Notes under the pieces: model-generated | What the model saw: only the letters and a program-made list of their open reading frames with translations | Told to the model about the DNA's origin: nothing | The model's database searches: none | NCBI GenBank assembly: GCA_913045135.1 | Contig: CAJWQD010000010.1 | Coordinates: 1-52,617 of the forward strand | From: an uncultured Flammeovirgaceae bacterium | GTDB lineage: Bacteria; Bacteroidota; Bacteroidia; Cytophagales; Cyclobacteriaceae | Reading direction: 5' to 3' | DNA length: 52,617 nucleotides | Part shown: positions 1-52,617 of the stretch, piece by piece | How positions within the stretch are numbered: the stretch's first letter is position 1 | How the letters are laid out: every line of letters begins with the position of its first letter | Made by a program: the position numbers and the translations under genes

Positions 1-124
1 CTCTCCTGAGAAAAAATCACTCCGAATAGGTATAAAAAATGGTAAAAATTGATAGATTTAATGAACTGGGAGTTCTTAAAAGAGGATTTTGGCAGTTTAC
101 AGCAGCTTTAACAACAGTAAGTAT
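1..124. other. Window edge, no confident gene
   Basis: Two short open stretches overlap here. One is the possible tail of a truncated gene entering from the left edge (frame 2, ending at the TGA at 50-52). The other is a 33-codon ORF at 39-140 with an in-frame stop just upstream of its ATG. Neither has a recognisable motif, and the end of the 33-codon ORF lies inside the tRNA terminator hairpin. I assign no function. Confidence 0.3.
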
Positions 125-169
125 TAAAAAAGCCACCTAAAATACTGATTATCAGTAGATTAAGTGGCT
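125..169 (-). terminator. Intrinsic terminator of tRNA-Glu
   Basis: Read on the minus strand, AGCCACTTAAT pairs with ATTTTAGGTGGCT (one internal mismatch/bulge) and is followed directly by a run of six T at 130-125. It starts 7 nt past the tRNA 3' end, so it most likely ends the tRNA-Glu transcript. On the plus strand the hairpin has only a poor T tract. Confidence 0.75.
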
Positions 170-175
170 TTGTTG

Positions 176-247
176 TAGTCCGTAGGGGAATCGAACCCCT
201 GTTACCAGGATGAAAACCTGGCGTCCTAACCCCTAGACGAACGGACC
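176..247 (-). tRNA. tRNA-Glu (anticodon TTC)
   Basis: The minus strand folds as a complete cloverleaf of 72 nt. The 7-bp acceptor is GGTCCGT with ACGGACT (first pair G-U), the anticodon stem is CCAGG/CCTGG, and the loop TTTTCAT carries anticodon TTC. The T arm is AGGGG-TTCGATT-CCCCT. The discriminator base is A, and CCA is not encoded. The sequence matches the usual bacterial tRNA-Glu pattern. A 16-nt copy of its 3' end recurs at 52270-52285. Confidence 0.95.
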
Positions 248-603
248 ATCTCTTTAATTTTACCAAGCATAAAGTTTGCTTTAATTTTTTTGAGTTGCAA
301 AGATATAGCTATCATAATTATTTGCAAATAAGGACGCATTTTTTTAAAAAAATCCCTTAAATTGGACATTAGGACTTAATTAACATTATATGTTTTTTAA
401 AACTTACGGTACAACCGTAAATACATAATTCTTCAGCTGTCCAGTTCATATCAACCATTTACAATATAAATCTTAAAGCCTATTTAAAGTAATTTCAAAG
501 CGTTTAATCCCTTGAAAAACTAATAAATATGAAAATTAACTTTATTTAAAATCAGTAAAAAGAAAAGGAAGTTTCCTAAAAAACTAAAATACTTGAAGCG
601 TAG
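248..603. other. Intergenic region upstream of gap
   Basis: About 360 bases of AT-rich sequence lie between the divergently arranged tRNA-Glu and gap. There is no open frame of note and no recognisable RNA. The gap promoter starts at its right edge. The tRNA promoter should lie just right of 247 but I could not pick a convincing -7/-33 pair. Confidence 0.4.
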
Positions 604-634
604 TTTGCAAGAAAGTCAACTAATGATAACTTTG
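604..634 (+). promoter_or_regulatory. Bacteroidota-type promoter of gap
   Basis: TTTG at 604-607 and TAACTTTG at 627-634 are separated by 19 nt, an exact fit to the Bacteroidota -33 TTTG / -7 TAnnTTTG promoter. Transcription would start near 641, about 27 nt before the gap start codon. Confidence 0.7.
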
Positions 635-652
635 CGCTCTATTGCTCACTGA

Positions 653-1672
<1,020 letters not shown>

Positions 1673-1792
1673 TAAAGAAATACATTAGAAAAACTGAAAT
1701 TCGCATAATGATGACTTCTTAGCATGGCCTAGATTGTGCTTAGATAAAGTAAGTCTCGCTTCACTCATCTCCCCCACATATTGCATCTTAAC

Positions 1793-2335
1793 TTATGTAA
1801 TATTTTCTTCAATCTCCGAGAGCATCAAGTGTAAAATCTCCTTTATATTTTCAGGCAGTTTACACACTTCCAAATATTCAATATGACAAATAGCTGCCTC
1901 CCTTTTAATCAAGGTCTCACGTATCAAAAAAAGTGGCAACAAAATAATGATCTTCATTCAAATAATCAATATCTTCGAAACATACTTGAAGCCCTGCCAA
2001 ATCTGGAAAAGAATTATATTTGAAGAACCATAATAATCTTCTGATGGTCAAATAATTGATTACCACTGGACCTGGTGTTTAGGCTTTAAGGCAATGCCAT
2101 AAGAGTCGGTGCTGCTTCAAAAGGAATCCTCACCTTTGGAAATATCTGATCACCTATAGCACTGATGATCTTCTTACTCCTTCAATTTCAAAGAAAATCT
2201 GATTAGAAAACTCGTCTAACTAAGTTGCTTTCCATTTACCACTACATCTTTCAACTCAGGCTTAATTTCTCCCGGAATAAAATATTTAGACTCATTATTC
2301 AAAAACCAATTCCAAAAATTCCCAGACTACATCAT
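1793..2335 (-). pseudogene. Decayed gene translationally coupled to yebC
   Basis: The minus strand keeps coding-like stretches in shifting frames. An ATG-ATG start overlaps the yebC stop (TAATG) and is followed by an in-frame TAG at codon 3, then an open run beginning FWNWFLNNES. Later pieces include IGDQIFPKVRIPFEAAP, NEDHYFVATFFDT and HIEYLEVCKLPENIKEIL, ending in a TAA at 1793-1795. Several stops and frameshifts separate them. The pieces look like one former protein of about 175 residues, with an early aromatic-rich segment and a late FVATFFDT-type strand. I do not recognise the family. The 1-nt overlap with yebC suggests it was once the second gene of that operon. Confidence 0.55.
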
Positions 2336-3045
2336 TAGGCTATATTTGTATAAACAGCTTGAACATCGTCATCTTCTTCAATTTTGTCAATCATTTTTTC
2401 AATTTCTATCATCTGATCCTCAGAAAAAAATACCGGTGTGACGGGGATTCGTTGTAATGAAGATTTCTTTACCTCTACATTGAGATCCACTAATCCCTTT
2501 GAAAGGTTTCCAAAAGCGGTATAGTCTCCGCTAACATATACGTTGCCATCTTGCTCTTCTATTTCTTCTAGTCCTGCATCAATGAGTTCTAGTTCTAACA
2601 TTTCTAAGTCGCTTTCATCTATTTTTTCAAACTCAAATACTGCTTTGCGCGTAAACATAAATTCTAGTGACCCCGAGGGAGTAAAAGCACCCCCTGCCTT
2701 ACTGAAATAAGACTTTATATTAGCAACAGTTCTATTATTATTATCGGTAGCACACTCGACAAACACCAAAACACCATGTGGTCCCTTACCCTCAAACGTC
2801 ACCTCATTTATGGCTTCGGCATCTTTACCAACTGCACGTTTGATCGCACTTTCAATATTATCTTTAGGCATATTTTCAGCCTTGGCATTTTGAATTGCAG
2901 CCCGTAGTTTGCTGTTCATCTCAGGATCTCCTCCACCATCTCTTGCTGCCATTTGGATGGCCTTGGCCAGTTTAGGGAAAATCTTGGACATCTTATCCCA
3001 TCGTTTTTCTTTAGCGGCCCTTCTATACTCAAAAGCTCTTCCCAT
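2335..3045 (-). CDS. yebC: YebC/PmpR/TACO1 family protein
   Basis: The product is a cytoplasmic protein of 236 residues, annotated in the family either as a DNA-binding regulator or, from TACO1 and recent YebC work, as a ribosome-associated factor that helps difficult translation. The N-terminal signature [19 protein letters not shown] and the block [20 protein letters not shown] are typical of the Bacteroidota form, followed by [14 protein letters not shown] and the [19 protein letters not shown] block. The length is normal for the family. The ATG start begins the family motif. The stop codon overlaps the start of a decayed downstream gene, and the EamA permease gene lies 44 bp upstream on the same strand. 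No regulatory site was seen. Confidence 0.93.
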
Positions 3046-3089
3046 TTTTTAATTATTTGGAACAAAATAAAATAAAGTATTATTTAAAT

Positions 3090-3932
3090 TCAATGCTCCT
3101 TCAATTTGAATTTGAAATTTAAAATAATGCCAATCAAAACCAAGGCAATGCCTAGGTAGGTTAGCACATTAAAATACTCATTAAAAAGTATAAATCCAAA
3201 GATCAAGGCGTAGACTACTCCTAAATAATCAAAAATAGCGACCTTAGAAACTTTAGCCTGCTGGTAGGATTTGGTCATGAAATATTGAGCCATCTGTGTA
3301 GTAATTCCCACCATAAATAAATAAAACCAATCCCAACCTTCGGGAGTAACCCAAAACCATAAGGAACCCATCAAGGATATCGGAAGCACAATTAAAGGGA
3401 AGTAAAACATAATAACCAAAGGATGCTCTGTCGAACTTAATTTTCGTACCAGATTATAAGCAATTCCACTAAAAAAAGAGGCTAAAATACCCAGAAAGAG
3501 ATGTATTCCTGAGACTCGTATATCAAAACCTTGAATGATCAAGATACCCACAAAGCTCAGGAAAAAAAATGTAATCTGCGCAATACGAATTTTTTCTTTA
3601 ACCAAATAAACTCCAATAAGGGTAGTAAAAATTGGAGTCAAGTTTGTCAATATCGAAGCCGCTGCCAACGGAATTTCATGAAGTAAATAATAATTCAAAA
3701 TCAAGGCTACAGCACCCACCGCACCACGGGCAGCCAAAATTCCCTTATTATTACCAAAAACAGCTATTTTTTTGGGTAGCAGATAAACCAAACTCAAAAT
3801 CATAGATATAATAGCCCGAAAAAAAACGATCTCAATGGCCGGAATACTGGGGATGTATTTTACAAAGACTTTCATTAAACTAAAAGCCAGTGTTGCGAGC
3901 AACATATAACGCACACCCAAGGGAATTTTCAT
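3090..3932 (-). CDS. EamA/DMT family permease
   Basis: This integral inner-membrane protein of 280 residues has about ten hydrophobic segments, in two EamA-type halves of five helices each. Half one is at roughly residues 8-135 and half two at roughly 145-275. The motif RAIISMILSL in the first half and the LAAASILTNLTPIFTTLIG stretch before the VKEKI loop are typical of drug/metabolite transporter superfamily exporters. The repeated pattern in the second half is SKVAIFDYLGVVYALIFG followed by FNEYF. The substrate cannot be told from sequence. It lies 44 bp upstream of yebC on the same strand and may be co-transcribed with it. The start is the first ATG, and no signal peptide is needed. Confidence 0.85.
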   Translation of the reverse strand: MKIPLGVRYMLLATLAFSLMKVFVKYIPSIPAIEIVFFRAIISMILSLVYLLPKKIAVFGNNKGILAARGAVGAVALILNYYLLHEIPLAAASILTNLTPIFTTLIGVYLVKEKIRIAQITFFFLSFVGILIIQGFDIRVSGIHLFLGILASFFSGIAYNLVRKLSSTEHPLVIMFYFPLIVLPISLMGSLWFWVTPEGWDWFYLFMVGITTQMAQYFMTKSYQQAKVSKVAIFDYLGVVYALIFGFILFNEYFNVLTYLGIALVLIGIILNFKFKLKEH

Positions 3933-4231
3933 TTGTATTTTTGTTCAGTATAAAAAATAAAATCTAATACTCCTTTTCACTTAAATTTTATATTTAATAC
4001 AAGTATTGGTCTAAAGAATAAAAATTTCTAATTCTATTATAGTCTTATATGTTAAATCATTGCTCATCCTAAAATTTTAACATATCAGAATAATATTCGT
4101 TAAATAATCATATTTTCCAAGTTTTAAGAAATAAAAAAAATGTTGTTTAAAAAAGAATTTAAATTCAAAATAAATATTTATAATATTAAACAACGAGACT
4201 TTAAAATAATTTAGATTGTGGCATCTTAAGC
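3933..4231. other. Divergent intergenic region (permease / lacI-type gene)
   Basis: This is very AT-rich sequence with no gene. It holds a 12-bp perfect palindrome GAATTTAAATTC at 4155-4166 and a pair of 9-bp inverted repeats, GTTGTTTAA (4142-4150) and TTAAACAAC (4186-4194). These might be regulator sites for autoregulation, but in such AT-rich sequence they may be chance. No exact TAnnTTTG box was found for either gene. Confidence 0.35.
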
Positions 4232-5275
4232 ATGAAAAAAAATACCGATTCTACTCTTACCCAAATTTCCAAGCATTTAAATCTTTCAATATCGACTGTA
4301 TCCCGCGCAATAAATGGTCAGTCCAAGAAATATCGAATCAGCGAAAAAACGACGAAACTTATAATTGAAGCTGCAAAAAAGTTTAAATATGAGCCTAATG
4401 AATTAGCTAGAAGTTTAAGGTTAAAAAAATCTAATACGATTGGTGTGATAGTACCTGATATAACTAATCCATTTTTTGCAGTAATAGTTAGGTGGATTGA
4501 AAATGCAGCACGCCTTAATGATAAAACAATTTTTATTTCCGATTCCAATAACGACACGGAATTTGAAAAAATAGCAATTAAAGCTTTTTCAAGCAGAAAA
4601 ATAGATGGATTAATTGTTGCACCTGTGGGTGATGAATCATTTCATCTATCGGAAACGAATCAATTAGACATTCCAATCGTAATTATTGATAGACATTTAG
4701 ACAAATTAAATTTACCATTTGTCGGATCTAATAATTATGAAGGATCAAAAGAAGCGACAAACTATTTAATCGGAAAAGGACATCAAAAAATAGCATTTAA
4801 TCAAGGACTTCAAAAATCAAAATTAAATTTAGATCGAGTAAGAGGTTATTGTGATGCATTGAAAGAAAATAGAATTACAATAAATCATAATTTAATAGTT
4901 GGCGAAAATTTTAATGAACAAAGCGGCTATGAAGCAGCTAAGTTTTTATTGAGCAAAAATACTTGTATTACTGCAATATTCACAGCAAGCAACCAGATAG
5001 CTCTTGGCACAATAAAAGCGATAAAAGAAAAAAAATTACATATTCCGAATGATATATCTCTTTTATCTTTTGATAATCAGTCATACTGGGATTATTTCTC
5101 TCCTCCAATAACAACTGTCGAGCAACAAACTAAAAAAATTGCAGATAAGGCTTATAATCTACTTTCTGAAATGATTAACCACAATAAAATTGTTGGAACT
5201 TCAAAAATTCAGCTATCCACAAAATTAATTATAAGAAAATCGGTTAAGGATAAGGTGAGAAAAGCTTGGACATAG
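4232..5275 (+). CDS. LacI-family transcriptional regulator of the ribose locus
   Basis: This cytoplasmic repressor has 347 residues. The N-terminal helix-turn-helix at residues about 9-30 (LTQISKHLNLSISTVSRAIN) and the hinge helix NELARSLR near 57-65 with the minor-groove leucine are those of LacI/GalR proteins. The rest is a periplasmic-binding-protein-like sensor domain beginning at NTIGVIVPDITNPFF, with SFDNQSYWDYFSPPITTVEQ near the end. Such domains bind sugars or purines; by context the ligand could be ribose or a derivative. The gene lies 145 bp upstream of the susCD-type operon on the same strand. A LacI-style palindrome at 5346-5365 lies between them, so it probably represses that operon. 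The length is typical. Confidence 0.92.
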   Translation: MKKNTDSTLTQISKHLNLSISTVSRAINGQSKKYRISEKTTKLIIEAAKKFKYEPNELARSLRLKKSNTIGVIVPDITNPFFAVIVRWIENAARLNDKTIFISDSNNDTEFEKIAIKAFSSRKIDGLIVAPVGDESFHLSETNQLDIPIVIIDRHLDKLNLPFVGSNNYEGSKEATNYLIGKGHQKIAFNQGLQKSKLNLDRVRGYCDALKENRITINHNLIVGENFNEQSGYEAAKFLLSKNTCITAIFTASNQIALGTIKAIKEKKLHIPNDISLLSFDNQSYWDYFSPPITTVEQQTKKIADKAYNLLSEMINHNKIVGTSKIQLSTKLIIRKSVKDKVRKAWT

Positions 5276-5345
5276 TTTTAAACGTTGGTAAAAGGTCTTA
5301 ATAATTTTTGATCTGACCTTTGGATATTTTAAAATATTAATTATT

Positions 5346-5365
5346 TTGCACAATCGTTTGTGCAA
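5346..5365. promoter_or_regulatory. Putative LacI-family operator
   Basis: TTGCACAATCGTTTGTGCAA is an inverted repeat in which nine of ten base pairs match, centred on CG. A palindrome of about 20 bp with a central CG is the hallmark of LacI-family operators, into which the hinge helix inserts its leucine. It lies between the regulator gene and the first lipoprotein gene of the operon, 56 bp before that start codon. I saw no second good copy in the window. Confidence 0.75.
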
Positions 5366-5420
5366 TCAATTACAATTTTTATAAAACCCTTTTGCTTTTT
5401 TATTAACTAAAGAAATAATT

Positions 5421-6398
5421 ATGAAAACTAATCAATATCTAAATTATGTAGGCGGCTTACTACTATCGTTATTACTTTTGGTACTGGCAGCATGCGGAGA
5501 TGATGACTCAAGTGGTGCTCCGGTTGTTATAAATCAACCCCCAGTAATCTCAGGATTAAGTGACATTACATTATCTCCGGGATTTGAAACTTATGAGTTG
5601 GATTTTGCCAACTACGTTTCAGACCAAGAAGGTGAAATAATTACTTACTCTATAGTTAACAGCGATGAAACGGTAATTACCTTAAATCTTGCAGGATCTT
5701 TACTTACAATTACTGAGGTAGGTAATCCAGGATCTTCAAGTATTACTATTACAGCCACAGATGGGCAGGATGATCATGAGGTTTCGGAAGACTTTACTGT
5801 TACCGTTGAAGCTATCAGCGGAGCCGCTGACTACACTGGTAACGCAGCTGTCATGTTTGACTTTAATGGCTTGACTGAAGGAAGTATTTTTGATAATTCA
5901 TTGCCAGGTTGGTTATTTGAGGGGAGTACGGCTGACGGTGAGTATAACGCTGCAGAAATTGGTTCTATTGTTGTTGAAAATGATCACCTCTCAATAATTC
6001 ACAATGTCGATAGCACTTACATTTGGTCTGAGATGGAGCTTGTAGATGGTAATCAGGATTTTACTGGTAAAAAATTTAGATTTGACTACAGATTTTACAC
6101 TGTTCCAAATCTTAACGACATGCATTGGGAGGATGAGACACCGGGCGTTGATATGCAAATCTATTACATTGATGCTGATTGGGGAGATGTAGGTGGTGGC
6201 CAATATAGATTCAGCGCTATGGATTTAGAATATAGTGCTGATTGGCAATCTGTTGAAATACCACTTTCGGAATTTGAAAGTCTATGGGAAAATCCTGTCG
6301 ATGCATCAGCAGTTGGCGTAATAGGCCTAGAAATTTGGGGAGGAACTGCTAGCGCGCCTATTTCCTTTAGGCTTGATAATTTTGGAATCGTAGATTAA
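5421..6398 (+). CDS. Surface glycan-binding lipoprotein of the SusCD locus
   Basis: The 325 residues start with a lipoprotein signal peptide (lipobox LAAC, Cys25) followed at once by GDDDSS. An acidic run right after the Cys is the known outer-membrane surface export signal in Bacteroidota. Residues about 38-130 look like one Ig/cadherin-like domain (NQPPVISGLSDITLSPG to the TVTVE strand). Residues about 145-325 look like a jelly-roll carbohydrate-binding domain: FDFNGLTEGSIFDNSLPGW at the start, and SFRLDNFGIVD at the end as in many CBM-like modules. No catalytic motif was seen. Its place just before susC, 37 bp apart, suggests an auxiliary substrate-binding protein, though SusE/F-type proteins normally follow susD. 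The ligand is unknown. Confidence 0.75.
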   Translation: MKTNQYLNYVGGLLLSLLLLVLAACGDDDSSGAPVVINQPPVISGLSDITLSPGFETYELDFANYVSDQEGEIITYSIVNSDETVITLNLAGSLLTITEVGNPGSSSITITATDGQDDHEVSEDFTVTVEAISGAADYTGNAAVMFDFNGLTEGSIFDNSLPGWLFEGSTADGEYNAAEIGSIVVENDHLSIIHNVDSTYIWSEMELVDGNQDFTGKKFRFDYRFYTVPNLNDMHWEDETPGVDMQIYYIDADWGDVGGGQYRFSAMDLEYSADWQSVEIPLSEFESLWENPVDASAVGVIGLEIWGGTASAPISFRLDNFGIVD

Positions 6399-6435
6399 CA
6401 AATTCTCAACCTAAACTGCAAAAAAGTATAACAAC

Positions 6436-9400
6436 ATGACAAAACACCTTAAGTTATTTATAGGTATTTTCCTTATTATTTCTTTCCAAGTTCATGCACA
6501 AATTACCATCAAAGGTAACATAGTAGATGATCAAAATGAATCTGTTATCGGTGCAACAATTATTGTTAAAGGAACAACAATTGGAACTGTTACAGATATT
6601 AGAGGTGATTATTCAATAAGCGTTCCGGAAAATTCCGAAACGCTTATTGTTAGTTTTATAGGATATAAATCAAAGGAAATACTTATTAGTAACAGAGCAA
6701 TCATCGATATAAAATTAGAAATCGATATAGCAGAATTGGAAAGTATTGTTGTTACGGGTTATGGTTCGCAAAGAAAGCAAGATATAACTGGTGCCGTTGC
6801 AATTGTAAATACAAATGAAATATCTAAAAGTCAATACACAAACGTGACCGACAGATTACAAGGTAGAGTACCTGGTGTATCGGTAAAAACAAATGGTGAG
6901 CCCGGTTCTATGGGTGATGTGACAATTCGCGGCGTATCTTTTTTTGGAGATAATAACCCATTATACGTAATTGATGGAATTCCAACGGAAGATAGTCCGA
7001 ACATTAATCCGGCAGACATAGAAACTATACAAGTACTTAAAGATGCTTCCTCCTCGGCTATTTATGGATCAAGAGCCGCCAATGGCGTTGTGGTTATTAC
7101 TACAAAAAAAGGTAGAATTGGAAAACCGACAATCTCATTTAATTCGAACATAGGTTTACAGCAAATTCCTAATAAAATGAATGTTGTAAATACTTCAGAA
7201 TTCGCCAGAATTCACAATGCGGCCTATGACAATGCAGGATATCCGAGACGGACCTGGTCAAATGATCTATCAAGGGGCATCGACACAGATTGGCAAGCTG
7301 AGATCTTCAATGAGGCCGCATTTCTTCAGGATTATAATTTATCAATATCTGGAGGAAATGACAAAAGTAAAGTTTATTTTAATCTCAATAATACAAAACA
7401 AGAAGGTACGATTGAAGGTACTATCTTTGAAAGATTAGGAGCTCGAATTAATTCAGAGTTTGATTTAACAAAGCGTATAAAAATTGGACAAAACCTCTCA
7501 GTAAGTACCACAAATCAAAGTGGTCAACAAATATTAAATGCACAAGGAGTATTGGGAGGATCAGGTAATGGAGTAATTAATACCGCGATAATGATGTTTC
7601 CAACCATTCCAGTTTACGATCCCACAAGGCTGAGTGGTTATGGGCATGGAACAATTGAGGATGCAGAAATTTACCTTTATAACCCAGTTGGAATTCGAGA
7701 GATGTATAGCAGCAAAGAAGATCATACTCGAATTCTTGGTAATATATTTGTTAATGTAAATCTCACCTCAGATTTAGAGTATAGATTCAATTTTGGAACT
7801 GATTCTGATTTTGGATTTAGCAAAAGTCATCAAAGAACAGGACAAATTACAACTGAATTAGTACACCTCTCTGGACTAAGTGAATATAATAGTAAAAGTA
7901 CAATGTTGCTTTTTGAAAATAGATTAACGTATAAAAAGAAATTTGGTAATCATGACTTTTCAGTCATGGCCTCACAAACAGAACAAGAATTTAAAATTCA
8001 TCAAAGTGGTATTTCTATTGTTGGAGGTTTTGCGAGTGCTAATCCATTTTTTCAAATTTCAGCAACAACAGCAGCACCCACAGATATTACAACTTCTGGT
8101 GATGAGCTTACATCAACGATAAGTTCATTATTAGGTCGTTTTACATATAATTACGATGGGAAGTACTTATTTACAGCTAATGTTCGGTCGGATGGCTCCT
8201 CTAAATTTCCTAAAAATAATAGATGGGGTACGTTCCCATCGATTTCACTAGGTTGGAATATTAGTAAGGAAAGTTTCTTCCAGTCATCTATAGTGAACGA
8301 TCTCAAGCTCAGAGTAGGTTATGGTGTAGTTGGAAATGCAAGTATTGATGATTATGCATATCAGTCATTAATTTTTTCCCGATCTATAGGTGGAAATAAT
8401 TACAATTTAGGATATGATGATCGAAGCATAATTGGTGCAACAAGAGCAGGAATTGTTAATAATGATCTAAAATGGGAAACATTAAAAGAAACTAATATTG
8501 GAATGGATCTTTCATTAATGGATGGAAGTATAGAAATAATTGGAGACATTTATTTTAGTGAATTAGAAGACTTGCTTGTTGACGCTCCAGTTCCTGGAAG
8601 TGCTGGCGAAGGTCAATCCAGCACGATTATTAATGCGGCCACAATGGACCGCTCTGGATGGGAATTTTCTTTTCGATATCGTAAATTAGATGGAAATCTT
8701 AAATTTGATATAACTGCCAACGTGTTCCAAAACAAAAATGAAGTGACGTATTTACCATTGGGTGATTTGTATGGATTACATTCGATAACAAGCGTTGGTC
8801 AGCCTATAGGTCAGATTTATGCACTCGATTATCTTGGTGTATACACTGATGAATCTGAATTAGGTGATAATACTGTAGTTGGTCAAACACCTGAATTAGG
8901 AGATGCCAAATATCGGGATATTAGCGATGACGGAGATATTAGTGAGGGGCAAGATAGAATGATCCTAGGTGATCCGAATCCTAAATTACAATACGGATTA
9001 AATTTTAGTGCGTATTGGAAAGATTTTGAATTTACGATCTTTTTTCAAGGAATGAATGGTGCAGATGCCTTTAATGCAATTAAATACAACATGAATACTT
9101 CCGCACAAACTAGCTATACTGGCGATTATGACCCCTTTATAGATGGTATAGGAACGGATCCCAGGCCTACAGCAGATTTTGGTAGCCCAAATAATATTGC
9201 AAGTGGCCTATTTGTTGAAGATGCCTCTTATCTTAGATTAAAAAATATTAGAATTGATTATCAAATACCATGGAGAAGAATAAATAATCTTGGTGTTTTC
9301 ATCGGTGGTCAGAATCTTTTAACATTTACTAAATATTCAGGGATGGATCCAGAATTTGATAGCAATATATTAGCTCCTGGAGTCGATTGGGGAGGATTTC

Positions 9401-9444
9401 CAAATATTAGAATATTTAATTCGGGTTTTAATATTACATTTTAG
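6436..9444 (+). CDS. SusC/RagA-type TonB-dependent outer-membrane transporter
   Basis: This is the outer-membrane importer of the locus, 1002 residues. A signal peptide (about 1-21, ending VHAQ) is followed by a carboxypeptidase-regulatory-like domain at about 22-95, from ITIKGNIVDDQ to FIGYKSKEI. Next come the TonB box region with IVVTGYGSQRKQDITGA and the SusC-type plug (LQGRVPGVSV, IRGVSFFGDNNPLYVIDGIP, LKDASSSAIYGSRAANG). A long 22-strand barrel ends in the aromatic SGFNITF. The length is typical of SusC. It works with the SusD lipoprotein encoded 12 bp downstream; the pair captures oligomers or small ligands and imports them using TonB-ExbBD energy. By context the cargo is a riboside or ribose-containing glycan. 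Confidence 0.95.
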   Translation: MTKHLKLFIGIFLIISFQVHAQITIKGNIVDDQNESVIGATIIVKGTTIGTVTDIRGDYSISVPENSETLIVSFIGYKSKEILISNRAIIDIKLEIDIAELESIVVTGYGSQRKQDITGAVAIVNTNEISKSQYTNVTDRLQGRVPGVSVKTNGEPGSMGDVTIRGVSFFGDNNPLYVIDGIPTEDSPNINPADIETIQVLKDASSSAIYGSRAANGVVVITTKKGRIGKPTISFNSNIGLQQIPNKMNVVNTSEFARIHNAAYDNAGYPRRTWSNDLSRGIDTDWQAEIFNEAAFLQDYNLSISGGNDKSKVYFNLNNTKQEGTIEGTIFERLGARINSEFDLTKRIKIGQNLSVSTTNQSGQQILNAQGVLGGSGNGVINTAIMMFPTIPVYDPTRLSGYGHGTIEDAEIYLYNPVGIREMYSSKEDHTRILGNIFVNVNLTSDLEYRFNFGTDSDFGFSKSHQRTGQITTELVHLSGLSEYNSKSTMLLFENRLTYKKKFGNHDFSVMASQTEQEFKIHQSGISIVGGFASANPFFQISATTAAPTDITTSGDELTSTISSLLGRFTYNYDGKYLFTANVRSDGSSKFPKNNRWGTFPSISLGWNISKESFFQSSIVNDLKLRVGYGVVGNASIDDYAYQSLIFSRSIGGNNYNLGYDDRSIIGATRAGIVNNDLKWETLKETNIGMDLSLMDGSIEIIGDIYFSELEDLLVDAPVPGSAGEGQSSTIINAATMDRSGWEFSFRYRKLDGNLKFDITANVFQNKNEVTYLPLGDLYGLHSITSVGQPIGQIYALDYLGVYTDESELGDNTVVGQTPELGDAKYRDISDDGDISEGQDRMILGDPNPKLQYGLNFSAYWKDFEFTIFFQGMNGADAFNAIKYNMNTSAQTSYTGDYDPFIDGIGTDPRPTADFGSPNNIASGLFVEDASYLRLKNIRIDYQIPWRRINNLGVFIGGQNLLTFTKYSGMDPEFDSNILAPGVDWGGFPNIRIFNSGFNITF

Positions 9445-9456
9445 CCATAAAGAAAT

Positions 9457-11010
9457 ATGAAAATTTTAAATTTTAAAATAAAAATGATATGCCTAATTAT
9501 CATTTTTTCATCTTGCGTAAATTTGGAACAAATAAATCCAAATCAGCCAACAGAGGATAGTTTTTGGAAAACAAGGGAAGACTTTTATTCAGGATTGATA
9601 GGAGCATATGATTATTTGCAAAGTGGCGAGATGTATGCTGGTCAAATTCAGCAAACTTTTAATTTGCTTTCTGATGAGGGTTTTACTGGTGAACTCGGAG
9701 AAACCCTAAATTTGGCAACATTTACATCAGATTTGGATAATGAATTCCACGAGAGCTTATGGTATAATTTCTATATTTTAATAGCCCGATCGTATGAAGT
9801 TATTGAAAGAGGAAATAACAGCACTTTAAATGGTATTGATGGTTTAATAGCTGAGGCAAAGTTTTTGGTAGCATTTTCTTATTATCATCTTATAAATGTT
9901 TACGGAGATGGTGTTGCCTATGTTGACAGAATTCAAGGTGCCAATGATAGGCCAAGAAAAGCAGAATCAGGTGAGATATGGGTTCTCATTGAAACATTAC
10001 TTGATGATGCCATTCCATTATTGCCCACATCTTATCCCTCATCAGAATTTGGGAGAGTAACAAGGGGAGCCGCACAATCATTACTCGCTAAGGCATATCT
10101 TCAGCAGCGAAATTATATTAGTGCAGAACAAATTTTAAAATCTATTGTCGAATCTGGACTATATGGACTTAATGAAGATTACGAGTCTAACTTTACCGAG
10201 GAACTCACTACCGGAAATAAGGAGGTTATTTTTCAAGTTAATTTTCTTGAAAATGGTCCCCAAGAGGAGTCTGACAATGCATGGTATTTTAGAATAAATA
10301 CACCAGGGCCATCAAATATTGGAATTTGGGCAGATCAGTTGGCATCAGAATTCGCAATTCGATCTTATTTGGTCGAGGCAGATAAAGATGGTAATCTTGA
10401 TCCAAGAATGAATGTAAGCCTTTTTACAGAATATACTGATCAAACACTCTATGGTCAGACATGGGCATGGTGGATTACAAATACTACAGAAATCGTTACG
10501 GGAGCAAGTTTTTATAAATTTAATGAGAATGATGCAGTCTATAATGAAATTAACAACGGTTCAGGTTATGTTCAATGGAAGAATGGAGGGCGAGATATGA
10601 TTCTGATTCGATATTCAGATATTCTTCTTTTGTTGGCAGAAGCTCTTAATGAAAATGGTAATACCTCAGAGGCTCATTCATATGTAAATATTGTAAGAAA
10701 TAGATCTAATATGAATAATTTGGAAATTACTGCTGGTCGCGAATTAAACCAAGAAGAATTTAGGCAACAAATTAAGCATGAGCGTTTAGTAGAACTTTGT
10801 GGAGAATATTTAAGATTTTTTGATTTAAAGAGATGGGGAGAATATGGGCCTCAAGTGGCAGCTGACTTTACAATTCCAGCTGTGAGCACTACAATCAAAA
10901 GAGACTCTATTTTTGAAAATTTTAGGGTTAATAAAGATGAGCTGTTTCCTATTCCATTAGATGAGTTAGACATCAATCCTAACCTTTTACCACAGAACCC
11001 CGGATGGTAA
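9457..11010 (+). CDS. SusD/RagB-type surface lipoprotein
   Basis: The lid of the SusC transporter has 517 residues. The signal peptide has lipobox FSSC (Cys20). The SusD N-terminal pattern VNLEQINPNQPTEDSFWKT is followed by TPR-like helices (LIAEAKFLVAFSYYHLINVYGD). The RagB/SusD C-terminal domain includes LIRYSDILLLLAEALNENG, AHSYVNIVRNRS, EYLRFFDLKRWG and the canonical end IPLDELDINPNLLPQNPGW. It lies on the outer surface and binds substrate jointly with SusC. The gene starts 12 bp after susC, clearly the same transcript. The ligand is not predictable from sequence, and the surrounding enzymes point to ribosides. Confidence 0.95.
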   Translation: MKILNFKIKMICLIIIFSSCVNLEQINPNQPTEDSFWKTREDFYSGLIGAYDYLQSGEMYAGQIQQTFNLLSDEGFTGELGETLNLATFTSDLDNEFHESLWYNFYILIARSYEVIERGNNSTLNGIDGLIAEAKFLVAFSYYHLINVYGDGVAYVDRIQGANDRPRKAESGEIWVLIETLLDDAIPLLPTSYPSSEFGRVTRGAAQSLLAKAYLQQRNYISAEQILKSIVESGLYGLNEDYESNFTEELTTGNKEVIFQVNFLENGPQEESDNAWYFRINTPGPSNIGIWADQLASEFAIRSYLVEADKDGNLDPRMNVSLFTEYTDQTLYGQTWAWWITNTTEIVTGASFYKFNENDAVYNEINNGSGYVQWKNGGRDMILIRYSDILLLLAEALNENGNTSEAHSYVNIVRNRSNMNNLEITAGRELNQEEFRQQIKHERLVELCGEYLRFFDLKRWGEYGPQVAADFTIPAVSTTIKRDSIFENFRVNKDELFPIPLDELDINPNLLPQNPGW

Positions 11011-11018
11011 ATAAATTA

Positions 11019-11053
11019 TATTTCAATTTCATTTTCTCTGTTTTATTGAAATA
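11019..11053 (+). other. Stem-loop after susD
   Basis: TATTTCAAT (11019-11027) and ATTGAAATA (11045-11053) form a 9-bp stem with a 17-nt loop, starting 9 nt after the susD stop. There is no T run, so it is not a standard terminator. In operons of this kind such hairpins can stabilise the upstream susCD mRNA. The remaining sequence to 11186 is AT-rich with no gene. Confidence 0.35.
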
Positions 11054-11170
11054 TTAGATATGACAACTATTGACTCATCCTTTAAAATTATTTTATTAAA
11101 AAGCAATCAAATTATAAAAATCTTTATTAATGATTTTTTTTTATAGTATCAATAATAACTACACTAAATG

Positions 11171-11188
11171 ATTTAATTCGAATTAAAT
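11171..11188. repeat. 18-bp perfect palindrome at a start codon
   Basis: ATTTAATTCGAATTAAAT is a perfect inverted repeat centred on CG that covers the first two bases of the ATG of the following glycohydrolase gene. It could be a protein-binding site, or an RNA hairpin hiding the start codon. Its sequence is unlike the 5346 operator. The AT-rich background makes a chance origin possible. Confidence 0.4.
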
Positions 11189-12767
11189 GAAAAATTATAC
11201 CTTTTTTCTTTTATTTCTGGGGTTTATATCTTGTGAAAACTCTAACCAAGAATATATAACTATTGCTGAAGATAAACTTCGAAATAAAATTGCCGGAGGA
11301 TGGGCAGGTAAAATGATTGGGGTGTCATATGGTGCACCCACGGAGTTTGTTTATAATGGGAGAATTAATGAAGATCCAATAGATTGGTCTCCTGAGACAC
11401 TTAGAAGATCAATTTCAGAGGATGATTTATATGTTCAAATGAGCTTTATGATGACCATGGATAAATATGGAATTGATGCACCCGTTGAGAAATTTGGAGA
11501 AGCATTTGCTAACTCAGGTTATATGTTATGGCATGCTAACCGAGGAGCTAGAATGAATATATGGAACGGAATTATGCCACCGGATTCAGGACATCCTGAT
11601 TATAACCTACATTCAGATGATATCGATTTCCAAATTGAGGCCGATTATATAGGTCTGATGAATCCTGGTATGCCTCAATCTTCTAATAAAATTTGTGATA
11701 AAATTGGTCACATTATGAATTATGGTGATGGAGTTTATGGAGGAATGTTTGTAAGCGCATTATATGCAGCAGCATATTTTGAAAATGATGTTAAAAAAGT
11801 ACTTTTTACAGCTATGAAATCATTACCCATTGAGAGTAGTTATCATGCCATTTTGCGTGATGTCGTTGATGGATATGAACGAAATCCTAAAGATTGGAAA
11901 AAGACTTGGAAAAGAATATATGATAAATGGGGAGAAACTGACATTTGCTGTGCACTATCGGAATATAATATTGATGCGAAGCTGAATGGCGCCTTTATTG
12001 CCATTGGTTTGCTGTATGGAGAGGGAGATTTTGAAAGGAGTATGGAAATTAGTGCCAGATGCGGAGCTGATTCCGATTGTAATCCGTCAAATTGTGCAGG
12101 GGTAATGGGTATTATACTTGGTTATGATAAAATACCCAGCGAATGGACAAAATACATAGATGAAATAGCTGACTCACTGTTTATTTATACTGATTATTCA
12201 TTTAATAAGGCTGTTGATCGCACGCTTTATTATGCAAAAGAATTAGTTTTTAAGAACGGAGGAAAAATGGAAGATGATTTTTTATTTATAAAAAAACAGG
12301 AACCTGTTCCGGCGAAACTAGAAGTCTCTTTTCCAAATATATTTCCCAAAGAAAAGGTTACTATCACGGATACGAATTACTGGGAATGGAAAGGTGATTG
12401 GGAAAAAGTAAGTCAAACCAATCAATGGGATGGTGAAGAGACTCAAATGCAAGCTGAAACTGCTGGATCTGAATTAACGTTAAAATTTAATGGAACGGGA
12501 GCAGTAATCATGGGGAGATTTGATATTGATTGTGGTCAAGTTGATATTTTCATTGATAGTGAATTTCACCGATCCAGAGATAATTATTATAAAAAGATGA
12601 ACTGGGGCGCAGGAGATGGATGGTTAAATGGAGCACATTTGGCACATATTATGAACTTAGAAAAAGGTGATCATAAGCTAAGTATCAAAATTAAAAATGA
12701 AAAATCAGAGAAATCTGAGGGTAATAAACTTAAAGTAGCCAGAGCTATTATTTACGATGAAATTTAA
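11187..12767 (+). CDS. Lipoprotein ADP-ribosylglycohydrolase with C-terminal beta-sandwich domain
   Basis: The 526 residues have a short lipoprotein signal (lipobox FISC, Cys16) and then the ADP-ribosylglycohydrolase (ARH/DraG) fold at about 25-355. The opening KLRNKIAGGWAGKMIGVSYG is typical. The two metal-binding blocks appear as SEDDLYVQ (Glu78-Asp80) and CGADSDCNPSNCAGVMG (Asp295, Asp297), variants of the family's DDT and GxDTDT motifs. Family enzymes hydrolyse ribosyl bonds at the anomeric carbon using two Mg ions. Residues about 370-526 look like an extra beta-sandwich, perhaps carbohydrate-binding. As a lipoprotein it should act at the cell surface or in the periplasm, unlike the cytoplasmic family members. 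The next gene begins 8 bp downstream. The true substrate is unknown. Confidence 0.85.
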   Translation: MKNYTFFLLFLGFISCENSNQEYITIAEDKLRNKIAGGWAGKMIGVSYGAPTEFVYNGRINEDPIDWSPETLRRSISEDDLYVQMSFMMTMDKYGIDAPVEKFGEAFANSGYMLWHANRGARMNIWNGIMPPDSGHPDYNLHSDDIDFQIEADYIGLMNPGMPQSSNKICDKIGHIMNYGDGVYGGMFVSALYAAAYFENDVKKVLFTAMKSLPIESSYHAILRDVVDGYERNPKDWKKTWKRIYDKWGETDICCALSEYNIDAKLNGAFIAIGLLYGEGDFERSMEISARCGADSDCNPSNCAGVMGIILGYDKIPSEWTKYIDEIADSLFIYTDYSFNKAVDRTLYYAKELVFKNGGKMEDDFLFIKKQEPVPAKLEVSFPNIFPKEKVTITDTNYWEWKGDWEKVSQTNQWDGEETQMQAETAGSELTLKFNGTGAVIMGRFDIDCGQVDIFIDSEFHRSRDNYYKKMNWGAGDGWLNGAHLAHIMNLEKGDHKLSIKIKNEKSEKSEGNKLKVARAIIYDEI

Positions 12768-12775
12768 ATGATATT

Positions 12776-14185
12776 ATGATTAGATTTATCCTCAGTTCAT
12801 TAATTATTTGTAGCTTAATAATTAATGGTTGCTCTGTAAAAAAAGATCCTTCTCATAGGGAAGTGGTACATATTTTCAATGAAGCTTGGAATACGGGAAA
12901 ATATGAGTTACTTGAAACAGCTGTTCATCAAGATTATTTAAAGCGTGAAGGAAATCTGGAGATAAATGGAATAAAATCTCTTGTGGAATACATCAAAAAT
13001 TACAGAGAATCTTATTTTAACATAAAAATCAATTACTTAGAGGAATTATATAGCGCAGAAAAGGCTGCAGTCAATTTTGAAATTGAAGGAACCCCAAAGA
13101 AAAGTGGTAGGAAATTTAAAGCAGAGGGAATTGTTATTTTTCAATTCAAAAATGGAAAAATTATTGGCGATCATAGTGTGTTTGATCAAGTTTCTGCATT
13201 AAGTCAGCAAGGATATAAACTTGAGCCGCAAGAATTAAATAAGCAAAGAATACTATTTGATACAGATGCGAATAATGAGCTTGACGATCAACATGCGTTG
13301 GCATACCTATTATTTAGTGGTAATGATTTTGATGTTGAAGGAATTACTGTTAACAAGACAAAAAATGGTGGTGATATTGATTCACATTATAATGAAGCTA
13401 AAAGAATTCTTCAGCTATGTGGCATAGATCAGAAAATAAATATATATAAAGGTGCCAGTGGTAGTTTTGATGAAATTAAAAAAGACATAAAAAATCCTAA
13501 TTTCGACGGTGCTGATGCAGTAAATTTTATTATTTCAAAAGCAAAGGAATCAAATAATAGAAAACTTATTTTATTACCTGTAGGTAAGTTAACTAATATA
13601 GCATTGGCTTTATTAAGAGAGCCGTCCATTATGGATAATATTAGAATTGTTTGGCTTGGCTCAAATTATCCTGAATCAGGAGAGTATAATCAGGAAGATG
13701 ACCCAACTGCCCTTCAATATATCCTAGATAGTAAGGTGAATTTTGAAATTGTTCTGGTTAGATACGACAGACCTTCAGGGACCGATGCTGTTAAAGCTTA
13801 CCTAAAAGATATAAGAACTATAATGCCTGGTTTGGGTCCTAAAATAACAAAACCTGTAATTGGCAGGGATGGTATTGAATACTTAAATTTCGGTGATTAC
13901 TCAGTTAGTCTATTTGAAAAAATTGAAGATTTTGATGATGGATATGATCAGGGATACAACCAAGCTCGAGCACTTTTTGATATGGCCGCAGTCGCAATAA
14001 TAAAAAATTCGTCATGGGCAATCGCCACTGAAATTGCAAGTCCCTCTTTAAAACAAAGCAAATGGATAGAAAGGCCTCAAAATGATAGAAAAATCATAAT
14101 TTGGCATGATTTTAATAAAGATGAAATTATGAAAAATTTTTACTATACAATGAAAAATCATGTTCTAGTTTCAAATTCTAATTAA
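12776..14185 (+). CDS. NTF2/SnoaL-like domain fused to nucleoside hydrolase, lipoprotein
   Basis: The 469 residues begin with a lipoprotein signal (lipobox INGC, Cys19). Residues about 27-145 resemble a SnoaL/NTF2-like domain: FNEAWNTGKYELLETAV, then the strand FKAEGIVIFQFKNGKIIGD. Residues about 157-460 are a nucleoside hydrolase of the IUNH type. Its calcium/ribose site is written DTDANNELDD (Asp162, Asp164, Asp170, Asp171), longer than the usual DTDxGxDD. LLPVGKLTNIALALL and QARALFDMAAVA follow as expected. Nucleoside hydrolases split N-ribosides into base and ribose. Its export as a lipoprotein fits a role in freeing ribose outside the cytoplasm. It sits 8 bp after one ADP-ribosylglycohydrolase gene and 29 bp before another, in one operon. 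The fusion is unusual. Confidence 0.85.
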   Translation: MIRFILSSLIICSLIINGCSVKKDPSHREVVHIFNEAWNTGKYELLETAVHQDYLKREGNLEINGIKSLVEYIKNYRESYFNIKINYLEELYSAEKAAVNFEIEGTPKKSGRKFKAEGIVIFQFKNGKIIGDHSVFDQVSALSQQGYKLEPQELNKQRILFDTDANNELDDQHALAYLLFSGNDFDVEGITVNKTKNGGDIDSHYNEAKRILQLCGIDQKINIYKGASGSFDEIKKDIKNPNFDGADAVNFIISKAKESNNRKLILLPVGKLTNIALALLREPSIMDNIRIVWLGSNYPESGEYNQEDDPTALQYILDSKVNFEIVLVRYDRPSGTDAVKAYLKDIRTIMPGLGPKITKPVIGRDGIEYLNFGDYSVSLFEKIEDFDDGYDQGYNQARALFDMAAVAIIKNSSWAIATEIASPSLKQSKWIERPQNDRKIIIWHDFNKDEIMKNFYYTMKNHVLVSNSN

Positions 14186-14214
14186 TAGATTTAGAAGAAT
14201 ACTAAAATTCTATC

Positions 14215-17200
14215 ATGAAAAAAATTATAGGAATACTAGCTCTAATTTATTTTGTCAATATTTCTTATTTGAGTGGACAAACTATCAATAAAGAAGAGTA
14301 TATGGACAAAATGAAAGGATTTTGGCTTGGCAGTTGTATAGCAAATTGGACAGGTCTAAAAACCGAAGGCCAGAGAAATGGAAAACCATATTATACTGAT
14401 GATGATTGGAATACAAATCAAGGTAATGAAGATTATGGCACTTACATTGATTTCGTTTTAAATAAAGAAATATGGGGTGCAGATGATGATACAGATATAG
14501 AATACATCTATCAGCACGCCATGGAAACTTACAATACCTATCGGCTAACAGGTGATCAAATAAGACTACAGTGGCTAGACCATATTTCGGCTGAGGAGGA
14601 AAACTTTCTTTGGGTATCGAATGAATCTGCTTTTAATCTCATGCGAGAAGAAAAGATAATTCCTCCAGCCACATCTTTACCCTATTTAAATGATAACTGG
14701 GAAATGATAGATGCCCAGCTGACTACAGAAATATTTGGATTACTAGCCCCCTTGAGACCAAATCTTGCCTTAGATCTATCATATCTTCCAATCAGAACTA
14801 CTGCTTATTCTCACTCTATGTACGCTGCGCAATTTTATGTAATTATGCACTCACTTTCAATTGGAATAGATAAAGATTTATCTAGAAAAAATCAAATATT
14901 GCAATTAGCCGACTCCGCAAGAAGTTTTATTCCCGAGACATCTTACATCGCTAAAATGTATGATTGGGTTCGAAACGAGTATATAAACTCTGAGGATAAA
15001 AATGATTGGGAAATAGTTCGAGATACATTTCATGACCATTATATTGAAGGGGGTACAGATGGTTACAAATATACAGAGTTTTATGATTGTGGAAGCAATT
15101 TTGGTTTTAGTATAATCAGTCTTCTTTTTGGTGAAGGTGATATTAAAAGGACAATTCAAATTGGAACATTATCAGGACAAGACTCAGATAACCCAACTGC
15201 GACTTGGGGTGGCCTTTTAGGTTTTATATACGGTTTTGATTCTATACAAGACCATTTTAATAAATATGACTTTTCTGAGTTCTATAATATCAATCGAACC
15301 CGAGTGAATTTTGGTGATACATTAGACACCTTCTCAGGTATGGCGCGTCGTTTTATATCATTAGTTAATAAAGTCATTATTGAAGAAATTAGAGGCAAGG
15401 TTACCGATGAATTTTGGATAATTGATAAACCATTAAATAAAAATTATTATTTATCATCAACCAATGGTATGGATGATGGCGATGGCACTATAGATAGGCC
15501 TTGGAGTTCATTAAATAAAATTGATAAGTATGTGTTTAATCCAGGTGATTCAATACTTTTCCAACGTGGATCTCATTGGAATGGAGCTATAAAAATTACG
15601 TCCTCAGGTTCTTTCAATTATCCGATTGTATTTAGCTCTTATGGTATTGGTGATAAGCCCTCAATTAGTAACTCTAATCCAAACATTAATAGCGGAAACG
15701 CTTTTCAAATAATGGCAAATCATATTACAATTAATGATTTATATATTTTTAATTGTGGCCTAAGTGGTCCTAGATCCGTTGCAGGAATATCTTCTTTTAA
15801 TCGAGAAAATCATCATATTACAATACAGAATTGTGAATTTAGTCAATGCCGTGTAGGAGTCCGGCTTTATGCTAATAACATCCAAATAATAAATAATTAT
15901 TTTCATAGCCCAGGAGGAGGTATTAATGAATGGTGGGGTCCAATGGCTATAGTGGTATCAGGTTTTGATGGTGAAATTGGTTATAACACAATTGAAGGAT
16001 TTTTAGCTCCAAATAATTATGGTTTTGATGGGGGAGCAATTGAGATTGATGATGAGGGTATTCATACAAACTGGAAAATACATCACAATATTAGCCGCGG
16101 CAATCAAGGATTTCTTGAGACTTACGATAACTCAGAATGTGATAATTGTACTTGGGGTAATCTTAAAATATATTACAATTACAGTGATGATTACCAATGG
16201 TTTTTGGATGGGCCAATAGGAGATGATCCGTTTATTGAAAACAATACAATCCTTCGCACTCTTCCCGCAAACACGGATTTCAATTGGGGTATAAGTCTTC
16301 ATCATGCTATTCCTAAAGGATCAATTCGTAATAATATTTTCGTTTTAGCGAATGATGTTAAAGCGTTCAAATGGGAAAATCCAGGAAATTCTACTCGTAG
16401 TAATATCTATTTCTCTATAGATAGCAGTTCCAATAATCCAAAAGGATATCCGCTTGGCGAAAATGAGATAATTGCAGACCCAATGTTTATCAGTTTTAAT
16501 GACCGCAATTTGAATTTACTAGAGAGAAGTCCAGCAGTTGATAGAGGTGAAAATACTCTCTATGAAAAAGATCTCAATGATAATAAGATCCCCTTTGGGA
16601 ATGGTACTGACATAGGAGCTTTTGAATCTTCATTTTATGCGATAGTCCCGCTGTATGACATACAAATAAACAATTTAAATGTAGACTTAGATGCAACCGG
16701 TAGTTTAGCTGAGAGAAACCAGAATATCATTACATACGAGTGGGATTTTGGAGATGGAGAAAAAAACTTTGGTAGTGATGTTTCTCATTCTTATTCCGAC
16801 GCGGGAACATATAAAATAACATTAAAAGTCACTTCAAGCTCAGGCATAGTATCAGAAATATCTAAAATTATTACGGTTCAAAAATTACCAGATCCCCTAT
16901 TCCATACATGGCACTCCTATGATGTTCAAATTCAATCAGGCAATCCTCAAGCATACGTGAGTGACGGAACAACGGAGGTACCCCTGCAGTTTTATATTTC
17001 TTCAAATGACGATGGAATAATTAAAGGGGATTTACTGGAAAATTATAATCCTAAGGAACATCCAGATAATTTTAATCGATTAAAAAATTTCTGGGGGGAA
17101 GATTACCCTTATGTGGGCAAAAGCATTGTGCCACAAGGAGTTGACATAGCAGAAAATATAGGCCGGTTTCCTGGAGTCTTAGATTTACAAATGCATCCAA

Positions 17201-17763
17201 CTGACTCCAAAAAACTGTTGATTTGTGCTTTTGAAGTTCCCTATTCTGGAAACTACACCATCTCAAATTTTGGCATAAGGCGTGTTCATAACGATAACTC
17301 AGACTCAGAGCTAAAACTATTTACAGAACAAAAAGGGATGGTCGCTTCTATTAATGGAAGAAGTCGTTCTTGGAATTATGACGCAAAAATATTTGAGTTG
17401 AAAAATATGACGAAAGGTGATTTTATATATTTTGCTGTGGGTAATGTGGACGGATTTTCAAACGATGCGGTTGAAATTTCATGGAGTATTAAATTAAATG
17501 ATCTGACAACCGGGTTTATGGAATTAGATGAAAAGGACGATTTTAAAATCATCCCAAATCCTTCAAATGGCCTATTTAAGCTATTTTTTGGGGAAAATAT
17601 GGTTAGAAATGATTTAGAGATGAATGTTTCAAACATTGTCGGAAAGAAAATTGAAAATTTTAAGTTAACAAGTAATAATTTAACTTTCGATTTGTCACAT
17701 TATCCTCCCGGCATCTATATAGTCCGTTGTGGTAAGATCTTTAAACGACTAATAATTGGCTAA
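14215..17763 (+). CDS. T9SS-secreted ADP-ribosylglycohydrolase with beta-helix and PKD domains
   Basis: A multidomain secreted protein of 1182 residues. The signal peptide (about 1-22, ending LSGQ) is followed by an ADP-ribosylglycohydrolase domain at about 24-400. Its two metal blocks read ADDDTDIEY (Asp90-Asp94) and GQDSDNPTATWGG (Asp323, Asp325). Residues about 418-810 look like a right-handed parallel beta-helix, opening YYLSSTNG with repeated ITI-N-turns such as ENHHITIQNCEFSQC, as in polysaccharide lyases and glycosidases. A PKD domain lies at about 815-890 (YEWDFGDGEKNFG, SYSDAGTYKITLKV). After an unrecognised segment, residues about 1103-1182 form a T9SS type A sorting domain (IIPNPSNGLFKLFF, YPPGIYIVRCGK). 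It would be exported by the Por/Gld machinery. It shares little detail with the 11187 enzyme. Confidence 0.85.
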   Translation: MKKIIGILALIYFVNISYLSGQTINKEEYMDKMKGFWLGSCIANWTGLKTEGQRNGKPYYTDDDWNTNQGNEDYGTYIDFVLNKEIWGADDDTDIEYIYQHAMETYNTYRLTGDQIRLQWLDHISAEEENFLWVSNESAFNLMREEKIIPPATSLPYLNDNWEMIDAQLTTEIFGLLAPLRPNLALDLSYLPIRTTAYSHSMYAAQFYVIMHSLSIGIDKDLSRKNQILQLADSARSFIPETSYIAKMYDWVRNEYINSEDKNDWEIVRDTFHDHYIEGGTDGYKYTEFYDCGSNFGFSIISLLFGEGDIKRTIQIGTLSGQDSDNPTATWGGLLGFIYGFDSIQDHFNKYDFSEFYNINRTRVNFGDTLDTFSGMARRFISLVNKVIIEEIRGKVTDEFWIIDKPLNKNYYLSSTNGMDDGDGTIDRPWSSLNKIDKYVFNPGDSILFQRGSHWNGAIKITSSGSFNYPIVFSSYGIGDKPSISNSNPNINSGNAFQIMANHITINDLYIFNCGLSGPRSVAGISSFNRENHHITIQNCEFSQCRVGVRLYANNIQIINNYFHSPGGGINEWWGPMAIVVSGFDGEIGYNTIEGFLAPNNYGFDGGAIEIDDEGIHTNWKIHHNISRGNQGFLETYDNSECDNCTWGNLKIYYNYSDDYQWFLDGPIGDDPFIENNTILRTLPANTDFNWGISLHHAIPKGSIRNNIFVLANDVKAFKWENPGNSTRSNIYFSIDSSSNNPKGYPLGENEIIADPMFISFNDRNLNLLERSPAVDRGENTLYEKDLNDNKIPFGNGTDIGAFESSFYAIVPLYDIQINNLNVDLDATGSLAERNQNIITYEWDFGDGEKNFGSDVSHSYSDAGTYKITLKVTSSSGIVSEISKIITVQKLPDPLFHTWHSYDVQIQSGNPQAYVSDGTTEVPLQFYISSNDDGIIKGDLLENYNPKEHPDNFNRLKNFWGEDYPYVGKSIVPQGVDIAENIGRFPGVLDLQMHPTDSKKLLICAFEVPYSGNYTISNFGIRRVHNDNSDSELKLFTEQKGMVASINGRSRSWNYDAKIFELKNMTKGDFIYFAVGNVDGFSNDAVEISWSIKLNDLTTGFMELDEKDDFKIIPNPSNGLFKLFFGENMVRNDLEMNVSNIVGKKIENFKLTSNNLTFDLSHYPPGIYIVRCGKIFKRLIIG

Positions 17764-17833
17764 TAGAAATTTGTAAGAAATTTAAGTAACTACTGTGAAT
17801 TCTAATTAAACTAATTTTTTAAATACAAGATTT

Positions 17834-18832
17834 ATGTTTATTGTAAAATCGTACCCTTTAGCCGTCTTATTATGTATAATTACAATGCTATGTTGGGGCT
17901 CTTGGGCAAATACTCAAAAAATGGCATCAAAAAAATGGGAATTTCCCCTATTCTATTGGGACTACACCTTTGGCATTATTTTTCTTTCCCTCGTAATGGG
18001 ACTATCATTAGGTAGTTTTGGAGAGAATGGACAAGCATTTATACCTAATATTTTTCAAGCCAGCCTAAATGCCATTTTATTGGCTTTGATAGGTGGAATT
18101 GTTTTTAATATTGCTAATTTACTTCTTGTAGCTGCTATCGACATAGCTGGAATGGCGACTGCTTTTCCTATTGGAATAGGAATTGCTCTTGTCCTTGGTG
18201 TTATTCTTAATTTTATAGCTGTACCAATTGGAGATCCAATTTTACTTTTTATAGGAGTTGGTTTTGTTACATCTGCGATTGTTGTTGATGCCTTAATTTA
18301 TAAAAAAATTTCAAGCGGAAAATCAACTAGAAAGGGTATATTGTTGTCCTTAACTGCAGGAATTTTGATGGGATTTTTTTATCGTTTCGTTGCCGCCTCC
18401 ATGTCAACCGATTTTGTAAATCCCGATAAAGGTTTGTTAACTCCTTATTCAGCAGTTTTTATCTTCTCAATAGGAATATTCCTGTCAAATTTTTTATTTA
18501 ATACATTTTTCATGTATCGACCTGTGACTGGAGACAAAGTATCATACAATGATTATTTTTCAAGAGGCAATCCTAAATTACATATTATCGGAATATTCGG
18601 TGGAATGATATGGGCTCTTGGTATGTTATTAAATATGATAGCTGCTGGCAAAGCTGGTTTTGCAATTTCATATGGTTTGGGTCAAGGGGCAACAATGGTA
18701 GCCGCGGTTTGGGGTGTATTTATTTGGAAGGAATTTAAACATGCTCCCAAGGGGACTAATAGTTTAATATGGCTGATGTTTCTTTTATTTATCCTGGGAC
18801 TTGGTCTTATCATAATGGCTAAAAACGTATAA
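17834..18832 (+). CDS. GRP/RbsU-like sugar permease, probably ribose
   Basis: An inner-membrane protein of 332 residues with about ten hydrophobic helices. The opening MLCWGSWANTQKMASKKWEFPLFYWD and the later LLVAAIDIAGMATAFPIGIGIALVLG and SYGLGQGATMVAAVWGVFIWKEF are typical of the glucose/ribose porter (GRP, DMT superfamily) transporters found beside ribokinase genes in Bacteroidota. It likely carries free ribose from the periplasm into the cytoplasm by proton symport (inference from family and neighbour). The ribokinase gene begins 2 bp after its stop, so translation is probably coupled. The upstream gene ends 70 bp away on the same strand. Confidence 0.87.
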   Translation: MFIVKSYPLAVLLCIITMLCWGSWANTQKMASKKWEFPLFYWDYTFGIIFLSLVMGLSLGSFGENGQAFIPNIFQASLNAILLALIGGIVFNIANLLLVAAIDIAGMATAFPIGIGIALVLGVILNFIAVPIGDPILLFIGVGFVTSAIVVDALIYKKISSGKSTRKGILLSLTAGILMGFFYRFVAASMSTDFVNPDKGLLTPYSAVFIFSIGIFLSNFLFNTFFMYRPVTGDKVSYNDYFSRGNPKLHIIGIFGGMIWALGMLLNMIAAGKAGFAISYGLGQGATMVAAVWGVFIWKEFKHAPKGTNSLIWLMFLLFILGLGLIIMAKNV

Positions 18833-18834
18833 AT

Positions 18835-19752
18835 ATGGGAAAGATAGTTGTAGTCGGAAGTAGCAATACAGATCTTGTAGTTGATTCAAAAAAAATACCA
18901 TCGCCAGGCGAAACTGTCCTTGGAGGAGATTTTAACATGATTTCAGGTGGCAAAGGTGCTAATCAGGCAGTTGCCGCATCAAGAGCAGGAAGTGACGTTA
19001 CCTTTATTTGTAAAGTTGGTAACGATTATTTTGGAAATAGAGCTATTCAAGAATATAAAAAAGAGAATATTAATTTAAATCATATTTTCATTGATAAAGT
19101 ACATCCCTCTGGTGTAGCAGTAATTATAGTTGATGAAATATCAGGTGAAAATTCAATAGTTGTAGCGCCGGGATCAAATAATTATTTATCTGTTAAAGAT
19201 ATTATGCTAGTTGAAGAAAAAATAATTCGAGCGGATATTGTTCTAATTCAGTTAGAAATTCCAATATCAACAGTGGAGTGTGTCTTGAGATTGGCAAAAA
19301 AAAATAACGTTAAAACTATTTTAAATCCAGCACCAGCTCAAATGCTTTCCGATGAATTACTAAGTATGGTTGATATTATTACACCCAATGAGTCTGAAAC
19401 AGAAAATCTAATAGGAATTTATCCTGACAATGAAGAAAAACTCGAGGCAGCTGGAAAAGAATTATTAAAAAAAGTAAGGAATGCAATTTTAATAACACTT
19501 GGTGAAAAAGGTGTTTATTTAAACTCAAAAAATAAAAGTTCTCAATTAATTCCAGCCAAGAACGTGAAAGCAATAGATACAACTGCCGCAGGAGATGTAT
19601 TCAATGGATATTTAGCATCTTCCTTATCTGATAATAAAAAGTTAGAAGAAGCGATAAACATAGCCATTGAAGCGGCTGCTATTTCAGTAACAAAACGAGG
19701 AGCTCAGCCTTCTATTCCCGTAATAAATGAGTTAATTAATTTTAATCAATAA
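18835..19752 (+). CDS. rbsK: Ribokinase
   Basis: This cytoplasmic PfkB-family kinase of 305 residues converts ribose and ATP to ribose 5-phosphate, feeding the pentose phosphate pathway and nucleotide synthesis. Motif 1 is GGKGANQAVAASRAG near residues 39-53. Motif 2, with the catalytic Asp and anion hole, is DTTAAGDVFNGYLA near 247-260; this DTxAAGD form also occurs in the E. coli enzyme. NPAPAQ and TPNESE are typical of ribokinase rather than fructokinase. The 2-bp spacing from the permease gene shows the two act together. The ribokinase identity is the strongest single pointer to ribose as the end product of the locus. Confidence 0.94.
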   Translation: MGKIVVVGSSNTDLVVDSKKIPSPGETVLGGDFNMISGGKGANQAVAASRAGSDVTFICKVGNDYFGNRAIQEYKKENINLNHIFIDKVHPSGVAVIIVDEISGENSIVVAPGSNNYLSVKDIMLVEEKIIRADIVLIQLEIPISTVECVLRLAKKNNVKTILNPAPAQMLSDELLSMVDIITPNESETENLIGIYPDNEEKLEAAGKELLKKVRNAILITLGEKGVYLNSKNKSSQLIPAKNVKAIDTTAAGDVFNGYLASSLSDNKKLEEAINIAIEAAAISVTKRGAQPSIPVINELINFNQ

Positions 19753-19904
19753 ATTATTTTTCGAGATCACGTTTTAGAATTATTTTTTATCAGATATTGA
19801 ATTTTAACCATAATTACATGTGACCAGAGTAGTTAACTTATAAAGTTTAATTGGAGAAAAATGTCCCATAAATAGTCATCAAACTAACTTATCTTCGAAA
19901 TTCC

Positions 19905-20618
19905 ATGTATAGAAAAATTCTTATTCAATTGCTTATTCTAATTATAATAACTAATTCTAGATATGCACTAAGCCAAACTAATTTAGAAGTTATTTACCCT
20001 TCCAAAAATACTATTATAGATTATCATGATCGATGGACGAAAAATCATTATAAAAAAAGGATAAAAAAATTTAAAAAAAATCCTATAAATCCTGGAGATG
20101 TTGTTTTCATTGGTAATAGCATTACTGAAGGAGGTAAAGATTGGGGAGGTAAATTGAACATTGAGAATGTAAAGAATAGAGGTATTTCTGGAGATGTCAC
20201 TGATGGAGTTCTTTTAAGACTTGGTGAATTGATTAAGTATGAGCCCAAGTCAATATTTATAATGATTGGCGTAAATGACCTCTTCAATCTTTACTATCGT
20301 AAAGAAATCCCCTCACCCGACTATGTAATTAAGAATTTACTTAAAATTACGACTCTGCTCCACGAAAAATTACCCAATACAAAGCTTTATCTTCAAACTC
20401 TCTTACCAACTGCCAGAGATTTCATAAATCAAAGTATAGATGTTGTAAACGCTTCAATAAAAGTACATCAATCAGATGAAACTTATACCTTAATTGATCT
20501 TAACCCACATTTTACTGCTGATGATGGATTGATTAATACATCTTTGACATATGATGGTACCCATCTAAATAGTCAAGGTTACCTGCTATGGTCAGAACTA
20601 ATAATGAAATACTTATAA
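19905..20618 (+). CDS. Secreted SGNH/GDSL-family esterase
   Basis: The 237 residues start with a signal peptide (about 1-24, ending ALSQ). The SGNH blocks are clear: FIGNSITEGG with the nucleophile Ser (block I), NRGISGDVTDGVLLRL (block II Gly), MIGVNDLF (block III Asn) and YDGTHLNSQGY (block V Asp and His). Similar proteins in Bacteroidota act as sialate or sugar O-acetylesterases or platelet-activating-factor-acetylhydrolase-like enzymes. Export to the periplasm or beyond fits removal of ester groups from the imported ligand. It lies 152 bp after rbsK on the same strand and may be the last gene of the operon or have its own promoter; TATCTTCG near 19892 is only an imperfect -7 box. Confidence 0.85.
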   Translation: MYRKILIQLLILIIITNSRYALSQTNLEVIYPSKNTIIDYHDRWTKNHYKKRIKKFKKNPINPGDVVFIGNSITEGGKDWGGKLNIENVKNRGISGDVTDGVLLRLGELIKYEPKSIFIMIGVNDLFNLYYRKEIPSPDYVIKNLLKITTLLHEKLPNTKLYLQTLLPTARDFINQSIDVVNASIKVHQSDETYTLIDLNPHFTADDGLINTSLTYDGTHLNSQGYLLWSELIMKYL

Positions 20619-20762
20619 ATAATTTTTTTATTAGTTAGATACCACAACTAATCCCTTTTTAGTATTCTCCTTTTAAACTTATAGTTTTTCTTGGCATCAC
20701 TAGAATAGTCGATTTTAAGTTAGTCCATTTTTTCAATACAAAATCGAAATACGATTTTCCAC

Positions 20763-21038
20763 ATGCTAAATTCTCTAAAAGCAAACAGTATACTTGTTTT
20801 TGCACTGCTTTCATTGAAAATTCAACTTTATGCCCCGCATAAAGGCCTTATATTAGATCAAATCCACCTGCAACCCATTATAGGAGCCTTTATTTTGGGT
20901 AAAGATACTGTTCGAACTAATGATCAAGTTATTTTTTATTATCACCCAGGTTATAAGATTTTGAACTTTACGCCATTCGCCCATCTCGCATCACAAGTTT
21001 ACGATCAGCCATGTCGGCGAGTTCTTCATTGTGAGTGA
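20763..21038 (+). other. Doubtful 91-codon ORF overlapping lolD antisense
   Basis: The first 20 or so residues look like a signal peptide (NSILVFALLSLKIQLYA), and residues 45-70 read as plausible coding sequence. The last 24 codons run antisense into the end of lolD, which makes that part meaningless as protein. It may be the remnant of a small exported protein whose true end was lost. I recognise no family. The 144 bases before it hold a 7-bp hairpin (20740-20758) and no other feature. Confidence 0.25.
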
Positions 21039-21618
21039 TTATCACAAAAGCATGGCCCAGGTCATCCCTGAGTTCAAAGAATAATTTATGCAGAGCACGC
21101 GCATTAGAAGAATCTAGGTTACCTGAAGGTTCATCCGCAAAAATTATCTCCGGTTGATTGATAAGCGCACGTGCCACAGCCACTCGATGTTGCTCTCCAC
21201 CAGACAATTCCGACGGTTTGTGGGAAGACCTTTCTTTTATCCCCAAGCGGTCTAAAAGCTCCATTCCTGATTTTAATACCTCAGCCTCACCACGTTTACC
21301 AATATAGCCAGGTATACATACATTTTCTATAGCTGTGAACTCTGGTAAAAGATTATGGAATTGAAAAATAAGACCAATATTATCATTCCTAAATTTAGCC
21401 AACTTTTTCGATGATAACGAAAATAAATTTTGTCCCTTAAGTTTTACAGATCCTTTATCTGGCTTATCCAAGCTTGCTAAAATATGGAGTAACGTACTTT
21501 TTCCTGCACCTGAAGCACCTACAATCGATATCACCTCTTTTTCGACTATTTCCAAATCTATTCCTTTCAATACTTTGAGTGTCCCAAAACTTTTATAAAC
21601 GTCTCTGGCATTTAGCAT
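20968..21618 (-). CDS. lolD: LolD/MacB-type ABC transporter ATP-binding protein
   Basis: A 216-residue ATPase that probably powers the LolCDE complex, which extracts lipoproteins from the inner membrane. Walker A is GASGAGKST, the signature is LSGGEQHRVAVARAL, Walker B is IIFADEPSGNLDS, and an H-loop sits in VIITHNEELA. The length and the sequence LLPEFTAIENVCIPGYI fit the LolD/MacB group. I chose the ATG at 21618, giving MLNARDVYKSFG as in homologues, over the TTG seven codons upstream. No membrane partner gene is adjacent, so LolC/E-like partners must lie elsewhere. It is divergent from sucC. Confidence 0.88.
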   Translation of the reverse strand: MLNARDVYKSFGTLKVLKGIDLEIVEKEVISIVGASGAGKSTLLHILASLDKPDKGSVKLKGQNLFSLSSKKLAKFRNDNIGLIFQFHNLLPEFTAIENVCIPGYIGKRGEAEVLKSGMELLDRLGIKERSSHKPSELSGGEQHRVAVARALINQPEIIFADEPSGNLDSSNARALHKLFFELRDDLGHAFVIITHNEELADMADRKLVMRDGRMA

Positions 21619-21741
21619 AATTGCAAATATAGTTGTCAATTATTTATATAATTTGATTAAACCCAAACTATGAATTAGATTCGCAAAATAATCAAGTAAA
21701 CAATTGCGCTTTCCTCTGTTCAGAATTAAAAAAATTAATCC

Positions 21742-22950
21742 ATGAATATCCACGAATACCAGGCAAAAGAAATATTAGCACGCTACGGCGTGGCCATCCA
21801 GCGAGGAAAAGTGGCAAGTACAGTTGATGAAGCGATTTCAGCGGCACAAGACATTCAAAAAGAAACGAACTCTGATTGGTTAGTAATCAAAGCACAAATT
21901 CATGCAGGGGGCAGAGGAAAAGGTAAAATAAATGAGACCGGATCACATGGTGTAATTTTAGCAAAAAATATCGACCAAGTAGGTCCCAAAAGTGCCGCTA
22001 TTTTAGGAGGTATGCTCGTTACTCATCAAACTGGACCTGAAGGTAAGAAAGTCAATAAAATACTGATTGCAGAGGACGTATATTATCCTGGAGCTTCTAA
22101 ACCGAAGGAATATTACCTATCAATCCTTTTAGATCGCGGAGCGGGGCAAAATGTGATTATGGCCTCCACTGAAGGAGGAATGGATATAGAAACAGTAGCT
22201 AAAAATACTCCTGAAAAAATAATTAAAGAATGGATAGACCCTGCTATTGGCCTAGGTCGTTTTCAAGCACAAAAAGTAGCCTTTGCGTTAGGTCTGAACG
22301 GGACCTCTTTAAAAAAAATGGTAAAGTTCATTCAAGCCCTTTATGAAGCCTTTCAAGACACAGATTCAGCGATGTTTGAAATCAACCCTGTACTTAAAAC
22401 TTCAGACGAAAAAATATTAGCTGTGGATGCCAAAGTAAATATTGATGACAATGCCCTTTTTAGACAAAAAGAGATTTTAGAACTCAGGGACTTATCAGAG
22501 GAAGATCCCTTGGAAATCGCAGCAGCAACGCATGGTCTTAATTACGTGAAATTAAATGGGAATGTTGGCTGTATGGTCAACGGCGCCGGTCTTGCCATGG
22601 CTACAATGGATATGATTAAACTGTCTGGAGGTGAACCTGCCAACTTTCTTGATGTTGGAGGTGGTGCCAGCGCCAAAACAGTAGAGGCAGGTTTTAGAAT
22701 TATTTTAAAAGATCCAAAAGTAAAAGCCATCCTTGTAAATATTTTTGGAGGTATCGTCCGATGTGATCGTGTTGCCAACGGTGTAGTGGAAGCCTGTAAA
22801 AAAATTGGGAGTATTGAGGTTCCCATTATCGTAAGACTCCAAGGAACAAATGCTGAAGAAGGGGTCAAAATTATTGAATCTTCGGGATTGAAGGTTACCT
22901 CAGCCATCCTACTCAAAGACGCTGCTCAAAGGGTTAAAGAGGTGTTGTAG
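21742..22950 (+). CDS. sucC: Succinyl-CoA synthetase beta subunit
   Basis: This TCA-cycle subunit couples succinyl-CoA cleavage to ATP or GTP formation together with SucD. The 402 residues show the classic start MNIHEYQAKEILARYGV, the ATP-grasp glycine block IHAGGRGKGK, the FEINPVLKTSDEKILAVDAK Mg/nucleotide region, and the C-terminal CoA-ligase part with NIFGGIVRCDRVANG and VRLQGTNAEEG. The length is slightly above the usual 386-390 but there is no visible break. sucD is not next to it. It is followed by a series of terminator-like hairpins. Confidence 0.96.
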   Translation: MNIHEYQAKEILARYGVAIQRGKVASTVDEAISAAQDIQKETNSDWLVIKAQIHAGGRGKGKINETGSHGVILAKNIDQVGPKSAAILGGMLVTHQTGPEGKKVNKILIAEDVYYPGASKPKEYYLSILLDRGAGQNVIMASTEGGMDIETVAKNTPEKIIKEWIDPAIGLGRFQAQKVAFALGLNGTSLKKMVKFIQALYEAFQDTDSAMFEINPVLKTSDEKILAVDAKVNIDDNALFRQKEILELRDLSEEDPLEIAAATHGLNYVKLNGNVGCMVNGAGLAMATMDMIKLSGGEPANFLDVGGGASAKTVEAGFRIILKDPKVKAILVNIFGGIVRCDRVANGVVEACKKIGSIEVPIIVRLQGTNAEEGVKIIESSGLKVTSAILLKDAAQRVKEVL

Positions 22951-23052
22951 GCCTAAATAAAATATAAGCGAAATCAAAAAGAGATCTATTTAAACATAAT
23001 ATTATTTTTAAAGCAATTTGATTTAAAAGAAACAAATTATCGGAGGTTTTTC

Positions 23053-23082
23053 TCAATTCAATGGGTTAATTGATTTTTTTTT
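23053..23082 (+). terminator. Weak terminator-like hairpin after sucC
   Basis: TCAATT and AATTGA form a 6-bp AT-rich stem with a 9-nt loop, followed by nine T. It is the first of three hairpin-plus-T structures in 130 bp. Confidence 0.4.
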
Positions 23083-23096
23083 AATAAATTTATACT

Positions 23097-23126
23097 GAGA
23101 TTATTTTAATTAACAATCTCTTTTTT
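23097..23126 (+). terminator. Terminator-like hairpin
   Basis: GAGATT and AATCTC form a 6-bp stem with a 12-nt loop, followed directly by six T. It is the second of the tandem set after sucC. Confidence 0.45.
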
Positions 23127-23152
23127 CTTCATATTATTTTGGTCAATGAATT

Positions 23153-23182
23153 GGGCTATCATTTTGATAGCCCTTTCTTTTT
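23153..23182 (+). terminator. Strong intrinsic terminator
   Basis: GGGCTATCA-TTT-TGATAGCCC is a perfect 9-bp stem with a 3-nt loop, followed by TTTCTTTTT. This is a clear rho-independent terminator reading rightwards. It lies about 200 bp after the sucC stop and 40 bp before the next gene. Confidence 0.85.
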
Positions 23183-23222
23183 AATCTCAGTTCTAAATTT
23201 CATATGTTTAATTTTTTACCTC

Positions 23223-24530
23223 ATGAAAATTAAAGTTGTTTTAATCGTAATCATCTCTTGTCTTGAATCAGTGGCATTCAGCCAATCATTAAACCTAATG
23301 AAAAGATCCCATTTTGAAGCGGAAAAAATAATGGCTAAAGTAATTGAATGGCGCCATGACATTCATGAGCATCCAGAGTTATCAAACTTGGAATTTAAAA
23401 CAGCAGCCAAAGTCGCCCAACATATGAGCGATTTAGGCCTAAAAGTGAAAGAAGGTGTAGCCAAAACAGGTGTCGTAGGTATTTTAGTGGGAGACCAACC
23501 TGGTCCCGTGATTGCCTTGAGAGCTGATATGGATGGGCTTCCGGTTACGGAAAGAGTGGAACTCTCATGGGCTTCAAAGGCCACTTCTATTTATAATAAT
23601 AAAGCTACGGGTGTCATGCATGCTTGTGGTCACGATACACATGTCGCCATATTAATGGGTGTTGCTGAAGTACTCAGCGGTCTTAAAAAAGATTTAAAAG
23701 GAACCGTTAAATTTATTTTTCAACCCGCAGAAGAGGGCCCTCCTCCGGGAGAAGAAGGTGGAGCTAAACTAATGATTAAGGAAGGAGTGCTAATGAATCC
23801 AAAAGTAGAGGTTGCCTTTGGTCTTCATATTTCGGCTGATACTCCTGAGGGAATGCTTACTTATAAATCTGGTAGTATATTAGCTGCAGCAGATCGTTTT
23901 GTAATTAAGGTTGAAGGAAAACAATCTCACGGCTCACAACCCTGGGCTTCAATAGATCCCATAGTCACCTCGGCACAAATCATCAATGGCATTCAAACAA
24001 TCATCAGTCGACAAACAGAGCTCACCAATGAAGGTGCCGTTATTACAGTTGGAATGATCAACTCAGGGATACGTAATAATATCATTCCTGAAAGTGCTGA
24101 AATGATCGGTACCATTCGTACATTGGATACAAAAATGCAAGACAAAATTCATAATGATCTGATCCGAACAGCTACAAAAATAGGAGAGAGCATGGGTGCG
24201 CACGTAACTGTAGACATTGAACGAGAAGTTCCACTAACTTTCAATGATCCTGCGCTCACCAAAAAAGCAGTCAGCTGGCTCAAACAGAACCTTGGGCCCA
24301 AATATGTCCTATTACAACGTGCCATTACGGGAGCTGAAGATTTCTCTTTCTTCGGACAAAAGGTACCCTCCTTTTTCTTTTTCATCGGAGGATGTCCAAA
24401 AGGATCCGATCCAGCTTTGGCAGCTCCACACCATACCCCAGACTTTTATGTCACTGATTCAGCGATGATCACTGGGGTCAAGGCTATGTTAGGATTGACC
24501 ATAGGCTACATGAATGACCCTTTAGAATAA
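23223..24530 (+). CDS. Exported M20 family amidohydrolase
   Basis: The 435-residue metallo-amidohydrolase is of the hippurate/IAA-amino-acid hydrolase type and cleaves N-acyl amino acids or related amides. I place the start at the ATG at 23223, which gives a clean signal peptide (about 1-22, VAFSQ). A TTG farther upstream would put the terminator hairpin inside the gene. Metal-site blocks are present: ALRADMDGLPV, MHACGHDTHVAIL (His and Asp ligands), FQPAEEGPPPGEEGG (Glu pair), FGLHIS, and GAEDFSFFGQ with the late His in APHHTPDF. The dimerisation domain is in the middle. No co-oriented partner gene adjoins it. The substrate is unknown. Confidence 0.9.
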   Translation: MKIKVVLIVIISCLESVAFSQSLNLMKRSHFEAEKIMAKVIEWRHDIHEHPELSNLEFKTAAKVAQHMSDLGLKVKEGVAKTGVVGILVGDQPGPVIALRADMDGLPVTERVELSWASKATSIYNNKATGVMHACGHDTHVAILMGVAEVLSGLKKDLKGTVKFIFQPAEEGPPPGEEGGAKLMIKEGVLMNPKVEVAFGLHISADTPEGMLTYKSGSILAAADRFVIKVEGKQSHGSQPWASIDPIVTSAQIINGIQTIISRQTELTNEGAVITVGMINSGIRNNIIPESAEMIGTIRTLDTKMQDKIHNDLIRTATKIGESMGAHVTVDIEREVPLTFNDPALTKKAVSWLKQNLGPKYVLLQRAITGAEDFSFFGQKVPSFFFFIGGCPKGSDPALAAPHHTPDFYVTDSAMITGVKAMLGLTIGYMNDPLE

Positions 24531-24910
24531 CTACCCTTTTACTTTTCTTTGAGTACGGCTTCATTAAGATCAATAACTTGCAGCAATAAATCTAGTTAAC
24601 CTAAAACTTCCATTAGGTTTAGTCCAACCTTTTCTCCAAAGAGCTCGGGTAATTTACATCTAATTATCAGGAATTTTCCCTCCAAATTCCTGTGGAATCG
24701 ACCTATATTTGAATTATAATGCCAAGGCCTAATGCCACCATGGATACAACCATAATATATTCATATATCACCGCTATCATTAGAGCGGTCCAATAAATTT
24801 ATAAATATTCCATTCGATTATTACCGAAAGGCTACAAATACAACCTTTCATCCCAAATAAGAAAGCTCTGTTTCAAAAATTCTTTAAATTCATATTACTC
24901 AAAAAAAAAA
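24531..24910. other. Gene-free stretch, possible decayed minus-strand coding
   Basis: This is 380 bases without an intact gene. On the minus strand there is a coding-like run (LPELFGEKVGLNLMEVLG, then a stop, then LLLQVIDLNEAVLKEK) ending near 24540, and farther up a hydrophobic run (MVVSMVALGLGIIIQI) ending in TAG. These may be remnants of a lost gene, but the family is not recognisable. A promoter for the next gene was not found. Confidence 0.3.
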
Positions 24911-27900
24911 ATGAAAAATATATTTGCTTATCTACTGCTCGCATTTCTTTTTACATTAGGTATCAGCCCCTCATCATGGGCGCAAAAAAATCAATCCAAA
25001 ACAAAGACCATTCATCAAGAAATTCCAGTAAGTAAACTTGGTGGATTAGAATGGAGAATGGTTGGCCCTTTTCGAGGAGGTCGGTCAGCTACTGTAACAG
25101 GTGTCATTGGTCATCGCAATCTGTATTATATGGGTACCGCAGGAGGCGGAGTTTGGAAAACTACAGATGGAGGTCAAACTTGGGAAAACATTTCGGATGG
25201 ATTCTATGGCGGATCCATCGGTGCGATTGCAGTCAGTGTATCTGATCCAAATATCATATATGTGGGCGAAGGAGAGGAAACAGTTAGAGGAAACGTCTCT
25301 TCTGGTAGAGGACTATGGAAAAGCACTAATGCGGGCAAGACCTGGCAATCTATAGGACTCAAACAAAGTGAACACATCGGTCGAATTCGGATTCATCCAA
25401 CTAACCCGAATATGGTTTACGTTGCTGCGATGGGAAATCTCTGGAAACCAAATGCTCAGCGAGGTGTTTTCAGATCTAAAAATGGTGGAGAAACATGGGA
25501 AAAAATATTATTTGAATCAGACAGGGCCGGTGCCGTAGATTTACTTTTAGATCCAAATAATCCAAGAATTATCTATGCCAATACTTGGGAAATAAAGCGT
25601 AATGGCTACCGTATGGACAGCGGAGGACCCGGAAGTAAACTTTGGCGAAGCAGGGACGGTGGAGATCATTGGGAAGAATTAACTCACAAGCCAGGCCTAC
25701 CGAAAGGCGTTTGGGGTATTTCAGGTGTAACTATTTCCCCATTAAACTCTAAAAAAGTTTGGGTTCTCATAGAAAATGCCAAGGGAGGCGTCTATCGATC
25801 TGATGACGGAGGAGAGAAATGGACCTATATCAGCTCAAAAAATGCATTAAGACAACGAGCATGGTATTATTCACGCATTTACGCAGATACACAAAATGAA
25901 GATCGCTTGTATGTCATGAATACGAGTTATCATCGCTCTAATGACGGGGGTAAAACTTGGGAGGAATTCAATTCGCCCCACGGTGACCACCATGACCTTT
26001 GGATTGATCCCGACGACAATCAACGAATGATCATAGCCGATGATGGGGGCGCACAAGTATCGGTAAACGGCGGTATCAATTGGACGACTTACCACAACCA
26101 ACCCACCGCCCAGTTTTACCGGGTTACCACCGATAACAGTTTCCCTTTCAAAATACTCGGTGCACAACAAGATAACTCAGCTATCAGGATATCCCACAGA
26201 AGCAGTGGAGGCGCCATCACTGAACAAGATTGGGAACCTACTGCAGGCGGAGAAAGTGCGCATCTTGCTCCAGATCCGAAAAATCCAAATATCGTATATG
26301 GGGGTACATATAAAGGTTATATGAACCGAAAAGATCATATTACAGGCCAGATACGTTCTACTAATGTTTGGCCATACAATCCAGCAGGATCAGGTGTGGA
26401 AGTAATGAAATACCGATTCAATTGGAACTATCCCGTGATGTTCAGTCCCCATGATCCCTACAAACTCTATGCAGGATCAAATTACCTACATGAAAGTGTA
26501 AATGAAGGACAGAGCTGGCAAGTGATCAGTCCTGATCTTACCCGTAATGAATCGCATACCTTAAAATCATCAGGAGGTCCTATTACCCAAGATAACACGG
26601 GTGTAGAATTTTATGGTACCCTTTTTTCTATCGTAGAAAGTAAACAAGAACCAGGCTTAATTTATACAGGAAGCGATGACGGCTTGATCCATGTCACCAA
26701 CAATGGAGGTAAAAACTGGACTGATATCACTCCCCCGATGTCTCCAAAAAACAACATGATCAACTGTATTGAGGTAGATCCACATCATCCCGGTGGTGTG
26801 TATGTAGCAGGAACAGCGTATAAATTTGGAGATTACACCCCCTATCTCTACAAATCCAAAGATTATGGCAAAACATGGACCGTTATTACTTCAGGTATTA
26901 AAAAGAACGATTACACACGAGCCATTCGAGCTGATTTAGTGCGTCCCGGACTTTTGTATGCTGGTACCGAATGGGGTCTTTACATATCTTATGATGACGG
27001 AGCAAATTGGGAAAATTTTAGGTTGAACCTTCCTATTGTATCTATTCGAGATTTGCACGTTCGTGAGGAATATTTAATCGCAGCTACGCACGGACGTTCC
27101 TTTTGGATGATTGATGATTTGGGGCCCGTAAGACAAATAAATGATCAAGTTTTGGCCAAGAGTAATCACCTCTATGCACCTAAGCCTGCCTACAGAATAG
27201 CACAAAGTAGCCAAGTTGCCAATACCAGAACAGAAGGGACCAATCATCCCAATGGAGCTTTACTTAATTTCTTTGTAGAAGATGATAAAGCAGAAGTACA
27301 TATTGAAATTTTAGAATCAGACGGATCCTTAATACGATCTTACTCCAATGAATCGAAAAAAAAATCTTCAAAACTCCAGGTAAAGACTGGAGGTAATAAA
27401 TTTATATGGAATCTGCGTTATCCTGGATTTCTAGATTTTCCAGGCATGGTGCTCTATTCTTCGCCTAATCTGGGTCCAAAAGCGGTACCTGGTACCTATT
27501 TAATCCGACTAGTAGTGGACGCAGATACCATACAACAAAATTTGACAGTTTTAGGAGATCCTCGAATGTCCAACACTGCATCTGATTATCAAGCTCAATT
27601 TGAATTTTTAATCCTAGTCAGGGATAAGGTTAGTCAGGCGCATCAGGCCATGCTTGATATTGAAAGAATAAGGAAAGAAGTTAATTTTGTAAAATCTAAA
27701 ATTAAAGACCCTATCATACTCGATAAAATGATAGCTTTTATGGACAATTTAACCGTTATTGAAAGCACCATTCACCAAACAAAAAACAAAAGCAATCAGG
27801 ACCCATTAAATTACGGTATCAAAGTCAATAATAGATTGGCCTTTTTAATGGCAGACCAACAAAGGGGCGACTATCCGCCAACGGATCAAGCATACGAGGT

Positions 27901-28024
27901 TTATACTGAGCTTGCTGCAGATCTTGATAAGATTTTAAAAGAAATGAAAAACTTATGTGCCCAATCCATTCCTAATTTAAATGAGGCTTTAAATGGATTT
28001 GAAGCTATTTCTACGCCAGAATAA
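24911..28024 (+). CDS. Secreted BNR/Asp-box (sortilin-like) beta-propeller protein
   Basis: The 1037 residues have a signal peptide (about 1-25, ending SSWAQ). The first 740 or so residues carry at least nine Asp-box turns of the S-x-D-x-G-x-T-W kind: TTDGGQTWE, STNAGKTWQ, SKNGGETWE, SRDGGDHWE, SDDGGEKWT, SNDGGKTWE, TNNGGKNWT, SKDYGKTWT, SYDDGANWE. These fit two stacked propellers of the Vps10/sortilin or xyloglucanase-like group. The C-terminal 270 residues form a beta-rich then helical region without a clear family. There is no T9SS sorting domain. Large proteins of this type are common in Bacteroidota and are usually annotated as glycosyl hydrolase-like, with no proven activity. It stands alone on its strand. 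Confidence 0.85.
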   Translation: MKNIFAYLLLAFLFTLGISPSSWAQKNQSKTKTIHQEIPVSKLGGLEWRMVGPFRGGRSATVTGVIGHRNLYYMGTAGGGVWKTTDGGQTWENISDGFYGGSIGAIAVSVSDPNIIYVGEGEETVRGNVSSGRGLWKSTNAGKTWQSIGLKQSEHIGRIRIHPTNPNMVYVAAMGNLWKPNAQRGVFRSKNGGETWEKILFESDRAGAVDLLLDPNNPRIIYANTWEIKRNGYRMDSGGPGSKLWRSRDGGDHWEELTHKPGLPKGVWGISGVTISPLNSKKVWVLIENAKGGVYRSDDGGEKWTYISSKNALRQRAWYYSRIYADTQNEDRLYVMNTSYHRSNDGGKTWEEFNSPHGDHHDLWIDPDDNQRMIIADDGGAQVSVNGGINWTTYHNQPTAQFYRVTTDNSFPFKILGAQQDNSAIRISHRSSGGAITEQDWEPTAGGESAHLAPDPKNPNIVYGGTYKGYMNRKDHITGQIRSTNVWPYNPAGSGVEVMKYRFNWNYPVMFSPHDPYKLYAGSNYLHESVNEGQSWQVISPDLTRNESHTLKSSGGPITQDNTGVEFYGTLFSIVESKQEPGLIYTGSDDGLIHVTNNGGKNWTDITPPMSPKNNMINCIEVDPHHPGGVYVAGTAYKFGDYTPYLYKSKDYGKTWTVITSGIKKNDYTRAIRADLVRPGLLYAGTEWGLYISYDDGANWENFRLNLPIVSIRDLHVREEYLIAATHGRSFWMIDDLGPVRQINDQVLAKSNHLYAPKPAYRIAQSSQVANTRTEGTNHPNGALLNFFVEDDKAEVHIEILESDGSLIRSYSNESKKKSSKLQVKTGGNKFIWNLRYPGFLDFPGMVLYSSPNLGPKAVPGTYLIRLVVDADTIQQNLTVLGDPRMSNTASDYQAQFEFLILVRDKVSQAHQAMLDIERIRKEVNFVKSKIKDPIILDKMIAFMDNLTVIESTIHQTKNKSNQDPLNYGIKVNNRLAFLMADQQRGDYPPTDQAYEVYTELAADLDKILKEMKNLCAQSIPNLNEALNGFEAISTPE

Positions 28025-28079
28025 ATATGAGATTTTGGAGATAGAGTTCTTCGGTGCCTAACATAATGGACCGATGAAA

Positions 28080-28430
28080 TTAATAATCTATTATTTTTTG
28101 GATAGATTCAGAATTGCGACAGATGAGTGCGAGACCTTTCTTTTGAATGATAGGACGCTCCATTAAAATGGGATGATCTACCATAGCCTGAATCCAGTCT
28201 ACTTTATCAGAATGGAATGATTCATAATTTTATTTAAATATCTTTTCTCCTCTTCTGATTAAATCATATGGTAAGATATCCAATGCTGCTACCAGTATTC
28301 CCAGTTGTGCACTGTCTAAGGGTGTTTTGAGATATTCAATGACTTCCACTTCTAAACCCGAAACCATTAACTCCTTCAAAGCAAAACGACTTTTTCTGCA
28401 TCTATTATTATGGTATATTTTAACCATCAA
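28080..28430 (-). pseudogene. ArsC/Spx-like reductase gene with an in-frame stop
   Basis: Reading from 28430 the frame gives a thioredoxin-fold start with the motif NNRCRKSR (catalytic Cys) through LPYDLIRRGEKIFK, then an in-frame TAA at codon 67. The same frame then continues open for 49 more codons, including MVDHPILMERPIIQKKG, as in ArsC/YffB proteins, to the TAA at 28080-28082. The full 116 residues is the normal family length. The GRP motif near the end is also damaged (ICRNSE). A single nonsense change thus truncates it after the first half. It sits 22 bp after hslV on the same strand, as the last gene of that operon. Confidence 0.8.
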
Positions 28431-28452
28431 GTTTTTTTTATGAACTTTAAAT

Positions 28453-28995
28453 TTACAATACCTCTACCACTAAATTATGATTCGTGTAAATACAAATATC
28501 TGCTGCAATGGTTAAACTTTCGCGAACAATTTCCTCTGCTGTGAGGTGATCTGCATGCTTTTTAAGTGCCAAGGCCGCTGATTTTGCATATTGACTACCA
28601 CTCCCTATGGAAGCCACATCTTCATCTGGATCCAAAACATCTCCAGTACCAGAAATAACCAACATTTCATTTTTATCTGCAACAATCATCATGGCCTCCA
28701 ACTGTCGTAAATACTTATCCCTACGCCAATCCTTGGCCAATTCGACCGCTGCCCGCTTTAAATTACCCGAAAATGCGCTCAATTTTTCATCAAATCGATC
28801 TAACAAAGTAAAAGCATCTGCAGTAGAACCTGCAAATCCAGTTATTATGGCCCCTTCGGAAAGCTTTCTTATCTTTTTTACATGGCTCTTGGCGACCGTA
28901 GTACCCATAGTCGCTTGCCCATCTGCTCCCAGAGCCATCTTACCCTTGTGATAAACAGCTAATACCGTTGTAGATTTTATTTTTAATTTAGCCAT
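28453..28995 (-). CDS. hslV: HslV protease subunit (HslUV)
   Basis: The proteasome-like peptidase of the ATP-dependent HslUV complex has 180 residues. A short propeptide (about 1-8) is removed to expose the catalytic Thr in the [20 protein letters not shown] opening. Lys and Asp partners are in GADGQATMG and [22 protein letters not shown]. The C-terminal [16 protein letters not shown] is typical. It works in the cytoplasm with the HslU unfoldase, whose gene is not in the window. The start lies 45 bp after pdhC on the same strand and it is probably co-transcribed. The broken arsC-like gene follows 22 bp downstream. Confidence 0.95.
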
Positions 28996-29040
28996 AATAT
29001 TATTTTAACAAAAAATCAGACTTATACATGTCGAATTTTA

Positions 29041-30672
29041 TTATACCAATAAACGCACAGGGTCTTCAAGCATTGATTTCAGACTTTTAAGAAAAGCAGC
29101 TCCAACGGCACCATCGACGGCTCGATGATCACACGATAAAGTTACCTTCATATTATGCCCTGGACTTATTACGCTATCTTTCACTATCACCGCCTCTTTT
29201 ATACCTCCTATAGCTAGAATACATGCATTGGGAGGATTGATGATGGCTGTAAACTCTTCAACACCAAACATGCCCAGATTAGAAATACTAAACGTATTAC
29301 CAGTAAACTCTTCTGGCGCTAATTTCTTATCAACCGCACGTTGGGCCAAATCCTTTACCTCTGATGATATTTGGGCCAAAGATTTATTATCCGCAAACTT
29401 CACCACAGGTACTACCAAGCCGTCTGGTATGGCAACAGCAACACCAATATGTATGTGCTGATGCTTCTGCATCTTATCTTCTAACCAGCTCACATTAACA
29501 TCAGGATGCTGCCTGATAGCACTGGCGACTGCCTTAAGTATAATATCATTAAAAGAAATCTTTACTGGAGATACTTCGTTCACACTCACCCTAGCGACAA
29601 TAGCTCTGTCCATATTGATTTCCATTGTTAAATAGAAATGGGGAGCACTGAATTTACTAGCAGAGAGTCTTGAAGCAATCACTTTCCTCATCTGTGTCAT
29701 GGCCACATCCTCAGAGGACTCGACACCCATAAACGTAGATTTTACATAATTTTTGGAAGTCGTTGCTACAGAGGCCTTCGTCGACTCCGAGGGCTCAAAT
29801 GTTTCAACATCCTTTTTAATAATCCTGCCACCATCTCCAGATCCAGGTATAATACTCAAATCAATTCCTTTGTCCTGAGCCATTTTTTTGGCGAGTGGAG
29901 ACGCCTTTATCCGTCCATTTGAGGTAGATTCAGGGGTGCCGGAGACAATTGGCTCTTTAGCCTGAACTGAGACTGGTACCGTATTATCAACTAACTTTTC
30001 AACCTTTGGTAATCCCCTATTTTCTGATTGCAATAAAGCCTCAAAATCAGCATTTTCGTCACCAATGATTGCAATTATACCATCCACCTCAACGGCGCTA
30101 CCTGCTGATACTGCTGTGTATAATAAGGTGCCATCATCATAAGATTCTAACTCCATGGTTGCCTTATCTGTTTCAACTTCAGCCAAAATATCTCCAGCAC
30201 TTACTTGATCGCCTACCTTCTTCAACCATTGTGCGATTACACCTTCAGTCATGGTATCGCTCATTTTGGGCATCCTCAAAACAGTTGCCTTTATACCAGA
30301 AGGATCCACAGTAGCCGCTTTAGCTTGCTTAATATCATGGTTGATTGTCACCTCTGTTTCTCCTGATGAGTCAGGTAGTAGAGGCTCCGATTTTGACTTG
30401 GAGGGTGAAGAAATGAGGGATTCAATATCTTCCCCTTTGTCTCCAATAATGGCTATAACCGCGTCAACAGCCACAGTAGCCTTCTCGGGAACACCTATGT
30501 ATAAAAGAGTACCATCCTCATATGATTCTAATTCCATAGTTGCTTTGTCAGTCTCGACTTCGGCGAGTACATCCCCAGAGGCTATTTGATCTCCTTCCTT
30601 TTTTAACCATGAAGAAATGACCCCTTCAGTCATAGTATCACTCATTTTGGGCATTTTTATTACTTCTGCCAT
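29041..30672 (-). CDS. pdhC: Pyruvate dehydrogenase E2 (dihydrolipoyl acetyltransferase)
   Basis: The core acyltransferase of the pyruvate dehydrogenase complex has 543 residues. Two lipoyl domains lie at about 1-82 and 130-212. Each carries the lipoyl lysine in EVETDKATMELES (Lys43 and Lys170), and the two are nearly identical over long runs. A peripheral-subunit-binding domain is at about 255-295 (ASPLAKKMAQDKGIDL, GDGGRIIKKDV). The catalytic domain follows to the end, with SNLGMFGVEEFTAIINPP and the active-site DHRAVDGAVGAAF. The opening MPKMSDTMTEG is typical of Bacteroidota E2. E1 and E3 genes are not adjacent. It heads a minus-strand run with hslV, with its own promoter at 30705-30735. 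Confidence 0.95.
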   Translation of the reverse strand: MAEVIKMPKMSDTMTEGVISSWLKKEGDQIASGDVLAEVETDKATMELESYEDGTLLYIGVPEKATVAVDAVIAIIGDKGEDIESLISSPSKSKSEPLLPDSSGETEVTINHDIKQAKAATVDPSGIKATVLRMPKMSDTMTEGVIAQWLKKVGDQVSAGDILAEVETDKATMELESYDDGTLLYTAVSAGSAVEVDGIIAIIGDENADFEALLQSENRGLPKVEKLVDNTVPVSVQAKEPIVSGTPESTSNGRIKASPLAKKMAQDKGIDLSIIPGSGDGGRIIKKDVETFEPSESTKASVATTSKNYVKSTFMGVESSEDVAMTQMRKVIASRLSASKFSAPHFYLTMEINMDRAIVARVSVNEVSPVKISFNDIILKAVASAIRQHPDVNVSWLEDKMQKHQHIHIGVAVAIPDGLVVPVVKFADNKSLAQISSEVKDLAQRAVDKKLAPEEFTGNTFSISNLGMFGVEEFTAIINPPNACILAIGGIKEAVIVKDSVISPGHNMKVTLSCDHRAVDGAVGAAFLKSLKSMLEDPVRLLV

Positions 30673-30704
30673 TTCTATTAGATCGATTCTATAATTTTAA
30701 AGGT

Positions 30705-30735
30705 CAAAGTTAACCCATGTCAGATTTTAATCAAG
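30705..30735 (-). promoter_or_regulatory. Promoter of the pdhC-hslV unit
   Basis: On the minus strand CTTG, 19 nt, then TAACTTTG. The -7 box is an exact TAnnTTTG; the -33 box differs from TTTG at one base. Transcription would start about 25 nt before the pdhC ATG. Confidence 0.6.
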
Positions 30736-30806
30736 TAAGCAAAGAGATTATTTAAATGTCAATTGAAAGAATATTAATAGATTTAACGCACGCCAAGTGA
30801 ACTTAA

Positions 30807-31748
30807 ATGAAAAAGAAAGCTTATTTTCCTCCAAAATTACTTTTTAATGGCCATCTCCAAACTGTTTATCCTTCATTATTTAGAAGAATTAGGCTTTTAA
30901 CTCCCTATATTCATGAAAGAATCATAACCCAAGATCAAGATTTTTTAGATTTGTTTTGGATGAGACAAAATAGTAAAAAACTGGTCATTATTTCGCATGG
31001 ATTGGAAGGAAATGTGGATCGTGCATACGTCAAAGGCATGGCCAATGCTCATTTTACGCAAAATTTTGACGTATTGGCCTGGAATTACAGAGGATGCTCA
31101 AATCAAATAAACAAGCTGCCCAAAATGTATCATAGTGGTGCTACCGAGGACTTATTGGAAGTCGTCAATCATGCATCAAAGAAGTATCGTGAAGTTTTCC
31201 TGATTGGATTCAGTCTCGGAGCCAATTTGACGCTCAAGTTTTTAGGTGAACGAGGGACTTATAAAAACATTAAAAAGGCTTGTACAATTGCTGCGCCACT
31301 AGATTTAAAATCGAGCTCACTCCATTTGAATACATCTAAGAACGTTCTTTATCAACTAAGATTTTTGCGATCGTTAAAAAAGAAAGCCCGAATAAAATAT
31401 GTCCAGCACCCAGGACTCTTCGATCTAAAAAAACTCGAAAATACTAATACTATTTATGATTTTGATAATCTAATTACAGCACCCATAAATGGCTTTGATC
31501 ATGCTGAAGATTACTATGAAAGGTGTAGCTCAAAAAATTTTCTAGAAAATATTCAAATTCCTACCCAAATACTCAATGCGATGAACGATCCCTTTTTAAC
31601 ACCACAAATATTAAATAAGTCTATAATAGCTCATTCAGATTACGTCTCCTATAAAATCACCCCTCAAGGTGGACATTGTGGTTATCCTGACTTTTCTAAA
31701 AAAACTTATTGGTCTGAGACATTTGCTGTCAATTATTTTAAAAGTTAG
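30807..31748 (+). CDS. YheT-type alpha/beta hydrolase
   Basis: A cytoplasmic hydrolase of 313 residues with the YheT/ABHD1-3 signature. It opens KLLFNGHLQTVYPSLFRR, then has the oxyanion region SHGLEGNVDRAYVKGMA, NYRGCSNQINKLPKMYHSG, and the nucleophile elbow GFSLGANLTLKFLGE with Ser. The acid is in NAMNDPFLTP and the His in GGHCGYPDFS, so the triad is complete. Substrates are uncertain in bacteria and probably short-chain or membrane esters. There is no signal peptide. It is 22 bp upstream of the SRAP-like gene and probably shares its transcript. Confidence 0.88.
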   Translation: MKKKAYFPPKLLFNGHLQTVYPSLFRRIRLLTPYIHERIITQDQDFLDLFWMRQNSKKLVIISHGLEGNVDRAYVKGMANAHFTQNFDVLAWNYRGCSNQINKLPKMYHSGATEDLLEVVNHASKKYREVFLIGFSLGANLTLKFLGERGTYKNIKKACTIAAPLDLKSSSLHLNTSKNVLYQLRFLRSLKKKARIKYVQHPGLFDLKKLENTNTIYDFDNLITAPINGFDHAEDYYERCSSKNFLENIQIPTQILNAMNDPFLTPQILNKSIIAHSDYVSYKITPQGGHCGYPDFSKKTYWSETFAVNYFKS

Positions 31749-31769
31749 GCTAAATTACGTTTGTAAAAT

Positions 31770-32468
31770 ATGATAGATCGTTATGTACTTTCAACCCATA
31801 GAGAGGTTTTAGAAAAATATTTCAATGCCGCTTTTAAGGATGAGTATATACTTCGCTACAATGCCGCTCCAACCCAAAAACTACCCGTCATTACTCTCGA
31901 TCATTTGAGCCATTTTCAATATTTTAAATGGGGATTGATCGCAAATTGGGCAAATAACAAAAAGATGAGTCCTAAATTATTTAATCTCGACACTGAAACT
32001 TTATTAAAAAAAGCATCTCATCAAAAAAGTTTAAAGTTCCATAGATGCTTGATTCCTGTGAATGGCTTTTATGTTTGGAAACCTTTCGCAAAAAAGAAAT
32101 CTATTCCTTATTTCATTTCTCCCCGTGATAAAAACCCCCTCTCAGTCGCTGGGATTTGGGAAGAAAAAGATGATTTTGATGAGAAAGCAAATCATACCTT
32201 TATCATGATTACCCAAAGTTCAGATCAGAGCATGACCCCTTATCAAGAAAATATGCCCTTGTGTCTAAGTAAAAAAGCCTCTACCGCTTGGATGAACAAG
32301 GACACATCAACGAATAAAATTGAAGAAATCATCAAAACTCAATTTACATGGCCCCTTATCGCTCATCCGGTGAGCCCATTGATCTCAAATTTAAAAATAG
32401 ATTCACCAAGTTTAATCAAAAATAGTCAACCTTCAGATCAATACGGTAATTACACCTTGTTCCAATAA
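31770..32468 (+). CDS. SRAP/HMCES-like protein lacking catalytic residues
   Basis: The 232 residues align with the SOS-response-associated peptidase (YedK/HMCES) fold: RYVLS, YNAAPTQKLPVI, FQYFKWGLIANWA, HRCLIPVNGFYVWK. True SRAP proteins start MCGRY, and Cys2 forms the covalent bond with abasic sites in single-stranded DNA. Here the start reads MIDRY, so Cys2 is missing. NAR has become NLD, FYEW has become FYVW (Glu to Val), and the HxRMP motif has become QENMP (His to Gln). Four active-site positions are thus changed while the fold and frame stay intact. I infer a catalytically dead or repurposed paralogue. It is encoded 22 bp after the YheT-type hydrolase gene. Confidence 0.8.
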   Translation: MIDRYVLSTHREVLEKYFNAAFKDEYILRYNAAPTQKLPVITLDHLSHFQYFKWGLIANWANNKKMSPKLFNLDTETLLKKASHQKSLKFHRCLIPVNGFYVWKPFAKKKSIPYFISPRDKNPLSVAGIWEEKDDFDEKANHTFIMITQSSDQSMTPYQENMPLCLSKKASTAWMNKDTSTNKIEEIIKTQFTWPLIAHPVSPLISNLKIDSPSLIKNSQPSDQYGNYTLFQ

Positions 32469-32850
32469 TAACCGTAAAGCCTAGGTCAGATGATTAGTAT
32501 TTTTTTGAGGAATATAACTCATTGATTTAGGTATTTAGATTTAGTCAATGCGATAAGGAAATATGATCCGATAAGATTTTTGATGCCTTTTGATAGTATA
32601 TTATCGACTTAAAAAAATAATAAAAATCTAACCTAAATTCAATAAAAAAGATTTTTTTATGAGTTTAACTGTTAACAAAAAGTTTCATTTATATGAAAGA
32701 TTAATAATAAAATTTACTTTTAAATTGATTACCTCATATTTAGATTTTTGGTTTGATGGGTGCCTCGCAAAGGATGATATGATATTTGATTCATTTAAAC
32801 ACCTTTGAGTAAAAGATAGATGGTCTTAGAAAATGCTTAAGACATCATTT
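32469..32850. other. Intergenic stretch before fabH
   Basis: This is AT-rich sequence of about 380 bases with no open frame or RNA gene that I can recognise. The only clear signals are the promoter and palindromes at its right end, listed separately. Confidence 0.4.
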
Positions 32851-32882
32851 TTTGATCAATTTAACACCTTTAACTATCTTTG
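32851..32882 (+). promoter_or_regulatory. Promoter of the fabH-like gene
   Basis: TTTG at 32851-32854 and TATCTTTG at 32875-32882 are 20 nt apart, an exact Bacteroidota -33/-7 pair. Transcription would begin near 32889, about 20 nt before the start codon. Confidence 0.7.
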
Positions 32883-32890
32883 TTGATCAA
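32852..32890. promoter_or_regulatory. Paired TTGATCAA palindromes flanking the promoter
   Basis: The perfect 8-bp palindrome TTGATCAA occurs at 32852-32859, overlapping the -33 box, and again at 32883-32890, at the expected start of transcription. The centres are 31 bp apart, about three helical turns, as expected for a dimeric regulator binding on one face. A repressor of this fatty-acid synthesis gene is a reasonable inference, but the regulator is not identified. Confidence 0.4.
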
Positions 32891-32908
32891 ATGTAATAAT
32901 TTACTCCA

Positions 32909-33916
32909 ATGTTCAAATCTAAAATCGCTGGTATTGGTCACTTCTTGCCCGAAAATGTCGTAACTAATAAATCTCTTGAATCCGTGATGGAAACGACAGA
33001 TGAATGGATTCAAGAACGTACAGGAATTAAGGAAAGGCGTTGGGTAATTTCAGGAGATGGTAATACCACTTCCTCAATGGGAACTAAAGCTGCCCGTAAA
33101 GCAATAAAAAATGCAAATTTAACACCTGAAGACATAGATTTTATTGTCTTTGCGACCCTGAGCCCAGATTATTATTTTCCGGGCCCAGGTGTAATGGTTC
33201 AAAAGGATTTGGGTATTAAAGAGATAGGTGCACTAGATGTTCGAAATCAATGCTCAGGATTTATATACAGCCTATCAGTTGCTGACCAATTTATAAAAAC
33301 AGGTATGTATGAAAATATCTTGGTAATCGGCTCCGAACTTCATTCTGGCGGCCTCGATAAAAGCACAAGAGGTCGTGGAGTAAGTGTGATTTTTGGTGAT
33401 GGAGCAGGAGCTGTAGTCTTACAAAGATCAGAAAACATGGAGGCCGGTATTTTATCTACACATTTGCATTCTGAAGGTTTACATGCCGAAGAACTAGCCT
33501 TAATTGGGCCAAGCACCGGACGATGGGTTCCTGAAATTATTGAAACCAATGATCCTAAAGACACCAGTTATTATCCCCACATGAATGGTAACTTCGTATT
33601 CAAGCATGCAGTTGTAAGATTTTCAGAAGTAATCATGGAAGCCTTGTCAGCCAATGATCTTAAAACTGATGACATTGGTATATTGATACCGCATCAAGCC
33701 AATCTAAGAATCAGTCAATTTATCCAAAAACAAATGGATTTAAATGACAGCCAAGTCTTCAATAATATCATGCATTACGGCAACACTACGGCTGCATCTA
33801 TACCCATAGCTTTGAGTGAGGCATGGCAAGAAGGACTCATTACAGAAGATAAAATAGTTTGTCTAGCTGCATTTGGGAGTGGATTTACTTGGGCATCTGC
33901 TTTGATTCGATGGTAA
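32909..33916 (+). CDS. fabH: 3-oxoacyl-ACP synthase III family protein
   Basis: A condensing enzyme of 335 residues that normally joins acetyl-CoA or another acyl-CoA with malonyl-ACP to start fatty-acid synthesis. The triad is complete: Cys115 in DVRNQCSGF, His262 in PHQANLRIS, and Asn292 in HYGNTTAASIPIAL. TTDEWIQERTGIKERRWV and the C-terminal AAFGSGFTWASALIRW are typical. Paralogues exist in Bacteroidota, some serving other pathways, so the primer is uncertain. No plsX or rpmF gene is beside it, which weakens assignment as the housekeeping FabH. The promoter and palindromes at 32851-32890 lie just upstream. Confidence 0.88.
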   Translation: MFKSKIAGIGHFLPENVVTNKSLESVMETTDEWIQERTGIKERRWVISGDGNTTSSMGTKAARKAIKNANLTPEDIDFIVFATLSPDYYFPGPGVMVQKDLGIKEIGALDVRNQCSGFIYSLSVADQFIKTGMYENILVIGSELHSGGLDKSTRGRGVSVIFGDGAGAVVLQRSENMEAGILSTHLHSEGLHAEELALIGPSTGRWVPEIIETNDPKDTSYYPHMNGNFVFKHAVVRFSEVIMEALSANDLKTDDIGILIPHQANLRISQFIQKQMDLNDSQVFNNIMHYGNTTAASIPIALSEAWQEGLITEDKIVCLAAFGSGFTWASALIRW

Positions 33917-34018
33917 CTCTTTGAGAAAATTCTCCTATATCTATATAATATTATTTTATCATGAAAATGATAATGCTAAACATAGATATTGGTTAAAATT
34001 AGATATCCATTCATAAAT

Positions 34019-35326
34019 ATGAAAGCATTATCCACAGTAATATTTTATTTGCTTTCTTTTAATTGCTACTCGCAAAGCATAGATCTCGAAAAGATAATTA
34101 TGCAATTGGACACTATGGCTGATGGACTCGTAAAAGGGCATTTCAAAAATAATGTTCTAGCTTTTTCTGGAGAAGTAGTCTCTGGAAAAATGTCAGGACA
34201 GTGGCTTTTTTGGAGTAAGCAAGGAACCATTAAATCTAATAGCTTGTATGAAAATGGGAAAAAGGAAGGCATAGAATACCTATATGATGAGGAAGGCCGT
34301 ATGTTAAGTGAAAGTAATTTCTCTTTTGGCTTACTAGATGGTATTTATATTGAATATTACGAATTTCTTCGCCCTGCACTGATCGGCTATTATAAGCAGG
34401 GAAAAAAAGACAGTACTTGGACTGAATATTTTCCAGATGGGAAAATTAGTTATATCCAAAATTTCAAATCAAATCTGAAACATGGGAGACAGACTTATTA
34501 TTATCCCAATCAAGAAATCAGTAGATCAGAAAGCTATACCTATGGTATTAAATCTAATCAGTGGACTTATTTTCATAATAATGGAACCAGAAGTAAAGTC
34601 CTTAACTATGAAAAAGGATTAATTGAAGGTACCTATGAAGAGTTTTATCCCGATGGAACCAAAAGTTCAATAGGAACCTATGAATTCGGTCTTAAAAGCA
34701 GAATTTGGCTCAATTTTTATGAAAATAATCAACTTTATTCGATGGGTGCTTACCTCCACAATGAGAAATATGGTATTTGGAAATACTTCACTAAAAAAGG
34801 ATCCATTGACTATGAGGGCTTATATAAACATGATTTAAAAGCAGGCCAATGGATTTATTATTATATAAATGGAAGTTTGGAAAGCATAGGCAGTTATCTC
34901 AATGATGATAAAGATGGTTTATGGGGATTTTTTTATCCTAATGATCAGATCAAACAGGAGCAGACTTGGCAACAAGGAAAACTTTTGGAGGTCTCTGATT
35001 ATTTCTCGATAAAGGGCGAATTATTGTTCAAAGGAACTCTGAAAAATGGTAATGGCTCCTATTTTGAGTATTATCCAGAAGGAGAAATAAAACTCAAGGC
35101 TAGTTTTAAAAATGGATTATTCAGTAAGCTCTACGAAGGATACCACATCAACAGTAAGCTTGCCTTTGAAGGGAAAATGGTTCTTGGTTTAAGACAAGGC
35201 TTATGGTCATTCTATCATTATAATGGAAATGTCTCGGCAACGGGATACTACCTTAATTCAGAAAAAGTGGGTCAATGGAAGGAATACTCAAAACATGGTC
35301 GCTTGATGAAGACCTTAAAATATTAG
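34019..35326 (+). CDS. Exported MORN-repeat protein
   Basis: I use the ATG at 34019, which gives a signal peptide (about 1-19, FNCYSQ); a TTG ten codons upstream is less likely. The remaining 416 residues are a string of roughly fifteen MORN_2-type repeats of about 23 residues, with the pattern G-x-W-x-x-Y-x-x-G-x-x-x. Examples are KSNQWTYFHNNGTRSK, KAGQWIYYYINGSLES and KDGLWGFFYPNDQIKQ. Such repeats form a beta-sheet solenoid. Proteins of this type are common in Bacteroidota, secreted or periplasmic, and of unknown function. It lies 102 bp after fabH and ends 19 bp from the convergent glnN. Confidence 0.85.
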   Translation: MKALSTVIFYLLSFNCYSQSIDLEKIIMQLDTMADGLVKGHFKNNVLAFSGEVVSGKMSGQWLFWSKQGTIKSNSLYENGKKEGIEYLYDEEGRMLSESNFSFGLLDGIYIEYYEFLRPALIGYYKQGKKDSTWTEYFPDGKISYIQNFKSNLKHGRQTYYYPNQEISRSESYTYGIKSNQWTYFHNNGTRSKVLNYEKGLIEGTYEEFYPDGTKSSIGTYEFGLKSRIWLNFYENNQLYSMGAYLHNEKYGIWKYFTKKGSIDYEGLYKHDLKAGQWIYYYINGSLESIGSYLNDDKDGLWGFFYPNDQIKQEQTWQQGKLLEVSDYFSIKGELLFKGTLKNGNGSYFEYYPEGEIKLKASFKNGLFSKLYEGYHINSKLAFEGKMVLGLRQGLWSFYHYNGNVSATGYYLNSEKVGQWKEYSKHGRLMKTLKY

Positions 35327-35345
35327 TATTAATTGGTAATAAAAA

Positions 35346-37508
35346 TTATCTTAAAAATAGCAACTCCCTGTACTTAACCAAGGGCCAATCTTCATCATCA
35401 ACCAGTAATTCCAATTTATCTACTGCATATCTAATTTGATCAAAATATTTATCTTTTACTTTATCACAATAGGCTATCGCACGCGATCGAGAATTCTCCA
35501 TTTTATTAATTTCTCTCCTTTCCTCTACCATTTCTTTAGTTAATTTCTTAATGGTACTTACGTACTTTGACAGCTCCTCTATAATTTCAATGATATCATC
35601 CGAATTGATTCCTAAACCCTTGAGACCATTAGCATTCTGAATCAATTTATTTTGATAAATAATGGCGACAGGAATGATATGGTTCATTGCTAAATCACCC
35701 ATAACGCGTGCCTCTATTTGAACTTTCATGATGTAATTTTCAAGCATGATCTCATGCCTTGCCGTTATTTCAATCTCATTGAGTACCCCATTTCGCTTGA
35801 ACAAATCTTTTGATTTTTTTGTAATTAAAAAATCTAGAGCCCTTGGTGTATCTCGTACATTGGAGAGGCCTCTTTTTTCTGCTTCCTTTTCCCAATAATA
35901 ACTGTAACCATCCCCTTCAAATCTGATCTTTTTAGATGCCTTAATGTAATCTCTTAAAATTTCGATGGCTGCCAATCTTTTTTCATCTCCAGCATCAATC
36001 TTTTTAACCAATTTCTTATGAAAATCTAATAACTGGTCAGCGACAATTGTATTAAGGACGGTCATTGAATTAGAAACATTGGCATCACCTCCTACTGCTC
36101 TAAACTCAAATTTATTACCTGTAAAAGCAAAGGGAGACGTCCTATTCCTATCCGTGTTGTCTAGAATAATTTCTGGAATTTGATCAATACCCAATTTCAT
36201 ATATAAATTATCTCCTTTTTCAATTTTTATATTTCCGTTACGTTCCAACTCATCAAGTACCGCAGACAACGTAGATCCCAAAAAAACGGAAATGACAGCA
36301 GGAGGTGCTTCATTTGCACCCAAACGATAATCATTACCAGCCGATGCAATCGCAGCACGCAATAAATCAGAATGATCATGTACCGCTTTGATGGTAGCCA
36401 CCAAAAAAACTAAAAACATCAAATTTTCCCGAGCGCTACCGGTCGGTTGAAACAAATTCACACCGGTATCCGTAATCAAGGACCAATTATTGTGCTTACC
36501 ACTTCCATTTAATCCGGCAAAAGGCTTCTCATGAAACAATACTTTCAATCCATGATGGTCTGCTAAACGGTCCATCAAATCTTTAAGGAGTTGATTTTGA
36601 TCTGTTGCTACGTTAACTGGACCAAACATCGGTGCTACCTCAAACTGAGAGGGTGCCACCTCGTTGTGCCTCGTTCTGACAGGAATACCCACCTGGTGAG
36701 CATGAATCTCCATATCTTTCATGAAATCATAAATCCGAGGAGGTATCGCTCCAAAATAATGATCATCCAATTGTTGACCTCTGGCAGGATTGTGTCCAAA
36801 AACAGTTCTTCCAGTCAATGTCAGATCAGGTCGAGCATCGTAAAGGGCTTTATCCACTACAAAATATTCTTGCTCCCATCCGAGTAACGCTTGAACGTTA
36901 TTCACGTTTCGATCAAATATCTTACAAATTTGAGTTGCTGCACGATCAACCGCCTCCAAAGCCTTTAACAAAGGAGCCTTATAATCCAATGCTTCCCCCG
37001 TGTAAGCCACAAATATAGTAGGGATACAAAGGGTGGATCCATATATAAAAATAGGCGATGAGGGATCCCAAGCGGTGTAGCCTCTGGCCTCAAAAGTGCT
37101 CCTAATACCTCCACTAGGAAAGGAAGAAGCATCAGGTTCTTGCTGTACCAACTCAGATCCTTTCAAGTTTTCAATCCTTTTTTGAGGATCAAAAAAAGCA
37201 TCATGCTTTTCTGCGGTAGCCCCCGTTAGTGGCTGGAACCAATGAGTAAAATGTGTAATCCCTTTATTCATCCCCCAAATCCGTACTGCGGCTGCGACCA
37301 CTTCTGCCGTCTCTTCATCTATCTTCTTCCGATTTTCAATCGCAAATCTGACTTTATTAAAAATAATGGGAGAAAGCGTTTCCTTCATCTGATCTATTCC
37401 AAAAATTAGTGCTTCAAAATAATCTGAAATTTTATTTGATGGAGAAGATACTTTTATTTTTTGGCGATTTTGAACTTTTTCTAACGCTTTAAAACGTAAT
37501 TGAGCCAT
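35346..37508 (-). CDS. glnN: Glutamine synthetase type III (GlnN)
   Basis: This cytoplasmic enzyme makes glutamine from glutamate, ammonia and ATP. The 720 residues match the long type III form (about 700-730), found widely in Bacteroidota, rather than type I (about 470). The N-terminal GSIII block contains FALVA-like IRIWGMNKGITHFTHWFQP and EPDASSFPSGG. Catalytic blocks include GWEQEYFVVD, RHNEVAPSQFEVAP, LNGSGKHNNWSL and NRTSPFAFTGNKFEFRAVG. The C-terminal part is helical (TIKKLTKEMVEERREINKM). It is a single gene, with convergent or divergent neighbours on both sides; no regulator site was found in the 257-bp upstream gap. Confidence 0.96.
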   Translation of the reverse strand: MAQLRFKALEKVQNRQKIKVSSPSNKISDYFEALIFGIDQMKETLSPIIFNKVRFAIENRKKIDEETAEVVAAAVRIWGMNKGITHFTHWFQPLTGATAEKHDAFFDPQKRIENLKGSELVQQEPDASSFPSGGIRSTFEARGYTAWDPSSPIFIYGSTLCIPTIFVAYTGEALDYKAPLLKALEAVDRAATQICKIFDRNVNNVQALLGWEQEYFVVDKALYDARPDLTLTGRTVFGHNPARGQQLDDHYFGAIPPRIYDFMKDMEIHAHQVGIPVRTRHNEVAPSQFEVAPMFGPVNVATDQNQLLKDLMDRLADHHGLKVLFHEKPFAGLNGSGKHNNWSLITDTGVNLFQPTGSARENLMFLVFLVATIKAVHDHSDLLRAAIASAGNDYRLGANEAPPAVISVFLGSTLSAVLDELERNGNIKIEKGDNLYMKLGIDQIPEIILDNTDRNRTSPFAFTGNKFEFRAVGGDANVSNSMTVLNTIVADQLLDFHKKLVKKIDAGDEKRLAAIEILRDYIKASKKIRFEGDGYSYYWEKEAEKRGLSNVRDTPRALDFLITKKSKDLFKRNGVLNEIEITARHEIMLENYIMKVQIEARVMGDLAMNHIIPVAIIYQNKLIQNANGLKGLGINSDDIIEIIEELSKYVSTIKKLTKEMVEERREINKMENSRSRAIAYCDKVKDKYFDQIRYAVDKLELLVDDEDWPLVKYRELLFLR

Positions 37509-37765
37509 GAGTTTTTCATTATTTCAGTAAATATATTCATATTTCAGGGTGAGTTAAAATATATTTTTTTGATTACATCATTTTACTAGTATTTATAAAA
37601 TTAAGAAACAATGGTGAAGAAAAGTATTGATTACAATTAATAAGAATCTAAAAGATTTTCTTTAATATAGGCAAAAAATAACTATTAATTTTTTTGTCTA
37701 TTTAAAACTATCAACCACTTCACAATCATTGTTTATTTAATATTTAAGTCTTAAAAGACAATCTT

Positions 37766-38464
37766 TTGAATTTATTTTATCAACCCGACTTACATTTAGG
37801 CGTCCATTCTTTGAATGCAGAAGAGACCAAACATTGCTTGCAGGTCCTCAGAAATCAAATTGGGGATCAAGTACATGTAACTAATGGAAAGGGAATGATT
37901 GCAAAGGTTCGAATAACTAGCACAAATCTTAAAGAGTGCCGTTTTGAAATAGTTTCAAATGAAAAATTAATCAAAAAATCCTTCCATCAGCACCTTGCCA
38001 TCGCTCCAACTAAGCAGACCGAAAGAATGGAATGGTTTGTTGAAAAAGCCTGTGAATTAGGAGTAGACGAAATTAGTTTCATCTATACATCAAATACAGA
38101 GCGTCCTAAATTGAAGTTGGATCGTTTAGAAAAAAAAACAATCAGTGCCTTAAAACAATCAAAAGGAGGATTAAAGACAATATTAAATCCTTTGATCAAA
38201 TTCGAAAAATTTATTGAAAAAACACAAAATTATACTCGATATATTGCCTCGGTTCGGCCTGGATTACCCCATTTAATCAATTGTTTAACACCGCAGTCTC
38301 ATCATATCATTCTTATCGGGCCGGAAGGCGATTTTACATCTCCTGAATTGAGAAAAGCATTAAAAAAAGGTTACCAACCCATCAGTTTGGGTAAAAAAAT
38401 TTTAAGGACGGAAACTGCAGGTATCATGTCTGCCATATCAGTTAATCTCATCCATCATTATTAG
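37766..38464 (+). CDS. rsmE: 16S rRNA (uracil1498-N3)-methyltransferase RsmE
   Basis: A SPOUT-class methyltransferase of 232 residues that methylates U1498 of 16S rRNA with S-adenosylmethionine. It begins at a TTG codon giving MNLFYQPDL, the normal family opening, and no ATG lies near. A PUA-like N-terminal part (LNAEETKHCLQVLRNQIGD, NGKG) is followed by APTKQTERMEWFVEKACELGV and the knotted cofactor site ILIGPEGDFTSPEL and LGKKILRTETAGIMS. The gene stands alone and converges with the lipoprotein gene to its right, ending 32 bp from it. The 257-bp upstream gap holds no clear promoter. Confidence 0.93.
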   Translation: MNLFYQPDLHLGVHSLNAEETKHCLQVLRNQIGDQVHVTNGKGMIAKVRITSTNLKECRFEIVSNEKLIKKSFHQHLAIAPTKQTERMEWFVEKACELGVDEISFIYTSNTERPKLKLDRLEKKTISALKQSKGGLKTILNPLIKFEKFIEKTQNYTRYIASVRPGLPHLINCLTPQSHHIILIGPEGDFTSPELRKALKKGYQPISLGKKILRTETAGIMSAISVNLIHHY

Positions 38465-38496
38465 CACCAATGAACTTAAAAATAAACAAACCGAGG

Positions 38497-39045
38497 TTAT
38501 TCTATTTTATACCAATTGTACAGTGTACCCAACTCCGAGAACTCATCTTTAAACGATAAGGCATGTGAAGAAACCTCTTCTATCAGCCAAAAATCACCAT
38601 TAGAAAATAACACAGTATCAGAAAAAAGCATGGACTTTGCCGAGACTTTCATCATACCTAATGAAAGTGTATCAGCAAAATCAATGGTAATACCCATGAC
38701 ATTCACCGAATCATCAATCGATTGGAACAACAAATAACTCCAAACACCCACCTCATTGGTTTTCCATACTTTCTCTGCATCCCCATACAATAAACGCTCT
38801 ACTTGATAACCATATAAGCCCAATGGAAAATCATCATCTTGACAGCTCAAGGTGGTAGAAAATACTAACATCCACACCAGTTTAAGAAAATATTTTATTT
38901 TATTGAAAAAATTTAGTTGAACTGATAATCTATTAAAAAAATTCAAAGTTTTGCGTGCTAACGGAAAAAAGTTTTTTGCATTCAATCTGCTATAATCAAA
39001 AATAGAATTGGATACTGTATTAATATGACCTCTAAAAACTGACAT
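38497..39045 (-). CDS. Unrecognised lipoprotein
   Basis: From the ATG at 39045 the protein has 182 residues with a basic, aromatic-rich stretch of 50 residues before a hydrophobic segment and lipobox TLSC (Cys68). This is an unusually long leader for a lipoprotein. The only internal ATG (Met59) lies inside the hydrophobic segment, leaving no positive N-region, so the true start is uncertain. The mature part starts CQDDDF, an acidic run that can mark surface export, and continues as a beta-rich domain of about 110 residues (DDSVNVMGITIDFADTLSLG, GTLYNWYKIE). I do not recognise the family. It converges with rsmE and is divergent from the thioredoxin-like gene. Confidence 0.65.
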   Translation of the reverse strand: MSVFRGHINTVSNSIFDYSRLNAKNFFPLARKTLNFFNRLSVQLNFFNKIKYFLKLVWMLVFSTTLSCQDDDFPLGLYGYQVERLLYGDAEKVWKTNEVGVWSYLLFQSIDDSVNVMGITIDFADTLSLGMMKVSAKSMLFSDTVLFSNGDFWLIEEVSSHALSFKDEFSELGTLYNWYKIE

Positions 39046-39111
39046 AAATTTAGAAAATTGAATTTATTTTGTAGCAATTAATTATAAAGAAAATTGTTGA
39101 ATTAAAATCTT

Positions 39112-39675
39112 ATGACAAAGAATATCAAAAGAGAAGTCATTGAATGGGCTGCCTTATTACTGATTGGAATGAGTCTGTACTTGACCGGTTACCACACGGA
39201 AGTCATTGGAATCGTTCAACGTATCATTCTCACTTCGGGCATCATTCAACCTTTCGAAAATGAAGATACCATCTTGGCTGATTATAATCTACTAATCGAA
39301 GATTTAGAAGGAAATGCCCATACCCTATCAGATTGGAAAGGCAAACCTGTTTTTTTAAACTTTTGGGCGACTTGGTGTCCACCGTGTATTGCTGAAATGC
39401 CAGACATTAACAAACTCTATAAATTAGTAAAAAAAGAAGTTCATTTTGCCATTATATCTGTAGATGAGGATAGAGAAAAAGCAAAAAAATTTGCTAAGCA
39501 AAAAGGTTTTGACTTCCCCATTTACTTCATCAAAAACCGTCTTCCTCAAGTCTATGAGTCCACTACGATTCCTACCACATATGTCATTGACTCCCAAGGT
39601 CAAATTGTTATCAGCCAAAAGGGCATGGCCAAATACTCAAGTGATGCCTTTATCAACTATCTCGGGGGGCTTTAA
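39112..39675 (+). CDS. Membrane-anchored TlpA/ResA-like thiol-disulfide oxidoreductase
   Basis: A protein of 187 residues with an N-terminal membrane anchor (about 12-28) and a thioredoxin-like domain from about residue 55. The block KPVFLNFWATWCPPCIAEMPD carries the redox pair WCPPC, and the cis-proline region is ESTTIPTTYVIDSQGQIV. Such proteins reduce disulfides outside the cytoplasm, for example for cytochrome c maturation. Its last 39 bases overlap the tail of a broken glycerate kinase gene on the other strand. No ccm gene is adjacent, so the target is unknown. Confidence 0.9.
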   Translation: MTKNIKREVIEWAALLLIGMSLYLTGYHTEVIGIVQRIILTSGIIQPFENEDTILADYNLLIEDLEGNAHTLSDWKGKPVFLNFWATWCPPCIAEMPDINKLYKLVKKEVHFAIISVDEDREKAKKFAKQKGFDFPIYFIKNRLPQVYESTTIPTTYVIDSQGQIVISQKGMAKYSSDAFINYLGGL

Positions 39676-40757
39676 TTTCATTAAAGCATATATCTGACCT
39701 ACCAGATAACCAAGGTTGAATGAAGTTTTCCCCATTGCTCTAATTGGTGAAAGTAACATTTTATTGATAGAGAATACAGCATCTAAGAAAGATTTTTTTG
39801 GATCATAATCATCTCCCACCTAACCACAAAGACCAATACAAAACACTTTTTTGAGCATGGGCAAATTTCGCGATAACTCCAGGACCTTTGCCGTAACTTG
39901 TTTGATTATCTACCGTCCCCTAGTAAGTCAAGAAAATCTAAACTAAGTAACTTTTTAGATATCGGCTAAATTTATTAAAAAATGACGCACCGGGATATAG
40001 GGTTGTTTGTGGATCATAAGCTACTATTGCAGCTAGTGCGCCACCAGCAGCCCTCCTAAATCACCCCAATGTTGAATTAAATCTTCAAATATTTGCAACT
40101 GATACGAATGAACTACCTTTTGAGGGCCAAAAATGTGCACCACACCTTCGTTTCCACAAAGTGTATTTTCAACATCTACTAATACTTTGATGCTTATCTG
40201 GTGTAGATTCTTCTTAAGTCGGTCAAGGTTAAGTGCTGCTACCGAACGAAGATCTGCTAATTGATTCACTGCTACGTTATGACCTAGTTCATCTAAAAAA
40301 ATCAGCTCCAAGAGCTTTAAGTATGCCAAATCCCCCATCGATAGTCACTGAACCTCCAACGGTCAAGTAAATGGGTTTGGGCACCGTAGCAGTGGCTTCA
40401 ATAATGAGTTCACCTGTCCCAAATGTATGGGCTTTAAAAGGGCTGTATTCATTTAAGCCCAAAAGTATAATTCCACTTGCCTCTGCCAATTCTATAATCG
40501 ATGCATGAATTATTAAATTGAAACCCCATTGGGCATTAATCGCCCTTCCAAAAGGATCAAGGACTGCCGAAGACATGAGTTAAGCCCCAAAATGCTTTAT
40601 TAGTAATTTGATGGAACCATCCCCTCCATCCGCTGTCCGAATCATTTCTACCTGAGCATTAGGATCATTAGCTTAAATTCCTTCCCTAATGGCAACACCG
40701 GGCCGCCTTGGCACTTAACGCATTTTTAAATAGATTAGGTAAAATGAGTACTTTCAT
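39637..40757 (-). pseudogene. Decayed glycerate kinase gene
   Basis: Minus-strand pieces in changing frames rebuild a GarK/GlxK-type glycerate kinase (about 370 residues when intact). The start at 40757 reads MKVLILPNLFKNALSA. Then come IRTADGGDGSIKLLIKHFG, DPFGRAINAQWG, IELAEASGIILLG, TFGTGELI and GGSVTIDGGFGILKALGADF. After a shift in a 7-A/T run (40295-40301) come DELGHNVAVNQLADLRSV and VVHIFGPQKV. After another shift come YDPQTTLYPGASFF, DNQTSYGKGPGVIAKFAHA and last KKSFLDAVFSINKML. At least three frameshifts and several in-frame stops break it. It can no longer give a full enzyme converting glycerate to phosphoglycerate. Confidence 0.85.
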
Positions 40758-41470
40758 AAGTTCTCAGCTAATAGTTAAGTATAATAATGGCAGTGCTCTC
40801 TACAAAGTGCTAGAGCACTCAAAAAACAATTCAAAATAATTAAAAAAATATTTAACTATTAATATATATCTCACTTCGAAACCATTAATAGATAGTCTAC
40901 TGATATTGGTACTAACACCTTAGTAATTTCATACAAAACTTTTTATTTAATTGAATATATAAATTCTAAAAAAAATCTGTTTGCACTCCTTGATTTGGAA
41001 ACAAGAAATATAATAGCTGAACATTTCACTTATTATGAACTATTTAAAATACCTTTTTTCGCTATCTGAAATCTAGAAAAGCTTCTCGATCATTACCCTT
41101 ATTGATGCATTGTAATAAGCATTGTTATAGCAAATAACATCTTACAAATTTAAGACAGCAAAAATATTCTATGTGATACTTTTTATGCGGTTATATCTAC
41201 TGGAAAAATGCGATCCTAAAGTAATTGAGATGTACGATCCAAGTACCAATATATTGTCCTTGAAGTAAGCCTAGATCTAAAATTTTAAGATTAAAATTCA
41301 TAGTTTGATAGAATATTTAAGCCTTATTTATGCCGTGATAAAAATAAAGTTCTTACCATGAATTAAATTTGAATGTTTCTGCAATAAATTACAAAGAAAA
41401 AAATGCGAACTCAAAAGATGTCATTAAATATTCAAAAAATATTCATCTTTGAGACTTAATTTGAAGAAGG
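40758..41470. other. Long gene-free stretch before topA
   Basis: About 710 bases of very AT-rich sequence hold no open frame, tRNA or coherent remnant that I can recognise. GAAGAAGG just before the topA start could be a ribosome binding site. The left part would be the former promoter of the broken glycerate kinase gene. Confidence 0.4.
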
Positions 41471-43801
41471 ATGGGAAAAAACCTTGTAATAGTGGAGTCA
41501 CCGGCTAAAGCAAAAACAATCTCTGGATATTTAGGAAAAGATTTTGAGGTAAAATCTTCCTATGGCCATATTAGAGATCTTCCAAAAGATGACCTTTCCA
41601 TTGATATTGAAAATAATTTTGAACCCACTTATGCTGTAACCACCGATAAGAAAGATGTTATAAAGGATTTAATAAAATCCGTTAAAAAATCAGATATGGT
41701 ATACCTGGCTTCAGATGATGACCGCGAAGGAGAGGCTATCTCTTGGCACTTAAGCAAAGCCCTTGACCTCAATGATAAAAATACACGGCGCATTGTTTTT
41801 AGGGAGATTACGAAAAATGCTATTAAAAATGCAATTGATAATCCAAGAACAATCGATCAGAATTTAGTGGATGCCCAACAAGCCCGAAGGGTACTTGACC
41901 GCTTAGTGGGATATGAATTATCACCCATATTATGGAGAAAGATTAAATATGGACTTTCAGCAGGACGAGTACAGTCAGTCTCTGTTAGATTGGTAGTTGA
42001 ACGTGAGCGTGAGATTGATACTTTTCGAAGTACGTCAACTTTCAAAACCACGGCATTTTTTGATCTCAATGAGGGAAAAGTTTTAAAAGCGGAATTACCC
42101 AGAAAATTTAAATCTGAAGAAGACGCTCAAAATTTTCTTGAAAAATGTAAAACTGCAGATTTTTCGATCGAAAATTTAGTCACTAAACCCACAAAAAAAT
42201 CTCCTTCACCCCCTTTTACCACTTCAACACTCCAACAAGAGGCAGCACGAAAATTAGGATTTCCAGTTTCTATGACAATGCAGGTAGCACAAAAATTATA
42301 TGAATCTGGGAAGATCTCATATATGAGAACAGATTCATTGAATCTTTCTGATGATGCTAGGGAAAGTGCTAAAAATATGATTTTAAATTCATATAACAAA
42401 AATTTTAGTGAAACTAGAAAATTCAAAACTAAAAATCAAAGTGCCCAAGAGGCACATGAAGCAATCAGACCTACGGATTTTGCCCTACAAAATGCAGGAG
42501 CTGATTCAGCGGGAAATCGATTGTATGAACTCATTTGGAAACGTGCTATTGCCTCCCAAATGTCTGATGCACGACTTGAAAAAACAACTGCCACAATTGC
42601 TATCTCAACGACGGACGAAAAACTCGTTGCCTCTGGAGAGGTAATTAAATTTGAAGGTTTTTTAAAGGTTTATCTGGAATCGAAAGATGATGACGAGGAC
42701 GATGATCAAAAAGATATGCTTCCTCCGCTGCATCTAGGTCAAAAACTATTGCTCCAAAGACTTGTCGGTAGAGAAGTTTTTGCACGACCCCAACCGAGAT
42801 ACACTGAAGCCAGTTTAGTGAAAAAATTAGAAGAAATGAGTATTGGTAGACCCTCAACGTACGCACCTACCATTTCAACCATCATCAAAAGAAATTATAT
42901 TGAGAAAGAAAATCGAGATGGACGTAAAAGATTTTATCGAGAGATGATCTTATCTAACCAAGAAATTCAAAGCGAAACAAAAGTTGAGATCACAGGTGCA
43001 GAAAAAAATAAACTTTTTCCTACCAATACCGCATTGATCGTGAATGATTTTTTGGTGGAGCATTTCCCAACCGTCATTGATGTAAAGTTTACAGCGAATG
43101 TTGAGCAAGAATTTGATGACATCGCAAATGGGAAAACCAATTGGACAAAAATGATCAGATCATTTTACGAACCCTTTCATGCACGGGTAGAAGAATCTGA
43201 TCAACTAAAAAGGTCTGATGTAAATAATAGAAATCGATTGATTGGTGAAGACCCCATCACTGGTAAACCCATCAGTGCCCGACTGGGAAAATTTGGTGCT
43301 TACGTACAATTGGGTGACCTTGATGATGAAGAAAAACCTAAATTTGCCAGCCTCAGAAAAGGTCAATTTTTAGACAAAATAACTCTTGAAGATGCCATCG
43401 AGCTCTTTAAATTACCTCGAATCATAGGTAGCTTCGAAGAAGCTGAAATCCAGGTTAACACGGGCAGATATGGACCTTATGTTAAGCATTCAGGTAAATT
43501 TATTTCATTGAAGCCCGAACAAGATCCACTTACCATAGAACAAAAAGCTGCCATTGTCCTAATCTTAGAAAAACGGGAAGAGGATGCCAATAAATACATC
43601 AAAACATTTGATGAAAATGAAAGCGTATTTGTCATTAATGGAAAATTTGGACCCTACATTAAATTTGGTAAGAAGAATGTGAAAATACCTAAAGAGAAGA
43701 TTCCTGAATCTCTCACATTTGAAGATTGTAAGGAATTGGCTGATGCGGCACCATTAAAAAAAGGACGAGGTCGAAAGCCTGCAGCTAAAAAGAAAAAATA
43801 G
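41471..43801 (+). CDS. topA: DNA topoisomerase I
   Basis: The type IA topoisomerase that relaxes negative supercoils has 776 residues. The TOPRIM domain opens with NLVIVESPAKAKTISGYLG and has YLASDDDREGEAISWHL for Mg binding. The active-site Tyr284 lies in SYMRTDSLNLS, and RPSTYAPTISTIIKRNYIE is the typical late block. The C-terminal end carries repeat domains of the topoisomerase C-terminal type (RYGPYVKHSGKF, KFGPYIKFGKKN) in place of four-cysteine zinc fingers. A Lys-rich tail (KKGRGRKPAAKKKK) closes it, a common Bacteroidota form. The rhodanese lipoprotein gene follows 61 bp downstream. Confidence 0.97.
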   Translation: MGKNLVIVESPAKAKTISGYLGKDFEVKSSYGHIRDLPKDDLSIDIENNFEPTYAVTTDKKDVIKDLIKSVKKSDMVYLASDDDREGEAISWHLSKALDLNDKNTRRIVFREITKNAIKNAIDNPRTIDQNLVDAQQARRVLDRLVGYELSPILWRKIKYGLSAGRVQSVSVRLVVEREREIDTFRSTSTFKTTAFFDLNEGKVLKAELPRKFKSEEDAQNFLEKCKTADFSIENLVTKPTKKSPSPPFTTSTLQQEAARKLGFPVSMTMQVAQKLYESGKISYMRTDSLNLSDDARESAKNMILNSYNKNFSETRKFKTKNQSAQEAHEAIRPTDFALQNAGADSAGNRLYELIWKRAIASQMSDARLEKTTATIAISTTDEKLVASGEVIKFEGFLKVYLESKDDDEDDDQKDMLPPLHLGQKLLLQRLVGREVFARPQPRYTEASLVKKLEEMSIGRPSTYAPTISTIIKRNYIEKENRDGRKRFYREMILSNQEIQSETKVEITGAEKNKLFPTNTALIVNDFLVEHFPTVIDVKFTANVEQEFDDIANGKTNWTKMIRSFYEPFHARVEESDQLKRSDVNNRNRLIGEDPITGKPISARLGKFGAYVQLGDLDDEEKPKFASLRKGQFLDKITLEDAIELFKLPRIIGSFEEAEIQVNTGRYGPYVKHSGKFISLKPEQDPLTIEQKAAIVLILEKREEDANKYIKTFDENESVFVINGKFGPYIKFGKKNVKIPKEKIPESLTFEDCKELADAAPLKKGRGRKPAAKKKK

Positions 43802-43862
43802 TTAAAATATCTAGCCCTCAGCTTTTCGTCATTTAAAATGTTTGTTTTAAAAAAAAATTAAT

Positions 43863-44270
43863 ATGAAAGTTTTACTAAATATAAACCTCCTGAGCTTAAT
43901 AATCTTCAGCTTGTGTTGTACAACACATAATCAACAACAAATCGCAATTGAGCGTGTCGAAGTCGACACTTTTGAAACCAAATTAAACACACTTGAAAAC
44001 GCGTTCCTGATAGATGTAAGAACACCGGCTGAATATAAAAAAGGACACATCCGTGGTGCGACCAATATTGATTTTAATCAAGTTGAGAACATGAAACTCG
44101 CCTTCGAAAACCTCGATCGTAATCAACCTATGCTAATTTATTGTGCTGCTGGCGGAAGAAGCTATAAAACCAGTTTTTTAATGAAAGAAATGGGCTTCAA
44201 GCAAGTATATGAATTATCTAGTGGCATAAGTGGTTGGAAGGCCGCTAGCAAAGCTATATCAATAGAATAG
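43863..44270 (+). CDS. Exported rhodanese-like domain protein
   Basis: The 135 residues start with a hydrophobic signal segment with two cysteines (Cys18, Cys19), which may be a poor lipobox (FSLC), then a single rhodanese domain. FLIDVRTPAEYKKGHIRGATNIDF is typical. The active-site loop is CAAGGRS with the catalytic Cys, followed by GFKQVYELSSGISGWK. Such domains transfer sulfur from thiosulfate or similar donors, or bind small thiol compounds, but the loop alone does not fix the substrate. It is on the same strand as topA, 61 bp after it, and may share its transcript. Confidence 0.85.
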   Translation: MKVLLNINLLSLIIFSLCCTTHNQQQIAIERVEVDTFETKLNTLENAFLIDVRTPAEYKKGHIRGATNIDFNQVENMKLAFENLDRNQPMLIYCAAGGRSYKTSFLMKEMGFKQVYELSSGISGWKAASKAISIE

Positions 44271-44543
44271 TTAGTTCGTACTTGAGTTTGTAGTTTAATT
44301 AGAACTATTCAAATTCTAAATAATAATCATTAAGTAGATTTAGATAGCTAACAACTTGAGAAATACCACTTTTTTTTGCAGAAACAGCCTCATTCTTAAC
44401 TTTTAGTTATTGGTAAGAAATCAAAAAGATCCGTACAATCAGATACATTTTATTGTACAAAATTTGGAGAACTTAAAAAGTCTACTAATTGAGCAATCAA
44501 CTTTTCTTTTCGGATACAAATCAATACTAAACTTCCTTTATTA

Positions 44544-45668
44544 TCAAACGTAATTGTTCAACATGACAGGCATAACGAGCATTAAAATATCCTCATTTTC
44601 GTTTTTATTTGAGGGTTCAATCAGACCTGCCCTATTTGGTGCACTAAGCTTAAAGGTAATTTGATCAGAAGATATATTGCCCAGCATTTCAATAAGAAAT
44701 TTGGCATTAAAACCTATCTCGATGTCTTCGCCATCGTGCTCACAAACTAAACGCTCATTCGCCTCATTGGAGAAATCTAAATCTTCTGAAGATATCATCA
44801 ATTCGCTTCCTGTTATTTTTAATCTTACTTGATGAGTCGTTTTATTGGCATAAATAGCTATTCTTTTCAAAGAACTTAATAATTCTGCTTTCCCAATGGT
44901 AATATTATTCTCATTATCGGCAGGAATCACATTTTCATAATCTGGATAACGCTCATCAATAAGCCTACAAATCATTTTGACCCTATTGAAGTCAAAAAAT
45001 GCATTAGACGTATTGAATTCCATCGCTACGTTTGTAATCTTTGAGGGCAGCGTTGCCTTCAATAAAGTTAGAGCTTTACGAGGAATGATCATACTGTGCG
45101 CCATGTCACTGACAATGTCGATCCTACGATATCTAATCAAGCGATGTGAATCAGTAGCCACAAAAGTTGTGTTGGTTTCATCTAGTTTAAGAAATACACC
45201 TGTCATAGAAGGCCTTAATTCATCATTGCTCGTCGCATAAATCGTATTACTTATGGCCATACCCAATACTTCGGAAGAAATATTAACTGAATAACCATCT
45301 GATACCGAAGGAACCCGAGGAAAATCTGTGGCGTTTTCACCCGATAGTTTGTAGCGTCCGTTATCTGAGCTAATCTCAACGCTATAGCTACTTTCTTCTA
45401 TGGTGAAATTAACAGGCTGCTCCGGTAGATTTCGAAGCGTCTCTAATAAGATTTTTGCAGGCATTGCAATACTACCTTCTTCTTTGGATTCAACTTCCAA
45501 CTCAGTCATCATAGATGTTTGAAGATCTGAAGCAGTAATGGTCAAAGTACCCCCTGAAATTTCGAAAAGAAAATTTTCCAGAATTGGAACTACCGGATTG
45601 GTAGTAATGACACCATTAATTGCATTGAGCTGCTTGAGTAGATAGGAAGAATTAACTATGAATTTCAT
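44544..45668 (-). CDS. dnaN: DNA polymerase III beta subunit (sliding clamp)
   Basis: The ring-shaped processivity clamp of the replicative polymerase has 374 residues, the usual length, in three similar domains. MKFIVNSSYLLKQLNAINGVI opens the first, VATDSHRLIRYRR marks the second, and the end LVMPVMLNNYV is the normal clamp C-terminus near the partner-binding pocket. dnaA is not adjacent, as in most Bacteroidota. It is the gene after the gldA-gldF-gldG cluster on the same strand, a neighbour order I also know from other Bacteroidota. It has its own promoter at 45703-45731. Confidence 0.96.
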   Translation of the reverse strand: MKFIVNSSYLLKQLNAINGVITTNPVVPILENFLFEISGGTLTITASDLQTSMMTELEVESKEEGSIAMPAKILLETLRNLPEQPVNFTIEESSYSVEISSDNGRYKLSGENATDFPRVPSVSDGYSVNISSEVLGMAISNTIYATSNDELRPSMTGVFLKLDETNTTFVATDSHRLIRYRRIDIVSDMAHSMIIPRKALTLLKATLPSKITNVAMEFNTSNAFFDFNRVKMICRLIDERYPDYENVIPADNENNITIGKAELLSSLKRIAIYANKTTHQVRLKITGSELMISSEDLDFSNEANERLVCEHDGEDIEIGFNAKFLIEMLGNISSDQITFKLSAPNRAGLIEPSNKNENEDILMLVMPVMLNNYV

Positions 45669-45702
45669 TTAAATTACTTATTGTAGTACAATGATTGTAA
45701 CT

Positions 45703-45731
45703 CAAATTTATACACATTTATTGACATCAAA
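45703..45731 (-). promoter_or_regulatory. Promoter of dnaN
   Basis: On the minus strand TTTG, 17 nt, TAAATTTG. Both boxes are exact; the spacing is at the short end of the Bacteroidota range. Transcription would start about 30 nt before the dnaN ATG. It lies in the gap between the DUF4340-like gene and dnaN. Confidence 0.6.
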
Positions 45732-45745
45732 ATCATTTTGTCTAA

Positions 45746-46672
45746 TTAGAACACAAAGTCACTCCTAGATTTGAAATAGGCAAGGATTCTTTTTGATTCA
45801 AAAACCATCAATTCATCATCCTGATCCATAATAAGACGTATGCTTTGACCTGGCAATTCTGGAAAAATTTTAATTTCTATAGGTAACTTATACTTAATAT
45901 CTGAAATTGAAATGATCATTTCTGGTGCGGTTTGGGAGAGACTATCATAAGCTGATGAAAAACCTGGGCTGATACGTTCATTTGCTTGTAAATATTCAAA
46001 TTGATTCAAATAAGTGACTACAGCACTAGAATCAATTTCCTTTAAGCCATCCACCTTATAAAAAGTTTCTTCAAAACGGATCACCAAATTTTTGTCTGAT
46101 TTTTCAGGATAAACAACTTCAATTTTTTGAATTGTACGCCAATTTCCTTTAAATACTAGTCGATTCCTCCATTGATCAAGCTTAAGTTTATAAATACTAG
46201 CAAGAAAATCCTGGTATCCTGGAATATTTACTTGATAAACTTCTTCATTTTGTATAAAATAAGTTTTAGTTTTATTCGAATTCCCTACCACAGAATAAGA
46301 CTGCTCACGGCCATCAACAGTCAGGATCACTAATGTCCCCATTTCCTCGTTTCGATTCAGCAATTGATTTTTTTCGTTTCCGGTCAAGGCTCGTGAAACT
46401 TTAACTCTTTTCGACACCATAAAAAGCATTTTTAGTAAATTAGGATCAGAAGGAAATTTATTATTTATTTTCCACCCTTCTCGACGAGAAAAGTAATGAT
46501 TCAAGACTTTAGATTGAAATTGGAATCTTTCTATCTCTGAGGTATCCCTAACCATGAACAAATCAGGATCGAAGCTTAGATTAACCAATTCGGGTTTTAA
46601 GTTAAACAACAATAGATTTGAGATAATCAGGAGTATTGATATAATGAAGAGTACAATATTTTGTATCCTCAT
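45746..46672 (-). CDS. DUF4340-like membrane-anchored protein of the gld cluster
   Basis: The 308 residues have one N-terminal membrane helix (about 5-24) and then a soluble beta-rich region: REGWKINNKFPSDPNLLKMLF, then VYQVNIPGYQDFLASIYKL, and the end FESKRILAYFKSRSDFVF. This pattern suits DUF4340 domains, which are often linked to ABC-type gld/aux genes. The start overlaps the gldG stop by 4 bp (ATGA), so the product is almost certainly made with GldG. Its job is unknown; an accessory part of the Gld ABC complex is the natural guess. Confidence 0.7.
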   Translation of the reverse strand: MRIQNIVLFIISILLIISNLLLFNLKPELVNLSFDPDLFMVRDTSEIERFQFQSKVLNHYFSRREGWKINNKFPSDPNLLKMLFMVSKRVKVSRALTGNEKNQLLNRNEEMGTLVILTVDGREQSYSVVGNSNKTKTYFIQNEEVYQVNIPGYQDFLASIYKLKLDQWRNRLVFKGNWRTIQKIEVVYPEKSDKNLVIRFEETFYKVDGLKEIDSSAVVTYLNQFEYLQANERISPGFSSAYDSLSQTAPEMIISISDIKYKLPIEIKIFPELPGQSIRLIMDQDDELMVFESKRILAYFKSRSDFVF

Positions 46673-48348
46673 ATCTTTGAAAACCTTTTAACCCTAAAAA
46701 TATGAATGGCTAACCCCAATACAAGTAAAACTGCCAAAGGCCCTAATGTATTCAACCAAAGCCAATAAGTACCCTCTTGAATCAGGATTGTTTTGTTAAG
46801 AGGTCGGATCTTAACTTGCTTATTTCTAGAAAGCATCAATCCGTAGTCATCCAACATATAATCCAATGCATTATACAAAAAAGCCTCATTAGCATAAGTC
46901 TGGTCAGTATATGCATCCTGACCCATAGGAAGAGGGTTTTTATTTTCTATTGAATAATCATTTCTAACAAAATCTCCATCTGAAATAATTATAATTTTGG
47001 CTTCATCTCCTTTTTCTTTTCTAAAGCTTTGATCTGCCCCAAGAGGGGGGAATCTGTTGGAATATAGAGAAGTGAATGACCCCTCTAACAAATATCCCAA
47101 TACTTTAATTCCTGAAGTAAAGAATTCAGGTCGCAACTTATCTTGCAGATCATTGTAACTTACCTGAACCGGTGGTGAAAATACTTTCGTATTTTCACTG
47201 GTCATGAACAGGGGGATTTTACGAATATCCTCAGCCTTAACGGTATCTAATGTCGCTGCTCCTCTAAATAAAGTTGCATCTAAATTCTTTACTGTTAAAT
47301 GATTTCCATAGTTAGTAATGACAGGCGAATAAGGCCAAGGCAACATTTCAATACGTGGCTTTTCACCCACTGATCCAGTATATACCGGCGTATAGGCACA
47401 GTTCATGTCAGCCACATAATTGCCATTGATCCGTGCTCCGTATCGAAAAAATAAATCTTGTAAATTACTCTCAATCGGAAAAGCAAAAGTACCCGAACCA
47501 CTAGCCTGACTCATATCCACAGACAACGCATCTATGAACACCAACAAATTACCGCCATTCATGACATATTGATCCAAATAATATTTTTCAACTTCACCAA
47601 AAGCATGAACAGGTTTGGCAATCACGATCACATCGTATCCCGTAAGTGGACTCTTTCTATTTGGTAAGTCTATTCTAAATAAATCATACTTTGACAAAAT
47701 CGAATTGGTCATGCCTGCAAGATCCGTAGTATCGGGCTCTCCATGTCCAGTAATCAATCCTATTCTTCTTCGGCTATTGGACTGAATTCTTTTGATTCCA
47801 GCAGACAATTCATACTCCACACCTTCAATAGATCTATTGAGCATGTCCTCAATAGACAGAGTAGTATTACCCTTTAGAAGTGGAATTCCCAATTCCCGAC
47901 CCTGAAAACTAATTAATGCTCCAGGAAATATAAGTTTCTCCGTCTTTTGTCCATTTTTTGAAAAGGACACATTCGATGGCGGAATACCTTTTTTCATCAA
48001 GCTTCTGTAATATTCATTCCTTGCCTTGGCCCCGACAGCCATAGCTGGATCTGAAAAACGAAACTGAATACGATGCCCTCCGTAATAGGCAAACTGTTCC
48101 AAAGTCTCTCTTATAGCCATTCTTAATCTTTTGAAATTGGCAGGTAGTTCACCTTCCAAAAAAACCTCAATATCAATAACATCTGTCAGTTGGTTCAGCC
48201 CATTAATTGTAGAAGGGTGCAGGGTATATCTCTTTTCTTCAGTCAAGTCCCATCGAAAATGGTATATATGGGCTAATTGATTGACCAAAAGAACGGTACA
48301 TAAACATACGAAAAATACAAGGAATTGATAAAGACTTCTACTATTCAT
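46669..48348 (-). CDS. gldG: GldG-type gliding/ABC auxiliary protein
   Basis: A 559-residue protein with an N-terminal membrane helix (about 9-29) and a C-terminal one (about 530-550). The large middle part matches the ABC-type auxiliary domain: VFLEGELPANFKRLRMAIRETLEQFAYY, GLITGHGEPDTTDLAG, VFIDALSVDM. In Flavobacterium, GldA, GldF and GldG form an ABC-type complex needed for gliding motility. Overlaps of 1 bp with gldF and 4 bp with the next gene show tight coupling. The substrate of the complex is not known. Confidence 0.9.
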   Translation of the reverse strand: MNSRSLYQFLVFFVCLCTVLLVNQLAHIYHFRWDLTEEKRYTLHPSTINGLNQLTDVIDIEVFLEGELPANFKRLRMAIRETLEQFAYYGGHRIQFRFSDPAMAVGAKARNEYYRSLMKKGIPPSNVSFSKNGQKTEKLIFPGALISFQGRELGIPLLKGNTTLSIEDMLNRSIEGVEYELSAGIKRIQSNSRRRIGLITGHGEPDTTDLAGMTNSILSKYDLFRIDLPNRKSPLTGYDVIVIAKPVHAFGEVEKYYLDQYVMNGGNLLVFIDALSVDMSQASGSGTFAFPIESNLQDLFFRYGARINGNYVADMNCAYTPVYTGSVGEKPRIEMLPWPYSPVITNYGNHLTVKNLDATLFRGAATLDTVKAEDIRKIPLFMTSENTKVFSPPVQVSYNDLQDKLRPEFFTSGIKVLGYLLEGSFTSLYSNRFPPLGADQSFRKEKGDEAKIIIISDGDFVRNDYSIENKNPLPMGQDAYTDQTYANEAFLYNALDYMLDDYGLMLSRNKQVKIRPLNKTILIQEGTYWLWLNTLGPLAVLLVLGLAIHIFRVKRFSKI

Positions 48349-49073
48349 TATTTACGTACCTCAATTGAATAATGGGTGGCGAAAAGCATAATCACAATAA
48401 AGCCTACAAAATAGGTGAAGTTAGAAAGGTCAATGACTCCCTTACTCATAGCGTTGTAATGAAATATGATCCCAAAATATTCAATATAATACGCCCAAGA
48501 AACCCAAAGGTCAATACGTGCTAAAGTCGTAAATCCCTCATAACTGATAAAGCATAGCATCGCGGCAACTACAAATGACACGATTTGATTTTCCGAGATA
48601 GAAGAACTAAAAATACCAATAGAGGCAAAAACAGATCCTAAAAAAAACAAACCAAAATAAGCCCCTACAATACCGGAGGTATCTAAATTTCCTTGTGGGT
48701 TTCCTAACTGATATATAGAATAATAATAAACCAAAGTAGGAAGTAGAGAGAAAAATACTAGTGAACTTGCTGCTAAAAATTTACCCATCACAATGGCTCG
48801 AGAGGTCAAGGGCAAGGTGTAAAGTAACTCAATGGTACCGCTACGCTTTTCTTCAGCAAATGATTTCATAGTAATAGCCGGAATTAAAAACATAAATAAA
48901 TAAGGACCTATCCTAAACAAAGGTTCCATAGTAGCATAGCCATATTCCAATAAACTTGTATCAGGTAACACCCATAAGACAATACTCACGCATATCAAAA
49001 ATATTCCAATAATCAAATAAGCTATAATAGAGTACAAAAACTCATGAATCTCTTTCATCATCACCGTAATCAT
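48348..49073 (-). CDS. gldF: GldF-type ABC permease
   Basis: The 241-residue inner-membrane permease has six hydrophobic helices and an ABC-2-type outline, with AITMKSFAEEKRSGTIELLYTLPL after the second helix as the usual contact loop. It would pair with GldA as the ATPase. The gene starts inside the end of gldA (ATGA overlap) and its stop shares one base with the gldG start. A start at the first ATG gives MITVMMKEIHEF; Met5 or Met6 would serve equally well. Confidence 0.92.
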   Translation of the reverse strand: MITVMMKEIHEFLYSIIAYLIIGIFLICVSIVLWVLPDTSLLEYGYATMEPLFRIGPYLFMFLIPAITMKSFAEEKRSGTIELLYTLPLTSRAIVMGKFLAASSLVFFSLLPTLVYYYSIYQLGNPQGNLDTSGIVGAYFGLFFLGSVFASIGIFSSSISENQIVSFVVAAMLCFISYEGFTTLARIDLWVSWAYYIEYFGIIFHYNAMSKGVIDLSNFTYFVGFIVIMLFATHYSIEVRK

Positions 49074-49999
49074 GACTCCTCTTCACCCTCCTCAGTGGTT
49101 AATTTTCGGAAAATCTCTTCAAGAGAAGCTCCAACATTTTTTATAGTGACTAAAGGTAAATTATGCGCGGTAACAATGGCCAATACCTCTTGCCTCAGCC
49201 GTTCATCATCCGAAGTAACGACTAGCTGATGATCAGATATAACTTTTAATGAAGTAATCCGTTTAAGTGATTTAAACAGATCAGGGTCAATGGGTGCATC
49301 AAATTGCACGCTGAGGCTAAGTTGATTTGAAGATTTGTGCTGTAAATGAACCAAACTATCATCTGCAACTAATTTTCCCTTTCGGATAATAACCAATTTA
49401 TCACAAAGTGCTTCAACCTCTCGCATAATGTGTGTTGACAAAATCACTGTTTTTTCACTCGCAATTTTTTTGATTACATTTCTGATCTCGACAATTTGAT
49501 TAGGATCTAATCCTGTTGTCGGTTCATCGAGAATCAATACACTCGGATCTGACATCAAGGCTTTAGCCAATCCTACCCGTTGTCGATAACCTTTCGAAAG
49601 CATTCTGAGTTTTTTATGCTTTTCAATGGTCAAACCGCAGAGATCTAAGAGCTCACATATGCGATTTTGGCGACTTTGATGATCTATTCCATAAGTTTTT
49701 CCTATAAAATCTAGATATTCTTTCACGTACATATCTAAATATAAGGGATTGTGCTCTGGTAAATAACCCACTGTTCTTTTCACTTTCATAGGGTCATTAG
49801 TTACCGAAATATCATTAACCAATACATCTCCAGAGGTAGGCCTTATGAAACCAGTGGCAATCTTTAATGTAGTAGATTTCCCTGCACCATTAGGACCTAG
49901 AAACCCTGTAATTTTCCCCGTAGGGGCTACGAAAGAAATTTGATTTACAGCCTTTTGGGTGTCGTATACCTTCACAAGATTGATTACCTCTAGTGGCAT
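49070..49999 (-). CDS. gldA: GldA-type ABC ATPase
   Basis: An ATP-binding protein of 309 residues. Walker A is GPNGAGKSTTLK, the Q-loop region YLPEHNPLYLDMYVKEY, the signature LSKGYRQRVGLAKAL, Walker B VLILDEPTTGLD, and the H-loop STHIMRE. A C-terminal extension of about 90 residues after the ATPase core (LFKSLKRITSLKVISDHQL) is typical of GldA and related DrrA-type proteins. It powers the GldFG complex in gliding-type Bacteroidota. It is the first gene of the four-gene operon and is divergent from the FMN reductase gene. Confidence 0.94.
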   Translation of the reverse strand: MPLEVINLVKVYDTQKAVNQISFVAPTGKITGFLGPNGAGKSTTLKIATGFIRPTSGDVLVNDISVTNDPMKVKRTVGYLPEHNPLYLDMYVKEYLDFIGKTYGIDHQSRQNRICELLDLCGLTIEKHKKLRMLSKGYRQRVGLAKALMSDPSVLILDEPTTGLDPNQIVEIRNVIKKIASEKTVILSTHIMREVEALCDKLVIIRKGKLVADDSLVHLQHKSSNQLSLSVQFDAPIDPDLFKSLKRITSLKVISDHQLVVTSDDERLRQEVLAIVTAHNLPLVTIKNVGASLEEIFRKLTTEEGEEES

Positions 50000-50126
50000 A
50001 AACGCAAATTATAAATTGATAATAAGACTTTCATTCATTTTCTTGAAATAGATTTGCAACTAAACTTTAATTAATTACAAAATTGAAGATTTTTATTCTT
50101 AATATCAATATAAATTTTATTAATCA

Positions 50127-50651
50127 ATGATCAGTATTATTTGTGGGACCAATAGAGGACAATCTGTGAGTAAACAATTAGCTATTTACTATCAAAATTC
50201 ACTCCAAGAGGCTGGTGCTAACAGCTATATTATAGACTTGAAAGAGCTCCCTAAGGACTTTTTGAATGTAGCTCTTTATGATAATGCAGGAAAAAGTGAA
50301 AGATTCAATATACTCAAAAAAAAAATAAATGACAGCCATAAAATGGTCTTCATCGTCCCAGAATACAATGGTTCATTTCCAGGTGTCTTAAAAACTTTCA
50401 TTGATGCACTTGATTATCCGGATTCATTGAAAAACAAAAAATGTGCACTTTTAAGCTTATCATCAGGTACTCAAGGGGGAGCATTAGCCCTAAGTCATCT
50501 CACCGACATCCTACATCATTGCGGCATGAGCGTCTTAGCAAATAAACCAAAATTAGCAAAAATAGAATCAAATTTTAAAGATGGCCAATTCACGAATGAT
50601 CTTTATGTTACCCTTTTAAAAGAGCAAATAGATGGATTTTTAGACTTTTAA
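50127..50651 (+). CDS. NADPH-dependent FMN reductase-like flavoprotein
   Basis: The 174 residues form a flavodoxin-like fold. The phosphate-binding loop is GTNRGQSVSKQLA at the start, PEYNGSFPGVLKTFIDAL is the FMN-ring block, and LLSLSSGTQGGALALSHL follows. Family members reduce flavins, quinones or azo compounds with NAD(P)H in the cytoplasm. A TAGATTTG box at 50049-50056 may be its -7 element, but the -33 match is lacking. The gene ends 6 bp from the convergent small membrane-protein gene. Confidence 0.88.
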   Translation: MISIICGTNRGQSVSKQLAIYYQNSLQEAGANSYIIDLKELPKDFLNVALYDNAGKSERFNILKKKINDSHKMVFIVPEYNGSFPGVLKTFIDALDYPDSLKNKKCALLSLSSGTQGGALALSHLTDILHHCGMSVLANKPKLAKIESNFKDGQFTNDLYVTLLKEQIDGFLDF

Positions 50652-50657
50652 CGTAAA

Positions 50658-50846
50658 CTATTTTTCAGGACTAATTACATTCCAAAGCCATAATACACCA
50701 TAAAGGCTAAACATAGCTATGAAAATGTAGTTACTTGGAAAAAAATGGTAATTGTAATTCATTAAAGTACCAATCAAAATCAGTCCACTCATAAATTTAA
50801 ATATCCGTGTACCTCGGTCTCCCAAGTTCGAAAAAAAATCATCCAT
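50658..50846 (-). CDS. Small two-helix membrane protein
   Basis: The 62-residue protein has a short charged start (MDDFFSNLGDRGTRIFKF) and two hydrophobic helices (about 19-34 and 41-57) ending in SPEK. I do not recognise a named family. Its start codon lies in the last bases of a 30-codon ORF upstream (8-nt overlap), so the two are probably translated together. It converges with the FMN reductase gene. Confidence 0.6.
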   Translation of the reverse strand: MDDFFSNLGDRGTRIFKFMSGLILIGTLMNYNYHFFPSNYIFIAMFSLYGVLWLWNVISPEK

Positions 50847-50931
50847 TTAAAATGACTGGGTCCCGAAGTTGAGTATGAACTGTTATTACCAAAAATAGAA
50901 TAGGTAATAAAAAATAAATACGTATTTTCAT
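50839..50931 (-). CDS. Possible 30-residue hydrophobic small protein
   Basis: From the ATG at 50931 the minus strand gives 30 codons ending in a TGA that overlaps the start of the 62-residue gene (ATGGATGA). The product has a basic start and one hydrophobic helix (YFLLPILFLVITV), like a signal peptide or single-pass small protein. A TAATTTTG box lies upstream at 50957-50964, with no matching -33 box. It may be a real small protein, a coupling leader peptide, or the remnant of a longer exported protein. Confidence 0.4.
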   Translation of the reverse strand: MKIRIYFLLPILFLVITVHTQLRDPVILNG

Positions 50932-51011
50932 AATTTTTTCTTTGAAATATTTAGGACAAAATTAACCATAACGACAAACTTTTAGCAGATACTATTTTAT
51001 CAAAGTTACAA

Positions 51012-51998
51012 TTAAGAGATGGTCAAAATAATTTTACCCTTGTTTAAGTTTTGTATCATTCTTTGATGAGCTTGATCTGCGAGCTCCCAAGGTAAGACCC
51101 AATCAATGATTGGCTTTAATTCTTTGGCAACTAAGGCAACCTTATAATGCCTATTAAATGAATGAATTAAATCTGACTTATAAGCCAAAGATCTAGAACG
51201 CAAAGTAGAACCTTTGAAGGTAAGCCTTTTCTGTAAAATTTTACCTAAATTTATTTCGTTTGCCCAAGCATTTGACATGTATGCTATCAATATAATCCTT
51301 CCATCTAGAGCTGCGCAATCAATATTTTTCGAAAGATAATCTCCTCCAACGCAATCCAAGATCACATCTGCGCCCTGACCAGCCGTATGCTCCAATAATA
51401 ATGTTGACCAAGATTGGGTCTTATAATTATAGGCCTTATCAGCCCCTAATTTTTGGCAAAATCTGGCTTTCTCGTCACTGCCCACTGTCACCGATACTTG
51501 TGCACCCCAAATATTAGCCAATTGAATAGCAGCCGTTCCAACACCACTCGCTCCTGCATGAATCAAAACTTGCTCTTTTGGACGAAGTCGTGCTAAGTTA
51601 AATAAGGTCTGATAAGCAGTTAAAAAAACTTCAGGTATCCCTGCCGCTTGAATATAATCTAAATGTTTTGGAATCGGCATGAGTAGTCTATAATCTACCA
51701 CTACAAATTGGGCATAACCCCCACCAGGGAGCAAAGCCATAACGCGGTCACCTTTTTTAAACCCTTGCACTTGACAGCCGATCGCTACGATTTCTCCAGC
51801 CACTTCTAATCCCAATATTGAGGAAATACCTTCGGGTGGTGGGTAATTGCCGAGGCGCTGTAAAACATCTGCCCTATTGACTCCTGCAGCATAAACGGCG
51901 ATCTTAACTTCAAAATCTGTATTTTTCGGAGCCTCCTGCTCACTAATCTTCATGGCTTTTAATCCGTTTTGATCTAATACTTCGATATACTTCATCAT
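51012..51998 (-). CDS. Zinc-free quinone oxidoreductase (MDR superfamily)
   Basis: A 328-residue NADPH:quinone oxidoreductase of the PIG3/TP53I3 group. The blocks AAGVNRADVLQRLGNYPPPEG and LGLEVAGEIVAIG open the catalytic domain, and the nucleotide-binding domain has VLIHAGASGVGTAAIQLA. No zinc ligands are present. NYPPPEG is the signature of the PIG3 branch rather than zeta-crystallin. Such enzymes reduce quinones or enones in the cytoplasm. It is a single gene, with a 166-bp gap to the small membrane-protein genes. Confidence 0.9.
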   Translation of the reverse strand: MMKYIEVLDQNGLKAMKISEQEAPKNTDFEVKIAVYAAGVNRADVLQRLGNYPPPEGISSILGLEVAGEIVAIGCQVQGFKKGDRVMALLPGGGYAQFVVVDYRLLMPIPKHLDYIQAAGIPEVFLTAYQTLFNLARLRPKEQVLIHAGASGVGTAAIQLANIWGAQVSVTVGSDEKARFCQKLGADKAYNYKTQSWSTLLLEHTAGQGADVILDCVGGDYLSKNIDCAALDGRIILIAYMSNAWANEINLGKILQKRLTFKGSTLRSRSLAYKSDLIHSFNRHYKVALVAKELKPIIDWVLPWELADQAHQRMIQNLNKGKIILTIS

Positions 51999-52617
51999 CT
52001 CTAATTTTGTATTTTGGCCAACTCAAAACATTTTATAATAAATAAAATGAAAATTTGTTTAACTTGATAATATACGTCATAATTTTGTTGAGCTTAGCCA
52101 ACTCATAAATATTTTTTTTAAACTATCCTTTAAACTATAGTGATTAATTTTTTTTAATTTTCTAGGTGCTTTTAGTGTTTGTTTCATAAATTTTATTAGC
52201 CAGTTTATTGACCGAACTAAGCCGGTTGAACGGCAAATAATATTGAAGATCAGATATTATTTATGGATTGATTCCCCTACGGACTTATTGATAGAATTTA
52301 TAAGGAGTATTTGTGAAAAAGGTCCAGATTATTTTGATAATCCCTTCTTAAATCAAATTAACAACTTTTCCAGTAGTTGGATCTCTCTTCACATACCCTT
52401 CCATAAAGTTCTTTCAATGAAACCCATTTCTTAAATGTAAGACGGCTCAATAATTTCACATGCGGGCTATTATATTCTAAAATTCCCTCTGACATCAGAA
52501 ATCATGAGTTTAGTTTTCATTATTATAAAAACTTCCACAATAGCCAAAAAGTCTTTTTTATTACTCAAAAAAAGAAAAGAGAAGGCCTAAATCTTATCTA
52601 AGCTTAGTTAATGGTAC
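51999..52617. other. Gene-poor end of the window
   Basis: About 620 bases with no intact gene that I trust. A 63-codon frame from a TTG at 52243 looks like chance. The minus strand near 52330-52400 holds a coding-like piece (GYVKRDPTTGKVVNLI) that may be a remnant of an unrecognised gene. The tRNA-Glu-derived 16-mer at 52270-52285 lies here. Confidence 0.35.
52270..52285 (+). repeat. 16-nt copy of the tRNA-Glu 3' end
   Basis: GATTCCCCTACGGACT is identical to the last 16 nt of the acceptor/T-arm side of tRNA-Glu (177-192 on the minus strand). The sequence before it does not form a tRNA, so it is a fragment. It is in opposite orientation to the tRNA in this window. Confidence 0.6.

Follow-up and report, generated by a model that had tools for sequence, protein, structure and literature searches.

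The locus at positions 4232-20618 of the analysed DNA (the window, 52,617 nucleotides in full) is probably an elaborated ribose-utilization locus under the control of a local LacI repressor, in which two exported proteins, ARG1 and ARG2, would act as two-metal ribosidases whose recognition is directed at a terminal ribose instead of an ADP half. In the proposed mechanism, the first lipoprotein and the SusC/SusD pair would capture ribosides, the SGNH esterase would take off acyl groups, and ARG1, ARG2 and the nucleoside hydrolase would cleave ribofuranosyl bonds outside the cytoplasm to give free ribose. The permease would move this ribose into the cytoplasm for conversion to ribose 5-phosphate by ribokinase, and either ribose or ribose-phosphate may relieve LacI at a palindrome standing before the SusCD genes.

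Table 1. Features of the ribose locus (feature, position in the window, strand, supporting match or remark).
LacI-family regulator	4232..5275	+	best named model RbsR, NF047341, 242.7 bits, below cut-off of 382
Palindrome TTGCACAATCGTTTGTGCAA, probable LacI operator	5346..5365	.	18-bp core 5347-5364 conserved
Lipoprotein, Ig-like N-terminus	5421..6398	+	Big_9 match below cut-off; lipobox followed by CGDDDS
SusC-type TonB-dependent importer	6436..9444	+	TIGR04056, 825 bits
SusD-type lipoprotein	9457..11010	+	PF07980, 137 bits
ARG1: lipoprotein, ARH/DraG fold and C-terminal carbohydrate-binding-like beta-sandwich	11187..12767	+	ADP_ribosyl_GH, 109.6 bits, cut-off 26.2
Lipoprotein, SnoaL domain fused to nucleoside hydrolase	12776..14185	+	PF07366, 52 bits; PF01156, 83 bits
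ARG2: ARH-fold domain, beta-helix-like stretch, PKD, T9SS sorting tail	14215..17763	+	ADP_ribosyl_GH, 74.6 bits
GRP/ureide-permease type inner-membrane permease, proposed ribose importer	17834..18832	+	PF07168
Ribokinase	18835..19752	+	TIGR02152, 359 bits, cut-off 300
Exported SGNH/GDSL esterase	19905..20618	+	PF13472, 75 bits

A total of ten genes, all on the + strand, were found in the locus using open reading frames and Pfam/NCBIfam domain searches (Table 1). An earlier note on this DNA had described the same string, with domain assignments that Pfam or NCBIfam bear out. The gene order is identical in two further genomes of the genus (L021, and L022 and L035, which were counted as one contig since their lengths and identities agree), which rules out a string arising by chance or mis-annotation, and protein identities to these genomes reach 97% and are lowest, at 54%, in the C-terminal part of ARG2. 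The exported nucleoside hydrolase of the earlier note was also recovered, with its PF01156 domain and a lipoprotein signal read from the sequence, together with a SnoaL domain that the note had missed. The protein that it called a surface binding lipoprotein is a lipoprotein with a CGDDDS start, in line with the consensus of a surface-export signal, and an outward location is predicted on this basis; the binding role is inferred, the sole domain match being an Ig model below cut-off, and a surface binding protein is probable. An outward location by T9SS is predicted for ARG2, whose C-terminal sorting domain PF18962 scores above cut-off and is one of 15 such tails in a genome that also encodes SprA. 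For ARG1 and the nucleoside hydrolase, a location in the periplasm instead of on the surface is conceivable. As anatomy, the two exported architectures proposed in the earlier note, one of them leaving through T9SS, are borne out.

The locus is similar to the rus systems known from Bacteroides and represents an elaborated variant. The rus ribose-utilization locus of B. thetaiotaomicron, which has two ribokinases, was reportedly described by Glowacki and colleagues in 2020, who are also said to have found ADP-ribosylglycohydrolases in some rus variants. In the excerpts of PMC10434189 and PMC12596196 that list its genes (BT2803-2809), rus has in common with our locus the presence of ribokinase, SusC, SusD, nucleoside hydrolase and permease in one locus. 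Our locus differs from rus by its single ribokinase, a regulator of the LacI type along with an operator-like site, the SnoaL-fused nucleoside hydrolase, the SGNH esterase and two enzymes of the ARH fold, one of them exported by T9SS. The excerpts of PMC10434189 also name an ADP-ribosylglycohydrolase from Prevotella intermedia, as part of a hemin locus, the only such mention in the literature covered, which includes few subscription journals and does not establish novelty. The SusC/SusD pair, the lipoprotein, the exported enzymes and the T9SS cargo are shared with Sus-like polysaccharide utilization loci, whereas ribokinase and nucleoside hydrolase stand here in place of a classical glycoside hydrolase, no member of a classical family being found in the locus by Pfam search.

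The neighbourhoods of ARG1 relatives were compared in 80 loci, counting ribokinases only at 45% identity or more (that of L064 was excluded by this threshold). A ribokinase or the same permease occurs within 4 kb of the ARG1 relative in 27 of the 80 loci, with both genes present in 18 and a nucleoside hydrolase also within 4 kb in 15 of the 27. All 45 locus-by-gene occurrences (23 ribokinase and 22 permease) are on the strand of ARG1, and in the farther-out flanks each of the two genes was found in 2 loci. The remaining 53 loci, some of them on short contigs and including L034 and L035, which are of the window's kind, have neither gene within 4 kb. The ribose-linked label is scattered across Bacteroidota, Acidobacteriota, Verrucomicrobiota, Hydrogenedentota and Gemmatimonadota in a tree of 94 ARG1 rows, where the window row and six others were labelled by hand. 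In a phylum sample, the GRP-type permease is linked to ribokinase in seven of ten other loci (one of the ribokinase matches being only 38% identical), and this independent sample, drawn by permease, yielded the arrangements RbsK-GRP-SusC-SusD-ARG1 (L130), RbsK-ARG1-GRP (L131), NH-GRP-RbsK-ARG2 (L128) and a LacI gene divergent from RbsK-GRP-NH (L125). An SGNH gene also adjoins ribokinase-ARG1 in L083. The ribose scavenging proposed in the earlier note is well supported by this linkage.

Some copies of ARG1 are found among ordinary glycan hydrolases (L057, L064), and the target could be a ribose-containing polysaccharide or other ribofuranosyl polymer on which ARG1, with its carbohydrate-binding-like domain, and ARG2, with its beta-helix-like stretch and PKD, both act, nucleoside cleavage being secondary. 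The C-terminal domain of ARG1 is similar to modules of BT_2959, a mannan esterase and a xylan-binding module, the locus includes an esterase, and kin of ARG1 or ARG2 share SusCD loci with genes for GH3, GH5, alpha-galactosidase, GH2 and GH9 (L064; L198), all of which are consistent with a polymer. We nevertheless consider a polymer target somewhat unlikely, as the locus has no classical glycoside hydrolase and ARG1 kin repeatedly occur in SusC-free cassettes together with ribokinase, nucleoside hydrolase and permease.

By sequence and predicted structure, ARG1 and ARG2 are remote relatives of the known ADP-ribosyl hydrolases of the ARH/DraG type (PF03747; ARH1, ARH3, DraG and MJ1187). Searches with phmmer gave no PDB match for ARG1 at E 0.01 and none in the ARH domain of ARG2, and a PHROGs search with both proteins returned no family. 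The PF03747 domain and the all-alpha ARH fold are present in both according to Pfam and the predicted models. The AlphaFold model of ARG1 has a mean pLDDT of 92, with DraG, MJ1187 and ARH3 as its nearest solved folds in Foldseek (E 1e-7 to DraG), and the lower-confidence model of the ARG2 N-domain matches ARH3 at E 6e-6. The ARH binuclear metal motif is given as E...[S/T]DDT...D[S/T]D[S/T] in the excerpts of PMC6309922. Its Glu, Asp-Asp and Asp-x-Asp acids are all invariant in our row sets (n = 51, 8 and 14), whereas its threonine and serine partners are replaced in ARG1 (EDDL and DSDC in the window) and partly in ARG2 (DDDT and DSDN). Both proteins differ further from the ARH/DraG enzymes in having signal peptides and extra domains and in lacking the GNGxxMR segment.

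In motif expressions composed after the rows had been inspected, GNGxxMR was found in 13 of 13 ordinary family members compared to none of 94 ARG1 and none of 8 ARG2 rows, and it is equally absent from the rows fetched without motif bias (0/8 ARG1 and 0/23 ARG2). The ordinary members come from 28 loci (L135-L162), of which five were left out by hand and five had no open reading frame passing the filter; another five of the 18 rows kept are ARG1/ARG2-like and were not counted as ordinary, with GNGxxMR in none of them and ID-x-Q in four. An ID-x-Q-(I/L) segment lies at or beside the place of the lost motif in ARG1 and ARG2, a tentative register obtained by aligning the sequences of remote relatives (hhalign probabilities of 47 and 10). 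The ID-x-Q expression matches 93 of the 94 ARG1 rows (all except L093), a count partly built in because most rows were fetched with ID-x-Q patterns, and it is absent from two of the 23 ARG2 rows fetched without motif.

The GNGxxMR region of ARH3 holds adenosine and pyrophosphate according to the excerpts of PMC6309922, and ARG1 and ARG2 thus appear to keep the acids that bind metal and ribose without the part that grips ADP. ADP could still be bound without this segment, since the part of ARH1 that holds adenosine differs from the one used by ARH3. ARG1 and ARG2 might be true ADP-ribosyl hydrolases harvesting ADP-ribose or poly-ADP-ribose from outside, with an unlinked pyrophosphatase and phosphatase completing the path to ribose, and the Pfam score above cut-off, the ARH fold, the metal acids and a NUDIX gene touching ARG1 in one locus (L091) are in line with such a role. 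It is nevertheless quite improbable, given the absence of GNGxxMR from all 102 ARG1 and ARG2 rows and from the 31 fetched without motif. A strict Nudix motif, which divergent Nudix enzymes and phosphatases would escape, was found in no open reading frame of the window and in one of the 80 ARG1 loci. Furthermore, a true ADP-ribosyl hydrolase would yield ADP-ribose, whereas a ribose permease together with ribokinase suits enzymes whose product is free ribose. The earlier claim of exported ADP-ribose-bond hydrolysis is therefore not upheld, and ARG1 and ARG2 look like exported ribosidases.

Taking the ribosidase reading further, we tentatively suggest that ARG1 and ARG2 form a class of exported ribofuranosidases, using two metals and previously undescribed, that arose from the ADP-ribosylhydrolase fold by loss of ADP recognition and gain of carbohydrate-binding-like or beta-helix-like domains. 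Such enzymes would free the ribose of ribosides that are beyond the reach of nucleoside hydrolases, so that the two activities complement each other. Alpha-anomeric or O-linked ribosides and ribose polymers would be examples of their substrates. If true, this would be a new catalytic class for ribose and nucleoside scavenging, and the locus would offer a concrete operator and enzyme set for probing which ribosides feed these bacteria. The set labelled ADP-ribosylglycohydrolase by Pfam, of which a single scan across genomes of bacteria and archaea confirmed at least 565 stretches, would then include exported ribosidases and a misleading label would be corrected.

The ribosidase reading is less secure for ARG2 than for ARG1. 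Among single-domain ARG2 kin, only one of 23 loci is ribose-linked (0/17 and 0/5, with L128 as the exception), and the 0/17 loci rule out ARG2 as a generally ribose-linked family. Instead, ARG2 could be a glycan-active enzyme unrelated to ribose and recruited incidentally, as the kin without ribose neighbours and the surroundings in L198 (GH2, GH9 and a xyloglucan-binding protein) and L182 (GH3, GH5 and a GH17-like gene) would suggest. The conserved position of ARG2 in three genomes of the genus and its place beside NH-GRP-RbsK in L128 argue against an incidental recruit, which we regard as unlikely. Assignment of the middle of ARG2 to GH136 lacto-N-biosidases was rejected, as the match covers residues 410-489 alone, presumably a common start of beta-helix proteins, and residues 414-820 have pLDDT below 50. 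Third genes in the ribose loci L036, L088 and L112 reach 97-141 bits against the ARG2 profile, compared to at most 85 for true ARG1 rows, and were dropped as support for ARG2, being about equally far from ARG1 and ARG2 by BLAST (24-30%).

The palindrome at 5346-5365 is a probable operator of the local LacI regulator, as suggested by its position and by its core, which is kept in three genomes (the window's own, L021 and L022/L035) and has its sole exact match there in its own genome (2.12 Mb, 82% complete). Allowing up to two mismatches, the genome has eight sites compared to three for the reversed control pattern, and with up to three mismatches 0.49 chance matches are expected within the window. 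Operators elsewhere were considered and rejected; the 5-kb stretch examined at a site with one mismatch (G000:C16:624) contains no ribose gene. One site with a single mismatch was also found in L112.

Domain model searches bore out all ten same-strand genes that the earlier note had listed for this locus, and the domains found match those given: a LacI-type regulator, a lipoprotein, SusC, SusD, ARG1 (an ADP_ribosyl_GH lipoprotein), a SnoaL-nucleoside hydrolase (NH), ARG2 (an ADP_ribosyl_GH protein with PKD and a T9SS tail), a GRP permease, a ribokinase and an SGNH esterase. The window corresponds to contig C10 in an 82%-complete genome of 2.12 Mb, in which ARG1 and ARG2 carry the only two ADP_ribosyl_GH domains found. 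Both domains score above the Pfam cut-off, and the ribokinase scores above the cut-off of its curated model. The neighbouring genes, judged by eye to be GAPDH-, YebC- and succinyl-CoA-ligase-like, look like housekeeping genes.

Coordinates of annotated features in the window and, where prefixed, in other loci or contigs
Feature	Position	Strand	Basis
Ten-gene locus (probable ribose scavenging)	4232-20618	all +	gene calls, domain searches
Putative LacI operator	5346-5365		
ARG1	11187-12767	+	
SnoaL-fused NH	12776-14185	+	
ARG2	14215-17763	+	
Second palindrome (outside window)	G000:C16:624-641		
Array with three ARG1-type genes	L047:2881-15667		
ARG2-type and SMP-30/gluconolactonase-like genes in an NH-permease-ribokinase operon	L128:11634-13932		
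NUDIX gene	L091:9345-9887		

A genome collection was scanned with an ARG1 profile, and the best 80 of at least 565 confirmed stretches were used as loci. A ribokinase or permease was found within 4 kb of ARG1 in 27 of these best 80 loci and both genes in 18, with all 45 locus-by-gene occurrences on the strand of ARG1; beyond 4 kb in the flanks, the ribokinase occurs in two of the loci and the permease in two. NH is also near in 15 of the 27 ribose-linked loci, the representative NH scanned being PF01156. On the ARG1 tree (94 rows) the ribose-linked label falls on 34 rows plus two with SusC, spread over divergent branches and five phyla. The converse sample was based on the permease (10 of 296 phylum genomes, own counted). 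Among its ten other loci, from nine genomes, a ribokinase adjoins in seven (one merely 38% identical), NH was found by profile in four (one cut by the contig end), an ARG gene in three and SusC in two. The ribose scavenging claimed earlier is thus supported, and a ribose pathway is therefore the best reading of the locus. In L047, three ARG1-type genes were observed in an array with a GH127 arabinofuranosidase-like gene, a permease, a ribokinase and two NHs. Three ribose-linked loci (L036, L088 and L112) have a second ARH-family gene besides ARG1, about equidistant from ARG1 and ARG2.

The test of ribose linkage gave a weaker outcome for ARG2 than for ARG1. A search of the phylum detected relatives of the ARG2 domain in 19 of 395 genomes (own counted). 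Neither ribokinase nor permease was found in 17 fetched neighbourhoods of such kin or in the five loci L023-L027, which include one same-genus locus. In total, one of 23 loci with ARG2 kin has ribose neighbours (L128). Its NH-permease-ribokinase operon includes an ARG2-type gene with an SMP-30/gluconolactonase-like gene next after it. Single-domain kin were found in L198, where the SusCD locus also encodes GH2, GH9 and a xyloglucan-binding protein, and in L182, adjoining GH3, GH5 and GH17-like genes.

In ARH1 and ARH3, according to excerpts of PMC6309922, the distal ribose is held by a two-metal centre with Glu, Asp-Asp and Asp-x-Asp, and these residues are invariant in both the ARG1 and the ARG2 alignments. 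The same excerpts place the adenosine of LchARH3 between Phe129 and Tyr135, touching Gly133-Tyr135, and its pyrophosphate on the backbone of Gly105, Val106 and Gly138 plus Ser134 and His168, the adenosine in ARH1 being held via a different part of the protein than in ARH3. Going by residue numbers, LchARH3 residues 136-138 would be the GNG of the GNGxxMR motif. This expression, which tolerates GCG and similar, is present in all 13 ordinary family members from Cytophagales and in none of the 94 ARG1 and 8 ARG2 rows, where an ID-x-Q-(I/L) segment lies at or beside its place (93 of 94 and 8 of 8). Kinship to the known hydrolases is remote and the exact register of the motif unsure. Because ID-x-Q was among the two patterns on which the ARG1 scan relied, the motifs were recounted on rows from a whole-protein search; GNGxxMR occurs in none of 8 ARG1 and 23 ARG2 rows, and ID-x-Q in 8 of 8 and 21 of 23. 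The simplest reading is a predicted function in which both proteins keep the ribose site and have dropped ADP recognition. With the motif absent at a register that is unsure, the exported ADP-ribose-bond hydrolysis proposed in the earlier note finds no support but keeps a low probability. We consider it reasonably probable that the overall account holds, with genes confirmed, ribose scavenging supported and ADP-ribose hydrolysis not supported. On a Verrucomicrobia contig (L091), an ARG1-type gene is directly abutted by a NUDIX gene; this locus alone among the best 80 of at least 565 has a strict Nudix motif, which would fit an ADP-ribose route in L091.

The predicted ARG1 model is of high confidence (mean pLDDT 92) and matches DraG, MJ1187 and ARH3 in the PDB. 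Its C-terminal sandwich resembles modules of BT_2959, a mannan esterase and a xylan-binding module, the latter two matches being placed on this part by alignment length. The ARH domain of the ARG2 model is just fair, with ARH3 nearest, and the model is unusable from residue 414 onwards. ARG2 bears a T9SS tail and is a predicted T9SS cargo, in a genome that encodes SprA and has 15 tails of this kind scoring above cut-off (ARG2's counted). ARG1 and NH have lipoprotein signal sequences and may face outward or the periplasm.

The rus locus of Bacteroides thetaiotaomicron (BT2803-2809), as described in excerpts of PMC10434189 and PMC12596196, comprises ribokinase, SusC, SusD, a DUF4969 protein, NH and permease, and has its highest activity in ribose medium. 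Four aspects may be new here: the interpretation of ARG1 and ARG2, with their ARH fold, as ribosidases, the T9SS/beta-helix-like architecture of ARG2, the SnoaL-fused NH and the putative LacI operator. The primary rus paper reportedly describes rus loci that have diversified into variants, some of which probably carry ADP-ribosylglycohydrolases, and together with the rus gene content these make the locus a variant of an already known kind.

The 145-bp gap 5' of the lipoprotein gene contains TTGCACAATCGTTTGTGCAA, for which a putative LacI operator is the natural interpretation. Its 18-bp core is the sole exact match in the genome (82% complete), and with up to two mismatches there are eight sites genome-wide versus three for a control pattern. 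A second palindrome, one mismatch from the putative operator, lies on contig C16 (L199), and no ribose genes were found near it in the 5-kb stretch read. L021 and L022, from two further genomes in the genus, retain the core and share the set of ten genes and its order. The locus is probably accessory, since window-type ARG2 is present in just three of ten same-genus genomes (own counted, some incomplete). A 7.5-kb contig cut at both ends (L034) bears the lipoprotein-to-hydrolase portion of the locus, and among the proteins searched the fusion of SnoaL in front of NH is confined to the genus and L034.
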